In this document: one piece after another, positions 1-64,000 of the stretch
Layout: each line of letters starts with the position of its first letter
How positions within the stretch are numbered: the stretch's first letter is position 1
Source of the DNA: Heliocidaris erythrogramma
Lineage: Eukaryota > Echinodermata > Echinoidea > Camarodonta > Echinometridae
Direction of reading: 5' to 3'
Assembly (NCBI GenBank): GCA_025617745.1
Contig: CM046858.1
Location: 40,903,850-40,967,849, forward strand
Length of the DNA stretch: 64,000 nucleotides
The notes under the pieces: model-generated
What the model was told of the DNA's origin: nothing
The model's database searches: none
The model's input: only the letters and a program-made list of their open reading frames with translations
Position numbers and translations under genes: made by a program

Positions 1-646
1 CATTGGTAATCAAAAATTGTAGCATATTTGCAAATTTCACTACAAAAGTTTAATATTGTAAATATGCTAGTGTAATATTTTTTGTGAAATTTGTTACATG
101 TACATATATCTCACTCTGTCGTTACAGATCCATCAAATAGACGAGAAAAACAACAACGGTACGAGGAAACAGCATAAGCAGTAACGTTACAACTAAAAAA
201 ACGTATATTCTAGATGGACAAAATGAAGAAGACTTCTGGCACGTGTTAAGATTATATCATGATTATATCCAAACTGGATGAAGCTGTTAAGGTGGCACCA
301 TAAGTAGTACCTGCAGGAAAATGTTTCCGGCATTCGGAACTGAAGAAATGTTTACTATGAATACTATGAAGGCCAGGAAAACTCCTTTCAACATGCCCTG
401 GTCGTGTATGCATCTCAACTATGGGGGAATGCACAATCAACTGATGAACAAAAACCGCAGCTTCATTAGATGTTGACCAGTAATTTGGATAATTATGAGG
501 AAGTGCCAGATGGAAACAACTATTGTTTAACCTTATCGTTTGGATAGCATGATGTGATTGTAATAAATACTGCATATTAATCATCTTTAATGTATGCATG
601 GTGAAGGAGGCCTAGAGATTACAACTGGAGGAGAAAGTCTATTGTA
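1..646. other. AT-rich stretch without recognisable gene
   Basis: The open frames here are short and show no motif I know. A stretch near 385-460 on + reads briefly like protein but is interrupted by stops. I see nothing that can be named. Confidence 0.5.
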
Positions 647-1434
647 TATACACTAAAGGAAAAAAGAAACTTATAAAAGTTCAAGAGATCACCAAATTAA
701 ATTCTCTGCATGGAAATGTACCAAATTTGGATATAATGTTGATTCAATGCATGGCTTTAAATGACAGTCAATAACAAAAAGTTTTCTTCAATGCCACAAA
801 AGAAATGTGCACTGAAACAAAGGACTCTCTAATCCCAAAGTCACAAAGATAAACTGCAGTCTTGTACACCATATGCATGTCAATGAATGAAACAAAAGAA
901 TTTCAAAAGGGATTTGCACCCCTCGAGCAAGAGGATATTGATGTTCTGCCATGGTTCGCCCGTTCACCAGACCTTTCCCCAATTGAACATCTCTGGGAAG
1001 AGCTTGGTCGACGTGTGTCAAGGCGTGACAATCAACCCATCAATAGGGAGACGCTCATTGCAGCACTGCAAGAGGAATGGAACAATGTTCCCCAGGCTAC
1101 CATCGCGAATCTGATCGGAAGCATGCGAAGACGGTGGCTATTAATCTGTTTGGATATGAACTTGCAAATCCCTTTTGAAATTCTTTTGTTTCATTCATTG
1201 ACATGCATATGGTGTACAAGGCTGCAGTTTGTCTTTGTGACTTGGGGATTAGAGAGTCCTTTGCTTCAGTGCACATTTCTTTTGTGGCATTGAAGAAAAC
1301 TTTTTGTTATTGACTGTCATTTAAAGCCATGCATTGAATCAACATTATATCCAAATTTGGTACATTTCCATGCAGAGAATTTAATTTGGTGATCTCTTGA
1401 ACTTTTATAAGTTTCTTTTTTCCTTTAGTGTATA
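647..1434 (+). mobile_element. Tc1/mariner-derived element with 272-bp terminal inverted repeats
   Basis: Bases 647-918 reappear as the reverse complement at 1163-1434 with only scattered mismatches, so the arms are exactly equal in length (272 bp). Both ends read (TA)TACACTAAAGGA and sit at TA, the target of Tc1/mariner elements. Between the arms, 919-1162 keeps the C-terminal end of a Tc1-type transposase. The element is internally deleted and cannot encode a whole enzyme (about 340 residues in the family), so it would be non-autonomous. Arms this long are far above the 20-30 bp of many Tc1 elements, although some subfamilies have 200 bp or more. Confidence 0.9.
919..1140 (+). pseudogene. 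Tc1-type transposase C-terminal fragment
   Basis: The frame reads about 73 residues beginning EQEDIDVLPWFARSPDLSPI and containing ARSPDLSPIEHLWEELGRRV, the block that holds the last catalytic acidic residue (the E of DD34E) in Tc1 transposases, followed by a family-typical helix ending near SMRRRW. The N-terminal HTH DNA-binding region and the first two catalytic Asp blocks are absent. The open frame runs on into both inverted arms, but that extension has no transposase similarity. The catalytic domain therefore cannot work. Confidence 0.9.
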
Positions 1435-1979
1435 TCAATTCATTCTACTTCTGACCGCCGTTCTGTTATTTGATGAATTCGCCAACTGGGCCTTTGGGTA
1501 TTAAAATATTACTTACTCAGCTCTTTGTGATAAGATACATGCATTTCTGAAAGAACATTCTAAACTCATGGGGCTTGACAATGAACTCCACTAGCCTGCA
1601 CGTTATGAAGGAACTAATGGCGAAAAATGGATAGTGTGAAATTGTTTCGGGGTATCGCCTTAACCATGACACATGTAGTGGCAAGCTATAATCCGGAGTC
1701 GACCCTTCCGAACAGATGCATATTTTTTTCAATAGTGAGAAGGAGCCGTGATATAAACTACCTAACCAATACAATATTCCATTATTTATTATTTTCACAA
1801 TGTGTTTTTCTTTTAAGTTTGTTTTAAGTGTGTTGCCAAGGCTGTTCTTTAGAAATTGTACTTACAGTATCTAAACACACTTCCAATACCATGTGATGTG
1901 TCACAAAATGAATTGTATGAGAAATGATTCCATCAAAATCCCATTATCATTTTTAATGGTAGACTCCTAAGCTTATTTC

Positions 1980-2605
1980 ACTTCAATAATGTATGTCGTT
2001 GCATATCCCCAAGCTTAAAATGAAAAATCTCCAGTTCTTTTTGTAAGATGAACATTATGGTGGTTAATTGATTGATAATTTATTTAACCTGACAGCTAAG
2101 AAAGCAAGTTAGCGTATGTTTGTAAGCAAGCAACCGGGGGAAAGAAATCTTTTAGTCCTATTCGAGGGACTTGGATTAATTCCTTACCAACTACACAGTA
2201 TTAATTTCTAATATTAAAAAGGTTTACTTTGAAATGTGATTATTTACTATTTAATGGGTAAAACTATGTAGAAATAAGTGAATACATGATTGCATGAATG
2301 GGATTTATGGGGTACTTCATGGAAATCTAATTACTGCTAAGGAGTAAATTTCATGGGCATGTACGAATAAGTGAAAATATATTTGCAGATCAATATAAAA
2401 TACATGTATGTCGTTGCCTATTCCCAACTTAAAAGTAAAATTCTTGTTTGATGAAAATATCATTTATAGATGCATATTTATAATAAAAAATGTGTATATA
2501 CTTTGTTCATCTAATTACTACTCTGGAGTAAATTTATTGGGTATGTAGCAATAAGTGAATACATGTCAGCGTGAATGAGTTTGGTGGGGGTACTTCATAT
2601 ATAGG
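1980..2605. repeat. Diverged local duplication
   Basis: Two blocks recur. One, containing ATGTATGTCGTTGC, is near 1988 and again near 2404. The other, containing GGAGTAAATTT and AATAAGTGAATACATG, is near 2270-2365 and again near 2505-2600. The copies have many differences, so this looks like an old segmental duplication or two copies of an unnamed repeat. The surrounding 1435-2931 has no supportable gene. Confidence 0.5.
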
Positions 2606-2931
2606 CATGCTCAGAAATTTGTTGACTGCGCAAACAGGTCTGTTTTCAAGACAAAATTCCACAGGCAATACTCATTATTTGTGACATACATGTATGTACA
2701 CAGGTTGCATGGCAGGTCACCGGCAACTTATCTTTCAAGTACCCCCCATTTTTCATTTTAATGTTATTGTTTTTTGTACTGGCATAGCTGTGGTGAGAGG
2801 CTGATGATGATTGCATGATCAAGTAGTCTTTGTGTCCCATGACTTTCCTTAAAACCGATTTAGGAGTTGTCCCCTTGTATCGAATGAATAGACCAAAATA
2901 GGCATATTGTAAATCTCAGTTGCTAAATTAT

Positions 2932-3572
2932 TTCGGGCCCATGAGGGGGCCCATGGGGGAACACAATTTGGGATCAATCATACTGTTCCCATATATTACC
3001 CAGATGGACCCCAGATTAAACCCATATGGGCCATCGGGTATGGCCCATATGGGTCCCCAATGGGCCTTATGTGCAAAATAGTATGGGGCCCCATATGGGC
3101 ATTCCAGGGTAGGACCCATATGGGATAGCCTAGTATTGCCAACATATTGCCCACATTTATACCCAGATTGGCCCCAGGCTGAACCCATATTAGCCATATG
3201 GATGGCCTTTATTGGCCCCATATGGGCCTTGGGTGCAAATTCTTTTGGGGCCCATATGGGCATTCCCATGTGGAACCCATATGGTTGCCGACAGATAATA
3301 CCCATATGGGATAGCCCATATTTTACCCACATATTTCCCACATTTATACCCAGATGGGCCCCAGGCCGAACCCATATTGGGGATCTGGGATGGCCCATAT
3401 GGGACCCACATGGGTCTTGGGTGCAAAATCTTATGGGGCCCATATGGGCATTCCCGTGTGCGCGACCCATAAGGGATAGCCCATATTTTACCCACATATT
3501 GCCCACATTTATACCCAGATGGGCCCCAGTCCGAACCCATACTGGCCATCTGGGAAGATACCCATATGGGTA
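2932..3572. repeat. CCCATATGGG palindromic satellite, about four units of 163-187 bp
   Basis: The region is built from the palindrome CCCATATGGG and one-base variants. A landmark ACCCAGATKG recurs at 2998, 3161, 3348 and 3513, giving periods of 163, 187 and 165 bp; the longer unit holds an extra segment with GTTGCCGACAGATAATA. Because the array is palindromic and almost free of stops, both strands show long spurious open frames. Its right edge joins LINE coding sequence near 3572. Confidence 0.9.
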
Positions 3573-4659
3573 TTTAGTATAGTGGTCAGTACATTTCTAT
3601 ACTTTTTGTACTTATCCACAAGATCCTGACGATGATTTGATTTAATAACTTTGACATACATTGTGTGTTTTACACGAATCGATTTCATGATTCCTCGAGA
3701 TATCCATGGCTTCTTAGCAGCCTTTCTCTTTCCTAACTGCTTAGTAACCAACGGTCCATGTTTATTACATATGTTCGAGAAAGAAATGCAAAATTTAGAA
3801 TAAGCTGTGTTGATATCATTTGATTTAAATACTGTTACCCAGTTAAAAGCACCAAGATCTTCTTTGAAAGTTTCTATATCATATCTTTTGTAACATCTAC
3901 ACCGAATTACTTTTTTATTAGACTTCCCTTTCGATATGTTCTTGAAAATTGCAAAAACTGGGAAATGATCGGACACATCCGATTGTATTATACCTGAGTG
4001 AATTTCAGATGTGTTGATATTTGAATATATGTGATCTAATAATGTAGAGGAATCTTTTGTTACCCTTGTTGGTGATTGAATCAATTGATCCAATCCTATG
4101 CATTGTAATGATGTGAGAAACTCCTCGACAGTGTCACCTTCACCCAAAGAATTAATATTGAAGTCGCCCAGAAGAGCACTTACGTTGATCTACTTTACAT
4201 TTTTCTAACACACTCAACAAACCATCTTGAAATTCCTTCACATTAGTATTAGGTTTTCTATAGATTATCCCAACTGTAGCTTTTATCTTTAATATTGATT
4301 TCTAACCAAAGGGATTCTGCATGATTAATGCTAAATTCCAAACACCTGTACTTTAGTGATGTACTGACGTATGCTCCAACTCCCCCTCCTCTTGAATCGC
4401 TGGGGCGACAATTTACTTCAAGAGAATATCCTTCTATACCGAATATTGACTTGTTGGTCACATTCCATACCTCAGACATACCAATAACATTAAACCTTGT
4501 ATGAATACAATCTTCAAACAATAATTTAAAAGCTTCAAAATTTTTAGACAAAGATCGAACATTAATGTGAGATAACTTTAAGGAATTCGTTCTATCAAAT
4601 TTAAGAACATTATCGAATGAATTTGGGGTCAATTTATGATAAAAATGTGTATTATTCAT
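3573..4659 (-). pseudogene. CR1/L2-like LINE, endonuclease half of ORF2
   Basis: Reading leftward from an ATG at 4657-4659, the frame shows an apurinic-type endonuclease: SHINVRSLSKNF near the start, IGMSEVW, then after a gap SDVSDHFPVF, the SDH active-site block. It is followed by the linker with KKPWISRGIMKS and KYKKYRN that precedes reverse transcriptase in CR1/L2/jockey-group LINEs. The reading frame changes about twice between 4258 and 4150. The reverse transcriptase that should follow is missing and the CCCATATGGG satellite begins instead. The LINE at 60541-63207 has the same linker style, so it is a related lineage. Confidence 0.85.
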
Positions 4660-5844
4660 TTTAAGGACGCTTTAAAAAACGCCTCCACACGGGGAGGTGG
4701 AATGATACATTATTCCATGAAATGCAGTTTGAAGTATTTGTATATATATATATATTAAAAAGTTCCACGTGTTGGATAATAAGAACAAGAAGAAGAAGAA
4801 AGAACTTGAAAACAAGTGGTTCGCCATATGTATCCAACTGATTATTTTTCTACACGTGCCTCGGGTCTTCCTCAGTGTTTAGACCAAAGAGATTCGATCA
4901 TACCAGTATCCCCCCCCCCCCCCGAAGGAGGGCTAGAGAGTCAACTAAAATCTGACCTTTGACATTCCATAGGCTTTGCATTTTACGCATTGTGGGAGCT
5001 TCGTCCAATTTGAACAGTGAGCTAGGAGGGTCAATTTGAATAAATGTTTATTCATGAGGAATGACGTCAAAAACTCGTCAAAACCAGTTCGATGGTTGGT
5101 TAGTGGCTCATATTAACATAATGTTTTATGTATAAGATCATACATAATTCATTTTTTTCATTCCCACAATTCCCTACGATTTTGACACGAAATGGGGAAA
5201 ATGGCGGCCGTGCGGATAGTGCTACTTTTGTGCCATTTCAACACAAATCTAAAAAAAACCTTTGTTTTTGAGAAATTTTTGTTTTAGAAGGAGTTTGTCA
5301 GTCTCACGAAAGCAGGAAATCCTTCGGGGGACATTCCCATCAAAGTAATGCCGTATGATGCCATGAAATGTAAGTAAATATGTATTTTGTTTAACGTTCA
5401 TCTTATTGGGATGTGTTCGTCGTGGCTGCTACTGAGTTCACTGTACAAAACGTATTATCCCACATTCCACCCAGTTCCCCTCTCTTGCATGACAAAACAA
5501 AATTATTATCTTTGATTGAACTCTAAAATGCTCATTTTGAATAGTCTACTGGTAATATTTTTCGAAAAGATCAGAAATTTTCCGAAGATCTGTATATTAT
5601 GATCGTGCTCAAGCCTAAAAAGTAAAGCGCATGGCTTCATTACCGACAATCTGCGGTAGATGTGGACCTGTTTGCGATTGATCATGACACTGAATGCGCA
5701 AGATCCTCATTCTGGTGAGCTGGGCTGGGCCGCGCCGGGTAAGATCTTGCCCAGCGGTCTGTTAGTTTTGGGTGCGCCGATCCTGGCCGGTTAACTGCGC
5801 TTTGCCTACGGCTACGATATAGCAAAATTTGCAGGTGCCCTGGA
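4660..5844. other. Intergenic stretch with a poly-C run
   Basis: There is a short (TA)n at about 4739-4753, a run of some 14 C at 4911-4924, and no supportable coding frame. A fragment after 5680 is GC-richer (GGGCTGGGCCGCGCCGGG) but I cannot identify it. Confidence 0.4.
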
Positions 5845-6000
5845 TCTGATTTGATTTGATTTGATTTATTTACCACCAACAACATTTAATTACAATACAT
5901 TTTTTTTTTTACATACAATGATATTTTCATATAAATGAAGAAAAGCATTGGTTGGATCTAGGCCTACCTTAGAGTTAGACCCTCGCCTTGAACTTTGTTT
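5845..6000 (-). repeat. Probable LINE 3' tail with (AAATC)n end
   Basis: Read on the minus strand, the sequence runs through an A-rich tract to AATAAATCAAATCAAATC. That is the AATAAA-plus-short-repeat ending typical of CR1/L2-type LINE 3' ends. No coding part is attached. Confidence 0.5.
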
Positions 6001-6273
6001 TAAGTAGGGTCTAGAAAGATCAACTTAAAATTTGAATGGCAATGTCTTGAATCATGCTGGACCAGATTAAAATGTTCTTTATTATATACATGATGCTACT
6101 GACTACTGAGAGTTGTCTCAATTTCTTTTATGTACTGTAGTGACAACCATGACGAGTCACCACTGTCACCGAGACGAGAGTAGTACATGTGCGAGTATAT
6201 TTTATTAATCTAAACAGTAGATCTGTGGCATGTTTTTATTACTTCTATGATCCTAACCTCTTGTTCTCTTTAG

Positions 6274-6417
6274 ATTGCAGAGGTATTGAACCAAAGTGTA
6301 GAGAAACACAGGGGGACCAGGACCAGATCATCCAATATCGTGATAGACCCTACCTGGGGCTGGGCTGTAGATTATTGTCATCCACTCACTGCAGGAAACC
6401 CAAGTTGAACTGGAAAG
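6274..6417 (+). other. Possible 144-bp exon of unknown gene
   Basis: A pyrimidine tract ending TTCTCTTTAG precedes this segment and GTAAATTG follows, so both splice sites look plausible. One frame stays open throughout and includes CRGIEPKCRETQGDQDQ and LGLGCRLLSSTHCRK; another frame is open for most of it. The length divides by three. I do not recognise the product and see no partner exon nearby, so a chance or repeat-derived match is possible. Confidence 0.25.
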
Positions 6418-6557
6418 GTAAATTGTTTTTTGATTATGTAGACCTTTAAGCCCACATAATTGGTATAAATTTCAATTTGGCCATTGCTTAGTCTTTGAGT
6501 CTTTAGACATTGCACTATAGTAGCTTTGTAAGATTAGATGTTATTATGTGGATATGG

Positions 6558-7317
6558 GTCTGTTCACAAAGTTGGGCACCTTTTGAGGCATTTTTTCTTT
6601 AATCCCCTGTAATTCGATGAAAAAGTTTAATTAGAATTTTCTTACTTGGCCATTCTATCTCTGGTGAAAATAAAAAGCATCTGAGAATCATAAGCATGTT
6701 GTTCCACAATGTATTTTGGAAATAATTTTGAAAAACCAGCGTGTGGATGTAACCGGACATTGTGTCCGTGTTACATCCGCAAAGTCTTGTTTTGAGACAT
6801 AACGGCACATCCATAATGCTCTTGATGATAAATATTTGCCTGGTTACTTTAGGCTCTCTATTTAATTCAATGCAGCAACAACTGCAATGAGAGTATACTG
6901 ACTTCAAGAGTTATTGATGAAAGTTGCAGATATTCTTTGGTGTCCCGTTCATCCACAACATTCATGATAAACTCGGAAGATATTTATTCTTTTGTTAAAA
7001 GTTTTGCTTCATTACGTCAGCACCATAACACATTGTACCCATTAATAGGATTTAGCTTTGTAAGGTATCATGCATGTAGATATGCTGGTAATCTAAAAAA
7101 AAGGTGGTTGTGGATGTAACATGGGACAGCAGTATGTTTTTGTCAATATTTTGAAAATGCCTCTCAAAACAATTTGTCTTGTGTTCTTCAAAAGCTTCCT
7201 GGAGGCACCAAGTACATTCATATAAAAAACAACTTAATGGTGTAAGTCATAGTGTTAAAACTACAATGTTTTTACGATAAAATGTCAAGTTTTGGTGCCC
7301 CAACTTTGTGAACAGAC
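6558..7317. mobile_element. Inverted-repeat element (MITE-like), 760 bp
   Basis: The left end GTCTGTTCACAAAGTTGGG recurs inverted at the right end (7293-7317), giving terminal inverted repeats of about 25 bp. Looser inverted similarity continues inside (GTGGATGTAAC near 6742 and 7109). No transposase is seen and the target duplication is unclear. Superfamily is undetermined. Confidence 0.7.
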
Positions 7318-8345
7318 TAGCACCTCGCTGCCCGAATGTGACTATCTGAACTTTGACAATCCCAGGGGGGCAGCTGTAGTCTATTGCAGAAGGGAAGGGA
7401 AGGGACGGTATTTGCCCAAAGATTAACATCTCAATGTTTTTGCGAGCGACTTGAGCGAGAGAGCAAAAAATTTGAGCAGTTTTTCCTTCTTTCTCTTCCC
7501 TTCCTTTCCTTTTTTACCCTATATTTCCTCTTCCCTCACTCTCCCCCCTCTTTTTTTGTTGCCAACAGATGTGGCGCACTTGCCACTAGCGACGCCCCGG
7601 TTGACAAATTTATGATATTTATATCTGCATTCCTATAGATTTTGTAAATTTGTCTTGATGAATGATGAAAGAAATATTTGTGGATGAAGGATGGATTTAC
7701 TTTACATTTTATATTCTTATGATGAATAATTTATGGATTCTGTAGTACAGATTTTTGTCAGTATAAGTAATTTTTTGTAGGCAGTTAATAGTTCCTGTCT
7801 GATTTGTTTGCACATTAGTTTTACACAAGGTGTTGCTGTGTAAATTACTAGAATTTTTAAAAGGTACCTCTACCATCATGTAGACCAGTGCATGTTGTGG
7901 CATATTTCACTTTAGGACAGTTTCCATTTCAGTTCATGACCAAAAAAGTGTAATGAAAAGCTTGACACCTTGTTAAGAAGCACATTGTCCACAATTCACA
8001 AAGGAGGGTAAACCCATGGTCTAAACTATGGTTTAAAATAAGAATAGCCTGTTTTGCCATTTATGATTGGACATGAGGCCATGTACGTTGCTTGTACTAC
8101 CCTTACATAAGTATTCATGAATTCAGGCCGTGGCCTTTTCACAAAAGAAAAAAAAGAATTTCTATTTAATTTTTTTTAAAACTATCTTTTCTTTTATTAC
8201 AGCACCACCAAACTGTTGTATGTGCTGATTGGATTCCCTGTCACTGTCAGCTTAGTTATGGTGTAAACTTTAGACTTCCTGGTCTTGCTCAGTTCCAAGA
8301 TACGATTGATGATATCACCCGTCCTATCCATCTACCTGTTTGCCT
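7318..8345. other. Intergenic, no gene recognised
   Basis: There are purine/pyrimidine-skewed tracts at 7384-7560 and AT-rich DNA. The open frames are short and compositionally biased. Nothing can be assigned. Confidence 0.4.
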
Positions 8346-8349
8346 GGGA

Positions 8350-8680
8350 ATCCTGGGAATCACAGCAGACCTCCAGAGGCGAATTCAAGCAATGGAAATG
8401 AGATGCTTCGGTAAAATACTAGGCATCTCATATAAAGACCACATAACCAACGATACGGTCCGCACCATCATCTACTAAGCAATTGGGCCATACGAAGAAC
8501 TCCTCATGACCGTGAAAAGGCGCAAACTGAAATGATATGGCATGTTTCACGTTCTTCGGGTCTTGCAAAAACCATCCTGCGAGGCACAGTGAAAGGTGGA
8601 AGAAAAGAGGAAGACAAAAGTAAAGATGGGAAGACGATATCAAAGAGTGGACCGGCCTGGACTTTTCTTGTTCTTCATCG
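8350..8680 (+). pseudogene. RTE-like LINE C-terminal fragment
   Basis: Translation gives ADLQRRIQAMEMRCFGKIL, GISYKDHITNDTVRTI, AIGPYEELLMTVKRRKLK and, after frame changes, a segment close to KGGRRQGRQ...WED...EWTGL. This block order is the well-known C-terminal end of RTE-type invertebrate LINEs downstream of reverse transcriptase. An in-frame stop precedes AIGPYEELL and another follows KRRKLK, and the frame shifts after them. It is a 5'-truncated, decayed copy. Confidence 0.85.
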
Positions 8681-8886
8681 AAATGTGATGTAGACTTAAT
8701 TCAGTTTTGCTATGACTCTTTTGAAATTAGGTTACATATATAGTAGAAATGGAATTTTATTATTGTGAATGGCAGTTCAGTAGCAATGAATTCCTGTACA
8801 TGTAGAGAAAATGAAATTTGGCTCTTTTTTTTTTTACATTTATCAATTGATGGCTTTTTTCCTTGTCCATCTTCCTAATACCTCAG

Positions 8887-8964
8887 TCACACTAATAAAA
8901 CCGACACAAGACCCAGAACAAAATTACCCTGAATGGCAAAGAACTGGTCGGTTTGGTGGTGTGA
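8887..8964. repeat. Small hairpin MITE, 78 bp
   Basis: TCACACTAATAAAACCGAC at the left is matched inverted by GTCGGTTTGGTGGTGTGA at the right, around a short GAC-rich centre. It has the form of a short foldback element. Confidence 0.55.
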
Positions 8965-9514
8965 TGGCGGTAATAGGATGGGTGGGTGTAACTTGTGCCC
9001 CCCTTTCCTGAATCTTTAGGAAAAGTGTTAAAGACAACTTGCATGTTGTCTTCAGCACGTGTTGCTGCCAAGAAATATTATGTCCAGATATATTTTTAAA
9101 ATGTTGACACATCCTTTGCCACTGATAATATCCTTCGCCACTGATAATATCCTTGAAAAATCCCTGCCCTTACCAACCATATAGAGCCACATAATGGTCC
9201 GAACCAGTTAGTCTGTAATTTCTGTTGTCTTGTAATTTGAATATACCCTTATTGAAACAAAATGAACTTTTTCCTTTAATTTGAACTTCCTTTTCTTGTG
9301 AAGGGTCAGAAAGGAGAGGGAATAAGAGAGGAGAAAATGGAGAGGTGCAAACAATGGTAAAATCAAGCCATTGAGAGAAAGGAAGGAAAGGACGAAGAAA
9401 CAAATCATGAGAAGACGATGAGAGAGAACGCAGCGATGGAGATATTGAGAGAGAGGGGAGAGTAGTGAAGAGCGAACACAATCCCAAAGTGAATTTTGAA
9501 ATATTAGTAGGCCT

Positions 9515-9793
9515 AGTGGCGTACCCAGGATTTGTTAAGGGGGGGGGGGGGGGTGTATAAATCAGTATATCAGTATTTTGAGGGTTTTTTTACTCCAAAA
9601 AAATCTCTGACAAACCAAACAAAAAGAAAAAAGTAACATTTTGGGGTTACTTTCACTCAAAAATTATCCAATAAGTGTTTAAAAAAAGTTAACAGGAATT
9701 CTAAGGCGGCGTTTTTAACATCAAAAAGGTGTGTGCTGACTTACAATATCACAAAAAGGTGGTGTTTGGACACCCCCCTCGATAAGTGCATTG
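9515..9793. mobile_element. Probable hAT-type MITE with 8-bp duplication GTAGGCCT
   Basis: GTAGGCCT lies at 9507-9514 and again at 9794-9801, directly flanking a 279-bp unit. The left end is AGTGGCGTACCCAGGATT followed by a G run; the right end carries a C run. The left end resembles three other GGCGTAGCCAGG or GGCGGCACCAGG ends in this window (21537, 60358 and inverted at 22390-22409). The right terminal inverted repeat is weak, so the right boundary rests on the 8-bp repeat. Confidence 0.5.
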
Positions 9794-9960
9794 GTAGGCC
9801 TACCTTCTTGCATTAATTTTATTCTTCATTTCATGTATTCTGCATCTACGTGTATTTATTTACTAAACCGAATTTATAACTAAAAAACACTTGTGATAAC
9901 TCCTTGCCTGAACCAACATCGTGATTAGATGGAAGCTTGTGAACGAGTAAGAATGTGTAT

Positions 9961-10000
9961 GTAGAGAGAGAGAGAGAGAGAGACGGAGAGAGAAAGAGAG
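9961..10000. repeat. (AG)n microsatellite
   Basis: About ten GA repeats are followed by degenerate GA-rich sequence. Confidence 0.8.
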
Positions 10001-10255
10001 GGGAGGGCGAGGCGTTTGCTGACAGAAACTGATGTCTATGCCCAGTCTAAACTCTCTATTAAAAAGAGCATTCTGCAGCTACCTGGTGAAAAGACTTTTT
10101 TATGAAGCCGAAGTGAATCGCGGAGAGCAGCAATTCAAATTTCACAAGTGTGGACTATATGTAAAGAGCAAGGAGTTCTGTCATAACTCCTTGGTCAGAG
10201 CAGGGAGGTAGAAGAGATCTCTCTCTTCCACCTCTCCAGTCAGAGCAAAAACCCT

Positions 10256-11052
10256 GATAGCAGAAAGTGGTAAAAATTACGTGATATTTACGTCGTGGTT
10301 TTCATCTTTTTTACGTCCTGTAATTACGTCAATAAGACGACAACTTGCACCAACGCAAGACGTCAAGAGGACGTCTTATTTTGACGTCACCTGTACACTG
10401 TAAAAACTGAAGTGCTGTACTTATATAGCACTTTTTGAGGGCATGCATAGGGACTGCACTCAGAGTGCTATTGAATGCACACAGCGTGCTATTTCAGCAC
10501 TTTCACGGGAGCTGGACCGGCTCCTTAAACTGCTAAACATTCATTAAAAAAATGATTTGGGCGAGCTTCGAACCAGGGTCCGCTGATCGAGAATTGCTGG
10601 CATTGCCGCTAGACTAACTCACTTTGTACGATTTAGAGCAGATCATATTGTTACATAGTGAATTTACGACACCACATAGTTCATGTTATCTACTTGACTC
10701 CCATGACTAAACTGGATTGCAAGAAGCATTCGTTAGTCCATCGGTAACGTCAGCGCCTCTCAATCAGCGGAACCTGGTTCGAGGCTCGGCACGGTCACAT
10801 TTTTTTTTGCTGGTAAATTAGCACACTACAAGTGCTATAAACAGCATTTCAGGTGCAGTCACTATACATGCCCCTAAAAGTAGCACTTTAGTTTTTACAG
10901 TGTACAAGACGTAGAGATGACGTCAAAATAAGACGTCCTCTTGACGTCTTGCATTGGTGTAAGTTGTCGTCTCATTGACGTAATTACAGGACTTAAAAAA
11001 GACGAAAACCACGACGTAAAAATCACATCATTTTTTAACACTTTCTGCTATC
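10256..11052. mobile_element. Outer GATAGCAGAAAG inverted-repeat element carrying a nested element
   Basis: Left arm 10256-10395 and right arm 10903-11052 are inverted copies of about 140-150 bp, rich in GACGTC and ending GATAGCAGAAAGT. The arms themselves contain the inner palindrome GACGTC...GACGTC. The middle is occupied by a second inverted-repeat element (10396-10902). Without that insert the outer element would be about 290 bp and nearly a perfect palindrome. No coding capacity. Confidence 0.8.
10396..10902. mobile_element. Nested CACTGTAAAAACT inverted-repeat element at a TA site
   Basis: Ends CACTGTAAAAACT and AGTTTTTACAGTG are inverted and flanked by TA on each side (10394-10395 and 10903-10904). 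The inverted similarity runs inward over GTGCTA-rich sequence (AGTGCT, ATAGCAC). Each arm holds a tRNA-like stretch: 10559-10622 on minus and 10731-10793 on plus, each with a B-box-like GGTTCGAAGC or GGTTCGAGGC. A TA target suggests a Tc1/mariner-type helper, by inference. Confidence 0.75.
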
Positions 11053-11812
11053 TGGGAAGCTTACACTCCTTGGCCAGATGATTTGGCAAATCAGGCGTAG
11101 TCCTGTGAGGGTAGGGGGCTGGGTCAAGTTCGGCCCGGACCGCTGGCGTCGAATATATTACTGGTATGGACTTCCGATTTTCATTTTGAGAAAATTTACC
11201 AGAAACATTTGGATGATTTTGGCGTAATGACAATTTTCTCACTTTTCAGATATGACGGTAACCTGATATGACTTAGATATATTATCAAGCTTCCAGAATG
11301 TTAGGCTATAGCCCAATATTAGAAATATTAGAAGAAGAAAAAAGAAAGAAACCCCAAACAAAAATCACTGACGTGAGGGGGGGGGGGGGAATGCCACACT
11401 CTGTTTCATCAGTCTTCAATCGATCGCATGATCCTGCTATTCTGAAGATACAAAAAGGCTTTTCCCCACATTTCTCTCTATCCTCCGATTGTAGTATTGG
11501 AAATTTGTCTAAGCATCCAACCGCATAGGCCTATATGCCCGCCCCGGCCGCACTATTTCCAGTACAATGTATATCTTGACGACTAGTAACCGAAATTAGT
11601 TTTGAAAATGTGACATGGGCGTAAGGGGATATTTTCGCTCCTGGGGGTCACCTTTATTTTGCTAAACATTGTCGACATGAATGATTCCATTTCCTCGAGA
11701 GCGAGAAATAAATTTATTGGACCTGCGGGCACTCGTACTCAGCGCGCGGTGGCCGTAACCCGAAAATAACAGAGTGACGGGCTCTGAAACCAGCCCATGC
11801 CTCGTACGCATA
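11053..11812. other. Intergenic, no gene recognised
   Basis: There is a G run at about 11379-11390 and GC-richer sequence at 11530-11800. The short open frames show no known motif. Confidence 0.4.
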
Positions 11813-12416
11813 CAGTCAGACCCAACTCCGTAATACCGAGCACGGGTATATACTCCGAAAACGGCGTATAGAACAAGATGAATATAGAGCCCTCATCGTT
11901 CAGTGCGAGGCAGTGTGTACAAAAGGCATGGGGAAAATCGTGCAGTGTCGACCTGCTGTTGATAATATATTTTTCAAAAATAATGCTGCGTGTCAATTAT
12001 CTTCAAAATCCTTGAATGATTCGTCATATGAAGTGAATTTCAAATGACAAACATTTGAAATAAATATATCCGCAGCATTATTTTTGAAAAATATATTATC
12101 AACAGCAGGTCGACACTGCACGATTTTCCCCATGCCTTTTGTACACACAATGCTGCGTGTCAATTATCTTCAAAATCCTTGAATGTTTCGTCATATGAAG
12201 TGAATTTCAAATGACAAACATTTGAAATAAATATATCCGCAGCATTATTTTTGAAAAAATATATTATCAACAGCAGGTCGACACTGCACGATTTTCCCCA
12301 TGCCTTTTGTACACACTGCCTCGCACTGAACGATGAGGGCTCTATATTCATCTTGTTCTATACGCCGTTTTCGGAGTATATACCTGTGCTCGGTATTACG
12401 GAGTTGGGTCTGACTG
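11813..12416. mobile_element. 604-bp foldback element with internal 167-bp tandem duplication
   Basis: CAGTCAGACCCAACTCCG opens the element and its inverse closes it. The arms match for about 175 bp, and GCATA flanks both ends (11808-11812 and 12417-12421), a 5-bp target duplication. The centre contains two tandem copies of a 167-bp block (from 11982 and from 12149), each ending in a partial copy of the right arm. The order is therefore arm, loop, partial arm, loop, arm. It is non-coding. The 5-bp duplication does not by itself name a superfamily. Confidence 0.8.
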
Positions 12417-14630
12417 GCATACGGCAATAATTGTGAATGACGACAGGGCTGTATTTCCTCCACTAGCTCCGATCTCTCTCCTTCTCTCTCCCTCCGAGCT
12501 CCAGCCCCTCCTTCCCTTAGCTTACACAACGTCTAGTACGTCTCTGGTATAGAGCTGATCGTATGGATTGTTTCGTCCATGTTTCAAAATGTGCGACCTC
12601 CCCTTCCCCCTTTTGAATGCCTTTTCATTTGTTTCCTCTTTCTCTTTCTTTATTGTCAGGCAAAAACATTTGTTATTCATGTATGTAGGATTACCATGCA
12701 ATAATCAAAATTTGGTAATTCTACTCATGCACGATGTCGCGACTACCCCAGCGACCGCCCCAGCGACCGCCCGCCGGCCAGGCCAGGCGATCGACAGGCT
12801 AGGCTAGCCCCTTGCCCACGGGATGAGCTCCAGCGCTCAAGCTTTCTCTAGCGCGCGCGATAGTATTGCCGAGTTATCAATCCTTGGTATTACAAGCTCT
12901 GTCAGCATTACACCCCACAGCGGCAGGCCAATGTAAATATACGTATACGCTGTGCCTTTGCCGAAAGAGGGGGTATGCCGACCGTTACAAGTTATAAGCG
13001 TCATGCCATACGCTTATGAAATTTCGATTTTAAATCATAAATATCTTGATAATGAAATCAGCAATTGACCTGTAAAAGTCATACGATTCCCGACTGACCT
13101 AAAGGTTTCTAATTATCATTGCAGCATGAGCTAATTCAGATTTTTTTTTCTGATCTCCAACAAAGTTACTCAATGCCTTCCACAGTCTACAAGATGTTTA
13201 ATTTTTTTTTCCCTTTCTTTTTGTTTTTATAATGCAGGTTGTCCAACGAAGCGCATCAGTTACATGGCTTGTTAAGTGTCAAGAAACGGAGTCATTAAGG
13301 ATCGAAGTATTTTTATCTTTATTATTATTTAATGTTTAATTTTTTTTTCTAGAGAGATTTATTGCTAATTTACATAATGGCAAATACATATATTCTAAAT
13401 GTCAGGAATGCTATTTCTGAGTTGGAAGTTGAATGTCAAAGTATTGGTCAAAAGAAAGGAGCTAACATACTATTCAAAGGGGAAACAAACAGATTTGTAA
13501 CTTTTATTTCCTTTTTTTTAATTCATTCTTTTTTTTTTTTGGGGGGGGGGGGGGCGTTCAGGGTTGTATCAAGGCTATTGAATGGCACTTATTCCAATCA
13601 CTTGACATTTCACTCTCAGAGCATTTATAGATACACCCCCAAATTCGTAAGTTTGAAATAAAAGCAAAGACTGACTACCACGGATTAACCTTTTGTAGGT
13701 CCACATGTCCATATACACGTAATTAAAAAAATTGTAGTTGGTATGATTCGCACATTTGAAACCTAATTATGAGAACGTGATTAATCTTAAGCATAATTCT
13801 AAATTCTGTTCACACTTCAAATATATACTTAATAAAAACCTTTTTAAGCTAGGCACAGTGAGTTATCATGTCACCTCAGACTAATGCAGTAATTTAAATT
13901 CGAAACCAATAACCAATGAATTTTCAGAATCAAATAATTTTCCTTTTAATTCCAATGTAATTTAGAAAAAGAGTTAGAAAATTGTGGCATGACTATATTA
14001 TGAAAAATGATATACAGTATACGCCTAAGTACAGTTCAATTTTATGTTAATTAGTTATAAAAGTCATGAATATTCAAATTTAAAATTTCAATAACTTTAC
14101 GCGCTGCGCGCAGGCTAAAATTTGATTTTCGCTGGTACTCTGAAAAAAAATTTGGCTTCACAGGCTAATACATGAAAAGTGGGAGCAGTGTGCAGTTTTG
14201 ACCCGCCGGAAATGCCCCCATGGAAAGCCGGTTGCAGAAGCGGAGTTGAGACCCCCTGGTTTAGACAATGACAATATAATACAGAAAAAATCTTTAAAAT
14301 AATAGGTCCTTGGCAACGCACTGCGCGGACCGCGTAAAGAGCGATGCCAAGGAGCCTGAACTTATACGCGATGCCAAGTAGGAGAACTAAGAAGGGAAAA
14401 AGAAAAAGAAAGGGAAAAGGGAAAGTAAAAAAAGAGAAAGAGGGAAAAGAGAGAAAGTAGGAGAAAATAGTGTGAAAAAGCATAAGAATATTATAAGAAA
14501 TTTCTGACAAATATAAAAATAATATTAAAGTAAATTAATAGTCCAATAATGGGAGAGCTTAGGCAAACAAAAACAATGAAGATACAATTTTATATCTTTT
14601 TACTTCAAAAATAACCTCAGGTAAAGTAGG
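12417..14630. other. Intergenic with unassigned open segments
   Basis: A GC-rich patch lies at 12735-12860. A segment after ATAATGCAG at 13239 stays open (VVQRSASVTWLVKCQETE) and another begins MANTYILNVRNAISELE near 13378, but no splice arrangement or family supports a gene. A G run is at 13541-13554 and a purine-rich tract at 14380-14460. Confidence 0.35.
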
Positions 14631-14631
14631 G

Positions 14632-14681
14632 AACAGGCGGAAAGCCAAAACAACTTTAAGTGCCCAAATTACACAGGAGAT
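14632..14681 (+). repeat. Inverted partial copy of the Penelope-like segment
   Basis: About 50 bp beginning AACAGGCGGAAAGCC are the reverse complement of 14983-15032 with few differences. Confidence 0.75.
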
Positions 14682-14739
14682 AAAAAGAAAGATCAAAAAC
14701 ATTTCATCTCTTGTAAAACGTGAAATTGCTCAACCATCC

Positions 14740-15035
14740 TAGGTCAATGTTAAGTCCTGTCTCGAAAGACCTGGTTTTTGATGATGAATTTCATTTCTGC
14801 CAATAATCTAACCTGTCTGTCTTTGAAATCAGTGCCAATGATGCAGAATTTAAGATCATCAAGTGAATGGTTGCTAGAGCTGAAGTGTTCAGCAACTGGA
14901 AGTGAATACTTATGTTTGATTGAACTTCTATGGTTATTGAAACGTAGCCTGAATTTGGTTCCAGTCTCGCTGATGTAGATGTATCTCCTGTGTAATTTGG
15001 GCACTTACAGGTGTTTTGGCTTTCCGCCTGTTCGA
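14740..15035 (-). pseudogene. Penelope-like element, GIY-YIG endonuclease fragment
   Basis: The minus frame contains RRYIYISETGTKFRLRFNNH, SLPVAEHFSSSNHSLDDLKF and a tail ending in KNQVFRDRT. This is the layout of the GIY-YIG domain at the C terminus of Penelope-like retroelements: the YIY/GETG start, conserved Arg and His, then VAEHF and HS-DL blocks. Upstream CKCPNY in a neighbouring frame matches the cysteine stretch before this domain. The reverse transcriptase is absent. A short inverted copy of the same stretch lies at 14632-14681, so the copy is rearranged as well as truncated. Confidence 0.75.
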
Positions 15036-15176
15036 TACTTTTATTGATCAAGGTGTCAAATTAAAGAAAACATGATGGGCTACAATGTGAGAATCTTTGA
15101 TTAAATCTTTGTCCTGATTGCAATGATATTCAGGGCTGAATCTGGTTTTACATTTTATTGACTCACACATATAAAC

Positions 15177-15325
15177 GACTAATGGGTACATTAGGAGGAC
15201 AGTTTTTGTTCTTTTTCTTTGTTCAACTGTCGACCTAATGTACCAACTGTCTACCTAATGTAGGGGTCGCTATTATGACGGAATAAACTGCATTGTTAGG
15301 TGTCGACTTAATGTACCCGTTAGTC
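15177..15325 (+). repeat. Fixed-core hairpin element, copy 1
   Basis: The ends GACTAATGGGTACATTA and its inverse (15308-15325) form a stem. Inside, the arm motif returns in direct orientation twice (GTCGACCTAATGTACC, GTCTACCTAATGTA). Then comes a core reading CTATTATGACG, one G, AATAAACTGCATTGTTA (15270-15298), then a last direct arm copy. A T-rich stretch with TTGTTC separates the left arm from the first direct copy. (TA)n follows. It is non-coding. Confidence 0.8.
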
Positions 15326-15357
15326 AAATATAAATATATATATATATATAAATACCC

Positions 15358-15483
15358 CTAATGGGTACATTAGGAGGACATTTTTTGTTCTTTGTCTTTG
15401 TTCAACTGTCGACCTAATGTAGGGGTCGCTATTATGACGGAATAAACCGCATTGTTAGGTGTCGACCTAATGTACCCTTTAGT
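15358..15483 (+). repeat. Fixed-core hairpin element, copy 2
   Basis: Same arms and core as copy 1, 32 bp further on, but with one direct arm copy instead of two before the core (core 15429-15457, one base different). It is followed at once by a long (TA)n. Copies 1 and 2 lie in tandem and probably arose by local duplication. Confidence 0.8.
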
Positions 15484-15522
<39 letters not shown>

Positions 15523-15923
15523 AATAAATCTTATATGTGTTTATGTGCAATAATATATTACCATTTTATCATTCATCAATTTCTTACTTTACTCCAATAA
15601 GTGGACATTCATCGTTATAAGCATATATTTATAAATAAACTTTTGTTTTACTTTATCAGTTCTTTTCAGCTAACCATTTCAACGATCTTAACTTCATGCA
15701 GATATACTCCCCTGTTTGTTTGACACTCATTTCTGCGCTTGCTCTCTTTGGAACACTCTACGTCGAGGTGATTTGCTTGAGTGTCAAGGTGACTGGAATC
15801 CGAGTGCATAAGTTTCATCATGAGAAATGGCTACCTGACAAATAAGCTATAACAGGATTAAAATCAGCTGGAGGAGGAAGATAAGAGGAGGCAAGAATAA
15901 GAATTGAACAAAAAGAGGAAAAG

Positions 15924-17069
15924 ATGGCAAGCAAATTGCTAATCCTTTTTGGTGCTTGGTTGATTCAATTTCTTGAGATAGGAATCATCAAGTCTTTCTC
16001 TGTCCTCTTGGCCCATATTATCAGAGACATCCACATAACGACGGGCCAATTTGGGATGTACATCGGAATGCATCATTCACTCACTGTCATGTGCGGTAAG
16101 AGAAAGTGAATTTAAATAATACAAATAATAATGATAATAATAGTAACAATAATACAAATAATAACAAGAACATTAATAATCAGCGGCGGAGGTGTATTAC
16201 GCAGTTCTATTCGTCGGGGGGGGGGGGGGGGGGGGGAGGGGTGACCTATTGTACATCCCCCACCTGATGAAAAGAATATCCTGCATATTTATTCCCATGA
16301 TAATAAAAATAAGAACCTCAGCAGGTATCGAACCAAGGACCTCTCCTATGACAATAAAGCCTTATGTGCTAGCCACAGGCTAGTCTTTACCAGGAAAAAA
16401 TAACAGTTTAAAATTTCAATTTCATCTTTGATAATTCAGAGACAATATTAGCATTTATGTTAGTAGTAAATATTTCTAGAGTGTAAAGTTGTGCATTGTA
16501 ATATTGCTTATGGCACTTTGATATCCAATCATCCTTTTTAACAATCCGTTCAAATCATTTATTTCAAGATGAAAATTATCCTGGTTTCTGAAAAGTAGGT
16601 AAAAAAACCCCCCGACCCTTGTATATGATGTTATAGCTCATTGTAAAATGAGTCTGCGTGAGTGTAAGACAGGACACAAATGCACGCATTTATTAGCTCA
16701 GGAGGAAACCTGTACTCAACATGGTCAGATGGTGAATAATTATTGTTAAGCCAAGCAGACAATTTTCCAAGACCTGATTTCTAAAGCAACATTTACATTT
16801 TATCATATGGGTGAGTATGTTATGCGATTTAATTATAATCTAATCTGATCCTTGGGAGCACTGTGGTATATTGGTGAAGGCTTTTGATTCATATAAGGAG
16901 AGGTCCTAGGTTCGATCCTTGCTGGGTGATTACATCCTTGGACAAGATATTTTAGCCTTATTTATCCCTCTGCATCCAGGTGTAAGTAGGTACCTGGCAA
17001 TAGCTGGGGTAATAACAATTGTAGGACCATGAGGAAGAACAGCGCTGATGCTGATGAGACTTCCCTGGG

Positions 17070-17129
<60 letters not shown>

Positions 17130-20100
17130 GTCGTTTTATTATACGCACCAAGACTTTAAAAATAGAGGAATAACATTCAATGTCAATCTTTTGTCTTTTG
17201 TACTTTATATTTTATACTTGTATCTTATACATAAATATTGAAATAACGTAATGTCTTAAAATATTAAGAGAGAAAACCGAAAAGATAAAATCAGGTGCTG
17301 CTATGCCCCTCCCCCCCCTCCCGGTGTAAAGCACCCTTCATTAATGTTTTTATTGTTTTCTCTCAAATCTAATACATACACAGAAAATCTCATTTTAATA
17401 TCTTAACATAATTAAATAATTATACATCGTTGAAGAAATTTTAACATGATATAGAAGAAAAAAATAACTTGTATTATACAAATTGAAATAACGTAATGTG
17501 TTAAAGGATAAGAGAAAAAAAAAAGAAACAAAAACAGGTGCTGTGAGTCTACCCTCCCATCCCCCCCCCCCCCCCCCGGTGACAGCACGCTTCCTAATTT
17601 TGCCTCCTACACATGGAAGGGATATAATTCCCTATTTCTTTATACCGTCTCTGTAAGGAAAAATAGAGAAAAAAAGAATATATTTGGCTCTTGCTCAACC
17701 TTTAACGCTACCTCGCTCCCCCTATTATTTATTCAATTTATATTTTCCCATTCCTTAAAGAAGGAGAAAATTTGCCTCTCTCCACTGCCAGCTTTGATTG
17801 ATTGTGAGGATCGATCATACAATTATTATTAATTTTGTTTAACATAGCTGAACTGTTTGAAATCCATCAAAACTATCAACAAAAGATGTAAGGCCCATTT
17901 ACACTATGATCGAAACATTGCGATTTTATTAAAATCGACACTAGATTCACAGATGGGACACAGAAAAAAAACTGTGAAAAAATATGAAAGAACACAGTTT
18001 ATACTGTACAGATTATGTAATCCCCAAGCTTGCATGGGTTATGGATGGAACAGGTTAAGGAACTGCACCGTCATAATCTGTATCCGAGACACGTTATTCA
18101 CCGGATCCATGACAAAAGTGTTCAACTAGGGACCGTTTCGGCCTCTTTGTCCTAGCTCTGCTCTCGCGGCCTCTGCGAGCCAGCTGTATACAAATGCAGT
18201 CAATACACGTAATTTCAAAAGCAGATTATGACATTTCCAGTAGTTTACTGCGTTCGTAGCCAGCTTAGGGACTATTATAATCTGCACAGTATTAACTGTG
18301 TTAAAAATAAGTTTTCAGAGTTGTCTACTGCCTTCTGTTTGTATCAGGTGAACGAGACTGTTTATCTTGTCTATTGAAACCGTAATATGTCAGTTATACC
18401 ACCAAACATACTGATAACAGTACTGACGAAATCTTGGCCGTTCGGGATACATTTTTTTTTGTTCGGTGTGTAGTCGGTCTACTCTGTGTGATTAGGGTAG
18501 CGCATTCAGATTGAAGTGTAAACATGGTAAATGGACCAATGCATAAAGAGTGGTCATACCCCATTCACACTGATGAGGCCGAGGCTTGACCGACAAAACA
18601 CCCAGCCAAAAAAGTTATACATGTAATTATTCTACCGAACGGCTAAGAAACGATTGGTTTATTTGGCGGTGCAACTCAGGTATTAGGTATTATAAAACTT
18701 TTTAACAAACATCTTTTTAAAATTTTAGTATTGAGACACTCAATTATTTGTAATGATACAGGTATCATCGTGAAGGTATTTCTTGATCGGTATTCCCCTC
18801 GCTCCTTAGCTATGTTTGGTGGATTGATAGGCTCCTTGGGCCTCATGGTATGCTCTACAGTCACCAAAGATATTCCTTTTGCAATCTGCCTTTTCTTCTC
18901 AGGTAGGAGATCGTGTAAAATCTTTATTAGCTAATTTCCCCAAGATATAGAGTATGAAATAAAGAGGGAAAAGGAAAAGAAACGAACAGTAAATTTGGTC
19001 TTGAGGTCTGGATGCCTTGAGGAAGAAACACGGAATCGAGGGTATTCTGCTCATAGACCGTTACCCTGTTTATAGAATGATTATAAAATGATGAAATGAT
19101 GATTCATTTAAATTACTTTTATATTCACAATGTTAATATGCGTTTCCCTCGCATCGTAAAGAGGGCTGTGGTTGGGGAGGGGGGGGGGGGGCGGTGGCAT
19201 TCTCCGTATACTGCCTTGTACGACCATGGAGATGGGAGTTTAAATTCCCATCTGCCGGGTACGACCCCGCAGCAAATGAACTTCTGTTTGATAGAAATCC
19301 GATGATACTAATGTGAACTATATTTTCCTTTTGCCCTTTTGAAGTTCTTGACTAATAATAAATTATTTTATTCAGGACTCGGATCATCATTTGTCATCTT
19401 TCCACCGCTTGTGTCGGTGATAAATGCATTTGGTGACAAATACTTGTTGGCATTGTCAGTCACCTCAACGGGTGCTGGAGTGGGAATGATGACATTACCG
19501 TTACTTACTCAGAGACTTCTAGAGGCTTACAACTGGCGAGGAGCACTCCTCATTCTAGGGGCATTAAACCTTCACGTGATTGTATCTGGGGCATTTCTTG
19601 AACCAACTATATTGCCAAGAGAATCTCCAGCTTCTCAGTACAGTCCTCAAGAAATACCACAGACACGTGATGATTCGGGAGCGGTTGCTTCTTTATCAAT
19701 TCAGCTAAACAGTGAGGAAAATGGCGACAGAGTGCAACCCCACGCTTCACACAGCGATTCACCGCCGTTGCGATGCTTCCACAGTGCTCTCAAATTGTTT
19801 TGGGCCGCTTTTCAAAGATCAGGAGTTGATGTCTTCAAAAAATATCAAATGCTCCTTTACTTATTAATAGCTGCTTACCTCCATGGGATCTCGTATGTCG
19901 GTTGGACCGTCTTCGTTATCGCGAATGCTGAATCGAAGGGCTTTGACGAAGGAATTGCTGTATTTCTGTCTCTTCTCGGTGGAATCGGAAACACCATTGG
20001 AAGGCTCATGCCAGGATTATTGGACTTTCTGAATAAAGATGTGTTTTCTTCAAGGATTTCTTTGCTACTGTTTGGCATGATTGGCGCGTTGCCGTATTGT

Positions 20101-23100
20101 TTGAATAAGATAGCATCTAGTTTCTCTACGTTATGCATGTTTGCTGTGCTGAATGGTCTTGCGTTGGGAGCAAAAACAGTCGTCAAAACTACATCGCTGA
20201 TAGACGTAGTTCCACTGTCTTTGTCGTCAACGGTTATTCCGTTCGCCATGATTGCTTCCGGGCTTGGTGAAATAACAGGTGGATGGATGACAGGTATAGT
20301 ATGACTTTTTCAAGACAATAATAAAGGAAATAGTGTTTGGGGGAAAAACACGAAAAAAGGGGGGGGGGGAGACATGGACATGGGCGCGCGCGTCCTTATA
20401 ATGTGAATGAATAGGTGGGTGATGAGAGAGAAAGAAATAGGAAGAGAGATGGAAAGAGAGAGCAAGAGAGACCGTAACTAGGATCAGGGATGTGATCCTA
20501 TTCCGGGGATAAATCAAATATGGAAACAGAAATGCAGAAGGATTTATACAGTACATTTTTTCTTATGGTTTCATTGAGACTTATTTTACTATTATGATAA
20601 TTTGAAGTATCTTCAGGACTTTGGATTACTAAACTTTGTTGCACTTTTTATTTAATTCACGTATTTCAGTTTAATGAATGTTAGATTTTTAAAGACAAAC
20701 GTTTATTATTACCCTATGAAGAAATAATCGTTTAAATGTTCCGATACAAACAAACGCTGGGAAAAAAGAAACATGGGGGAATTTTCTTATTTTTTTCTAT
20801 TTCTATATCGCCTACGAAACGCACTCAGAGAACAATTTAATGTAATGTATAGATTTTATTTCATTTCATTTAAGTGTTTCAAAGTAACAATTGTGTAGTT
20901 AACAATGTAAAAAATAATTGACAATGCAACAAAGTGCAGGAACATTTTCAATCATTCAATGCAAATTAAAGCGTCTTAACATTTGAGTAGTAAGAAAATA
21001 AAATAACAGTGAAGACAACATCAAAGTAATTATCTAAATATGAGAATGAAAACAAAACCAGCAAAGTAACACAATGGAGACATATTTCCCTTTCTACACC
21101 GAACGCTAATGTCCTCCTGAAACTTTGCAATAATAACAGCATTTCCAGCGGCTTGTCTCGAATGGGTGGGGTGCGGGAGCGGGATGGGAGCGGGAACGGG
21201 CACACCCTTTCGAGACAAGCCCCCCCGGTTATCTCGAATGGACGCGTTCCCAGCGAGAAGTTCAATGAACGCGCCACTTCGAGACAACCGGGGGGGGGGG
21301 GGGGGGGGGGGGCTTTCCTCGAATGAGTGTGTTGAGTAGACTTTTGTAACAGACGTTTTAGAATTTTTTTTGAAAAATGTACTCTTGCTGGTTTTTTCGT
21401 TTTTCTTTTGTCTAAGATGTAGAAAATATAAAAAAACGGTATCTAAAAATGCTTTTGACAAGGAAATCATTATTTGTGCAAAATAAATCGGAGAATTGAA
21501 TAATTATGCATTAAAACACACGGGGAAGAAAGGGCAAGTGGCGTAGCTAGGATTGTTAATTTATTTTTATTTTTTTGGCGTGACCTGTTAAATATTGTGA
21601 AATTGTGTTACAGACATGTGCTGACATAAGCCAAGGTGTGTTTATCATCTTTCCAAAGTTAGAAACACCTTTAAATGCCACTATCATTCTATCAATACCC
21701 ACTATCAAAAGTCAAAACTCATATCAAAAGGTCGTTTGTACCCGGCCCCCAACTCCCCATACCAGGGGTAGGCCTATGCTCGTAACTCCTTTTCAAAAGT
21801 GACCCCCTATTCCGGAGAAGTTGGAATTTGTTTTACCCCCTATCCCGGGAAATTTTCTGAGATATTGGACCCCCTATCCAGGCAATTTAGGAAATTAACC
21901 CCCCCCCCCACCTATCCCCGGGGAGGAAACCACCAGAGTCTGCGAAAATTGACCCCTATTTACATTTTCCCGGGAATATTTTTTCATCTTCCTCATTCAT
22001 CTTCCTATTTTCTTACTCACCCACCAATAAGGGGTGGGGCATGGCCATCTTGTGCCTCCCCCCCCCCCCGTACAAAAATACGCCGCAGTGAATTAACATT
22101 CTATTCTGGACTGTCTGCCCGACCAGACCTTTGAATTTTAAATGAACATTCCATTATGAATTCATGCAACCTCATACATTCATTTGACAACCCCCGGTTA
22201 TCAGTGACGGCACGGGGGGCATGGGGGGGGGGGGGCATTTGCCCCCCAGTCAGAAGCTTTGCCCCCCAGTTGCCCCCAATAATTTTCGGAGTGAAAAAAA
22301 TAAAAGGGTGGAAAATTTTGTTTGTCCGCCCTTGCCCCCAACAATTTCTTTTGCCCCCCCATTTGCCCCCCCCCCCCACCCCACTTTAAAAATCCTGGTG
22401 CCGCCACTGCCGGTTATATTTTCTACATCTTAGACAAAAGAAAAACGAAAAAACCAGCAAGAGTACATTTTTCAAAAAAAATTCTAAAACGTCTATTACA
22501 AAAGTCTACTCAACACACTCATTCGAGGAAAGCCCCCCCGGTTGTCTCGAAGTGGCGCGTTCATTGAACTTCTCGCTGGGAACGCGTCCATTCGAGATAA
22601 CGGGGGGGGGGGGGGCTTGTCTCGAAAGGGTGTGCCCGTTCCCGCTCCCATCCCGCTCCCATCCCGCTCCCGCACCCCACCCATTCGAGACAAGCCAGTT
22701 CCAGCAGTTTAAGATAAATGTTCATTAAAATTTAGTACTTATAAGAGGATAGTAATATTCAATGCTAAATTACGTATTCAGATACTTTTAAGATTATGCA
22801 TCGATGATATTTTCATTTGTTTTATGGATGATCAAATTTACAGAATTTCTTTATAAAACAAATGTAGGCTTGAAGATAAATCCACTCCCGATGACAAATT
22901 GTTTTTGAATGAAAGCAGAAAATAAGAGGAACGGATTAATGAAATATTTGAATGGAATCGGATAAACAATTAGAAAGTTGAATGTGAATGTATTTTTGTA
23001 TGTTGTGATCACTATACGTATGTGGAATAAAAAATGTTATTTCAGTTAAGAAACAGAGGATACGAGAGTTGTTTATATCATTAACATGAACAATTTCCCA

Positions 23101-23542
23101 TACTTATCTGGCCGATATTTGTAAAACTTTTACCGATCCGTCTCTATAATTTTTCTGCTTTGAAACAACTTATTTTCAAGGGTTTGGTTGGCTTTTGACT
23201 GCTCCCCGGTATCTTGTAACAAATAATGCAGTATACCTGTATAAGATTAAGAGATCGGTTTTGGTTACAATAAGAAGGAAATTATTCATGCTTAAAACAA
23301 ATTTCAGGGAAGACAATTATACTTTCAACCAAACTTAAAATCCTGCTTTTGGAACATGGATCCAACGCAGCAGGTTCACTCAAATTGCATGTTTTTTTTT
23401 CTTCAACTTTGCAGGACGAATATACGACATAACGGGTTCAATGGAGACATCTTTCCTTGTTCTTGGATGTATAGATATTGTCGGTGTCGTCGTTCTTTCA
23501 CTTAGCCTGCTACACGAGAAAATAATTTCTCTTAAATCATAA
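15924..23542 (+). CDS. SLC16/monocarboxylate-transporter-like major facilitator, four exons
   Basis: Exons 15924-16095, 18762-18902, 19376-20293 and 23415-23542 are bounded by GT/AG sites, every intron is phase 1, and the joined length is 1359 bases: 452 residues and a TAA. Exon 1 encodes the first membrane helix (FGAWLIQFLEIGIIKSFSVL), exon 2 the next (SPRSLAMFGGLIGSLGLM), exon 3 most of the carrier including FGDKYLLALSVTSTGAGVG, which corresponds to the YFxKRRxLAxG...GSGVG block of SLC16 proteins. A hydrophilic loop (about residues 190-245) separates the two six-helix halves, and exon 4 supplies the last helix. The protein would sit in the plasma membrane and move a monocarboxylate or related small solute; the substrate cannot be read from sequence. 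The DGGWGW-type motif usual before helix 1 is not seen, so an upstream coding exon may be missing or the N terminus has diverged. Introns hold SINE-like and transposon sequence. Confidence 0.9.
16312..16390 (-). repeat. tRNA-derived SINE head, minus strand
   Basis: On the minus strand, GGCTAGCACATAAGG resembles an A box and GGTTCGATACC a B box. The stretch ATAGGAGAGGTCC before the B box is nearly the same as in the SINE at 16852, so both belong to one family in opposite orientation. It lies in intron 1 of the transporter gene. Confidence 0.55.
16852..17130 (+). repeat. tRNA-derived SINE with (TTA)n tail
   Basis: GGGAGCACTGTGGTATATTGG (A-box region), AGGTTCGATCC (B box), an unrelated body with CATCCAGGTGTAAGTAGGTA and CCTGGCA, and a tail of about fifteen TTA units (17086-17130) give the full SINE layout. 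The tRNA-related head and the GTACCTGGCA body resemble echinoderm SINEs. It lies in intron 1 of the transporter gene. Confidence 0.75.
21150..22696. mobile_element. 1.5-kb transposon with 281-282-bp inverted ends, inside intron 3
   Basis: 21150-21430 and 22415-22696 are inverted copies, nearly identical apart from run lengths and one extra CCCGCTCCCAT-type unit. The ends read GGCTTGTCTCGAATGGGTGGGG. The arms include GGGAGCGGG repeats and G runs of 13-23. TTCCAGC abuts the left end (21143-21149) and recurs 2 bp beyond the right end (22699-22705), a possible target duplication. The middle has CCCCTAT/CCGGG-rich repeats and no transposase. The right arm edge was later split by the MITE at 22202-22409, leaving about 1.33 kb without it. 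Confidence 0.85.
22202..22409. mobile_element. hAT-type MITE, 208 bp, target duplication CCGGTTAT
   Basis: CCGGTTAT occurs at 22194-22201 and 22410-22417, exactly flanking a 208-bp unit. The ends are CAGTGACGGCAC and, inverted, CAGTGGCGGCACCAGG, which match hAT-type CAGNG...GG termini. The interior is mostly G and C runs with GCCCCCCAGT repeats and no coding capacity. It was inserted at the inner edge of the right arm of the larger transposon. Confidence 0.85.
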
Positions 23543-23693
23543 TCTGAGCGACGTAGCATCGAAAAGTACAGAACTCCATAATTATATCCGTGGTTAGTTA
23601 ACGTGGGATCGGCAACTGCATTCGTGGAAAAAGGTTCAGGTCTGCCTTGATGTTAAATCACCTCGTTTTATGGTAGCAACAGTTCGTAAATGG

Positions 23694-24419
23694 CTACCTT
23701 TTCAGCTCGTATACTCTCAGTGTTTTATCTTCCTGTATTACGAGTCTTCCAGGACCCGGCACGAGAAAAGTATTAACCAACACCATTGACTGGAACTCCA
23801 CATTCCTCTGTCCTATAACAACACCATTGGCGGCAATAACGTCAACCAAGTAATGTCCTCCTGGCAACTCACGATGCATAGCGAAAATGAAGTCTCTAGA
23901 TTCATCAACAGTAATGCTGCTAAGGTATCGTCCCGGAGAGAAGAGCCGACGTTGAATGTCACCAGAAGTGCCTTCCAAGATGCTTATCCAATCACCCGAT
24001 TCATGCCTGGACAGTACGACGATTCTTCTTTCAGACAAGGCATGCATCTGGTGTATCTTAAGAGGTGAGGTGTTCCCAGCAGTGACCGACTTCAATAGAT
24101 TACCCGAAGATGGATCGAAGGCGTTTATCAGCGACTCTCCCTCATAAGCCGCAAGTATCATGCAATTTCCATCGACCATGTCGACTGTAACCAGAAGAGT
24201 TCCTTCGTCACGTTGCATGGCACATATTGCCCTGATCCTTGACCAATCTTCTTCATAGATTAAAATCTCACAGTTGTCGGTGCTACACACCAATTTCCCA
24301 TCTCTTAGACATCTACAGGTTACAATAGACGAATTGTTTTCGTTTTCAGGGATTACAGTGCGCATAGGTTTACCCTTTAATGATATGTTTCTGACGTAAA
24401 GTTGTTTCTTGTTTTCTGC
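23694..24419 (-). CDS. Beta-propeller-like last exon (RBCC/NHL-type C-terminal domain)
   Basis: On the minus strand the acceptor TTGTTCTTAG at 24420 opens a 726-base exon (phase 0, 241 residues) ending in a stop at 23694. It begins AENKKQLYVRNISLKGKP and shows repeated strand-turn patterns: DGKLVCSTDNCEILIYEEDW, DGNCMILAAYEGESLINAFD, ERRIVVLSRHESGDWISILE, and a final EDKTLRVYELKR. These resemble blades of the propellers at the C termini of many TRIM/RBCC-like echinoderm proteins, where they bind partners; the family call is inference. N-terminal exons are not identified. It ends 151 bases from the stop of the transporter gene on the other strand. A paralogue lies at 28468-29098. Confidence 0.65.
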   Translation of the reverse strand, partial: AENKKQLYVRNISLKGKPMRTVIPENENNSSIVTCRCLRDGKLVCSTDNCEILIYEEDWSRIRAICAMQRDEGTLLVTVDMVDGNCMILAAYEGESLINAFDPSSGNLLKSVTAGNTSPLKIHQMHALSERRIVVLSRHESGDWISILEGTSGDIQRRLFSPGRYLSSITVDESRDFIFAMHRELPGGHYLVDVIAANGVVIGQRNVEFQSMVLVNTFLVPGPGRLVIQEDKTLRVYELKR

Positions 24420-25805
24420 CTAAGAACAACGAAATCCATACCGATCGACCCAATTATCACCAATAGGGTCGACTCCTCAACGTCTAGTTTTAACTCTCTG
24501 CGTTCAACCCAATGCTGAAGAGAACTGGCCATGCCGAATGACTTTACTCTGACCGATTCTCAAAATTTAGATTAGAAATTGAGTACCTAAAGATAATAAC
24601 GCTGATATATTTTCAGAATAATGTGAAGCCATTGAATGTTAATTGCGACTGGACTCATGAAAGAGTGTATCCGTAAATGTACAACATCTGCAAATCATGA
24701 TACTAGCCTTTCACTCATTACTATGATTATATATTCAAAATATCTTCGCCTAGTTAACCTACTAATATTCCGCTTTAGTATAGTCCATTAATCAAATATT
24801 TTACAATGTATCTAGTGCATTCAAGGTGCTTTAGGAATTAATACTCTGGTCAACGCTCCTGCATTTAAAGAACTCGTACCAGTTTTACTTATCCAACTCC
24901 CACGTCTTTGGCTTTGTCCTTTAGAAGTAACGTTATCTATATGATCTATATATAAGCATGGAAATTCTGACTTGACCCGTCACTCTACAAAGTGAGCAAA
25001 CGCCCAGATACAGCAGAAGAATTTTAGTATGTAACTCGGATGAACTCTTTCCTTTTTCCGTGAAAATTATCGTACATCTCTTCCCGGTGTCTCTGATTAA
25101 GATTTTTGGTACATTGATGGAGGTTTTATGCCTCGTGTAGCCGTCAAAAATTGTTCAATCCCTTTTAAATTTGCATAAATGGAATGTGTTTACATGTTCA
25201 TGTATTTGCTTTGATCATGTGAGATTTGGGGAATATTTGTTTTGCTTTTCACTATCAAGTTCTAAGTAAAAACTTCAAGTTTGGACATGTTGACTGATTG
25301 TGCAGAAGTCAGCATAGAAATAATGATAAAATGATTAAATATCTCTTGTAATACACACAAACACCCCCCCCCCCACACACACCCTCACGCGCGCGCCCAC
25401 GCACACACCCAACAGCGAGATTCATGAGATTGGCGATGCAACATGCATATGTTTCCAATATAAAGATCACAGAGTCAAATTTAATCGAATACTCCTGCTC
25501 TAATACATGTACTACGAGATATTCTGCGCTCCAGCTTCTGTTGGAGCTGAAACCGTTGTAATGATTTCTAAAGCAGTTTGGAAACGCATATCCAAGTTAT
25601 GTCATTAGTATTATCATAATTGTAGTTATCATCTTTATTTGCGTAACCAACACAAGCATATGCGTAAAGGATTCATGCCGTCTTCCGTCTATTACCATGA
25701 TCTTTAATTATATTCATGTTACTCAATATACATGTATAGTGTATTACATACATTTTAATGTGTTGTAAAAGTTTGAAAAATATGTGAAAGAAAAGAATTG
25801 TTACT

Positions 25806-25880
25806 TGGAATTGAATTGAATTGAATTGAATATTTATTATGGTTTATATGTCATTACCAATTTCAACGGTCTCATGTGAT
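25806..25880 (-). repeat. LINE 3' tail, (TTCAA)n on minus
   Basis: Minus-strand sequence runs into CCATAATAAATATTCAATTC followed by further ATTCAA units, the AATAAA-plus-pentamer ending of CR1/L2-type LINEs. The same pentamer ends the copy at 31430-31604 on plus. Confidence 0.6.
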
Positions 25881-26177
25881 TAATCAGGGCATTCTATAAT
25901 CTTCATTTTGTGAACAGATTTTCGTGTTCTCTTAAATATTTAAGTAAAGATGCAAAATTGTATTGCCTTTATTCTGACATTGTCATAATTTTTTTTTGTT
26001 CTCATTATTTATATATATTTTCACATTTCACGTGATTATGTAATTAACGTATTGATTAGATTTAACTTTCAATCAATTAATGGGATTGTTTACACATTTA
26101 GGTTCATAAAAATCATATTTGTGATTCTATGTCTCCTTTGAAAGAAACAACATCAAAGAGACTTGTTTAAACTCGGC

Positions 26178-26347
26178 AGGTGGAAGAAAGTACGCCTGAA
26201 GATGACATCACTGTAGATGAGACTTCTGACCCTGCGGCACAGGAAGCCTCGCCTTCATCCTCCCTCAGATCACAAGGACTAGAACAAGAAAATCAAGAAC
26301 GACCCCGTAGAGATCGACGCCCCCCTCAAATTTGTATATTCAAATTA
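26178..26347 (+). mobile_element. Probable LTR retrotransposon relic (end of pol)
   Basis: The translated tail is acidic and then basic (ENQERPRRDRRPPQI) and resembles the end of Ty3/gypsy-type pol proteins of marine invertebrates, which often close with RPP followed by a short aromatic stretch. Only this scrap is present; it is broken and old. Copia- or BEL-type origin is not excluded. Confidence 0.4.
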
Positions 26348-27564
26348 TGATTGGGGGATATTGCAAATATAATACTAGTACACCAAAAGCAAATAGTCGT
26401 ATAAAGTACGTTTTTCACTCGTGATAATGATTTACTTTGATTAAAGTACTGAATACTTACAAAACCATTAACATACTTGATAAAGATCTGAACTAACATT
26501 ATGTAATACGAGGATTCATATCATTTTCAATATAGTACTTTTCAAAATTGTTTTTACATTGAAATAAATAATCTCATATTGAATAAAGGCTACATGAAAA
26601 CACAGTTGAAACCTCTTTCAAATCAGATCGGCTTATTATGATTTGAGTGACTTGTCTAAATTTACCTTGAGCAAGAGGTAAGGTATGGTTATCTTACAAA
26701 CATCTACAGCTTTTTATGAACACCAATAACATAGTCTTTGTCTTTAACACGTATGATAGTATCTTCAGTACCAAACTATTTTACAAAATGTTTTCTTTAC
26801 TACAGTCTAAATTTTGCTTTGAATGAATATAGATGCTTGTATTCTAGTATTCTAGCACATTCATGGTTTTTCACCAAGGATCAAAGCGGTTCATACCTAA
26901 ACTAAGTTTCATATTTTGGGGATATGGGAAGCATGAAAACACAATGCAATAATCAGTAGCACATGTTATTGAAATGACCAAATTGCACCCCAAGAAATTT
27001 ACAATACTAAAGATTGTACTATGTAAATTTGAATGAATTGACCGACATACAGTTATTAAGTTGTAATTCCTGAAAATTGTTTTTCTCTACATCCAGAGCA
27101 TTTTGGGCAGCAAAGCTTGGTTTAGGGGCACTTTGGTTTTCCCCTTCCCGATGGAATTGTGTGTAAGTTTTTATATTTTTGTAATGTACACCATACATCT
27201 TCCTTCTGACAAAAATTTGGTCCATAATGGTGAATATCATCCGGGGACGAGACGCCTATGCCGTTAAGCCATCTAAAAGGTGCATCCTCTTGTTTGTTCT
27301 AGGAACCTCGCCGGGCTTTATACTTTCAGCACATGATCTTAATAATCAAAGAATCTTTCATCTGTATTTATGTTTTATGTTTTATTCTTTCCATTCACCG
27401 TTTGCAAATTTGACCTTCAGCCTGACAACCCAAATTTAGAATAAATGACGGACCCCTTAAAGATCACATTGGAAGAAAATTCCATCAAAATAAATATTGG
27501 CTTATTGCATAGATGGCATAAATTAAACAAGGTTATCCAAATTCAAAGCTTGGAAACATTTGAA

Positions 27565-27795
27565 TTAATGATTATTATCAATTATAAAACGGTAAAATAC
27601 AGCCCCCGATATAGCAGCTGAAAAGCTCCTTGAACGCTGCTGAGATGTGTGACGACACACGAAGGACCAGTCCTGTCTAAGCAGACGATGTCCCATAACA
27701 TCATACACATTTTTCAGTGCCTGTTTTGTCATCTCCTCTTCACTTATTTCTCTTACTTGACTAGCGTCAGTCTTAATGTTAGTCTGTTGCCTCAC
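27565..27795 (-). other. Open segment, possibly a death-fold-like exon
   Basis: The minus frame reads about 76 residues including EEEMTKQALKNVYDVMGHRL, LLRQDWSFVCRHTS. Amphipathic spacing around DW recalls the start of death-fold domains, but this is weak. It lies upstream of the propeller exon at 23694 on the same strand, so it could be an N-terminal exon. Related sequence occurs inverted at 28161-28215. Confidence 0.25.
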
Positions 27796-28160
27796 TCTTA
27801 ACTTCGTGCATGGTATTATTTTGATGAAAAATGCAGCGTTAAAAAAATAAAGGAATCAGTCACTTGTAAACAAAATAAGACGCCATTGTATTTTCAGCTG
27901 CTTGCACCGGGGCATGTTCGGCGTTTCAAGAGGGAACGAATACCATCCAGCTATTATTCGGAGGGCTTTTCAATTTGAAAATGGGGTTTATTTCATTGAT
28001 CATTGACCCTTCTCCTGTGTATTTACAATCAAACGGTTTTAGTTATCAGAATCAGTTTCACTTTCCCTTTTAGAATGGTGTGAAATAAGGTCATGTTAAA
28101 TATACCAAACTCTTTATAATTTGATAAATAATTGCATTGCAATTACGTTCATTCATTATA

Positions 28161-28215
28161 GGACGTCGTCTGCTTAAGCAGGGTCGATCCCTCATGTGAC
28201 GACATCAAAATATCG
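28161..28215 (+). pseudogene. Inverted decayed copy of the 27565-27795 segment
   Basis: After TTCATTATAG the plus strand reads GRRLLKQGRSLM, a stop, then RHQN, parallel to GHRLLRQDWSFVCRHTS of the minus segment; the cysteine codon there is TGA here. Confidence 0.4.
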
Positions 28216-28467
28216 CTATATTTCTGGCGAATCCTCGGATATTCCAGATGCTTTGAAGAGCTTTTATTTATGTTGTTTTTATAATCATCAGATACGCAGT
28301 CGACATAAAACGTATACGATTGCCATCTGTAAGCTTCCCAGTTTCTAGTGATACATTAATTGCCATATTTGTGATTTTCTTCCAATGTGATCTTTAACAA
28401 GAAGGTTGGCTATATTCATTTAATACGGTCAGCTTGGAATATTCTTGCATCATCTTTTCCAATACCG

Positions 28468-29098
28468 TCACAGTAGGTCCATTCCTTTCGGGCTGTATAC
28501 TAGGATATCTCCTTTGACATCTTCGTGGATCGCAATTTGATTTGAATTCAAACAAAGGAAAGATAGGTAGGTCACTGCCGTCCTTCTGAAAGTCAAAATC
28601 CTTTGTGGGGATAACTCTCCAAAGACATCCGCGGCAAAGTCGTCATTCTCGCGGTCCCTATACAAGACTAAAATGGATTAATTTCCCTATTTACGGTGCT
28701 GCCATATACATCTTTGCCGTGTAGAGGAAAGGATTTAACAATGATAGCTCCTGAAGCATTAAAAATGCAGATAGCCTTAACATCGGGGTCGCATTTTGTC
28801 CTGACAGCAATATGTCCATTTGCCCTGGCATGCATCTCATGAATTTTAACGGTCCCAGTGTTAGCTCCCTCTATAATGCTCCAATCACTTTGGTTGATCA
28901 GATAGATAGTAAATGAACCATACGCAGCAGCCATTAGTGTACCATCTCCGCCAGCAGTAACTAAAATACTCGCATTAGATGGCACTTCCAATGGAATTTC
29001 TTGTATGATTTTCCATTCGAATGGCCTAAAATATTTGATGATTACGACCTTGCCATTCCGGTTGCCACATGCAACTAACTCGCCTTCCATGCCATTTT
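28468..29098 (-). pseudogene. Beta-propeller-like paralogue with one frameshift
   Basis: From acceptor TCTCACTTGTAG at 29099 the minus frame reads NGMEGELVACGNRNGKVVII, then blades such as GGDGTLMAAAYGSFTIYLIN and TVKIHEMHARANGHIAVRT, the last parallel to LKIHQMHALSERRIVVLS of the gene at 23694. Near 28670 the frame stops after VNREINPF while the next frame continues ILVLYRDRENDDFAADVF to GDILVYSPKGMDLL and a stop at 28468. One base change in length separates the two halves, so this is a recent pseudogene or an assembly error. No N-terminal exons were found. Confidence 0.65.
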
Positions 29099-31429
29099 CT
29101 ACAAGTGAGACACAACGGTATAATTATGTCGAACTCGTCATCAGACCCTACCTCCTTGTTACTACTAACAACTATGAAAATATGACCGGTAATCATCTCT
29201 TTGAGAAAAGTCTGATGAAATTTTGCAATGCGACATTGGTGTACCTAAATGAAATATTACTTACTGTCTTTAAAATAAGTTTTAAAAAGAGTTAAAAAAC
29301 GTTGATTGTAATCAAACGTTTTAATATCTGATTAACTGTTATGTTCATATATTCATTAAACATGGTGTGTTTTATTAGGTAATTACTTCAACAAAAATAC
29401 TTAGCTATCATCGTTTGATGACATGGTAACATGTGTGAATTGTTGTCCAGTGATGGCATTACTATTTTGTTCTGGACTATTTGGGTTATAGGGACCCTTA
29501 TTAATAAATTTAGAATGGACACTTGCCATCGTTAAGAAGAGATTTTGGTGGAAATTCTTCAAAAGTGTCTTATTTGCCATAATAAATGAAAACAGAAGTG
29601 TTTCCATAGCGGATGGGGGCTTTCTATATAGGAATATACCTGCCACCTCGTCCCCTCTCAGTGGCCGCCGCCCATGTAATCACGCCACTCAGAAATGTTT
29701 AAATACTTATATTTATCTTTATTCGATTATTTCATGTCATGACTATAATCTAAGCGGTGAAGATATTATGTACATTAGGCTAAAATCAACGTCTTAGTGC
29801 TTACCCTGTTCATGTAAACCTCTTCAAAATTGTTGTTATAAACATCTACCATATATCAACAAAAAGAAGAAAACAAAAGAAAGAGAGAAAATGTGAGAAT
29901 TTTATCGTTAGCGTGTACGTCAATTCAATTCTGAATTATTCGGATAAAAGAAAAACATGCTTTATTTTTTCGTGCTTCCTAACCGGCCTCTCTCCTTTAA
30001 CAATGTAATAAATTAATATCTAAGGAAGCATGCTTCAACCTCAATGTTGTTGAAGTACTGAAATAGAGATACAAAAATGATAACTCGTATCAGGAGGTTT
30101 TTTCGTAGAAATTCGATTTCAAACACTGTTTCAAAACTCACTCAGTGCCGAAAACGAATTTGGCTGGAAAAAAGTTCTAAACTGGGTACCGTGAAACAGG
30201 GTTTCAAAACTGTGCTTTATGACTGCGTTTTAAAACGCTGATTGTAGCTTCGCAGTTGAGTTATAAACTCCCCTAGACAAATCGACACGATCCATCCAGC
30301 TCAAAAGGTTGACTAGATACGTGTGGATAAAAATTATCTTGTTAATTAATCAGTCCAAAGAATCAACACTTATAGAAATGACACTTCTATTTATTCCTGT
30401 ATCGCATGTTATGTGCCCCCATAACGTATGAAAAAAGAAGCCATGAACAAAAATGATAACTGATTTTTCAACCATTATGATGGTATTCATACCAAGTAAA
30501 TTGTAACGATATTGATGTGAGTTATGTGCTGACTGGGCTTGTCGCTCGAATTGTCAGTGAACCGGGTGGAACTGAGAGTCGCAGTGATTGATGCAAATAT
30601 TGTGAATTCGTTTAAGATTTTAAGTCTTTAGTACTAATAATCTAATATAACATAAATCTGTAGTATACCTAGATTAAATTTAAAGAGAACTATTGCTGGG
30701 CTAGCGCCATGAGCGTCCTTGGACGGTGTGTGCGCTCTACAAGTTTTCACCATTGTTATTATTATTATTCTAAAACCTCCTAATTTTTTTCTTCAAAAAT
30801 TCCCTCGCTCGCTCGTAATGCGACCTCGCAAAACAGTATTGATAAGTATAGCTAATATTGGAACACGTATCAAGCCAAACAGAACGAGTATAAACGCCAA
30901 TTCGTTTGAGATGGTTAGACTTGCATGGAAAGAGCAAAATGTAAACATACTCCTTGGAATAGCCGCTTTGTCTTGCACATTTATGTTTGTATATGAAGTA
31001 TCTGTCAACATGATCTTTGGCGCTATAATGATATCTAGATAAATAGAAACGATGGTATGCGATATCAAATTATGTAATAAGAAATGATAAATTGACTACA
31101 TTTCACTCGATAACAATTCATGATTTATCTCATATCTAATAAAATACATATTATATATTGACAGATAAATACAGCTCACACGAGTAAATAGGCTATTACT
31201 TTGAACTTTGAGTAAATATTCAGAGTTTTCTTGAATATAATAGAAAATAGGCAATGGAAAAACAATGTGAATGATGAAACACTCAATACAATACTAAAAG
31301 AAAACTTTATATATATACACACTAACTGATATACTTTATACATTTTGTGAGAGGCCCATGTAAATCAGAAAATACTCTAAAATTTATACAATTTATAATT
31401 GTATAATCTTATAATTTGCTTACTTTATT
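29099..31429. other. Intergenic, no gene recognised
   Basis: AT-rich DNA. A short SINE- or LINE-like end with CGCCATGAGCGTCCTTGG and (TTA)n lies near 30700-30770. The minus frame at 29401-29646 is open but matches nothing I know. Confidence 0.4.
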
Positions 31430-31604
31430 GATTGACTTTCATTTACTGTACTTATACCTTGTATTACCGGTAGTAGTTTTTTCGTTCTTGTTAATCTTTG
31501 TAATTGATAGTTTATATTGTACACATGTTTTATTCAGCTTTTGGCTGCGAAACATGTTTCTTTCAATAAACCATTTTTTAATTGAATTGAATTGAATTGA
31601 ATAC
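31430..31604 (+). repeat. LINE 3' tail with (TTGAA)n end
   Basis: A 3' UTR-like stretch with GGCTGCGAAACATGTTTC and AATAAA ends in four TTGAA-type units, the mirror of the tail at 25806. No coding part remains. Confidence 0.6.
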
Positions 31605-33985
31605 AAAGCAATATCAAATATTACGAGTATAAATATATACTAGAGAAGCAGCCCGTGGACATCCACGTACCGTATATTTGTCACAATAATCAAATTAATA
31701 AAAAGAAGTCGGGTAAATTGTTATATTTTTTTACCAAGAAGTATTTACAACATGTGAGTATGTGTTATTTATCCAAATCTTTCATGAGTTCCGAAGAAAA
31801 TACATGTTCATCTTGATGAAGACTAAATGATATGGATATAATTATGTTCGAGTAGTACTATATCCATGTTAGAGGGAGCGATTTTTGATCTTGTCATGTT
31901 TCTGTGGGGTAATAATCAGAGAAATTAAGGCCATGAAAACATGACATGCATAATTAGCGTCCCTAACAATACAAATATGAGCAAAATGAATTTATTGTCA
32001 TTTTATTTTCAGGGGGATTATGGCCCTCTTATATGGGTCTTGGGAGGACCTGACGGATTGACTTTTCCCTACTACCCTCCCGTCACCCCAGCGTGGCAAC
32101 CGATATTCCTAAGTGACGTGATCTCCTACACCTCCCCTCCCCCGAATGATATCTACAGATCTGTTTAGTCTGTCATAAGGGAATGAATAATATATTTGAG
32201 GCGATATACAATAACATGTTTCCAACGGTATGAGGGCCATTTTCCCCATTCATGTCACTTTAGTTGTTGATAATAGGAATGATTTATGCAACAGCCAACC
32301 AAATGTGCGTGTAGGTAAACCCTAAACACTAACCCTAACCCTAAGCCTAAACCCTAAACTCTAACCCCAACCCTAACCCTATATATTGTTTTCATTTTGG
32401 GTAGCTTTCCCAAAAGGAAGTTTAAGTTAGTATATGCTTCCATGATATGAGTAAAAAGTAGAAAATAATAAATTAATTTTAAACAAAGAGTCCTTAAATA
32501 GGAAGTGGCCGAAACCTCCCTCCCCCTTTTCTTACATTCTAACAGTTACACGTTCCTACCCTTTACCTTGCCTCATTGAACATCAACCCCCACAAAAAAC
32601 AAAGACAATTGAAGCACAGAAAGAATTAAGTTCAAGTAAGGAAGTAATGGAACGCTTACATAAATCAAACTTCCAAACGAGCCGAATTTTCACAAATAAA
32701 AGGCAGAAAAGTTTACAGGCACCTGAATCGATCGCGACGAGGGGATGTCTCATTGAGACCTGTACATCATCCGCTTAAATCACTTGTTGAATTAAAAAGC
32801 AAATTGCAGTAGGGGCAGGTTTTGATACCCTAAACAGAGAAACCCGTCTATCCCTGATTTTTTATACCGTTAACGGCAATTTTATATCTTGCTTGGTATT
32901 TTACAACCTACTTTGAGGATTACATGATCATCATCATAGTCCTTTATTTAGCCAAAGAGGAACCGTAAAAAACTGACCGAATTTGGAACGCATTACCGAA
33001 CTATATCCCCCCCCCTTCCGCGGATCTTCTTCTTATCATCTCTGAATTTGATACCCTATTTCTTGATACCTAAACGGGCGTAACCCGGGTTATGCGCTTA
33101 TTGCTGAAAAGGTACCCTTTTTATCCGTTTTCTTGTACGTGGATGATGCCTGATGTACCGGCCTCAATGAGAAATGCCCCCCCCCCCCTGTAACCATGAA
33201 ACTACAAAATAATGATGTTACTCTATGCGTGAAACATACTACATGCAGTACATGTAGAAGTACACGTGCGCTGTGTTTTGATGCGCCGTATACATTGAAG
33301 CCATACATGTAATAAAATACTACAGCATGCGGAGCTGTTGTTCTTTGGCAATATACAAATTGAGGTTTCTCCCCGTCACAGGTAAAGGGTATGGGTTGGG
33401 GCATTACAGAAGGTACTTTTTCGTGCGTACGGCAGTGCGCTGTTCCATAGGCAGAATTATTACTCCCTCCGAAAATTCAATGTTTAAAAATTAATTTATG
33501 AAATATGGACTGCACGCCAGCCCTCAAAAAGTGCCTCCCAACCCTCTAAGAACCATTCCCCGCCCGTGGGTACCAAAAGGTGGGTACCAAAAAAGCCAGG
33601 GGAGGCGCCTATTCGAACCAAAAAAGGCCCCAAATCATTAGCGTAATATATATATATATATATACATACACCAAAAATCGCCTTGAAGAATATAGGAAAG
33701 TGTTAATAATATGGTTAAGAATAAGACATTGAAATGGGAGCAACACATACATTTCATTATTGGTTGTTAGATTTACTATCTTACAAGTAAATATGCAGAA
33801 CACTTTGATGCTATGATGTAATGGCACATCTAACAATAAGGTTGGCAGTTTAAAAAGTTCATTGACATGTACATGTATTGAATATGATAATACCAGGGGG
33901 TACCCGACCAAGTTCTGTTTTTATTAATCTTTTCATCATTGAGATTATGAAGCTACTTTGTTTAAAAAAAAGGAAATATTTCTTT
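31605..33985. other. Intergenic with interstitial telomere-like patch
   Basis: No supportable gene. A C run (33006-33015) and a second (33179-33188), a (TA)n at 33649-33664 and the CCCTAA patch at 32316 are the only notable features. Confidence 0.4.
32316..32384. repeat. Degenerate interstitial telomere-like (CCCTAA)n
   Basis: About ten CCCTAA or one-base variants (ACCCTAAACCC, CTAACCCTAAGCC, CCAACCCTAACCC) lie in a row within AT-rich DNA. Confidence 0.8.
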
Positions 33986-33989
33986 TCAT

Positions 33990-34680
33990 TTGCCCCCAGT
34001 CAAGGAAGCAAGAAGTTTTGGTAAACAAAATAAATTACCACAATTTTATTTAGCTGTATTAGGTGTTTGGGCATCCTTTAGATTCCTTGATTTATTAAAG
34101 GTAACGGATATCGGAAATCAAATTATTTGGAATAATAGTAATATAAAATATGATAACAAAATGCTGTTCTTCAAAAGATGGAGCTATTAGGGATCATCAG
34201 TGTTAAACAAGTAATAATAGATGGACGTTGGAAGGAAGTTAATGATATTTTAAAAGATTTTGAATCCAAAAATTTACTGTGTCATTTTGAGCTATCAAAA
34301 TTTAAAAAAGTATTCCCTATAATTTGGTTAAATAAAACAAAAAATAGACAGTATACTGAGTACAACCAAGAGGATTTGTTCGAAATTTCCTACTGGCGAT
34401 TTAGTTAATATAAGAACTATTAAAGCCAGTTGAGTTGAAACAGACGGAACCATACTATTTTAATTTTTGATTTTGTATGGGATAAAGTTATGTTTTTTAA
34501 AACTTAGGTATATAAAATATAAAAAGAATTAAGACAATTTATTCAAATGGAATATATTAAGTGATAATCAATGTTATATATGTAAGTGTCAAGATACAAC
34601 AATGCACATGTTATTTGAATGCAAGGGAGTATAGATCTTGTGGAAAAATTATTAAACGAATGATTTTTTGATCAAGAACT
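33990..34680 (+). pseudogene. L1/Tx1-like LINE C-terminal fragment
   Basis: The frame reads LPQFYLAVLGVWASFRFLDL, IIWNNSNIKYDNKMLFFKRW, then, shifted by one frame near 34178, ELLGIISVKQVIIDGRWKEV; further on WNILSDNQCYICKCQDTTMH and LFECKGV form the zinc-knuckle (C-x2-C...H-x4-C) at the end of L1/Tx1-type ORF2. The order of these blocks matches the region downstream of reverse transcriptase. It is 5'-truncated with several stops and frame changes. Confidence 0.75.
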
Positions 34681-34919
34681 TCAGTATCTTTAATTTTTAA
34701 TGTCATCAATGATTTATTTTGGCAGTGTATATATTCTGTAATTATTTGTTATTGATACATGAATAAAGATCCTCGTATGAGGTAAAAGAGAAGGAAAAAA
34801 AAGGAGGCAAGAAGTTGATATTCGTAACGTAACAAAAAACAAAACCAAAACAAAACAAACACACCCAACATAACAACCAAGCATAACAAAGCCATGGTTT
34901 AGCTGATTACAATAACTAA

Positions 34920-34976
<57 letters not shown>

Positions 34977-37247
34977 ATTTATATAGCGCAACCACTATGC
35001 TAATATGCTCTCATGCGCTGCAAGAGCTCCTGTTATGCTTGATTAAAGAAAGATTATTTTACAAATTTAAACAAATAAATGGTCAGGGATGAATATTTCC
35101 TGACTGCAAGAGGTAAATTATTCCAGGCTTTGGGGGCTGCACATGCAAATGCACGATCTTCCAATGTTTATGTTTGTTCTATGAAACGGGATTGAAACAG
35201 CAAAGTATCATGGGAGCTGCAAAGGTTATGAGAATGCATGTGAGACCCTGTTTTCAACAATTCTGTTATATAACTGGGGGCTTGACCATTTAAGGCCTGA
35301 TACATAATTAACGCAATTTTGAACAAATTCTTTGACGTACAGGTAGCCAGTGGAGGTCTCTCAGAACAGGCGTTATCCGTGAAAATTTTGAATTACCGCA
35401 AATTAGTCTTGCACATGTGTTCTGGACTCGCTGAAGCCATCCAATTTGGGATTCAGGGAGTCCGAACAATAAGCTATTACAGTAGTCTAAATTACTGATG
35501 ATGCAAGCATGAACTATTGTTTTGGCACTATCCTGATCCAAATATTTTCGGATATGTTTAAGATTATATATCATGTAGTATGCTGATTTGCATACACTTG
35601 TTATGTGTCTTTCCATATTCAAGTGTGTATCAGATTTTTTGAGCTCATAGAAGGGTCTATGACAGAGTCCCCTACAGTAACTCCATCAAGGTCCAGTTTT
35701 GATACTTGTTTAGGTGTGCCAACAATCAGCAGTTCAGTTTTACCGTCCTTTAGCTTCAGCCTGTTTTGCAACATCCACCAACGTACATACTTGACACATG
35801 CCTCAAGAATCGAGGTGCTATGTTCCGTTGCAACTGCATCAGGCTTGAAAGATATATATAATTTAGTGTCATCTGCATAACAGTGGCATGATACAGATGG
35901 GAATTTCTTTTGAACATTAATAATGAGATTAGCAGTACACAAAGTAAACAAAATGGGGACTAACCTAGAACCCTGAGGAACTCCGGAGGTTACTGGAAAT
36001 ACATCAGAAACAGCATCGTCAATGTTTATCTTCTGATGTCTGTCATTCAAATATGATTCAATCCACTTTAAAACAGTACCGTCAATATAAAAACTGGTTT
36101 TTAGAGTGTCCAATAAACAAGAATGATCTATAGTATCAAAAGCACTGCTTAAACCTAATGAAAGTAAATCTGTGACTTTCTGATCATCCATGGCCATTAA
36201 AAGGTCACTTCTAATTTTTAAGAGTGCTGTTTCCGTGCTGTGAAATTGTCTATAGGCAGACTGATTGGATGGCAAAAGGGAATTACATTTAAGATGATCA
36301 AGGATTCGTTCATCAACAGCCCCTTCAACCAACTTTGATATGTATTTCAGATTACTGACTGGTCTCAGGTTGCTATACTCTAACTCAAGGCAAGGTTTTT
36401 TCAAGAGTGGTTGGACGAGACCAACCTTCCACTGCGATGGAAACTGACAAGTTGTGAGAGACATATTAATCAAAGATGTGAATACTAAAATCAACTCACT
36501 AGTACATTGTAACAAACACTTTAGTGGGCATAGGATCCAATTCACATGACTTTTTACTAAGCTTCATTATGAGCTTTTCAGCGTCATTCTCAGAAAGTGG
36601 ATGAAATTTACTTAACACAACCATATCATGGGAAGTTCCTGCAGGAGTAATAATTTTACAGCATGAGCATCAGCACTTGCCTCAATATCTTTTTGAATTT
36701 TCATAACTTTGTCATGAAAAAAATTTCCCAATGCATTCGCAAAAGCGTCCTTATCCAGTAGTACATGGTTTTACATGTTTCTGATATATTTAACAAAGAT
36801 TTAATGACTTTAAAAGTCCTTTCTGATCATCTTTGTTCTCCACAACCATATCTCTGTGATATTTCCTGCGAGCATCACTCAAAACATGCAATGTTGAATT
36901 ACGAAGGGACTTATAATTATCCTAATCTCTATCAGACCTTGTTTTAAACCAGATTTTCTCTTTTCTGTCTTAACTCTATCAGTATACAAGGTACATAGGG
37001 GCGTAGGACAACTTTTTTCGTTATTACAGGTGCATGTTTGTTCAAAACATTAGTAAGTGTAGTGTCGTACAATGAAGCCAATTCAGTAAGATCCTTGTTA
37101 CATTTTACACAGCTCACTCCCAGCAATATCTGATTTGAGAATATCTATGTCTATAGAAGACAGCCTCCGGAATGATATCATTTTAGAAGGTAAATGTGGT
37201 TTGTGTGTGAATTTAAATGGCACATTACGGGAAAGTGATCAGATATT
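34920..37247 (-). pseudogene. CR1/Rex1-like LINE, ORF2 to (ATT)n tail
   Basis: Read leftward from the gap, the minus strand gives ISDHFPVM (end of the endonuclease), LYDTTLTNVLNKHAPVITKK (linker), then reverse transcriptase at 35619-36545 with LRPVSNLKYISKLVE, a degenerate finger block GLSSAFDTIDHSCLL, TSGVPQGSRLVPILF and YADDTKLY (catalytic YADD). The C-terminal part has LDYCNSLLFGLPESQI and LHWLPVRQRI, typical of CR1/Rex1-type LINEs. Coding is broken near 35622 and in several places in the linker. The 3' end reads GCGCTATATAAATG followed by about 20 ATT units (34921-34975). The 5' part runs into the N gap. Confidence 0.85.
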
Positions 37248-37747
37248 NNNNNNNNNNNNNNNNNNNNNNNNNNNNNNNNNNNNNNNNNNNNNNNNNNNNN
37301 NNNNNNNNNNNNNNNNNNNNNNNNNNNNNNNNNNNNNNNNNNNNNNNNNNNNNNNNNNNNNNNNNNNNNNNNNNNNNNNNNNNNNNNNNNNNNNNNNNNN
37401 NNNNNNNNNNNNNNNNNNNNNNNNNNNNNNNNNNNNNNNNNNNNNNNNNNNNNNNNNNNNNNNNNNNNNNNNNNNNNNNNNNNNNNNNNNNNNNNNNNNN
37501 NNNNNNNNNNNNNNNNNNNNNNNNNNNNNNNNNNNNNNNNNNNNNNNNNNNNNNNNNNNNNNNNNNNNNNNNNNNNNNNNNNNNNNNNNNNNNNNNNNNN
37601 NNNNNNNNNNNNNNNNNNNNNNNNNNNNNNNNNNNNNNNNNNNNNNNNNNNNNNNNNNNNNNNNNNNNNNNNNNNNNNNNNNNNNNNNNNNNNNNNNNNN
37701 NNNNNNNNNNNNNNNNNNNNNNNNNNNNNNNNNNNNNNNNNNNNNNN
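37248..37747. other. Assembly gap (500 N)
   Basis: Exactly 500 N, which suggests a placeholder gap between a LINE endonuclease and a minisatellite. Confidence 0.99.
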
Positions 37748-38722
37748 TGGCCTATGTCCAAGATGAACTCAGGTATTGCTGTGTGGTACATCTGTGTGGT
37801 ACTGGTTTGCGGTACTGCTATGCGGTATGTGGTAAACATCTGTGGTATTGCCCTATGGTATACCACAGGAATTGCTATGTGGTACAGCTATGTGGTACTG
37901 CTGTGTGGTACAGCCATGTGGTACTGCTGTGTGGTACAGCCATGTGGTACTGCTGTGTGGTACAGCCATGTGGTACAGCCATGTGGTACTGCTATGTGGT
38001 ATTGCTGTGTGGTACAGCTATGTGGTACTGCTATGTGGTACAGCCATGTGGTACTGCTATGTGGTACAGCCATGTGGTATTGACGTGATTTGTGTGGTAT
38101 ATGTCCCAAAATACCACATGTATTGCTGTGTGGTACAGCCATGTGGTACTGCTGTGTGGTACAGCCATGTGGTACAGCCATGTGGTACAGCCATGTGGTA
38201 CTGCTATGTGGTATTGCTGTGTGGTACAGCCATGTGGTACTGCTATGTGGTACAGCCATGTGGTATTGACGTGATTTGTGTGGTATATGTCCCAAAATAC
38301 CACATGTATTGCTGTGTGGTACAGCCATGTGGTACAGCCATGTGGTACTGCTGTGTGGTACAGGTGTGTGGTATTGACGTGATTTGTGTGGTATATGTCC
38401 CAAAATACCACATGTATTGCTGTGTGGTACTGGCATGCGGTATTGCTTTGTGGTATTGTTTTGTGGTATTAACATGTGGTAATGGGCCCGGGGTTCTGTG
38501 GTATACGTCCCAAAATACCACAAGATCCACAGGTGAGTTCCATGGGTATTTTTCTTGTGGTATTTTCTATGTGGTAATCCCGTGTGGTATTTATGTGTGG
38601 TACTTCTATGTGGTAAATGTCCCAAAAAACCACAGGAATTTTCTGTGGTATACCACAGGAATTTTCCTATGGTATATCCTATGGTATATCCTGTGGTTAC
38701 GTTGTGTGGTATACCACAGAAA
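37748..38722. repeat. 13-bp TGTGGTAC minisatellite with higher-order units
   Basis: The array is built from 13-mers of the form TGTGGTACAGCCA and TGTGGTACTGCTG. A non-13-mer insert starting TGACGTGATTTGTGTGG and containing CCCAAAATACCACATG begins at 38081, 38267 and 38375; the spacing difference (186 versus 108) is six 13-mers, so a higher-order unit has changed in copy number. Towards the right the units become TGTGGTATACCACA palindromes. Since 13 is not a multiple of three, all frames are open and the long predicted proteins are spurious. The right end joins a LINE at about 38723. Confidence 0.9.
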
Positions 38723-39995
38723 ATTTTTGTAAGGGACTACCGAGGAATCAGCTTGATATGTGTCATAGCAAAGATCTACAACAGAATGATCCTTAACCGC
38801 ATACGCAGTGTCATAGACTTGAAGCTCCGGATAAACCAGAACGGCTTCCGCCCCAAGCGTTCCACAGTGGCTCAAATCCTCACATTGAGAAGAATCATTG
38901 AAGGAGTTAAGGCGAATCATTTACCTGCTATAATCACCTTCATTGATTTTAAGAAGGCCTTCGACTCTATTCACAGAGGGAAGATTATGAGAATTCTGAA
39001 GGCATATGGCATTCCACCAAACCTGCTGAGGGCAATTGAGGGCATGCATTCCACACCAAGGCAAGAGTCGTGACACCAGATGGAGAAACGGAGCAGTTTG
39101 ATATCACTGCTGGCGTCTTGCAAGGAGATACCCTGGCACCATTCCTATTTGTCATTGTTCTTGATTACGCAATGAGGAAAGCGATGGCTGATGGAAAGGA
39201 GGAGGAGCTTGGGTTTACCATAACCCCTCGCAAATCTAGGAGGCACACCAAGCAAGTCTTAGCGGACCTCGACTTCGCTGATGACATTGCCCTGCTGTCC
39301 GATGCGATGGAACAGGCCCAGGAACTGCTTTTAAGAGTCGAGCACGAATGCAACAAGGTCGGCCTCTGCCTAAACGGTTCTAAAACGAAGTACCTGGTGT
39401 ATAATGCAGATGTGGACCACTCCACACTCCGCACCCGCGATGGCACCACCCTTGAGAGGAAGGAGGACTTCAAGTACCTTGGGTCTTGGGTTGATGAGGC
39501 GTTCAAGGACATCAACATCAGGAAGGCACTCGCCTGGAGAGCTCTCAATGGCATGAACGAGACCTGGAAGTCAAACTTGAGCCCCGGGATCAAGAAGAGA
39601 TTTTTTATAGCCACAGTGGAGTCAATCCTCATGTATGGATGTGAGAGCTGGGCACTCAACAAAGCAATGGAGAAGTCCTTAAATGGTACATATACCCGCA
39701 TGCTGAGTAAAGTGCTGAATGTTCACTGGAGTTCACACACCACAAACAAAGAACTGTATGGCAACTTGCCCGCAGTCACGGAACTGACCACTCAGAAATT
39801 AGTTCTGTGGGAACCGAAGCATGGTCACAAGGGAAGAGGACGACCTCGTACAGATTTTATAGAAGTCCTCAAGCGCGACACTGGAGCCCAGAATACCAGG
39901 GAGCTGGCGACGAGGATGATTGACAAATCGGTGTGGAGGTCCCATGTCCTGTCCCGCCAGAGGGCGACCTAAGCAAGCAAGTAAGGTAAGCACAT
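38723..39995 (+). pseudogene. LINE reverse transcriptase to 3' end, one frameshift
   Basis: The sequence opens at DYRGISLICVIAKIYNRMIL (the RT finger block that follows K-P...YRPI), then NGFRPKRSTVAQI, FIDFKKAFDSIHRGKI, GVLQGDTLAPFLFVI, LADLDFADDIALLS (catalytic FADD), KYLGSW, YGCESWALN and GRGRPRTDFIEVL near the end; stop at 39970. Everything upstream of RT block 2 is missing. The frame changes once near 39060, where one extra base would account for the switch between RQES and RVVTPDGETEQF. A GCAAGCAAG-like end follows. The clade is uncertain; the YGCESW/RGRPR style is RTE/Nimb-like rather than CR1. Confidence 0.85.
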
Positions 39996-40756
39996 GTATG
40001 TACAGATAACGTAATTAGGTGGTCTGTCGGTATCGACAGATCACAGATCATTTCGTACGAATTTTCTTTATTATTATTTATTCTTTATTTTTATTTTTCT
40101 CCCCATTTCTTATGACAATGAATTCTCAAAATCAACTCGATCAATTTTCTTCAAATTTTCGTCAGTTATCAGGCCTATCAAGGTCAAGTGCCCCTATCTT
40201 TTTCAAGGTCATCAGGTCATCGTGACATCATCCAGGCGCCATTTTGTGAAATCACATTATCGATCATATCTTCATAACGAGTCATGAAAAATAAACCATA
40301 TTCGACACACATTAACTTCAGGTCATGGGTCAACATAAAATGTCAACAAAATCCACACACACATCATGACGCGCACGTACGCGCGTGTCAAAATTTAGAA
40401 ATGCTCAAAATTACTTTTTAATCAAATTAGAGTACGGTTCAAGACATTTTAAAGGGCGAGTCAATTAGAATTACATTTCATGATAATATCAAAGTATTGT
40501 GTCAATACTGCTAGAAATCGCATATACTTTTTATTAAAAAGATCTGTGTACTTCTCTAGGCTTCGTTGAAATTGCCTAAATCGCACGTTTATCAGCTAGT
40601 CTGTCACGCCCCTCGAAAAATAGGGCCCAGTCACGTGCCTTGTCAGGTGACCTGTGACGTACCATCGGGAACATCTAGCTAGCGGACGACGCTTGTCTGT
40701 GTATATCCAGTGCAGGGAATTTTGGATAGGCATGATAGGAGTGCATATCTCAAGAA
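39996..40756. other. Non-coding with dispersed repeat
   Basis: 40150-40290 matches 57761-57880, and 40445-40480 matches 56565-56600 inverted, so the region belongs to a repeat family. A CACGTG- and GTGACGT-rich stretch at 40600-40670 lies just upstream of the THAP segment. Confidence 0.5.
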
Positions 40757-41105
40757 AATGCCGAGGAGATGTGTTGTTGCTGGGTGCAGCAAAGGCACCA
40801 GCGATGGTGTCGGTCTGCACACCTTTCCTAAAGATGATGCAACTCGAAAAATTTGGATTTCAAGGATCAAGCTGACGCGAGCTAGCTCAGTGGGATGGCC
40901 CTTCCGCTCACAGTACTGTTTGCAGTGACCACTTCAGGGAGGAGGACTTCGATAGTCAGGCCCTCAGGCCAGGGGCTGTATGACCAGCTAGGATTTGCGC
41001 CCAAGAATAAAATGCTGCGGCCGACAGCTATCCCTGTCATCAGATTGGGAACTGAGGGCTGTGGAACTGGAAGCCAAACACAGAGAGCTAAAAAAACAAG
41101 AGTCG
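40757..41105 (+). pseudogene. THAP-type zinc-finger coding segment, frameshifted
   Basis: An ATG at 40757 begins MPRRCVVAGCSKGTSDGVGL followed by HTFPKDDATRKIWISRIK, the start of a THAP domain (C-x4-C, then FP and W). The second zinc ligand pair CSDHFREEDFDS is present but in another frame after about one base of shift near 40890, and NKMLRPTAIPVI, equivalent to the AVPTIF box, lies in a third frame. So the DNA-binding fold is broken by two frame changes. The reading could also include an intron, but no good splice sites are seen. The origin may be a host THAP gene or a P-element-type transposase, which also begins with THAP. Confidence 0.7.
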
Positions 41106-41173
41106 GTCTGCAGTTCTGAAGCTGGAGTCGCTGGAGTCATTGGAGAAAAAAAGAGAGTAGGTCTACCGTAGAG

Positions 41174-41760
41174 CCCGGGGGGGGGGGGGGGGCACTCAAC
41201 CTGTTTTTGGATGTGGGTGTGCCGCTGCCAATCTCAAAACAGGGGGCTAAGGAGCTAAATGGTTAATTGAGGAAGCTCATTTTTGAGGGTCTAAGGAGCG
41301 AACGGGCTCATGGGCAGAGCTAATTTTAGCTGCTCGCGATCTCACTACTCTGGTACACATACGGTGCATGAGCTGAGTCAGCGGTCGCAGCGCTGTTTTT
41401 AACGCTGTACATGCCGGGCCACTGCACTGGCTCGATGTCGCATGCAGATTAATCTCGCTGAGCCGCCGCTAGCACTAGTAATACCGCGTTCAGTTAGGGG
41501 GTACTAGGCCGCCCAGCTCCCCGCTGCGCTGGCCTGGGAGGCTAGGGAGCGACCGTTCCCGGACAATAGGCTGTGCGCATTGTTTTCTCATATTCTAGGG
41601 AGCGAGTCGGAAGCCAATCGAGGTGCGGTTAGTGAAAATCTGAAAATCGCATATCATGGGAGCGACCCGAGAAGGTTGAAAATGGGGGACGTCACAGCGG
41701 CACATGTGCATGTGTGACATATATATGTGAGTGCCCCCCCCCCCCCCCCCCCCCCCCGGG
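41174..41760. mobile_element. G-run inverted-repeat element (MITE-like), 587 bp
   Basis: Left end CCCGGGGGGG...GGCACTCA and right end TGAGTGCCC...CCCGGG are inverted copies with G/C runs of about 16 and 24. The interior has AGGGAGCGA repeats and no coding frame. Target duplication is not clear. Confidence 0.65.
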
Positions 41761-41809
41761 AGGCAGCTAGCTTGCAGCACACGATTTTGCTGTAATTGTT
41801 GTAATATAT

Positions 41810-42200
41810 CGACGCTGTTTTTACGAACCGGCATACGAAGCCTGACTGCGCGAAAACAAGTTTCCAAGATAATCGCGTTTAAAGACTTTGCCCATTTAAA
41901 ATGGCGGTTTGAACACCATAGTTTCATTTAATCATCGTAGAATTGAGTGTGTAATATGAGTGGAATTTATTCTCCCACATGCATGGAATATTTAAGAAAG
42001 AGACGCAGTATTTTAGTTTTAATCTCTGCTTGAGATGGCATGCCGGTTCGTAAAAACACACGTTTCCGCATTTTACATAGCGCGTGTACTTATGGGAAAA
42101 CTTTACGAACCGGCACGCGTTGATCGTATGCCAGTTCGTAAAACTCGCGCCTGGTATGGCTGCGCGTAGGCAAGCAGTATTACGAACCGGCATATGACAC
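41810..42200. repeat. Cluster of TACGAACCGGCATA motifs in both orientations
   Basis: The motif occurs at 41822 (+), 42041 (-), 42104 (+), 42126 (-) and 42180 (+), with one-base variants. A further copy at 56019 (-) extends to about 38 bp of near identity with the first. Function unknown; it may be a subterminal repeat of a transposon. Confidence 0.65.
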
Positions 42201-43199
42201 GTCAGTAGGATTATTCGCCTAGTTCTTAACGCAGTTCGAGGCCAATCTTTTGTACAATTGGTACTGAAAATGAAGACTGTAATCCCGACAAACCATGCAT
42301 ACAGAATTAAATGAAATAACACAATTTGCATTGTTTCCGATGATTTTCTTTATCTCACGGTATCCCTTTCATGCATTACTTATTCATGACCCGCCCACAT
42401 TAAAACTTGGAAAATTCAGTCTTCGACTGAACTGAAAGTCTACCCCCCCCCCCCCCCCCGGAGATAATACCACTTCTCTCTCTCTCTCCCTCTCCGTTTT
42501 AGCTTTATTTTCATTTATTTCGCATCTAGAAGAAAGCTGCTCCATTTCCCCCATGCACTCTTCACACATCCCTTAACTTTTGTAATTCTATTCTCTTCTC
42601 TCTAATCCTTCAAATTTACTGCAATAAATCATATATACCTACCTATTATGCCTGTAGTCTTGACTACGGGACCCCTTCGAGAATTTAACACACATGAGTC
42701 ACAATATTGTGCGCACCCCCCGTAATCCTATTGTCCCCTTCGCCACTCACGCGCGTCAACACGCTACGGCCATCCTCTTTCTTGCTCGCCCCCGACGAGA
42801 TAGGACGTATAGTCACAGCGCTCCTGAAATCAGGTCGTATAGTATCTTTTAGGTGCGCTTTTTCGCACATTTAAAGCACTTTTAGGTACCTATATTCGCT
42901 TAGATTATAGTACTGTGTGTTTTAGTAGTCACTTTTGCCGATTGCAAGGGATTTTTGATATCCTTTTCTTGGCATTTATTTTTCCATTTCACGGTCAGCC
43001 CCACGTAGATATTTCTGTGTGTTTGCGGGTGTTTCCGTTTGTCACCGAGCCTTTGGGTTCGGTGTTTGTTCTTACGGTTTTTTGGCTGTGAAAATTCTTT
43101 TGTGCGTATCTCCCAAATAAAATTTACCCTTATTTTACTGCATTCAGTTGAAGTATTTCTTATTTTGAAAAGTATACTTTATTGTCTGTTTTATTGCAG

Positions 43200-45540
43200 T
43201 GGTATGGATTCGGAAGAAGCAGCTAGGTCAAGGAGACCTGCTTCTTCCGAAGAGTCGTCTAGCAAGACGACTCGGCCTTCCAGAACTCTCCCGAGTACTT
43301 CGGTACATGGGGGACAGAGGAGGGCTAAGGGTAAGTTGCCTAGTGGTGTTTCCTTGCAGAGTTTGCCAGTCTCGGAGCTTGCGGCTTCGGGACGGGTGGC
43401 GTTAACTGAATCGGGATTGTCAACTCCGAAGCCCGTGGTTTCGGGGTGGGTGGCGTCAGATTCTAGTGGTTTGGATATCTAACGAGTCCAATCCCCCGGT
43501 CGCTGAGACCAGAGGGGGGCGGTTGTTTCCCGTACGGTAGCGTTCACTCGCTCTGATCCGTTAGGGGAGACGCGCCCCACTACTGCAGGGCAACCCACGG
43601 GCTTAGTCCATGTTGGTCTGGGTTCTCAAACCCTAGCCCCCGGCAAACGCCATATGGGGGAACGAGTACTTCCTGGGCTGTCTCAGGTGCCAGCTAATGG
43701 GAATGCTCGAGCTAACAATTATGGACGCTCTTCGGAGCAACAGGTGTTTTCACCTGAGTGCGTGACTACTAGTGCTCCCCTATTGCTGCTTTCGAGCGGT
43801 CCAATAGCGGGTTCACACGCCTTTAGTAGTCATCGGGCACATACCGAGTCATCTCGGTCTGCCCACGCACTGGGAGCTTTTAGCTCCCAACCCATGGCTA
43901 CTGCATCTTCTTGCTTAGCCAATATGGGTGATTTGGGCGATTCTCTAGGCTTACGCCATGAGCGCTCCAATCCCTTTTTGGGAAGTGAACGTCCCTCCGC
44001 GGAGGGATCGGTTCGTGTTTCCGAAGTGGCTTCGGAGATCCGAACGAATCCGATTAAGCGTTCTAACAAAAGGGTTTCGGCTACGACTCTTGTCGAGCCA
44101 GCCAAGAAAAAGGCCAAGAAGAGGGCAAAAAGTGGCAAGGCTTTGCCGGCCTCTTGCCCGTCTGGCCTGGCTAACCCAGCTAGCTCCTCTCAAGCTGACA
44201 TGTTCAGCATGATGCGGGCTTTTGCTCAGAATCAGGGTTGGTCCTTGTACCGGCTACTTCAACCCTGACTTCTGTCCCTATTCAGGGATCTGACTTTGAG
44301 ACTAATCAGCCTTTTGTGTTGGATTCGTCTTTGTCTGAGTCGGTTTCGCATGTGCCTCCTATGCCCTTGGGGCGCCGCTGGGCGAGGAGACTTTCGTTGA
44401 ACCATGCGGGGCTCTGCCTGCTGAGGCCTTTGTTAGCGTTCCTTTGTCTCTTTCCACTCGGGTGGAACCAGATTTGGAGGTGGCCTCTCAAGCTTCGTTT
44501 TTTGAATCGCTTGGGCAGGCGGAGTCTCAATCGCTCGCCCTCTGTGGGATGGAAGCGATTGCTTTGTTATCCAGATATCTCTCTGAATTTTAGTCAACCC
44601 GCGCGCAGGGTTCGACTTCGCGTTGGCGTTCCTTTGCCGGGTCATCCCGGTCTGCCCTTGCTCTGGGCGCCTTGGCGTCCGGCCCATGGCTGTTGCATCT
44701 CCTTGCTCGGCCAATATGGGTAATTGGTGCGCGTCTTTGGGTTCAATACCCTCAGCGCACTTCTCCCATAAAGGGAGGTGAGCGTCCCTCAGCGGAGGGT
44801 TCGGTTCGTGTTCCCGAAGGGCTTCGGGGATCCGAACGAAACCGAATAAACTCTCTGAAAAGCGGGTTTCGACTTTTGGGCCAATCAGAAGCCTAGGAAA
44901 GGGGCTAAAAGAGGCAAGGCTTTGCCTGCCTCTTGCCCATCGGGTTTAGCTAACCCTCCGGTCTCTCAAGCTGAGATGTTCAGTGTGAGATGGGCTTTGC
45001 CCAGACTCAGGGTTGGTCCCTTGTACCAGGATTCACATCCCCTGCTCTTGTCCCTTTTTTGGGTCGGACATCGAGACTAATTAGCCTTTTATGGTTTATT
45101 CTTCTTTGTCTGTGATGGGATCACATGCGCCTCCTAGTCTCGCAGCCTCGGGGCTCCGTCGGGTGAGGAGGCTTATGGCGGTTCATGCGTGAATCCGACC
45201 GTTTCGGCCTTTGTTCGTGATTCTTTGTCACGATCATTTCAGGCGGATCCAGTTTTGGAAGCGGCCTCTCAAGCTTCGGTTTCCGAATCGCTGGGGCAGG
45301 CAGAGCCTTAGTTGCTCTCCCTTTGTGGGGTAGAAGTGATTGCTTTGTTCTATACTTTCCCTGACTTTTAGTCAACCCGCGCGCAGGGTTCGACTTTGCT
45401 TGGGTTCAGGCAGCGGGATTCCTCCGAGCGTTTTTCTCTTGCGGAGGATTTCTAGCTGGATTTTGGACGCATTGAAGCGGTGCTTCTTTTGAGCGTCATG
45501 TTTGGTTTGCAGTGGTCATAGTTTTCCACTGCAGCTGCCT
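43200..45540 (+). pseudogene. DIRS gag-like region
   Basis: Ser- and Arg-rich sequence with PAKKKAKKRAKSGKALPAS and repeated segments, in the place where DIRS elements carry gag. It is broken; nothing further can be assigned. Confidence 0.6.
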
Positions 45541-45545
45541 CGGTC

Positions 45546-47360
45546 ATGTACCGTCGCAGAGTATTGGTTGGTGGCTGTCTTCGTTCCTTTCTCCCCGCTT
45601 GGGAGGCCATCTCCGGGGACGCTTTTGTTCTCTTTGACGGACGAGACGGATTCTTCATAGATCTGTCCGCCCCGCTCCCCGGAGGTGATATAGGAACTCG
45701 GTCACCTCACAGGCTGTCTTTTTCCCTTTCTCCGACTTTTGTTATTCCCAAGCGCTCGGGAAAACTTCAGTACATTTTCGGATGGAGACTCTCGCCTCCA
45801 TTCTCCCGTTGATCAAGAGGAAGGACTACGCGGTCTTGATAGTTTTCGAAGATGCGTATTTCCACTTTCCCGTTCATCGCGCTTTGCGCGATCTTCTGGG
45901 GTTTTTCTTCCTCTCAGAGACTTATCGTTTTCGCACTCTTCCCTTCGGGCTGTGCCCAGTCCCTCGGGTTCTTACTCAGGTTGTAGCCGTGCTGGCAGCC
46001 TCTCTGAGGCGATGCGGCCTTCGGCTATTTTTGCTACCTGGACGATTGGCTTCTCCTAGCGGAGTTGCGCGATTGTTTGTTGGACGAGACTAGTTTGCTC
46101 GTCAATCTTACTCAAGACTTAGGTTTCCTAATAAATTGGGAAAAGTCAGAGTTAGTTCCCACTCGCAGCCCAGTTTTTCTGGGGGCGGTGTTAGACATAA
46201 GGAATCAGTTGGCTCGGCCCAGTCGAGACAGGATTCTCACCATTGTCTCTGCGGCTCGCAAGCTCTTGCTGGCCAGAAGAGTCTCGGCCAGACAGTGGCT
46301 TCAGTTTCTAGGTTATCTAGCCAGTCTAGTCGATGTTTTAGAGGACTGCCGGCTCCTCATGAGACCCTTTCAGAGACATCTCCTCAGGTTCTTCAAGCCG
46401 GGAAAAGACTCTCTTTTGGTCTGGATTCCAGTACCAGTAAGGATCAAGTCTCTTCTCTCTTGTTGGACGAGCGAGGTGTTTCTCGCGCGAGGCAGGTCCT
46501 TCTCTGCCCCTCTTCCGTCGATATCGTTTTCGACGGACGCCTCTCGGTTGGGGTGGGGAGGACACTGCAACGGCAGCACGGTTGCGGGGGATTGGTCTCA
46601 TCTTGGGACTCTTCCTCATATCAATGTCCTGGAGTTTATGGCAGTTCTGTTGACCTTGCTCCATTTCAGAAGTCGACTTCACAGTCGTTCGGTTCTGATT
46701 CTCACGGACAATGTTACTGTGGCGGCATATATCAATCGGCAGGGAGGCACACGTTCGGTTGCCCTGAATGCCCTAGCAGCTCAGCTGTGGAGGTGGTGTC
46801 GTCGCATGGCAATCACACCCGTGGCCTCTTTCATCCCCGGTCGGGAAAACCTCATTGCGGATTTTCTGTCTCGGGGCAGGTATCTTCCATCGGAATGGAC
46901 GCTCCATCCGGAGGTATTTTGCCGCATTCGCAGTTGCCTAGGTCCACTGGAAGTGGATCTATTTGCGTCGGTGCTAAATCACCAGCTGCCGAAGTATTGC
47001 TCCCGTGTTCGCGATCAGGGAGCATGGGCTCTCGATGCTTTCTCCCTCAGCTGGGAGAACCTTCAGGGATTCGCCTTTCCTCCCTTCCAACTGATTCCGC
47101 GTGTCTTGCGGAAAATCAGGGAAGATCGGGCGCGGGTGCTCGTAATACCTCCCTTTTGGCCCAGGAGGAATTGGTTTCCAGAACTTATGAGCCTCCTAAG
47201 GGCTCAACCGTTCGTTCTCCCGTTAAGAGCGGATCTGGTGTTACAGCCCCTATCGGGGATTCTTCACCACAGTCCGGAGTCTCTTCATTTGACTGCTTGG
47301 CCCCTGTCAGGGAATCTGCAAGACAGTCGGGTCTCTCTGATAGAGCCGCGGACTTTTTAA
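45546..47360 (+). pseudogene. DIRS reverse transcriptase and RNase H region
   Basis: The later part shows the RT connection FLINWEKSELVPTRSPVFLG, then RNase H blocks SISFSTDASRLGWGGHC, INVLEFMAVLLTL, LILTDNVTVAAYINRQGG and REEN-like GRENLIADFLSRG, and a tail resembling the LDAFSLSW block of DIRS and related elements. It overlaps the recombinase frame, as is usual in this family. The RT N-terminal part is decayed. Confidence 0.8.
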
Positions 47361-48334
47361 TGTCCAGTCGTAGGGTTTCTACTAGGGAAATTTACAATTC
47401 CCGTCTCTCGGTCTTTTTCCTTTGGTGCAAAGAGAGAAATCAAACCCCTTCTAAGGCTCCTATTGGTTCAATTGCGGATTTCTTAATCTCGTTATTTGAC
47501 AAAGGGAGATCTATCTCTACTATCCGAGGCTACCGTTCGGCGATCGGGGCCATTCATTCGGGTTTCTCGGATGGTTCGGGGATTTCCAATTCCCCGCTAC
47601 TAAGTGGTTTGATTCGTTCGTTCTTTCTGAAACGACCTTCTTTTTCTAAGTTAGTGCCGTCTTGGAGTCTGCCTAAGGTCCTGGAGGCCTTGGCGAAACC
47701 TCCTTTCGAACCGTTAGGTGAAGCTTCGCTTCATCATCTTACGGTTAAGACGCTCTTTTTGGTAGCTATTGCCTCTGGGCAGAGGCGCAGTACTCTTCAT
47801 GCTCTCTGTCTTACTCCTGGTCATGTTCGCTGGGAGAGAAAAGGCGTTAGATTGATTCCTAGGGCTTCTTTTGTTGCCAGGAATCAGACAGCTGCCTCTG
47901 GCCCTGTTGAGATTTTTCTTTGTCCGCTTTCTAACTTTTCTTCGGTGCGTGAGGACAAAGTTTGGTGTCCTGTAAGGGCTCTCAAATGGTATATTGATAA
48001 GACTAAGTCTTATCGTAAGGATGATCAGTTGTTCCTGATCACTAGAGAGCCTTTTTCTCCTGCCTCTCTTGATTCCATCTCTAGATGGATCGTTGAAGCT
48101 ATTAGGGCCGCTGGCTCAGAGGCTCTTTTATCCGACAGTAAGCCTCGTGCTCATGATACTCGTAGTGTCAGCACTTCTTGGGCTCTGTTTCAAGGTGTGG
48201 CGCTTGTTGATATTTTGAAGGCTGCTTATTGGCGTTCGCCCAATTCCTTCATTTCTTGCTACCTTAGGGATGTTCCCGCAGGTGAAGTTTTGTTTGCGTC
48301 AGCCACCTTGAAGGCCGCTGTGTCTTCTTTGTAG
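47340..48334 (+). pseudogene. DIRS tyrosine recombinase region
   Basis: The C-terminal part of a long open frame shows a core-binding domain with ISTIRGYRSAIGAIHSGF and a catalytic domain with FLVAIASGQRRSTLHALCL (first Arg), AHDTRSVSTSWAL (H-x2-R block) and WRSPNSFISCYLRD with the nucleophile Tyr. This is the tyrosine recombinase arrangement of DIRS elements. Confidence 0.88.
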
Positions 48335-48401
48335 TCTTTGGTGTAATCCTATTCCCTTCTGCTCGAAACATGCCTCCCGGTCTTTGAGTTGGCGCTGGTC
48401 T

Positions 48402-48496
48402 GGCATAATAGGTAGGTATATATGATTTATTGCAGTAAATTTGTAAAATCAGCACTGATTTTCTTATTTACTATATAAATCTATATACCTACCTAT
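48402..48496. repeat. DIRS internal complementary region
   Basis: The first part is the reverse complement of the element's left end (GGTAGGTATATATGATTTAT) and the rest that of its right end (GTAAAATCAGCACTGATTTT), so the two outer ends meet here as in the circle-forming region of DIRS. Confidence 0.9.
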
Positions 48497-48749
48497 GACC
48501 CTCCCTCCTTCCCCTCACCTTGCAAGCAACATGTTTCTACTTGGGATTGCTCGCAAAAGAGGAAGATGGCCGTAGCGTGTTGACGCGCGTGAGTGGCGAA
48601 GGGGACAATAGGATTACGGGGGGTGCGCACAATATTGTGACTCATGTGTGTTAAATTCTCGAAGGGATCCCGTAGTCAAGACTACAGGCATAATAGGTAG
48701 GTATATAGATTTATATAGTAAATAAGAAAATCAGTGCTGATTTTACAAA

Positions 48750-51655
48750 CTTGTAGCACACCCCAATCTCATCCCCCTAACCTCGTGTTTTCTCTATCAC
48801 ATAACTATAATTATCTTGCCCTGCAGAGACAGCATGATTTTTTGTATTTTTCAGGATAATATTGAATGTATTTTAACTAACATTTAAAAGAGATAAAATC
48901 AAATTGTAACACTGCACATCTTTTAAGACAAATCTGCAAAATAATGGCAGACCTATCATGTATTTCAGAAAGCTACAACACTGTATGTTAGCGTGACAGT
49001 GATGTGATAAAAAAACCACCTTCGTTTTAACTGAGAATTACCAGACATTGATTTTGTATAGACAATTCACTGTACTGTAGTCATTACTAAATTCAGGTGA
49101 ACTAAAAGTAGAAATAACACATGTCACAAGAGTCTCACTAGAAGCGTACAAATTGGTCATAAAATTCATCAGTTTATTTGCAAATAACAAGAAACAATTT
49201 GCGATCAAGATTAGGTCATGTATTTCCAAATCTTAAAAATTCACATCAGATAAGGATAAAGGGGAAGTAAGACTGAAGATATATTTCCCTCTGCATATTA
49301 TTGTAATAGGCCTAATAACTGGAATATGTACTTAAAAAAAAGTTATAAAAAAAAACATTTGCTAAGTCACAAATACACTGTACAAAATGATAATTCATTA
49401 AGAATAACCATATACTGTATCATTTATCACTCAGGAAGGGGGGTCCAATCAGTTGTGAGAGTTGCCCATTGCAGTTATACTAATGGCATATAAACTGTGT
49501 GTACATGTATATACATATATATATATTTCTCTAGATTCCGCATTTGGGAGACACGGCTTTGTCATTTTAATTGTTCCTCGTGTCTCCGTAAAGCGGTTTC
49601 GTGTCTCCGTAAAGCGGTGGTTTCTATTATGACGAAATAAACTGCATTGTTACGTGTCTCCCAAATGCGGAATCCAGCGTAATATGTGTATGTATATTTA
49701 TATCTGTTTTCTTTTTCTTTAATTTGATGTTTACAGTACTGTCTTCATATGAAGTGGATTATCAAAATACTGAACATGTAAGCCTTAAGTGAATTACAAT
49801 CAGGCTGTACTCTGTAACTTTCGTATAAAGTGAAGAGTGAACACCCAAACATTATACAAAGAAATTACAAAAGGAAATAAATTTTGACAATGACAGCATC
49901 TACAGATGCATTTAGCAACATAATACTCAGTTATACAATTTGATGGAAACTGAAATGGAGTTCATTCAGTTGAAAATTTCCTCAATACCAGTGAGTCAAC
50001 AACAAGAAGAAATTCAATATCAACTATATACATTAAATATTCTTTAAATGTTCCAATGACTCTGATTTCAATAATCTTGTAGTACAACTCTTTGGCGTAT
50101 ATGTATGCACCTAAAATGCTCCTTTGCTGAAAACTATATACCCTGCAAATAATTTTCAGACCTTTTGTTTAGGTTATATGTACAAAGAATCTGCAACGGT
50201 CGAATCTGCAATGGACTACCTATCTGTTCATGAAACAAGCCAAGTGCATTTTCACATGAAATACCTTTATGTTCATAAAAAAAAAAAAAAAATCATGTAC
50301 CGGGACATACATTTAAGAGTCCAAAATTCATTTCTTATTCCTTTCTGCAATTTTCACATCCTTCACATACTGCATTGGGAATATATGAAATGTATTTAAT
50401 CAAATTCAAAACATCACATTAAAGCAAATGAATACGTCTGATACAGATCATATATAGAAATGCATTAATGAAATATAAATTATTATATAAATTTATTAAT
50501 TCAAATAGACAATGAGCATCAACAATGAACAGGGTTCACAGAAGTTGATTATCAAGTTCATTTCCTTATTAAAACGCTCAGACAGTTTTGTGAATTAACA
50601 CTTTTCCCTGCACTAATAGCTAAAACTGGAATATAATATATGTACAGAACAATTTTAAGATCCCAATGTATATTTTTAAACAAAATGAACAACAGATTCT
50701 TCGTCATGTTTAATTTACAATATTACATGAAATGGTTGGTTGCATATGAAAGAAATATGCAACTCTACTTATTTCATAAAATTCCAGTAAACCAATCTGA
50801 AGTCAATTGTTAATTAATTCAAAACAAATGCAAGACCAAGCATTCATTTTTCATGCATATTATTCCTATTACATTTTCTTCAAAATCTCTTGAAGTGTGC
50901 ATGAATGGAAGATTGTGGAGAAGCTGTCGACAGTCACACACCTAAACATTTAGTGTTTCAAAATTGAATGTTAATACATTTGATATTGTAAATCAATGGT
51001 AATTCACCATTCAATGAATTCCATACTAATATATAAGTTCTGAGTAACCATGACAGGAGCAAAAAGTGAAGAACGACAAAGATGAAGCATCTTGAGACAC
51101 CATACTATTATATTTTTCCCCTCTATGTTATTCACTACAAAAAACACTATTTTAACCCAACAAGGTGGGATTTGTCAATGAAAGTCATTTTAAGACTCAC
51201 CTTCAACAGAACCAGATCCACCTGAAACAATGATAATATTAATACAACAGACGTACGACCTGCAATGGAGGCTGTAGGCATTGCATGATATAATACATTT
51301 TCTAAGATATACATATATACATCTATATAATCCAAGGCCATATGATGGCAGTGTGCAGAGACGATGAATTGATCCTAGCAAGGTACATCTAAAAGCAAAC
51401 TGACAAAAAAATTCAGTGGCAATGCATATTGAAATTCAGGATAAACACATACAAAACAATGTATTTCCTCAAAATGTTAGAAAAGGGTTTCTGCTCATTT
51501 TTATCGTTATTTCATAAAATTTGAACTGAACCGAAACATCGATCTTGCTTGTATGAGCAATCTCACCGTTAAGTCATGAGAATTCATGTCGTGCATCAAC
51601 AGCTGCATCATGGCATCAACTTCCGAGGCATCCTAAAATGTATAAGTGGAAGGCT
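48750..51655. other. AT-rich flank downstream of the acidic gene
   Basis: Holds the third fixed-core hairpin (49534-49674) and an A run at 50278-50291. Three segments on minus have plausible splice sites: 51567-51632 (DASEVDAMMQLLMHDMNSHD), 51201-51221 (VDLVLLK) and 50819-50941 (VCDCRQLLHNLPFMHTSRDF, ending in a stop). All three are phase 0 and would join, but they do not join in phase to the last exon of the acidic gene. They may be chance or belong to an alternative transcript. Confidence 0.35.
49534..49674 (+). repeat. Fixed-core hairpin element, copy 3, with different arms
   Basis: GATTCCGCATTTGGGAGACA begins the left arm and its inverse closes the unit. The arm motif is repeated directly twice before the core (GTGTCTCCGTAAAGCGG) and once after it (GTGTCTCCCAAATGCGG). 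The core is CTATTATGACG, one A, AATAAACTGCATTGTTA (49624-49652), the same as in copies 1 and 2 except one base. The TTGTTC spacer is also shared. The arms have no similarity to those of copies 1 and 2 except GTGTC next to the core. Confidence 0.8.
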
Positions 51656-54600
51656 TCATGGTACACCTAGTATTCTTGGTTTGCTTCGGTATTTCCTACC
51701 TAGTACAAACTTGTTAGATTTTTCAGAGTGATACGATTCCCCTTTATTTCGATTTTTCTTCACTAATCGATTTTTGGATCTGCATGGTTTGACTGTGGGA
51801 GGCACAACATTTCCCAGGGAGTTAACATCATCTCCCATTGACTCGTTGATTGTATATGCCTCTGGTAAAATTACAGTATGCTGAGCACACTCTTCGCTTC
51901 TTTCAAAATGATCAAAGCATAAAAGAGCACTACACCGGTGACATGCTGAAAAAATCTCTGACTTACAGTGTACACTTGCACATTGGGCATTCTGCTCACC
52001 ATCCTTCGGAGCTGTCAAATGGTCATCACACATTTCTGTAGAGGAGATGATAAGTTGAATATCAGTGTAAGTGTAATTGTCAATAAAATATGAGATTTAT
52101 CTATGTGATATTAAAAATCTATTCCAGATAATATACATCAAAATATTATTTACATACATGTATATTCGAATATATTTATAGTTCAGTACTTTATTTGGAA
52201 TAAATTACTGAACTACTACTCAAGAAAATATATCAGGTATTGCTACATGTATGTCTACTTCAAGGTAGGGCAGAATTTATGATGATCAACATTGGCAAAA
52301 TGAAATTCAAATAAGGCTAAATGAAGGTTAACACGTCACCGGAACACAGCTTTAAGGGTTCAAGGTTCTAATGAAAGAACCAAACCATGTCGTGTTGTCA
52401 AAACAACGACTAGTACTCAAATATTCATTATTACATAATACCAAAAATACCTACCCTTCATACGAGTTGTTTGGTCATGAGTCTTGCCAACAGTCTTGGT
52501 ACCAGGCTGGTTCTGTTTCACTGTAAAGAAAGAGATATCTGCATTCAGAACAAATTTTGTTTATTTCTAGGCATGAAGTGATGCTGTAAAATAACAAATT
52601 AATTAATAAATGAAATAAAAATGTAACAGAATAAAAAAAGAACAAAAGCAGATATCAACAATAAAACTTCTCAATTTATGTTCATAACATAATACGCCAG
52701 CTAAGAAATGAGGTAGTCACCAAGAAAAATATGAATTGATTTGTAATATCATTATTAGAAATATAATTCAGTTTGTTTGACTAGAAATTCCAATGCCACA
52801 TATCTACTCTACTTTTACTGACCAAGATCAGCCAAGGGGATGTCATCTGTGTCAGACTCCTCTTCATCCTCAGAATCTGTACCCAGCTCCATCATTTCTA
52901 CGTTTTCTGCATTTGTATCCTTATGTCCAAGAACTGAAATACACAGCAGCATAAATTTTATAGTAGTTTAGAAAAAAAAATTAAGAGATGCAGTATTTGT
53001 AAGTCCACTTTAACCGTGTATAAAAAAAAAATTCTGAGGATGAAACTTTTCTTTGATATCACTCAAAACTCAAAAACATTTAATCAAGAGGGTAGGTTTG
53101 TTGGGGCTTATTTTAATTGTACTGAGCACTATATAAATAGATAAAATCATAATAATTGGGCTACCAGTACTAAATGATAACCATGCGTTTTCAATAAACT
53201 AGAACTAAAATTTTATATACCACAATACTCTTATTCTTTCATAGTTCTTATTAAATTGTTTTTCTTTTCAAATCATAATCAACACTTTCACCATAATTAG
53301 ATGTTAAAATGTGTAACTAACCTTCCATCACTGTCAGTGAGCTGTTGGTAGGTGGATTTGGGCTATCATTTTGTGTTTGTGGAACAGGGGGCACTGGAAC
53401 AACTGGTTGAAAAAAAAACAAAGGGTTTTTGAAAATTCAGATCATCCATTCTACATCTATCTCATTTACTTCACTGATAGAAAATGTTAAAAAGAACAAA
53501 AGTGAAATATCTACAGAGATAAATGTACATAGATTTAAGATGGAGTAGTTATGTTGCAACCAGAATTTTGGAGGGGCCCTTGTATGACTAACCCAGAATC
53601 CAAGTGCATGCACAAAAGGTGTTGGGAAAAAAAAAGAAAATAATAATCATTAAACAAGATAATATTCATCAATATTCACTTTGATAGGAAGAACACAATC
53701 TAAGCATGATACATCCACTATTCAACGAACAGAAATTAATCTATAATAGTTCTTGTAACTGCTATTTCATTGCGTTTTAGAATTAATATCTCAATTCTTC
53801 ACATTACTAATCAACACCTATTCACACAAATGGCTATAAATCATGAATAGAATAGAATGTTTATGACTGTAGATTCATGATTGACCTCCGATGAGCTTTC
53901 CAACTTCATGAGTTTGATTTTAGGCTGTCGATCACTCAGCAATCAAATTGACTGTCATTATCATTTGGCCTGAAAGCTAGTGTTTACTGATATCTTGTTG
54001 AGCAATGCATGCAATGTTTGTATGTGAATCAATCAGAAGGAACCAATAACACTGAATATAGACTGCATAAAAAAAATCACAGCATCATTAATTCCACAAT
54101 AGTTCTGAAATACCAACATATTTATTAATCTAAAATGTAATGTCAGCATAAAGATGTATGTCAGGTTGGTACAACATAAGTTTTTCTATTGTGTAAAATA
54201 TTAAGAGAAAGGGGGGAATGTACAAATTACCCACCTTCTACTTCAGTTCCACAGCAAAGTGTCTCTGAAATTAGTGGAATGATTTCAATCCATGGGTCAT
54301 CTAGAGACTGGGCATCTTTCTCAGGACCAGCTTCATTGGTCAAAAGGTTACCGGGCTGATTGTCTGATTGTGTTTGACGAACTGCAAAATCAAAGAATTC
54401 ATAAGAACATACCATTTCATGAGGATAAGGTTCCACTGAACAAGATAAACAGTGAGATTTTAAAAAAAATACAGCACAGAGTAATTAACTGTCTTCATTC
54501 AAGCTGCTGAGAATATGTAGCCTCTAAGTGAATTTCATTCCAGTAGTATAGCATAGCAATATTGGTTTTCTTTCCACACAACCAGTAAGCAACTGTAAAA

Positions 54601-55264
54601 TTTAAAATTAATCAGTTGTACTTAATATGTATGGGCTTAAATTTTCCGAAAAGTAAGTACATAAGCATTCAATCACTAACCCAGCTCAGCTAAAGAGATA
54701 TCTTCCATATCCATAGCATCATCACAAAGTCCATGGCCTCCATCATCAGTTCGGATATGAACTTTCTCATGGCCTGTTCCACTGGCTTGGACGTCATCTC
54801 CCTCAGGACCGGTTTGTCGAGCTACAATTAGAGTAAAATAAAAGCCATCTCATTTTATCACAGGATGAACAGCAATGGAAATTTAAAATGTGTTCAATCT
54901 CTATAGAGAAAGCTATAAGAATGATATGCATTGATAAGCAGAAAACGTACACTAAAAAGCAATACTAACCAAGCTCAGCTAATGGGATGTCTGTCACATC
55001 CATCATGTCTCCATGAATTCCATGGCCTGCTTCATCACCTACAGTGTCAGCATTCGCAGGACCAGCTTCAACGGCTAGGCTGACAGCATTCTCAGGACCG
55101 GCTTCAACGGCTAGGCTGACAGCATTCTCAGGACCGACTTCAATAGCTAGGGTGTCACCTTTCTCAGGTCCAGCTCCTTCAGCTTGGATGCCAGCTTTCT
55201 TAGGACCAGCACCGTCAGTCGAGATGTCATCAGTCATAGGACCGACTTCATTGGCTTGGATGTC
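51656..55264 (-). CDS. Acidic repeat protein with C-terminal Cys/His zinc-binding-like domain, seven exons (5' end not found)
   Basis: Exons on minus: 54970-about 55264, 54681-54821, 54235-54381, 53322-53402, 52823-52933, 52455-52520 and 51656-52035 (stop). All six introns are phase 1 and the five complete internal exons have lengths divisible by three, so any could be skipped or duplicated. Exon 1 here holds six 12-residue repeats of the type GPENAVSLAVEA. Three exons end in the same acidic tag: DIPLAELG, DISLAELG, DIPLADLG. The last exon has CDDH, CASVHC, CHRC, CFDH and CAQH pairs, a likely double-zinc fold somewhat like a B-box, then a basic stretch (KPCRSKNRLVKKNRN). The C-terminal layout recalls a family of uncharacterised invertebrate proteins with the same CHRC...LLC-x-DHF signature. 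Function is unknown. The upstream start is not found; the frame closes before about 55265 without an acceptor. Confidence 0.7.
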
Positions 55265-57429
55265 AGGTTATGAATAATAACTATTGATGTAGGAAACAAA
55301 ATGTGATGTTTGGCAGTCTCTTACAACTTTTAAATCTACCAAGGGATATTCCTTATCTGGGGAACTCATGCATCTATACCTCTCATTTTTTGATCTTAGG
55401 ACCAAGGTCAATGTTTCAGACAATGCATCATCTTGTTATTTCCAAAACTTATGTAGGTCTGACCTATCTTTGGTAGATGTGAATGTAGACCTATTTATGA
55501 CAACATAATTATATGTAACTCTCGCAATGTGCTTACATGGCAGTCAATATTATACCCTCATTAAAGTAAATACAGTCTGAAATTTGGCTAGGGGCCAGAC
55601 CCAGCCTAGGCCCTACGCTAGGCCCAGGGCTAGGCTACTGTCTGCTTATCTAATACTTGTTATACTTACAGCCTAATCGTTACAATTCCAGGAAGGCTGA
55701 GTTTGAGGAGCCTGTTTCTATATCTTCTCAAGGTATTTTAGGCCAGAACATCTAATTAACACTAACAGTAACAGTTACATGTAACTTTAATAGACCCTAC
55801 CCTTCATGCCCTAGCCGAACTTTATACATGCGCGGTTCTAGACTAGAGGTCGAACTTTGGGGGGGGGGGGGGGGGGTATTGGGGGGGTTTTTCTCAAATG
55901 TATAACTTTTTAACTAAAGCGTTTTATGACCTGAAATTTTGCTTGAAGGTAGCTTATGGTAATACAAATGAGAATATGCAAAAATCTCAAAAATGAAAAT
56001 TTTCATGAAAAACGCTTCGTATGCCGGTTCGTAAAAACAGCGACGATATTTAGACTTTCATCCAGTCTTTCAGTGTACTTGGTTGTTATCATAAGCACGC
56101 ACACAAAGATTCACAAGGTACGGTCAGCAGTAAAGCGACTGTCCACACGTCTACTTGTCTGTAAAATATTACGTTTTTCCAAAACATAAACGTAATCCAA
56201 AAGAGGAATTATCATGGGTAAAGTGTTTGAAAAAATGCCAGACTTGTCATTTGACCTCTACTAAAATGTCTAAACAACCTATTCAAATCCTTTTGGGGGA
56301 CTTAAAGATTGTCGAAATTGTATAAATAGTGATATGAAAATGGATAAATTATCATTCATTTACATTGCCAACATATTAGTCAAACTTAGTGGCTTCGCGG
56401 GGGACTTCCCGATGCTACGTCAAATCGCTCTAGCCAATCAGCTGTCAATTTTGGGGGGCGTTCCCAAATTAGTGAGTTTTTTGACCAATTTCTTGTTACT
56501 GGGCAATTTCTTTTCTGTAAAAATGTCAGAATTGTGTCATTGGACCTATGTACTACATTTTTAGCCCCAATGTTGATTCTAATTGACTCGCCCTTTAAGC
56601 ATTTCAAAATTTTCCGTCCGTGCGCGTCCGCGTGCACGTTATGCGCGAGCACAGCTCGTACAGAACGTAAAAACGCCGTTTTTTCGCATGGTTTCTCTTC
56701 CTGATACTATTCTTGACAATTTTCAACTATTTACAGTCATTATCGACATGTAATAATGTCGTACGCGCGCGTCAAACTTTCAAATTTGTGCGCGCGTCAA
56801 TGGGCATTCTAATGTAAAAAGTGGTAAAAACATACCTATCTAGAATCCGCCATAGCTCCTCAGAATGCCTAGATACCCCCAAATTTCTTTACATATTCTG
56901 AAAGCCTGTGAGTTGTAGATTTGAATTCATGCGGAATTTTTGCCGATCGCATGTCCTGACGTCATCATATTTGCATATGAACTAAAATATGATTGGAAAA
57001 ATTACGTCATCATTTTTTAATTCATTTGATAATATTTCAGTAATAGGTGGTCAATTTTCATCCACATTTTGATATGTTATAGCTGAGACAATTCTCTACA
57101 AGATCAGCCACCACCATTTTTCATTTTGATGACGTCATCACAGTGAAATTTTCAATTAAACATGCCATGTCAGAATTTTCCCTATTTGCGTGTTATGTCT
57201 ATGGAAGATGATTTTTTTTTCGAATCATGAATCTACATGGCATCGTTCTCTGAGATGTATCTCAGTTATTTTTGGTCTATTTCTTTCCAGATTTTAATAT
57301 GTTGTAGCTGAGACTATAAGATTTTACAAGTGTCGTCTCCAATTTTTGATCAGATGTCGGGATCATGCCCAAGTTTTAAGTACAAAATAGGATTTGAGAA
57401 TCCCGTTTTTCGTTTACGTGTTAACTCTA
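55265..57429. other. Non-coding with dispersed repeats and a long G run
   Basis: CTAGGC-rich sequence at 55590-55640, a G run at 55859-55877, the TACGAACCGG motif copy at 56019, and the inverted match of 56565-56600 to 40445-40480. Two similar blocks containing ATATGTTRTAGCTGAGAC lie near 57070 and 57297. No gene is supportable. Confidence 0.45.
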
Positions 57430-57506
57430 TGGGAAATAGTTTGCTATATTGGTTATAGCACTTGCCTCTCATTCCGGTGACCCAGGTTCGATCCCCGGTG
57501 GGTCCA
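57430..57506 (+). repeat. tRNA-like sequence (pseudogene or SINE head)
   Basis: TTGGTTATAGCACTTGCCTC resembles the D-arm to anticodon region and CCAGGTTCGATCCCCGG forms most of a T arm; a T run follows. The 5' strand of the acceptor stem does not pair with GTGGGTCC, so a working tRNA is unlikely. Confidence 0.55.
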
Positions 57507-57760
57507 TTACTTTTTTTTATTTTTTTTGCTTCTTTTTGCCTTTCATTTTACCATCTTATTCGACTATTATATCATATACAATCACAAACTGTGTAATAAA
57601 CTGCCGTATTTTGCGTATTATGTCTATATTAATGTAGTGTGCAGTAGTTTGTGTACAACCGTATGGAAATTCTGATTCCCTGTCGTGTATTCGAGCTACT
57701 ATGGGTTTTATCTCCACCTATCCTGCAATATAAAAAGAGTCTGATATGTTATCATGATTT

Positions 57761-57880
57761 CTCAAATTTTCGTCAGTCATCAGTTCTAATGAGGTCAAGT
57801 TCCCGCATATTTGGTCATCAGGTTATCGTGACGTCATCCAGGCGCCATTTTGTACATATGAACTTATGGTGGTATCTTCA
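57761..57880. repeat. Copy of the 40150-40290 dispersed repeat
   Basis: Shared blocks include AAATTTTCGTCAG, ATCAGGTYATCGTGAC and CATCCAGGCGCCATTTTGT in the same order and orientation. An imperfect CAT trinucleotide stretch follows at 57945-58015. Confidence 0.75.
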
Positions 57881-58239
57881 TAACGAAATGTCATTTCTCT
57901 TTCATATTTGGCATGGTTATGGTCAATGCCATTCCAGTCATGGTCATCATTACCATCATCACCATCAGCATCCTCATCATCATCATCATCAGTGTAATCA
58001 CCATTATCATCATCATTCTTTGTCTTTTGTTCTTTATTTCATGATTATTTTCATGATTCTATCATCTCCTAATTTCACAGTATGCATTATTTTCTCCCAT
58101 CTTATCTTATATCATGGTTTACCATGCGTACCTTTATATTTCACCTGTCAACTTCTCAACAAAATTGAAGATACGGACGACATTGCATGCTTATCGTTCT
58201 GATACGATTGCAGTTCTAAATGTCATGGTTTTCTGCCTG

Positions 58240-58768
58240 TGTCTAAACAGAACATATAAAATCTATCCTTCAAGACATCTTTTTAATCATACTTCATACA
58301 CATACATGTATTATGTGTATAGATCTGGTTTTTCTACTACTATATAAACCCAATAGGCTGACATTAACTGCTAGTATACTAGTTCATAGTATGCTTATTT
58401 TATTTTTATGTTTTTTAGCGATGTTTGTGTGTGTATTGTTGTTTTTCCCATTTTAAACACGTCTTGTCTCGTCTCTTTACTACTATATGTATACATAATT
58501 GTATAAATGTATTTCTTAATTCTCTCTGTTATTGGGGAACCTAGTTTTAACAAGCTGTGCTTTTCCTTAGGTTCTCCCATGATACTGCTTTTTTTCTATT
58601 GACTAATGTAAATTTTCCACTTTTGACTGTATGTACATGTACATTGGAATTGTTATTGATTATGATAGATTCGAAATTTTGAACGATGTATGCTCACCAA
58701 TTGTAATGTTCATGGCAGATTTCTGCAGTATTGTGAAATAAATTCATTCATTCATTCATTCATTCATC
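58240..58768 (+). repeat. LINE 3' UTR with (TTCA)n end
   Basis: A 3' UTR-like region ends GTGAAATAAATTCATTCATTC with further TTCA units (to 58767), the typical polyadenylation-signal-plus-tetramer end of L2/CR1-type LINEs. No coding part is seen upstream. Confidence 0.6.
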
Positions 58769-59832
58769 ATTATCGTCATTGTCATCAGTTATATGAGCAT
58801 CTTATCATTGTCAACATCATCATGATTGTTATCTTGCACAAATATTATCACATATTCCAATGACCGTTTCACACATTTTTCTACATTCCTGTCCTCAAGC
58901 ATCTCCATTCATGGCATCCTTGACTTCCTATCTTCAGTTTAGTATTTCCCCATTATTATGATCATCCCGATTACAATCATGATCATACAAATTGAAAGAC
59001 AGACCACCTAATTCGTCCTCATGACGAATTCAATTTCTAGTTATACTCTTATGTTTATAAGCACTTGAATCGTCATATACCATAATGTATTATTCTGCAA
59101 ACATATTCAATTCATGTCTACAGCCTTTAACAAGAATTGACACACCACAACATTTACTATGCTTCGATTCCTATTTTTAAATTATTTTGACCCACTTTTC
59201 TATCTGCAGCATGGTGGTACACAGTGATTTACAATTAACGCAACTTTGTAATATTATCTACCTCCATATTTTTTATGCTTCTTAGTCTTCCACTATGAAT
59301 GTAGCCTATATCCCAATTATTTTTCAATCTATTTTAATTTTAAATCATTATGTATACTTGCATTGCAGTGTTTGAAATCAATGTGCACCTAAGAGTTTTT
59401 AATGTAACATGCATTGATGATGTACATATATGATATAACCTTTGGAACTAGAATAATGTTGTTTGTTTATTTTTCTTTCTTCTTCTTTTCTTTTTTTCTC
59501 TCGAAGCCTCACTCAAGTAGATAAATTCTTGATTTTAACCATTTTTCTTAAGACAGGCTTATTTATACAGATCCGAAGTTGACATTTGACAATATTTAAT
59601 GCTCTACCATAAATTTCTGGATGATTGTTTGTGTTCATATATATATTCTTTGACATAATTGTGCAATATATGCCCTATCTATTATATTTCTGGGAATGGT
59701 TCACATGCCTATGCGTAACAGGGAAGAATTTCTCTTTTGTGAACCGTGACCCACATGCCATCCTATACTTTTATCTATTACTCTATCATGTATTCGTTTG
59801 TTTGATCAAATGAATAAGCACTACTACTACTA

Positions 59833-59864
<32 letters not shown>

Positions 59865-60202
59865 AAAGGGACACTGTCTTGTCAAAGTAAAAGTGGCACA
59901 TTTCTTTTTGTAAAAGGGGCACTTCCAATAAAGTAAGGGGGGTACTTTCCCATGTAAAAAGGGGTACTTCTTGGGTATACCCAGATGTTGTGCGTCCGGA
60001 CAGGTTGTGTATGCGGAGAGTCGTTTTAAAACAGCCACTAAAATAAGTTTACAAGCAATATTTCTGAAATTTTCTAACACTTGTGTTAGACAATATTATA
60101 GAGAACAAACTTGATGCTGATTAGTGCTAGTGTTGAATGAATAGGTTTTATTGAATTAAAAGATAAAAGAGAAGGCTTCAGTTTTGTTGGGCGTCCGGAC
60201 AC
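58769..60202. other. AT-rich, no gene recognised
   Basis: (CTA)n lies at 59818-59863. GGGGYACTT-type short repeats follow at 59865-59975. A 14-base block with GCGTCCGGACA occurs at 59991 and again at 60190. Confidence 0.45.
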
Positions 60203-60353
60203 ATCGAAGAAGAGGGTCGATATTCATAATCGGAGAAGAGGGTCGCTATTCATAATCGGAGAAGAGGGTCGCTATTCATAATCAGAGAAGAGGATCGCTA
60301 TTCATAATCGGGGAGAAGGGTCGCTTGTCATAATCAAAGAAGAGGGTCGCTAT
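60203..60353 (-). repeat. 26-bp minisatellite, inverted block
   Basis: About six units of GAAGAGGGTCGCTATTCATA plus ATCGGA, the reverse complement of the arrays at 60489 and 63208. It is followed by a hAT-like end (GGCGTAGCCAGGATTTTT) and a G run. Confidence 0.85.
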
Positions 60354-60488
60354 CACAGGCGTAGCCAGGATTTTTCAATGGGGGGGGGCAGACGTAAATG
60401 ATCCAACCGTTATAGTTCGACGCCTTGACTGCTTTTCAGTTATGTTTTCTGTATGTAACAGGGGTGGGATGTAGGGAGGGGAATTTGA

Positions 60489-60538
60489 ATAGCGACCCTC
60501 TTCTCCGATTATGAATAGCGACGCTCTTCTCCGATAAC
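60489..60538 (+). repeat. 26-bp minisatellite, two units left of the LINE
   Basis: Two units of GAATAGCGACCCTCTTCTCC plus GATTAT in the same orientation as the array to the right of the LINE. Confidence 0.85.
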
Positions 60539-60540
60539 CC

Positions 60541-63207
60541 ACTCATAAGACCCACTCATGAGAATCTTGCAAGTCTTGGTGTTTCTTTAGAGTCTGCGGA
60601 CTGGTCGCCCGTCTACAACAACAATGATGTAAATGAATGTTTCAATAGCTTTTTGCAAATATTCCATAGTGAACTAGATAATCACATCCCTAAAGTAAAA
60701 GACAAGCAAACCAGCTATAAAAAATCACCGAGACTTCCTTGGATCTCGAAAGCAATTTTGCGTTCTATTAACAGAAAAAATAACTTGTATTATAACTCAA
60801 AAATTAAAGGTACTCTAAAAGCTAAGACTAAATACACCAAATATAAAAATATTTTAACTAAAACAATACGATTGGCAAAGAAAATATACTTTAGTAATCA
60901 ATTAAGTCTGTATAAACATGATATTCAAAATACCTGGAAAGTTCTTAAGCAAGCAATGAACTTATCCAATAATAAGTCTGATATTACTAAAATCAGGTCT
61001 GGCGGTAATGTTATTGAAGACCCCGTAAATATAGCCAATATCTTCAACAATTATTTTTCATCTATAGGAGTTAACCTAGCAAAAGATATTCCTCCGTCAG
61101 CTAAGCATTTTTCTGAATATCTTGGTAACCCAAATCCAAATACAGTATTTTTCACTCCAGTAGTGAAAGAGGATATCATTGATATAGTATCTAATTTGAA
61201 CAATAGAAAATGTCCTGGTTATGATGATGTTAATAACTTTATCTTAAAAGGTGTAATATCTTCAATTGTCGATCCCTTGACACATATTTTTAACTTGTCG
61301 TTAAGTTGTGGTCAAGTTCCAGATAACATGAAAATTGCAAAGGTGGTTCCATTGTATAAAAAAGGTGACAAGTTAAATGTAAGCAATTACCGTCCAATTT
61401 CTTTATTATCTTCTTTATCAAAAATTTTAGAAAAAGTTGTTTACCGCAGAACAATTGATTTTTTAAAATCACACCAAATTTTTTCCAACTCTCAGTTTGG
61501 ATTTAGAGAAAAACATAATACTGAACATGCATTACTGAATTTTGTTGATAAAGTGGCGCATGCTTTAGACCATTCTTCCCATCTAGTTGGCATCTTTCTG
61601 GACTTCTCCAAGGCCTTCGACACCATTAACCACGATATCTTATTACATAAACTTAAACATTATGGGGTGCGCGGGAAGGCCTTGGAGTGGTTCAGAAGCT
61701 ACTTGTCTAATAGACAACAATATGTATTTTTAAATGACCTAACTTCGAACATGCAAAATATTAATTGCGGAGTTCCACAAGGCAGTTTGTTGGGCCCTTT
61801 GTTATTCATCATTTATATAAACGACTTCTGTAAATCATCTGATGTCCTCTCGTTCATACTTTTTGCAGACGATTCTAATATATTTTATTCCCACCATAAT
61901 CCTTATACTTTAGTTAATATCGTTAATAACGAGCTTTTAAAAGTTACACAATGGATTAGATCTAATAAATTGTCTCTTAACCTTCTCAAAACGAAATATA
62001 TGTTATTTAGTAATTCCATTAATGCACTTCCCTCAAATATTATATTGGATGATACTAATTTAGAAAATGTACCATTCATTAAATTCCTTGGTGTAACTGT
62101 TGACAACAAGCTTTCTTGGAAACACCATATAAATAGCATTTGTAAAACCATTTCACGAAATATTGGCATTATTAACAAATTAAAATATCACTTCCCGACG
62201 TCTTCTCTATTAATGCTTTACACCTCTTTGATTTTACCTTACCTGAATTATGGGATACTTGCCTGGGGCAACTCCCACCAAACCTTTTTAAACAGATTGT
62301 TGTTATTACAAAAAAAGTCTCTTCGTATAATTAACAACTTTGCTGTACGTTCTCATACAGACCCTTTATTCTTTGAGAACAAATTGTTGAAAGTTGTTGA
62401 CCTTTATTTTTTTCACTTAGGGCAATTTATGTACAAATTTGAGAATAATACACTTCCTGGTGTATTTGATACTATGTTTCCTCTCAATCGATCAATTCAT
62501 AATTACCCAACAAGACAGTCTAATGAATTCCACTTACCACGTTTTAGAACACTTTTCGCTAAGAATACTTTTTTGTATGACGGTCCTAGATTTTGGAACT
62601 CTCTCAGCAATGAAATTAAAAATAGTCCGTCTCTAGATACTTTTAAAAGAAAATTAAAAACATTTCTACTTAAAAATTATAGAGGTCTTCACAGCTAATC
62701 TCGCTCACTCAACCGGCTTTACGATCTGTGTTACCTTCTCTTTTCGGCAGTGTTTCGTCCTGTTTTCTAATTTTGTCGATTTTTCATATTTTTTATTGAC
62801 TTCGTGGCAGTTCCTTCCTTTCAGCATCTTTTTTGTCTCCTTTTGTCCATGTTCTGTTTTTTTGTCCCTGGTCTGTCTCTGTCTTGCTTTTGCGTTTGTT
62901 CCTTGTTATTGTTCCTTATCTCTTTTGTAATCTTCGTAGGCAAATTACAAGTTTTTCCTTTTTTCCGTGGGGGGGGGGGGGTGTCGGGTGGGGAGGGGGG
63001 TTCGCAATATACAAGCCTTGCTTTTTAGCGAATCCCCCTATTTCCACAGGTAGTTTCAGTCACTATTTACCTTTCGTACTTACTATTGAAAATCTATTTT
63101 TGTTCACTCTATTTACATATACTTGTATTATATTTAATATTGAATGTAAACCATGTCACGACTTTTATTGTCTGTTGGAAATGAATAAACACGAATTTGA
63201 ATTTGAA
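60541..63207 (+). mobile_element. CR1/L2-group LINE, 5'-truncated, long open reverse transcriptase frame
   Basis: From about 60548 to the stop at 62698 one frame stays open for roughly 715 codons. It starts in the endonuclease-RT linker (ADWSPVYNNNDVNECFNSF, RLPWISKAILRSINRK) and has the complete RT: KVVPLYKKGDK, YRPISLLSSLSKILEK, GIFLDFSKAFDTIN, CGVPQGSLLGPLLFIIYIND, FILFADDSNIF (catalytic FADD), KFLGVTVDNKLSW and a C-terminal part ending LLKNYRGLHS. A 3' UTR ends with AATAAACACGAATTTGAATT. The endonuclease is missing, so the copy cannot move on its own, but the lack of stops makes it recent. It sits inside the 26-bp minisatellite. Confidence 0.92.
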
Positions 63208-63440
63208 ATAATGAATAGCGACCCTCTTCTCCGATTATGAATAGCGACCCTCTTCTCCAATTATGAATAGCGAACCGCTTCTCTGATTATGAATAGCGAC
63301 CCTCTTCTCCGATTATGAATAGCGACGCTCTTCTCTGATTCTGAATAGCGACCCTCTTCTCCGATTATGAATAGCGACCCTCTTCTCCAATTATGAATAG
63401 CGACCCGCTTCTCTGATTCTGAAGAGCGACCCTCTTCTCC
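63208..63440 (+). repeat. 26-bp minisatellite, about nine units right of the LINE
   Basis: Units of GAATAGCGACCCTCTTCTCC plus GATTAT with one- or two-base variants (CCGCTTCTCT, GACGCTC). Confidence 0.9.
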
Positions 63441-63689
63441 GGTCCCTGACGTAAATAATCATATTTGATTGATCCTTTTTTTTCTTTCCATAATATTTAT
63501 TCCTTCATTCAGATTTTCAAAATGAATATAACAAATTAAGCATTGATTACACAATATAATTCAACATGGCAATAAACACAATACAAATAATATAATTCCA
63601 TAACATGCCATCCATATATAAACAATTACAGTAAAGTTTAACTGAACCAAGGTATAGATTGAAAACTGTCAACCTCACGTCCAACATTC

Positions 63690-64000
63690 AAAATAAGTCA
63701 ATTTTTTAGATGTAGACTTAACTTATTTCGAGCTATTGCTTTTTTCCCCTTCATTATCTTTACTTTCTAAAAGTGCATTATAGATTTCATTCTTTGTTGG
63801 GGGCGTTCCTTTTGATCTCGAAATGTATATTTAATGAGTATAATTAAGTGGTTAATGTACATATGTTTTTCTGATTTTTCCATCCAACCCAACTAAAATT
63901 TCTTCCTATTTTAAAGTATTTAAGTGCATCAATTTCATTTGTTCCCTATTTCTTTCCACAATTTTTCAACCAACTGACACTGCATAAACCAGTGAGTGTA
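63690..64000 (-). pseudogene. L1/Tx1-like LINE C-terminal fragment, cut by window end
   Basis: Minus-strand translation from the window edge gives THWFMQCQLVEKLWKEIGNK, the end of the H-x4-C zinc-knuckle and following helix of L1/Tx1-type ORF2, and further left LIKYTFRDQKERPQQRMKS and AIARNKLS, typical of the very C terminus. Frames change at least twice. Confidence 0.55.

Follow-up and report, generated by a model that had tools for sequence, protein, structure and literature searches.

MITEs are usually defined by conserved ends and a variable interior. The DNA analyzed here, a window of 64 kb, raises the question of how short inverted-repeat units can have a core that differs less between loci than the ends surrounding it. 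Three inverted-repeat units are present at two loci in the window:

15179 to 15323, + strand: unit u1, assigned to putative subfamily A, a TIR element with two inner arm copies
15358 to 15482, + strand: unit u2, assigned to putative subfamily A, repeating u1 in tandem but lacking one of the inner arm copies
49531 to 49677, + strand: unit u3, assigned to putative subfamily B, with an end match reaching outward to about 49531 and 49677

The order within a unit is a left inverted arm, a T-rich spacer with TTGTTC, the inner arm or arms, the core and a right arm. A first-pass annotation had proposed units with this scaffold at these positions, and the layout is found in u1, u2 and u3. Two inner arm copies are present in u1 and u3, and one in u2. 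The end match of u1 runs on to GACTAA at 15177 and 15325, and u3 contains a perfect 22-bp inverted repeat (49534-49555 and 49653-49674) enclosing a loop of 97 bp. The units have TIRs as known for MITEs, with left and right arms identical at 19/23 (u1), 20/23 (u2) and 22/23 (u3) positions. Unit lengths of 125-147 bp lie below the MITE size limit of about 500-600 bp. The longest open stretches are 29, 37 and 38 aa in u1, u2 and u3, respectively, hence the units have no coding capacity.

Units u1 and u2 stand in tandem at a distance of 179 bp. Including the TA tail, their identity is 94% across 106 bases and 97% across 64 bases. The three units initially reported stand as three copies of the core in the 64 kb, but represent only two loci. 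Duplication in tandem through the TA-rich flank is a likelier origin of the pair than two separate insertions. All three units adjoin (TA)n-type sequence, as had been noted earlier:

15334 to 15350, no strand: TA tract between u1 and u2
15487 to 15517, no strand: TA tract right of u2
49515 to 49526, no strand: TA tract left of u3

The window has seven alternating TA runs of at least 10 bp, and three of them terminate at 5-11 bp from a unit. The unit ends begin CTAATGGG / CTAGATTCC and carry CTA tips. As candidates for a target site duplication, the best symmetric offsets at the ends give ATATAA (u1) and ATAT (u3), matches that TA-rich flanks permit in large numbers.

The cores were located by a search for the 29-base sequence:

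15270 to 15298, + strand: conserved core of u1
15429 to 15457, + strand: conserved core of u2
49624 to 49652, + strand: conserved core of u3

These are the only three matches in the window with up to three mismatches (shuffle mean 0.00), and elsewhere in the window the highest match is just 19/29. Core identity is 28/29 between u1 and u2, 28/29 between u1 and u3, and 27/29 between u2 and u3, in agreement with the earlier description of a nearly unchanged core. The core is positioned between the inner and the outermost right-end arm at a constant spacing in all three units, with 22 bp from the last inner arm to the core and 31 bp from the core to the right arm. HMG/SOX-like sites (WWCAAWG) are found in each of the three cores and, for u1 and u2 but not u3, in the spacer as well. 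At a density of 2.1 such sites per kb of window, the core sites are only a hint of a DNA-bending factor.

The remainder of the units is less alike between loci. The core matches at 28/29 positions between u1 and u3 compared to 73/107 aligned bases in the rest (nominal Fisher p 0.0014), and at 27/29 between u2 and u3 compared to 60/90 (nominal Fisher p 0.004), with both p values ignoring the choice of the core as the most similar stretch. As a control for this choice, the match string was shuffled 20000 times and the best 29-column window taken. The observed value is reached in 461/20000 shuffles for u1-u3 (about 0.02) and in 1389/20000 for u2-u3. Likeness between loci is higher in the core than elsewhere in the unit, with modest support from two loci. 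The conservation pattern had been read as the reverse of ordinary transposons, which stands at that same modest strength for core over ends.

The arms are located as follows:

15179 to 15201, - strand: left terminal arm of u1
15228 to 15242, + strand: inner arm copy 1 of u1
15248 to 15262, + strand: inner arm copy 2 of u1
15301 to 15323, + strand: right terminal arm of u1
15358 to 15380, - strand: left terminal arm of u2
15407 to 15421, + strand: single inner arm copy of u2
15460 to 15482, + strand: right terminal arm of u2
49531 to 49553, - strand: left terminal arm of u3
49581 to 49595, + strand: inner arm copy 1 of u3
49602 to 49616, + strand: inner arm copy 2 of u3
49655 to 49677, + strand: right terminal arm of u3

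Arms across loci have TGTC..CC.AATG in common in a fixed register, amounting to 9-11/15 bases versus 12-15/15 within a unit. With TGTC left out, the likeness across loci yields a permutation p of only 0.03-0.16. For the right arm alone, likeness between loci is weaker, with 48/2000 shuffles reaching the observed value. Left of the core, the alignment of u1 to u3 scores 25, a value reached by 0/2000 shuffles (mean -11.4, sd 8.4). Anchor spacing in u1 and u3 differs by no more than 1 bp, including the distance from the left arm to the first inner arm (27 versus 28) and from the first to the second inner arm (20 versus 21). Arms of the two loci had been considered unrelated apart from GTGTC, which is contradicted by the shared bases and the homologous left part. 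The proposal that arms were copied from the target is also unsupported because target-derived arms would not match in register and spacing. Given arms similar in register, the alignment of the left part and the fixed spacing, u1/u2 and u3 most likely represent a single MITE with two diverged subfamilies, one of them occurring as a tandem pair, as judged from two loci.

We suggest that the units are best explained as a whole by diverged MITE subfamilies, in which putative transposase-binding arms changed together and the core was retained as a constant cis-element (probability of about 0.72). The arms might be binding sites for a transposase encoded elsewhere, with one putative site at the left end and two or three at the right end. 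Once a subfamily meets a transposase whose specificity has changed, its arms would all change jointly, as movement is restricted to elements with matching arms. The core would be kept because it serves a step independent of transposase specificity, such as end pairing or the binding of a host DNA-bending factor. Two-sided changes between u1/u2 and u3 affect seven arm positions (of 18 for u1 and of 19 for u2) with pairing kept in both, and fit a concerted change of putative transposase-binding ends. Transposases normally need the arm tips. The tips are the least conserved part of the arms here, which counts against this explanation.

The likeness of the core could instead stem from recent exchange, through gene conversion, MITE recombination or TIR replacement around a captured core, or from chance unevenness in divergence rather than from function. 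We consider this possible though rather unlikely. The transition at the core edges is fairly sharp in an ungapped comparison of u1 and u3, with 28/29 matches inside the core, 14/25 directly left and 12/27 directly right. Chimeric MITEs are known in general, and windows as conserved as the core do arise among the shuffled match strings. However, likeness and fixed spacing extend beyond the core, leaving no clean breakpoint such as a swapped cassette would produce.

Arms might also drift freely at each locus and be homogenized within the unit, either by correction between hairpin arms or by local duplication templated by the core. The higher likeness of arms within units than between loci would be consistent with such a process, as would the u3 inner copies, which form a perfect 21-bp tandem of two. 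Yet these inner copies, identical over 15 bases, differ from the u3 ends at 3/15 positions, so homogenization would be incomplete at best. Left and right arms differ at 3/15 positions in u1 and 2/15 in u2, two of these differences being common to both units, which is at odds with the initial claim that all arm copies agree within a unit. The single arm type in u1 and u2 is not decisive because the two are tandem copies. Matching ends are general among TIR elements, so the local duplication templated by a fixed core, as initially proposed, is not needed. Homogenization appears improbable overall.

As putative diverged MITE subfamilies, the units can be compared to several known systems. Stowaway-like or Tc1-mariner MITEs are small, have TIRs and occupy TA-rich insertion sites. 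The units are similar in small size, TIRs and TA-rich surroundings, but no Tc1-type tip was recognized by eye. The TA duplication made by such MITEs would be masked in flanks as TA-rich as these. DINE-1 or Helentron-associated elements and mini-me elements are short and non-autonomous, with a core and an adjacent microsatellite, and the mini-me core is located beside (TA)n. Helentrons and HINEs typically have no TSD and are characterized by subterminal repeats, a 3' hairpin and an autonomous Helentron partner. The short unit, the core and the adjoining microsatellite are shared with DINE-1 and mini-me elements, and the TA tracts at all three units would suit a non-autonomous element of the Helentron type (HINE/DINE-1-like), in which the inverted repeats are subterminal and a microsatellite is attached. 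In contrast to DINE-1 and Helentron-associated elements, the units terminate in long inverted repeats and carry further copies of the arm motif internally. Visual inspection revealed no short 3' hairpin carrying a conserved tail. Comparing the 1-kb flanks of u3 with those of u1/u2 for a longer element produced only short matches among the matches listed, with the lowest E at 0.006 over 15 bases and the longest match spanning 34 bases. A Helentron-type origin is very unlikely.

Folded as DNA on the + strand, the hairpins beat shuffled sequences in u1 (15177-15325, z -2.57), u2 (15350-15490, z -4.02) and u3 (49530-49678, z -7.26). No Rfam family reaches its gathering score in the whole window, and the listed sub-cutoff matches fall on the u3 hairpin or mainly on TA-rich sequence separating u1 from u2. 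The seven two-sided changes preserving pairing and weak miRNA-model matches over the hairpins (best over u3 with 31.3 bits versus a cutoff of 119) might indicate a structured RNA, or a gene resembling a miRNA, with a hairpin kept by compensatory change. Such a gene is highly implausible, with all listed matches far below cutoffs, and the loss of an inner arm in u2 would be surprising for it.

A profile search for further diverged copies of the proposed MITE put only the three units above threshold in the window. Scanning for a partner transposase against Pfam covered 13 of 52 ORFs (at least 110 aa) in the window, and the only transposase-type matches in these 13, a DDE_3 fragment and a Tc5 C-terminal match, both lie below cutoff. 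The DDE_3-like fragment at 853-1293 is flanked by inverted-repeat arms, against which the unit profile finds no match. The core has 0 matches in IMG/VR with three patterns and 0 matches in GTDB genomes with a 24-position pattern. According to their descriptions, neither collection is built for animal genomes, so absence of the core there is silent on the host. Seven stretches in GTDB prokaryote MAGs match the first 19 core positions, and were taken as chance matches as they reach only 19-24/29 over the full core and lack TGTC at both anchor positions tested. Literature searches for arm and core strings retrieved no match. A 10-base core string retrieved, by title, nothing on repeat elements and one title on yeast transposon mutagenesis. 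Judged by titles and abstract openings of the papers listed, no named family resembling the present one was found apart from DINE-1 work.

The conservation pattern and tandem arrays are already known from the CMITEs described in Acropora millepora and A. palmata, non-coding TIR elements of about 100 bp (Wang et al. 2010, PMC2872659). Between CMITE families, the interior of 75 bases is better conserved than the TIRs, and whole elements form tandem arrays that the authors attribute to replication slippage (PMC2872659). The units resemble CMITEs as small non-coding TIR units with an interior more conserved than the ends, and in their tandem arrangement, here a single pair of u1 and u2. CMITEs, which belong to the piggyBac/TTAA MITEs, retain CC[C/T]T at the tips and TTAA as the target site (PMC2872659), whereas the present units carry CTA tips and none of the three has a TTAA within 12 bp of either end. 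The 60-base CMITE interior consensus (PMC2872659) yields only matches of 6-7 bases to the units, with E of 0.99 or worse. Inner copies of the arm motif are present in our units and are not described for CMITEs in the part of that publication considered here (PMC2872659). The first-pass annotation knew of no named family with such a design, which CMITEs answer in part by their conserved interior, divergent TIRs and tandem arrays. Its observation is borne out in part, and its interpretation is in part supported.

Beyond the MITE subfamilies themselves, the core could be an arm-independent transposition module, common to the different subfamilies, that lets MITEs swap arms, and thereby transposase, with one required step remaining constant. 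We regard this as unlikely. A second example of reversed conservation, with a sequence unrelated to CMITEs and with the end motif repeated inside at regular spacing, would suggest that the interior can be needed in transposition, and would provide a concrete candidate cis-element. If the module reading were true, the units would be a second unrelated case beside CMITEs, and a conserved core with exchangeable ends would be a general strategy of MITEs.

A 29-base core occurs three times in the window, always on the plus strand (starts 15270, 15429 and 49624; shuffle mean 0.00), and the next best stretches in the whole window match at no more than 19 of 29 positions. Each core sits in a short non-coding unit of 125-147 bp, whose end motif, the arm, is inverted at the left and direct inside and at the right. 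The units are listed with arms outward from TGTC.

15179..15323, u1: left arm TGTCCTCCTAATGTACCCATTAG, right arm TGTCGACTTAATGTACCCGTTAG; inner direct copies at 15228 and 15248
15358..15482, u2, in tandem with u1: left arm as in u1, right arm TGTCGACCTAATGTACCCTTTAG; inner direct copy at 15407
49531..49677, u3, second locus: left arm TGTCTCCCAAATGCGGAATCTAG, right arm TGTCTCCCAAATGCGGAATCCAG; inner direct copies at 49581 and 49602

Left and right arms are identical at 19/23 (u1), 20/23 (u2) and 22/23 (u3) positions. As single-stranded DNA, the units fold better than shuffles on the plus strand (z -2.57, -4.02 and -7.26 for u1, u2 and u3) and the minus strand (z -2.53, -3.53 and -6.80). Full agreement of arm copies within a unit, as described in the first-pass annotation, holds for the inner pair of u3 (the same over 15 bases) but not against the u3 ends (3 of 15 positions differ), nor between left and right arms of u1 (3 of 15) and u2 (2 of 15). 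Between u1 or u2 and u3, 7 arm positions changed on both sides with the match kept, counted among positions matched in both units (18 for u1, 19 for u2).

The starts of u1 and u2 are 179 bp apart. Identity between the two is 94% across 106 bases, with the TA tail counted in, and 97% across a stretch of 64. u2 has one inner arm copy fewer. We read the pair as a duplication of a unit with its TA tail. The units do adjoin TA sequence, as first described, with three of the window's seven alternating TA runs of at least 10 bp ending 5-11 bp from a unit. Target duplications are unreadable because the flanks are TA-rich.

Pfam domains in the window include an MFS transporter and three retroelement RT domains, a content suggestive of an animal, perhaps a marine invertebrate. 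Just left of u1, the right arm of an inverted repeat (14631-15033) lies within apparent minus-strand GIY-YIG coding sequence, Penelope-like by eye. Another inverted repeat (48440-48749; 57-base arms, 196-base interior) lies about 100 bp past the end of a long ORF at 46094-48334. By eye, this ORF resembles a tyrosine-recombinase retroelement; a Pfam scan gave it no match. The inverted repeat at 730-1351 (matched stretches of 87, 19, 12 and 58 bases) encloses or overlaps an ORF whose DDE_3 match is weak and below cutoff, and is probably a decayed Tc1-like transposon. A large inverted repeat at 11813-12416, its matched stretches 31 and 128 bp long, contains a 167-bp tandem duplication. Tandem arrays include short internal AACCCT telomere-like repeats (32318-32381) and, a short way to the right of a stretch of unknown bases, a long array (37873-38697) built from a 13-bp repeat that contains GTGGTA, with higher-order units of 26, 108 and 186 bp. 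A 26-bp repeat, ATGAATAGCGACCCTCTTCTCCGATT or its complement, forms arrays at 60203-60353, 60486-60535 and 63211-63441, flanking both sides of an RT-containing ORF (60515-62698), with the 60203 array inverted relative to the other two.

The arms had been considered unrelated between loci apart from GTGTC, which the alignments contradict. In fixed register, terminal arms of u1/u2 and u3 have 9-10 of 15 bases in common (pattern TGTC..CC.AATG), and right-to-right and left-to-left pairs 11-13 of 23. Permutation gives p values of 0.0013-0.014 with TGTC but only 0.03-0.16 without it, which makes the arm by itself evidence of moderate strength. Collinearity is the stronger evidence that u1 and u3 are related. 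Alignment of the 93 bases left of the core scores 25 (shuffle mean -11.4, sd 8.4), reached by 0 of 2000 shuffles, compared with 48 of 2000 for the right arm alone. Anchors fall in the same places, with 27 (u1) and 28 (u3) from left arm to first inner arm, 20 and 21 between inner arms, and in all three units 22 from inner arm 2 to core and 31 from core to right arm. Judged from sequence, the arms are diverged, not unrelated.

The core, described as nearly unchanged, matches between loci at 28/29 (u1-u3) and 27/29 (u2-u3) positions versus 73/107 and 60/90 aligned bases outside, gapped columns omitted. The Fisher p values (0.0014 and 0.004) are too good, since the core was picked for its conservation. 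In shuffled match strings, the best 29-column window reached the observed value 461 (u1-u3) and 1389 (u2-u3) times in 20000. Between u1 and u2 there is no difference (28/29 core, 93/97 outside), and these two are not independent. The contrast is in effect a single comparison of two loci. The alignments give modest support for a core more alike between loci than the rest of the unit. The main alternative is that this likeness stems from recent exchange between copies or from uneven chance divergence.

The supposed lack of a named family with this design needs qualification. The CMITEs of Acropora corals, MITEs of about 100 bp, differ less between families in their 75-base interior than in their TIRs, and some of them stand in tandem arrays (PMC2872659). 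The authors of that study propose that transposition depends in some way on the interior, and regard where the interior came from as a mystery (PMC2872659). The units have both a better conserved interior and tandem copies, so the design has a precedent. CMITE membership is ruled out by the lack of TTAA within 12 bp of the units, of similarity to the CMITE consensus and of CC[C/T]T tips. No paper on these elements was found by string or topic in the open-access literature, judged by titles and abstract openings, and Repbase or Dfam may already name the family. With their repeated inner arms, the units appear to form a family of their own.

Some transposon ends carry several transposase sites, and the end-motif layout resembles these: a TIR element has a single copy on its left side and two or three on its right. 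Right-hand spacing is even (20-21 bp), and inner arm 2 lies 53 bp from the terminal arm in all three units; such spacings would be close to two and five turns of DNA. The core separates the outer right-hand arm site from the inner site or sites. We infer that the arms track the DNA-binding specificity of whichever transposase mobilises the units, and that the core serves a constant step.
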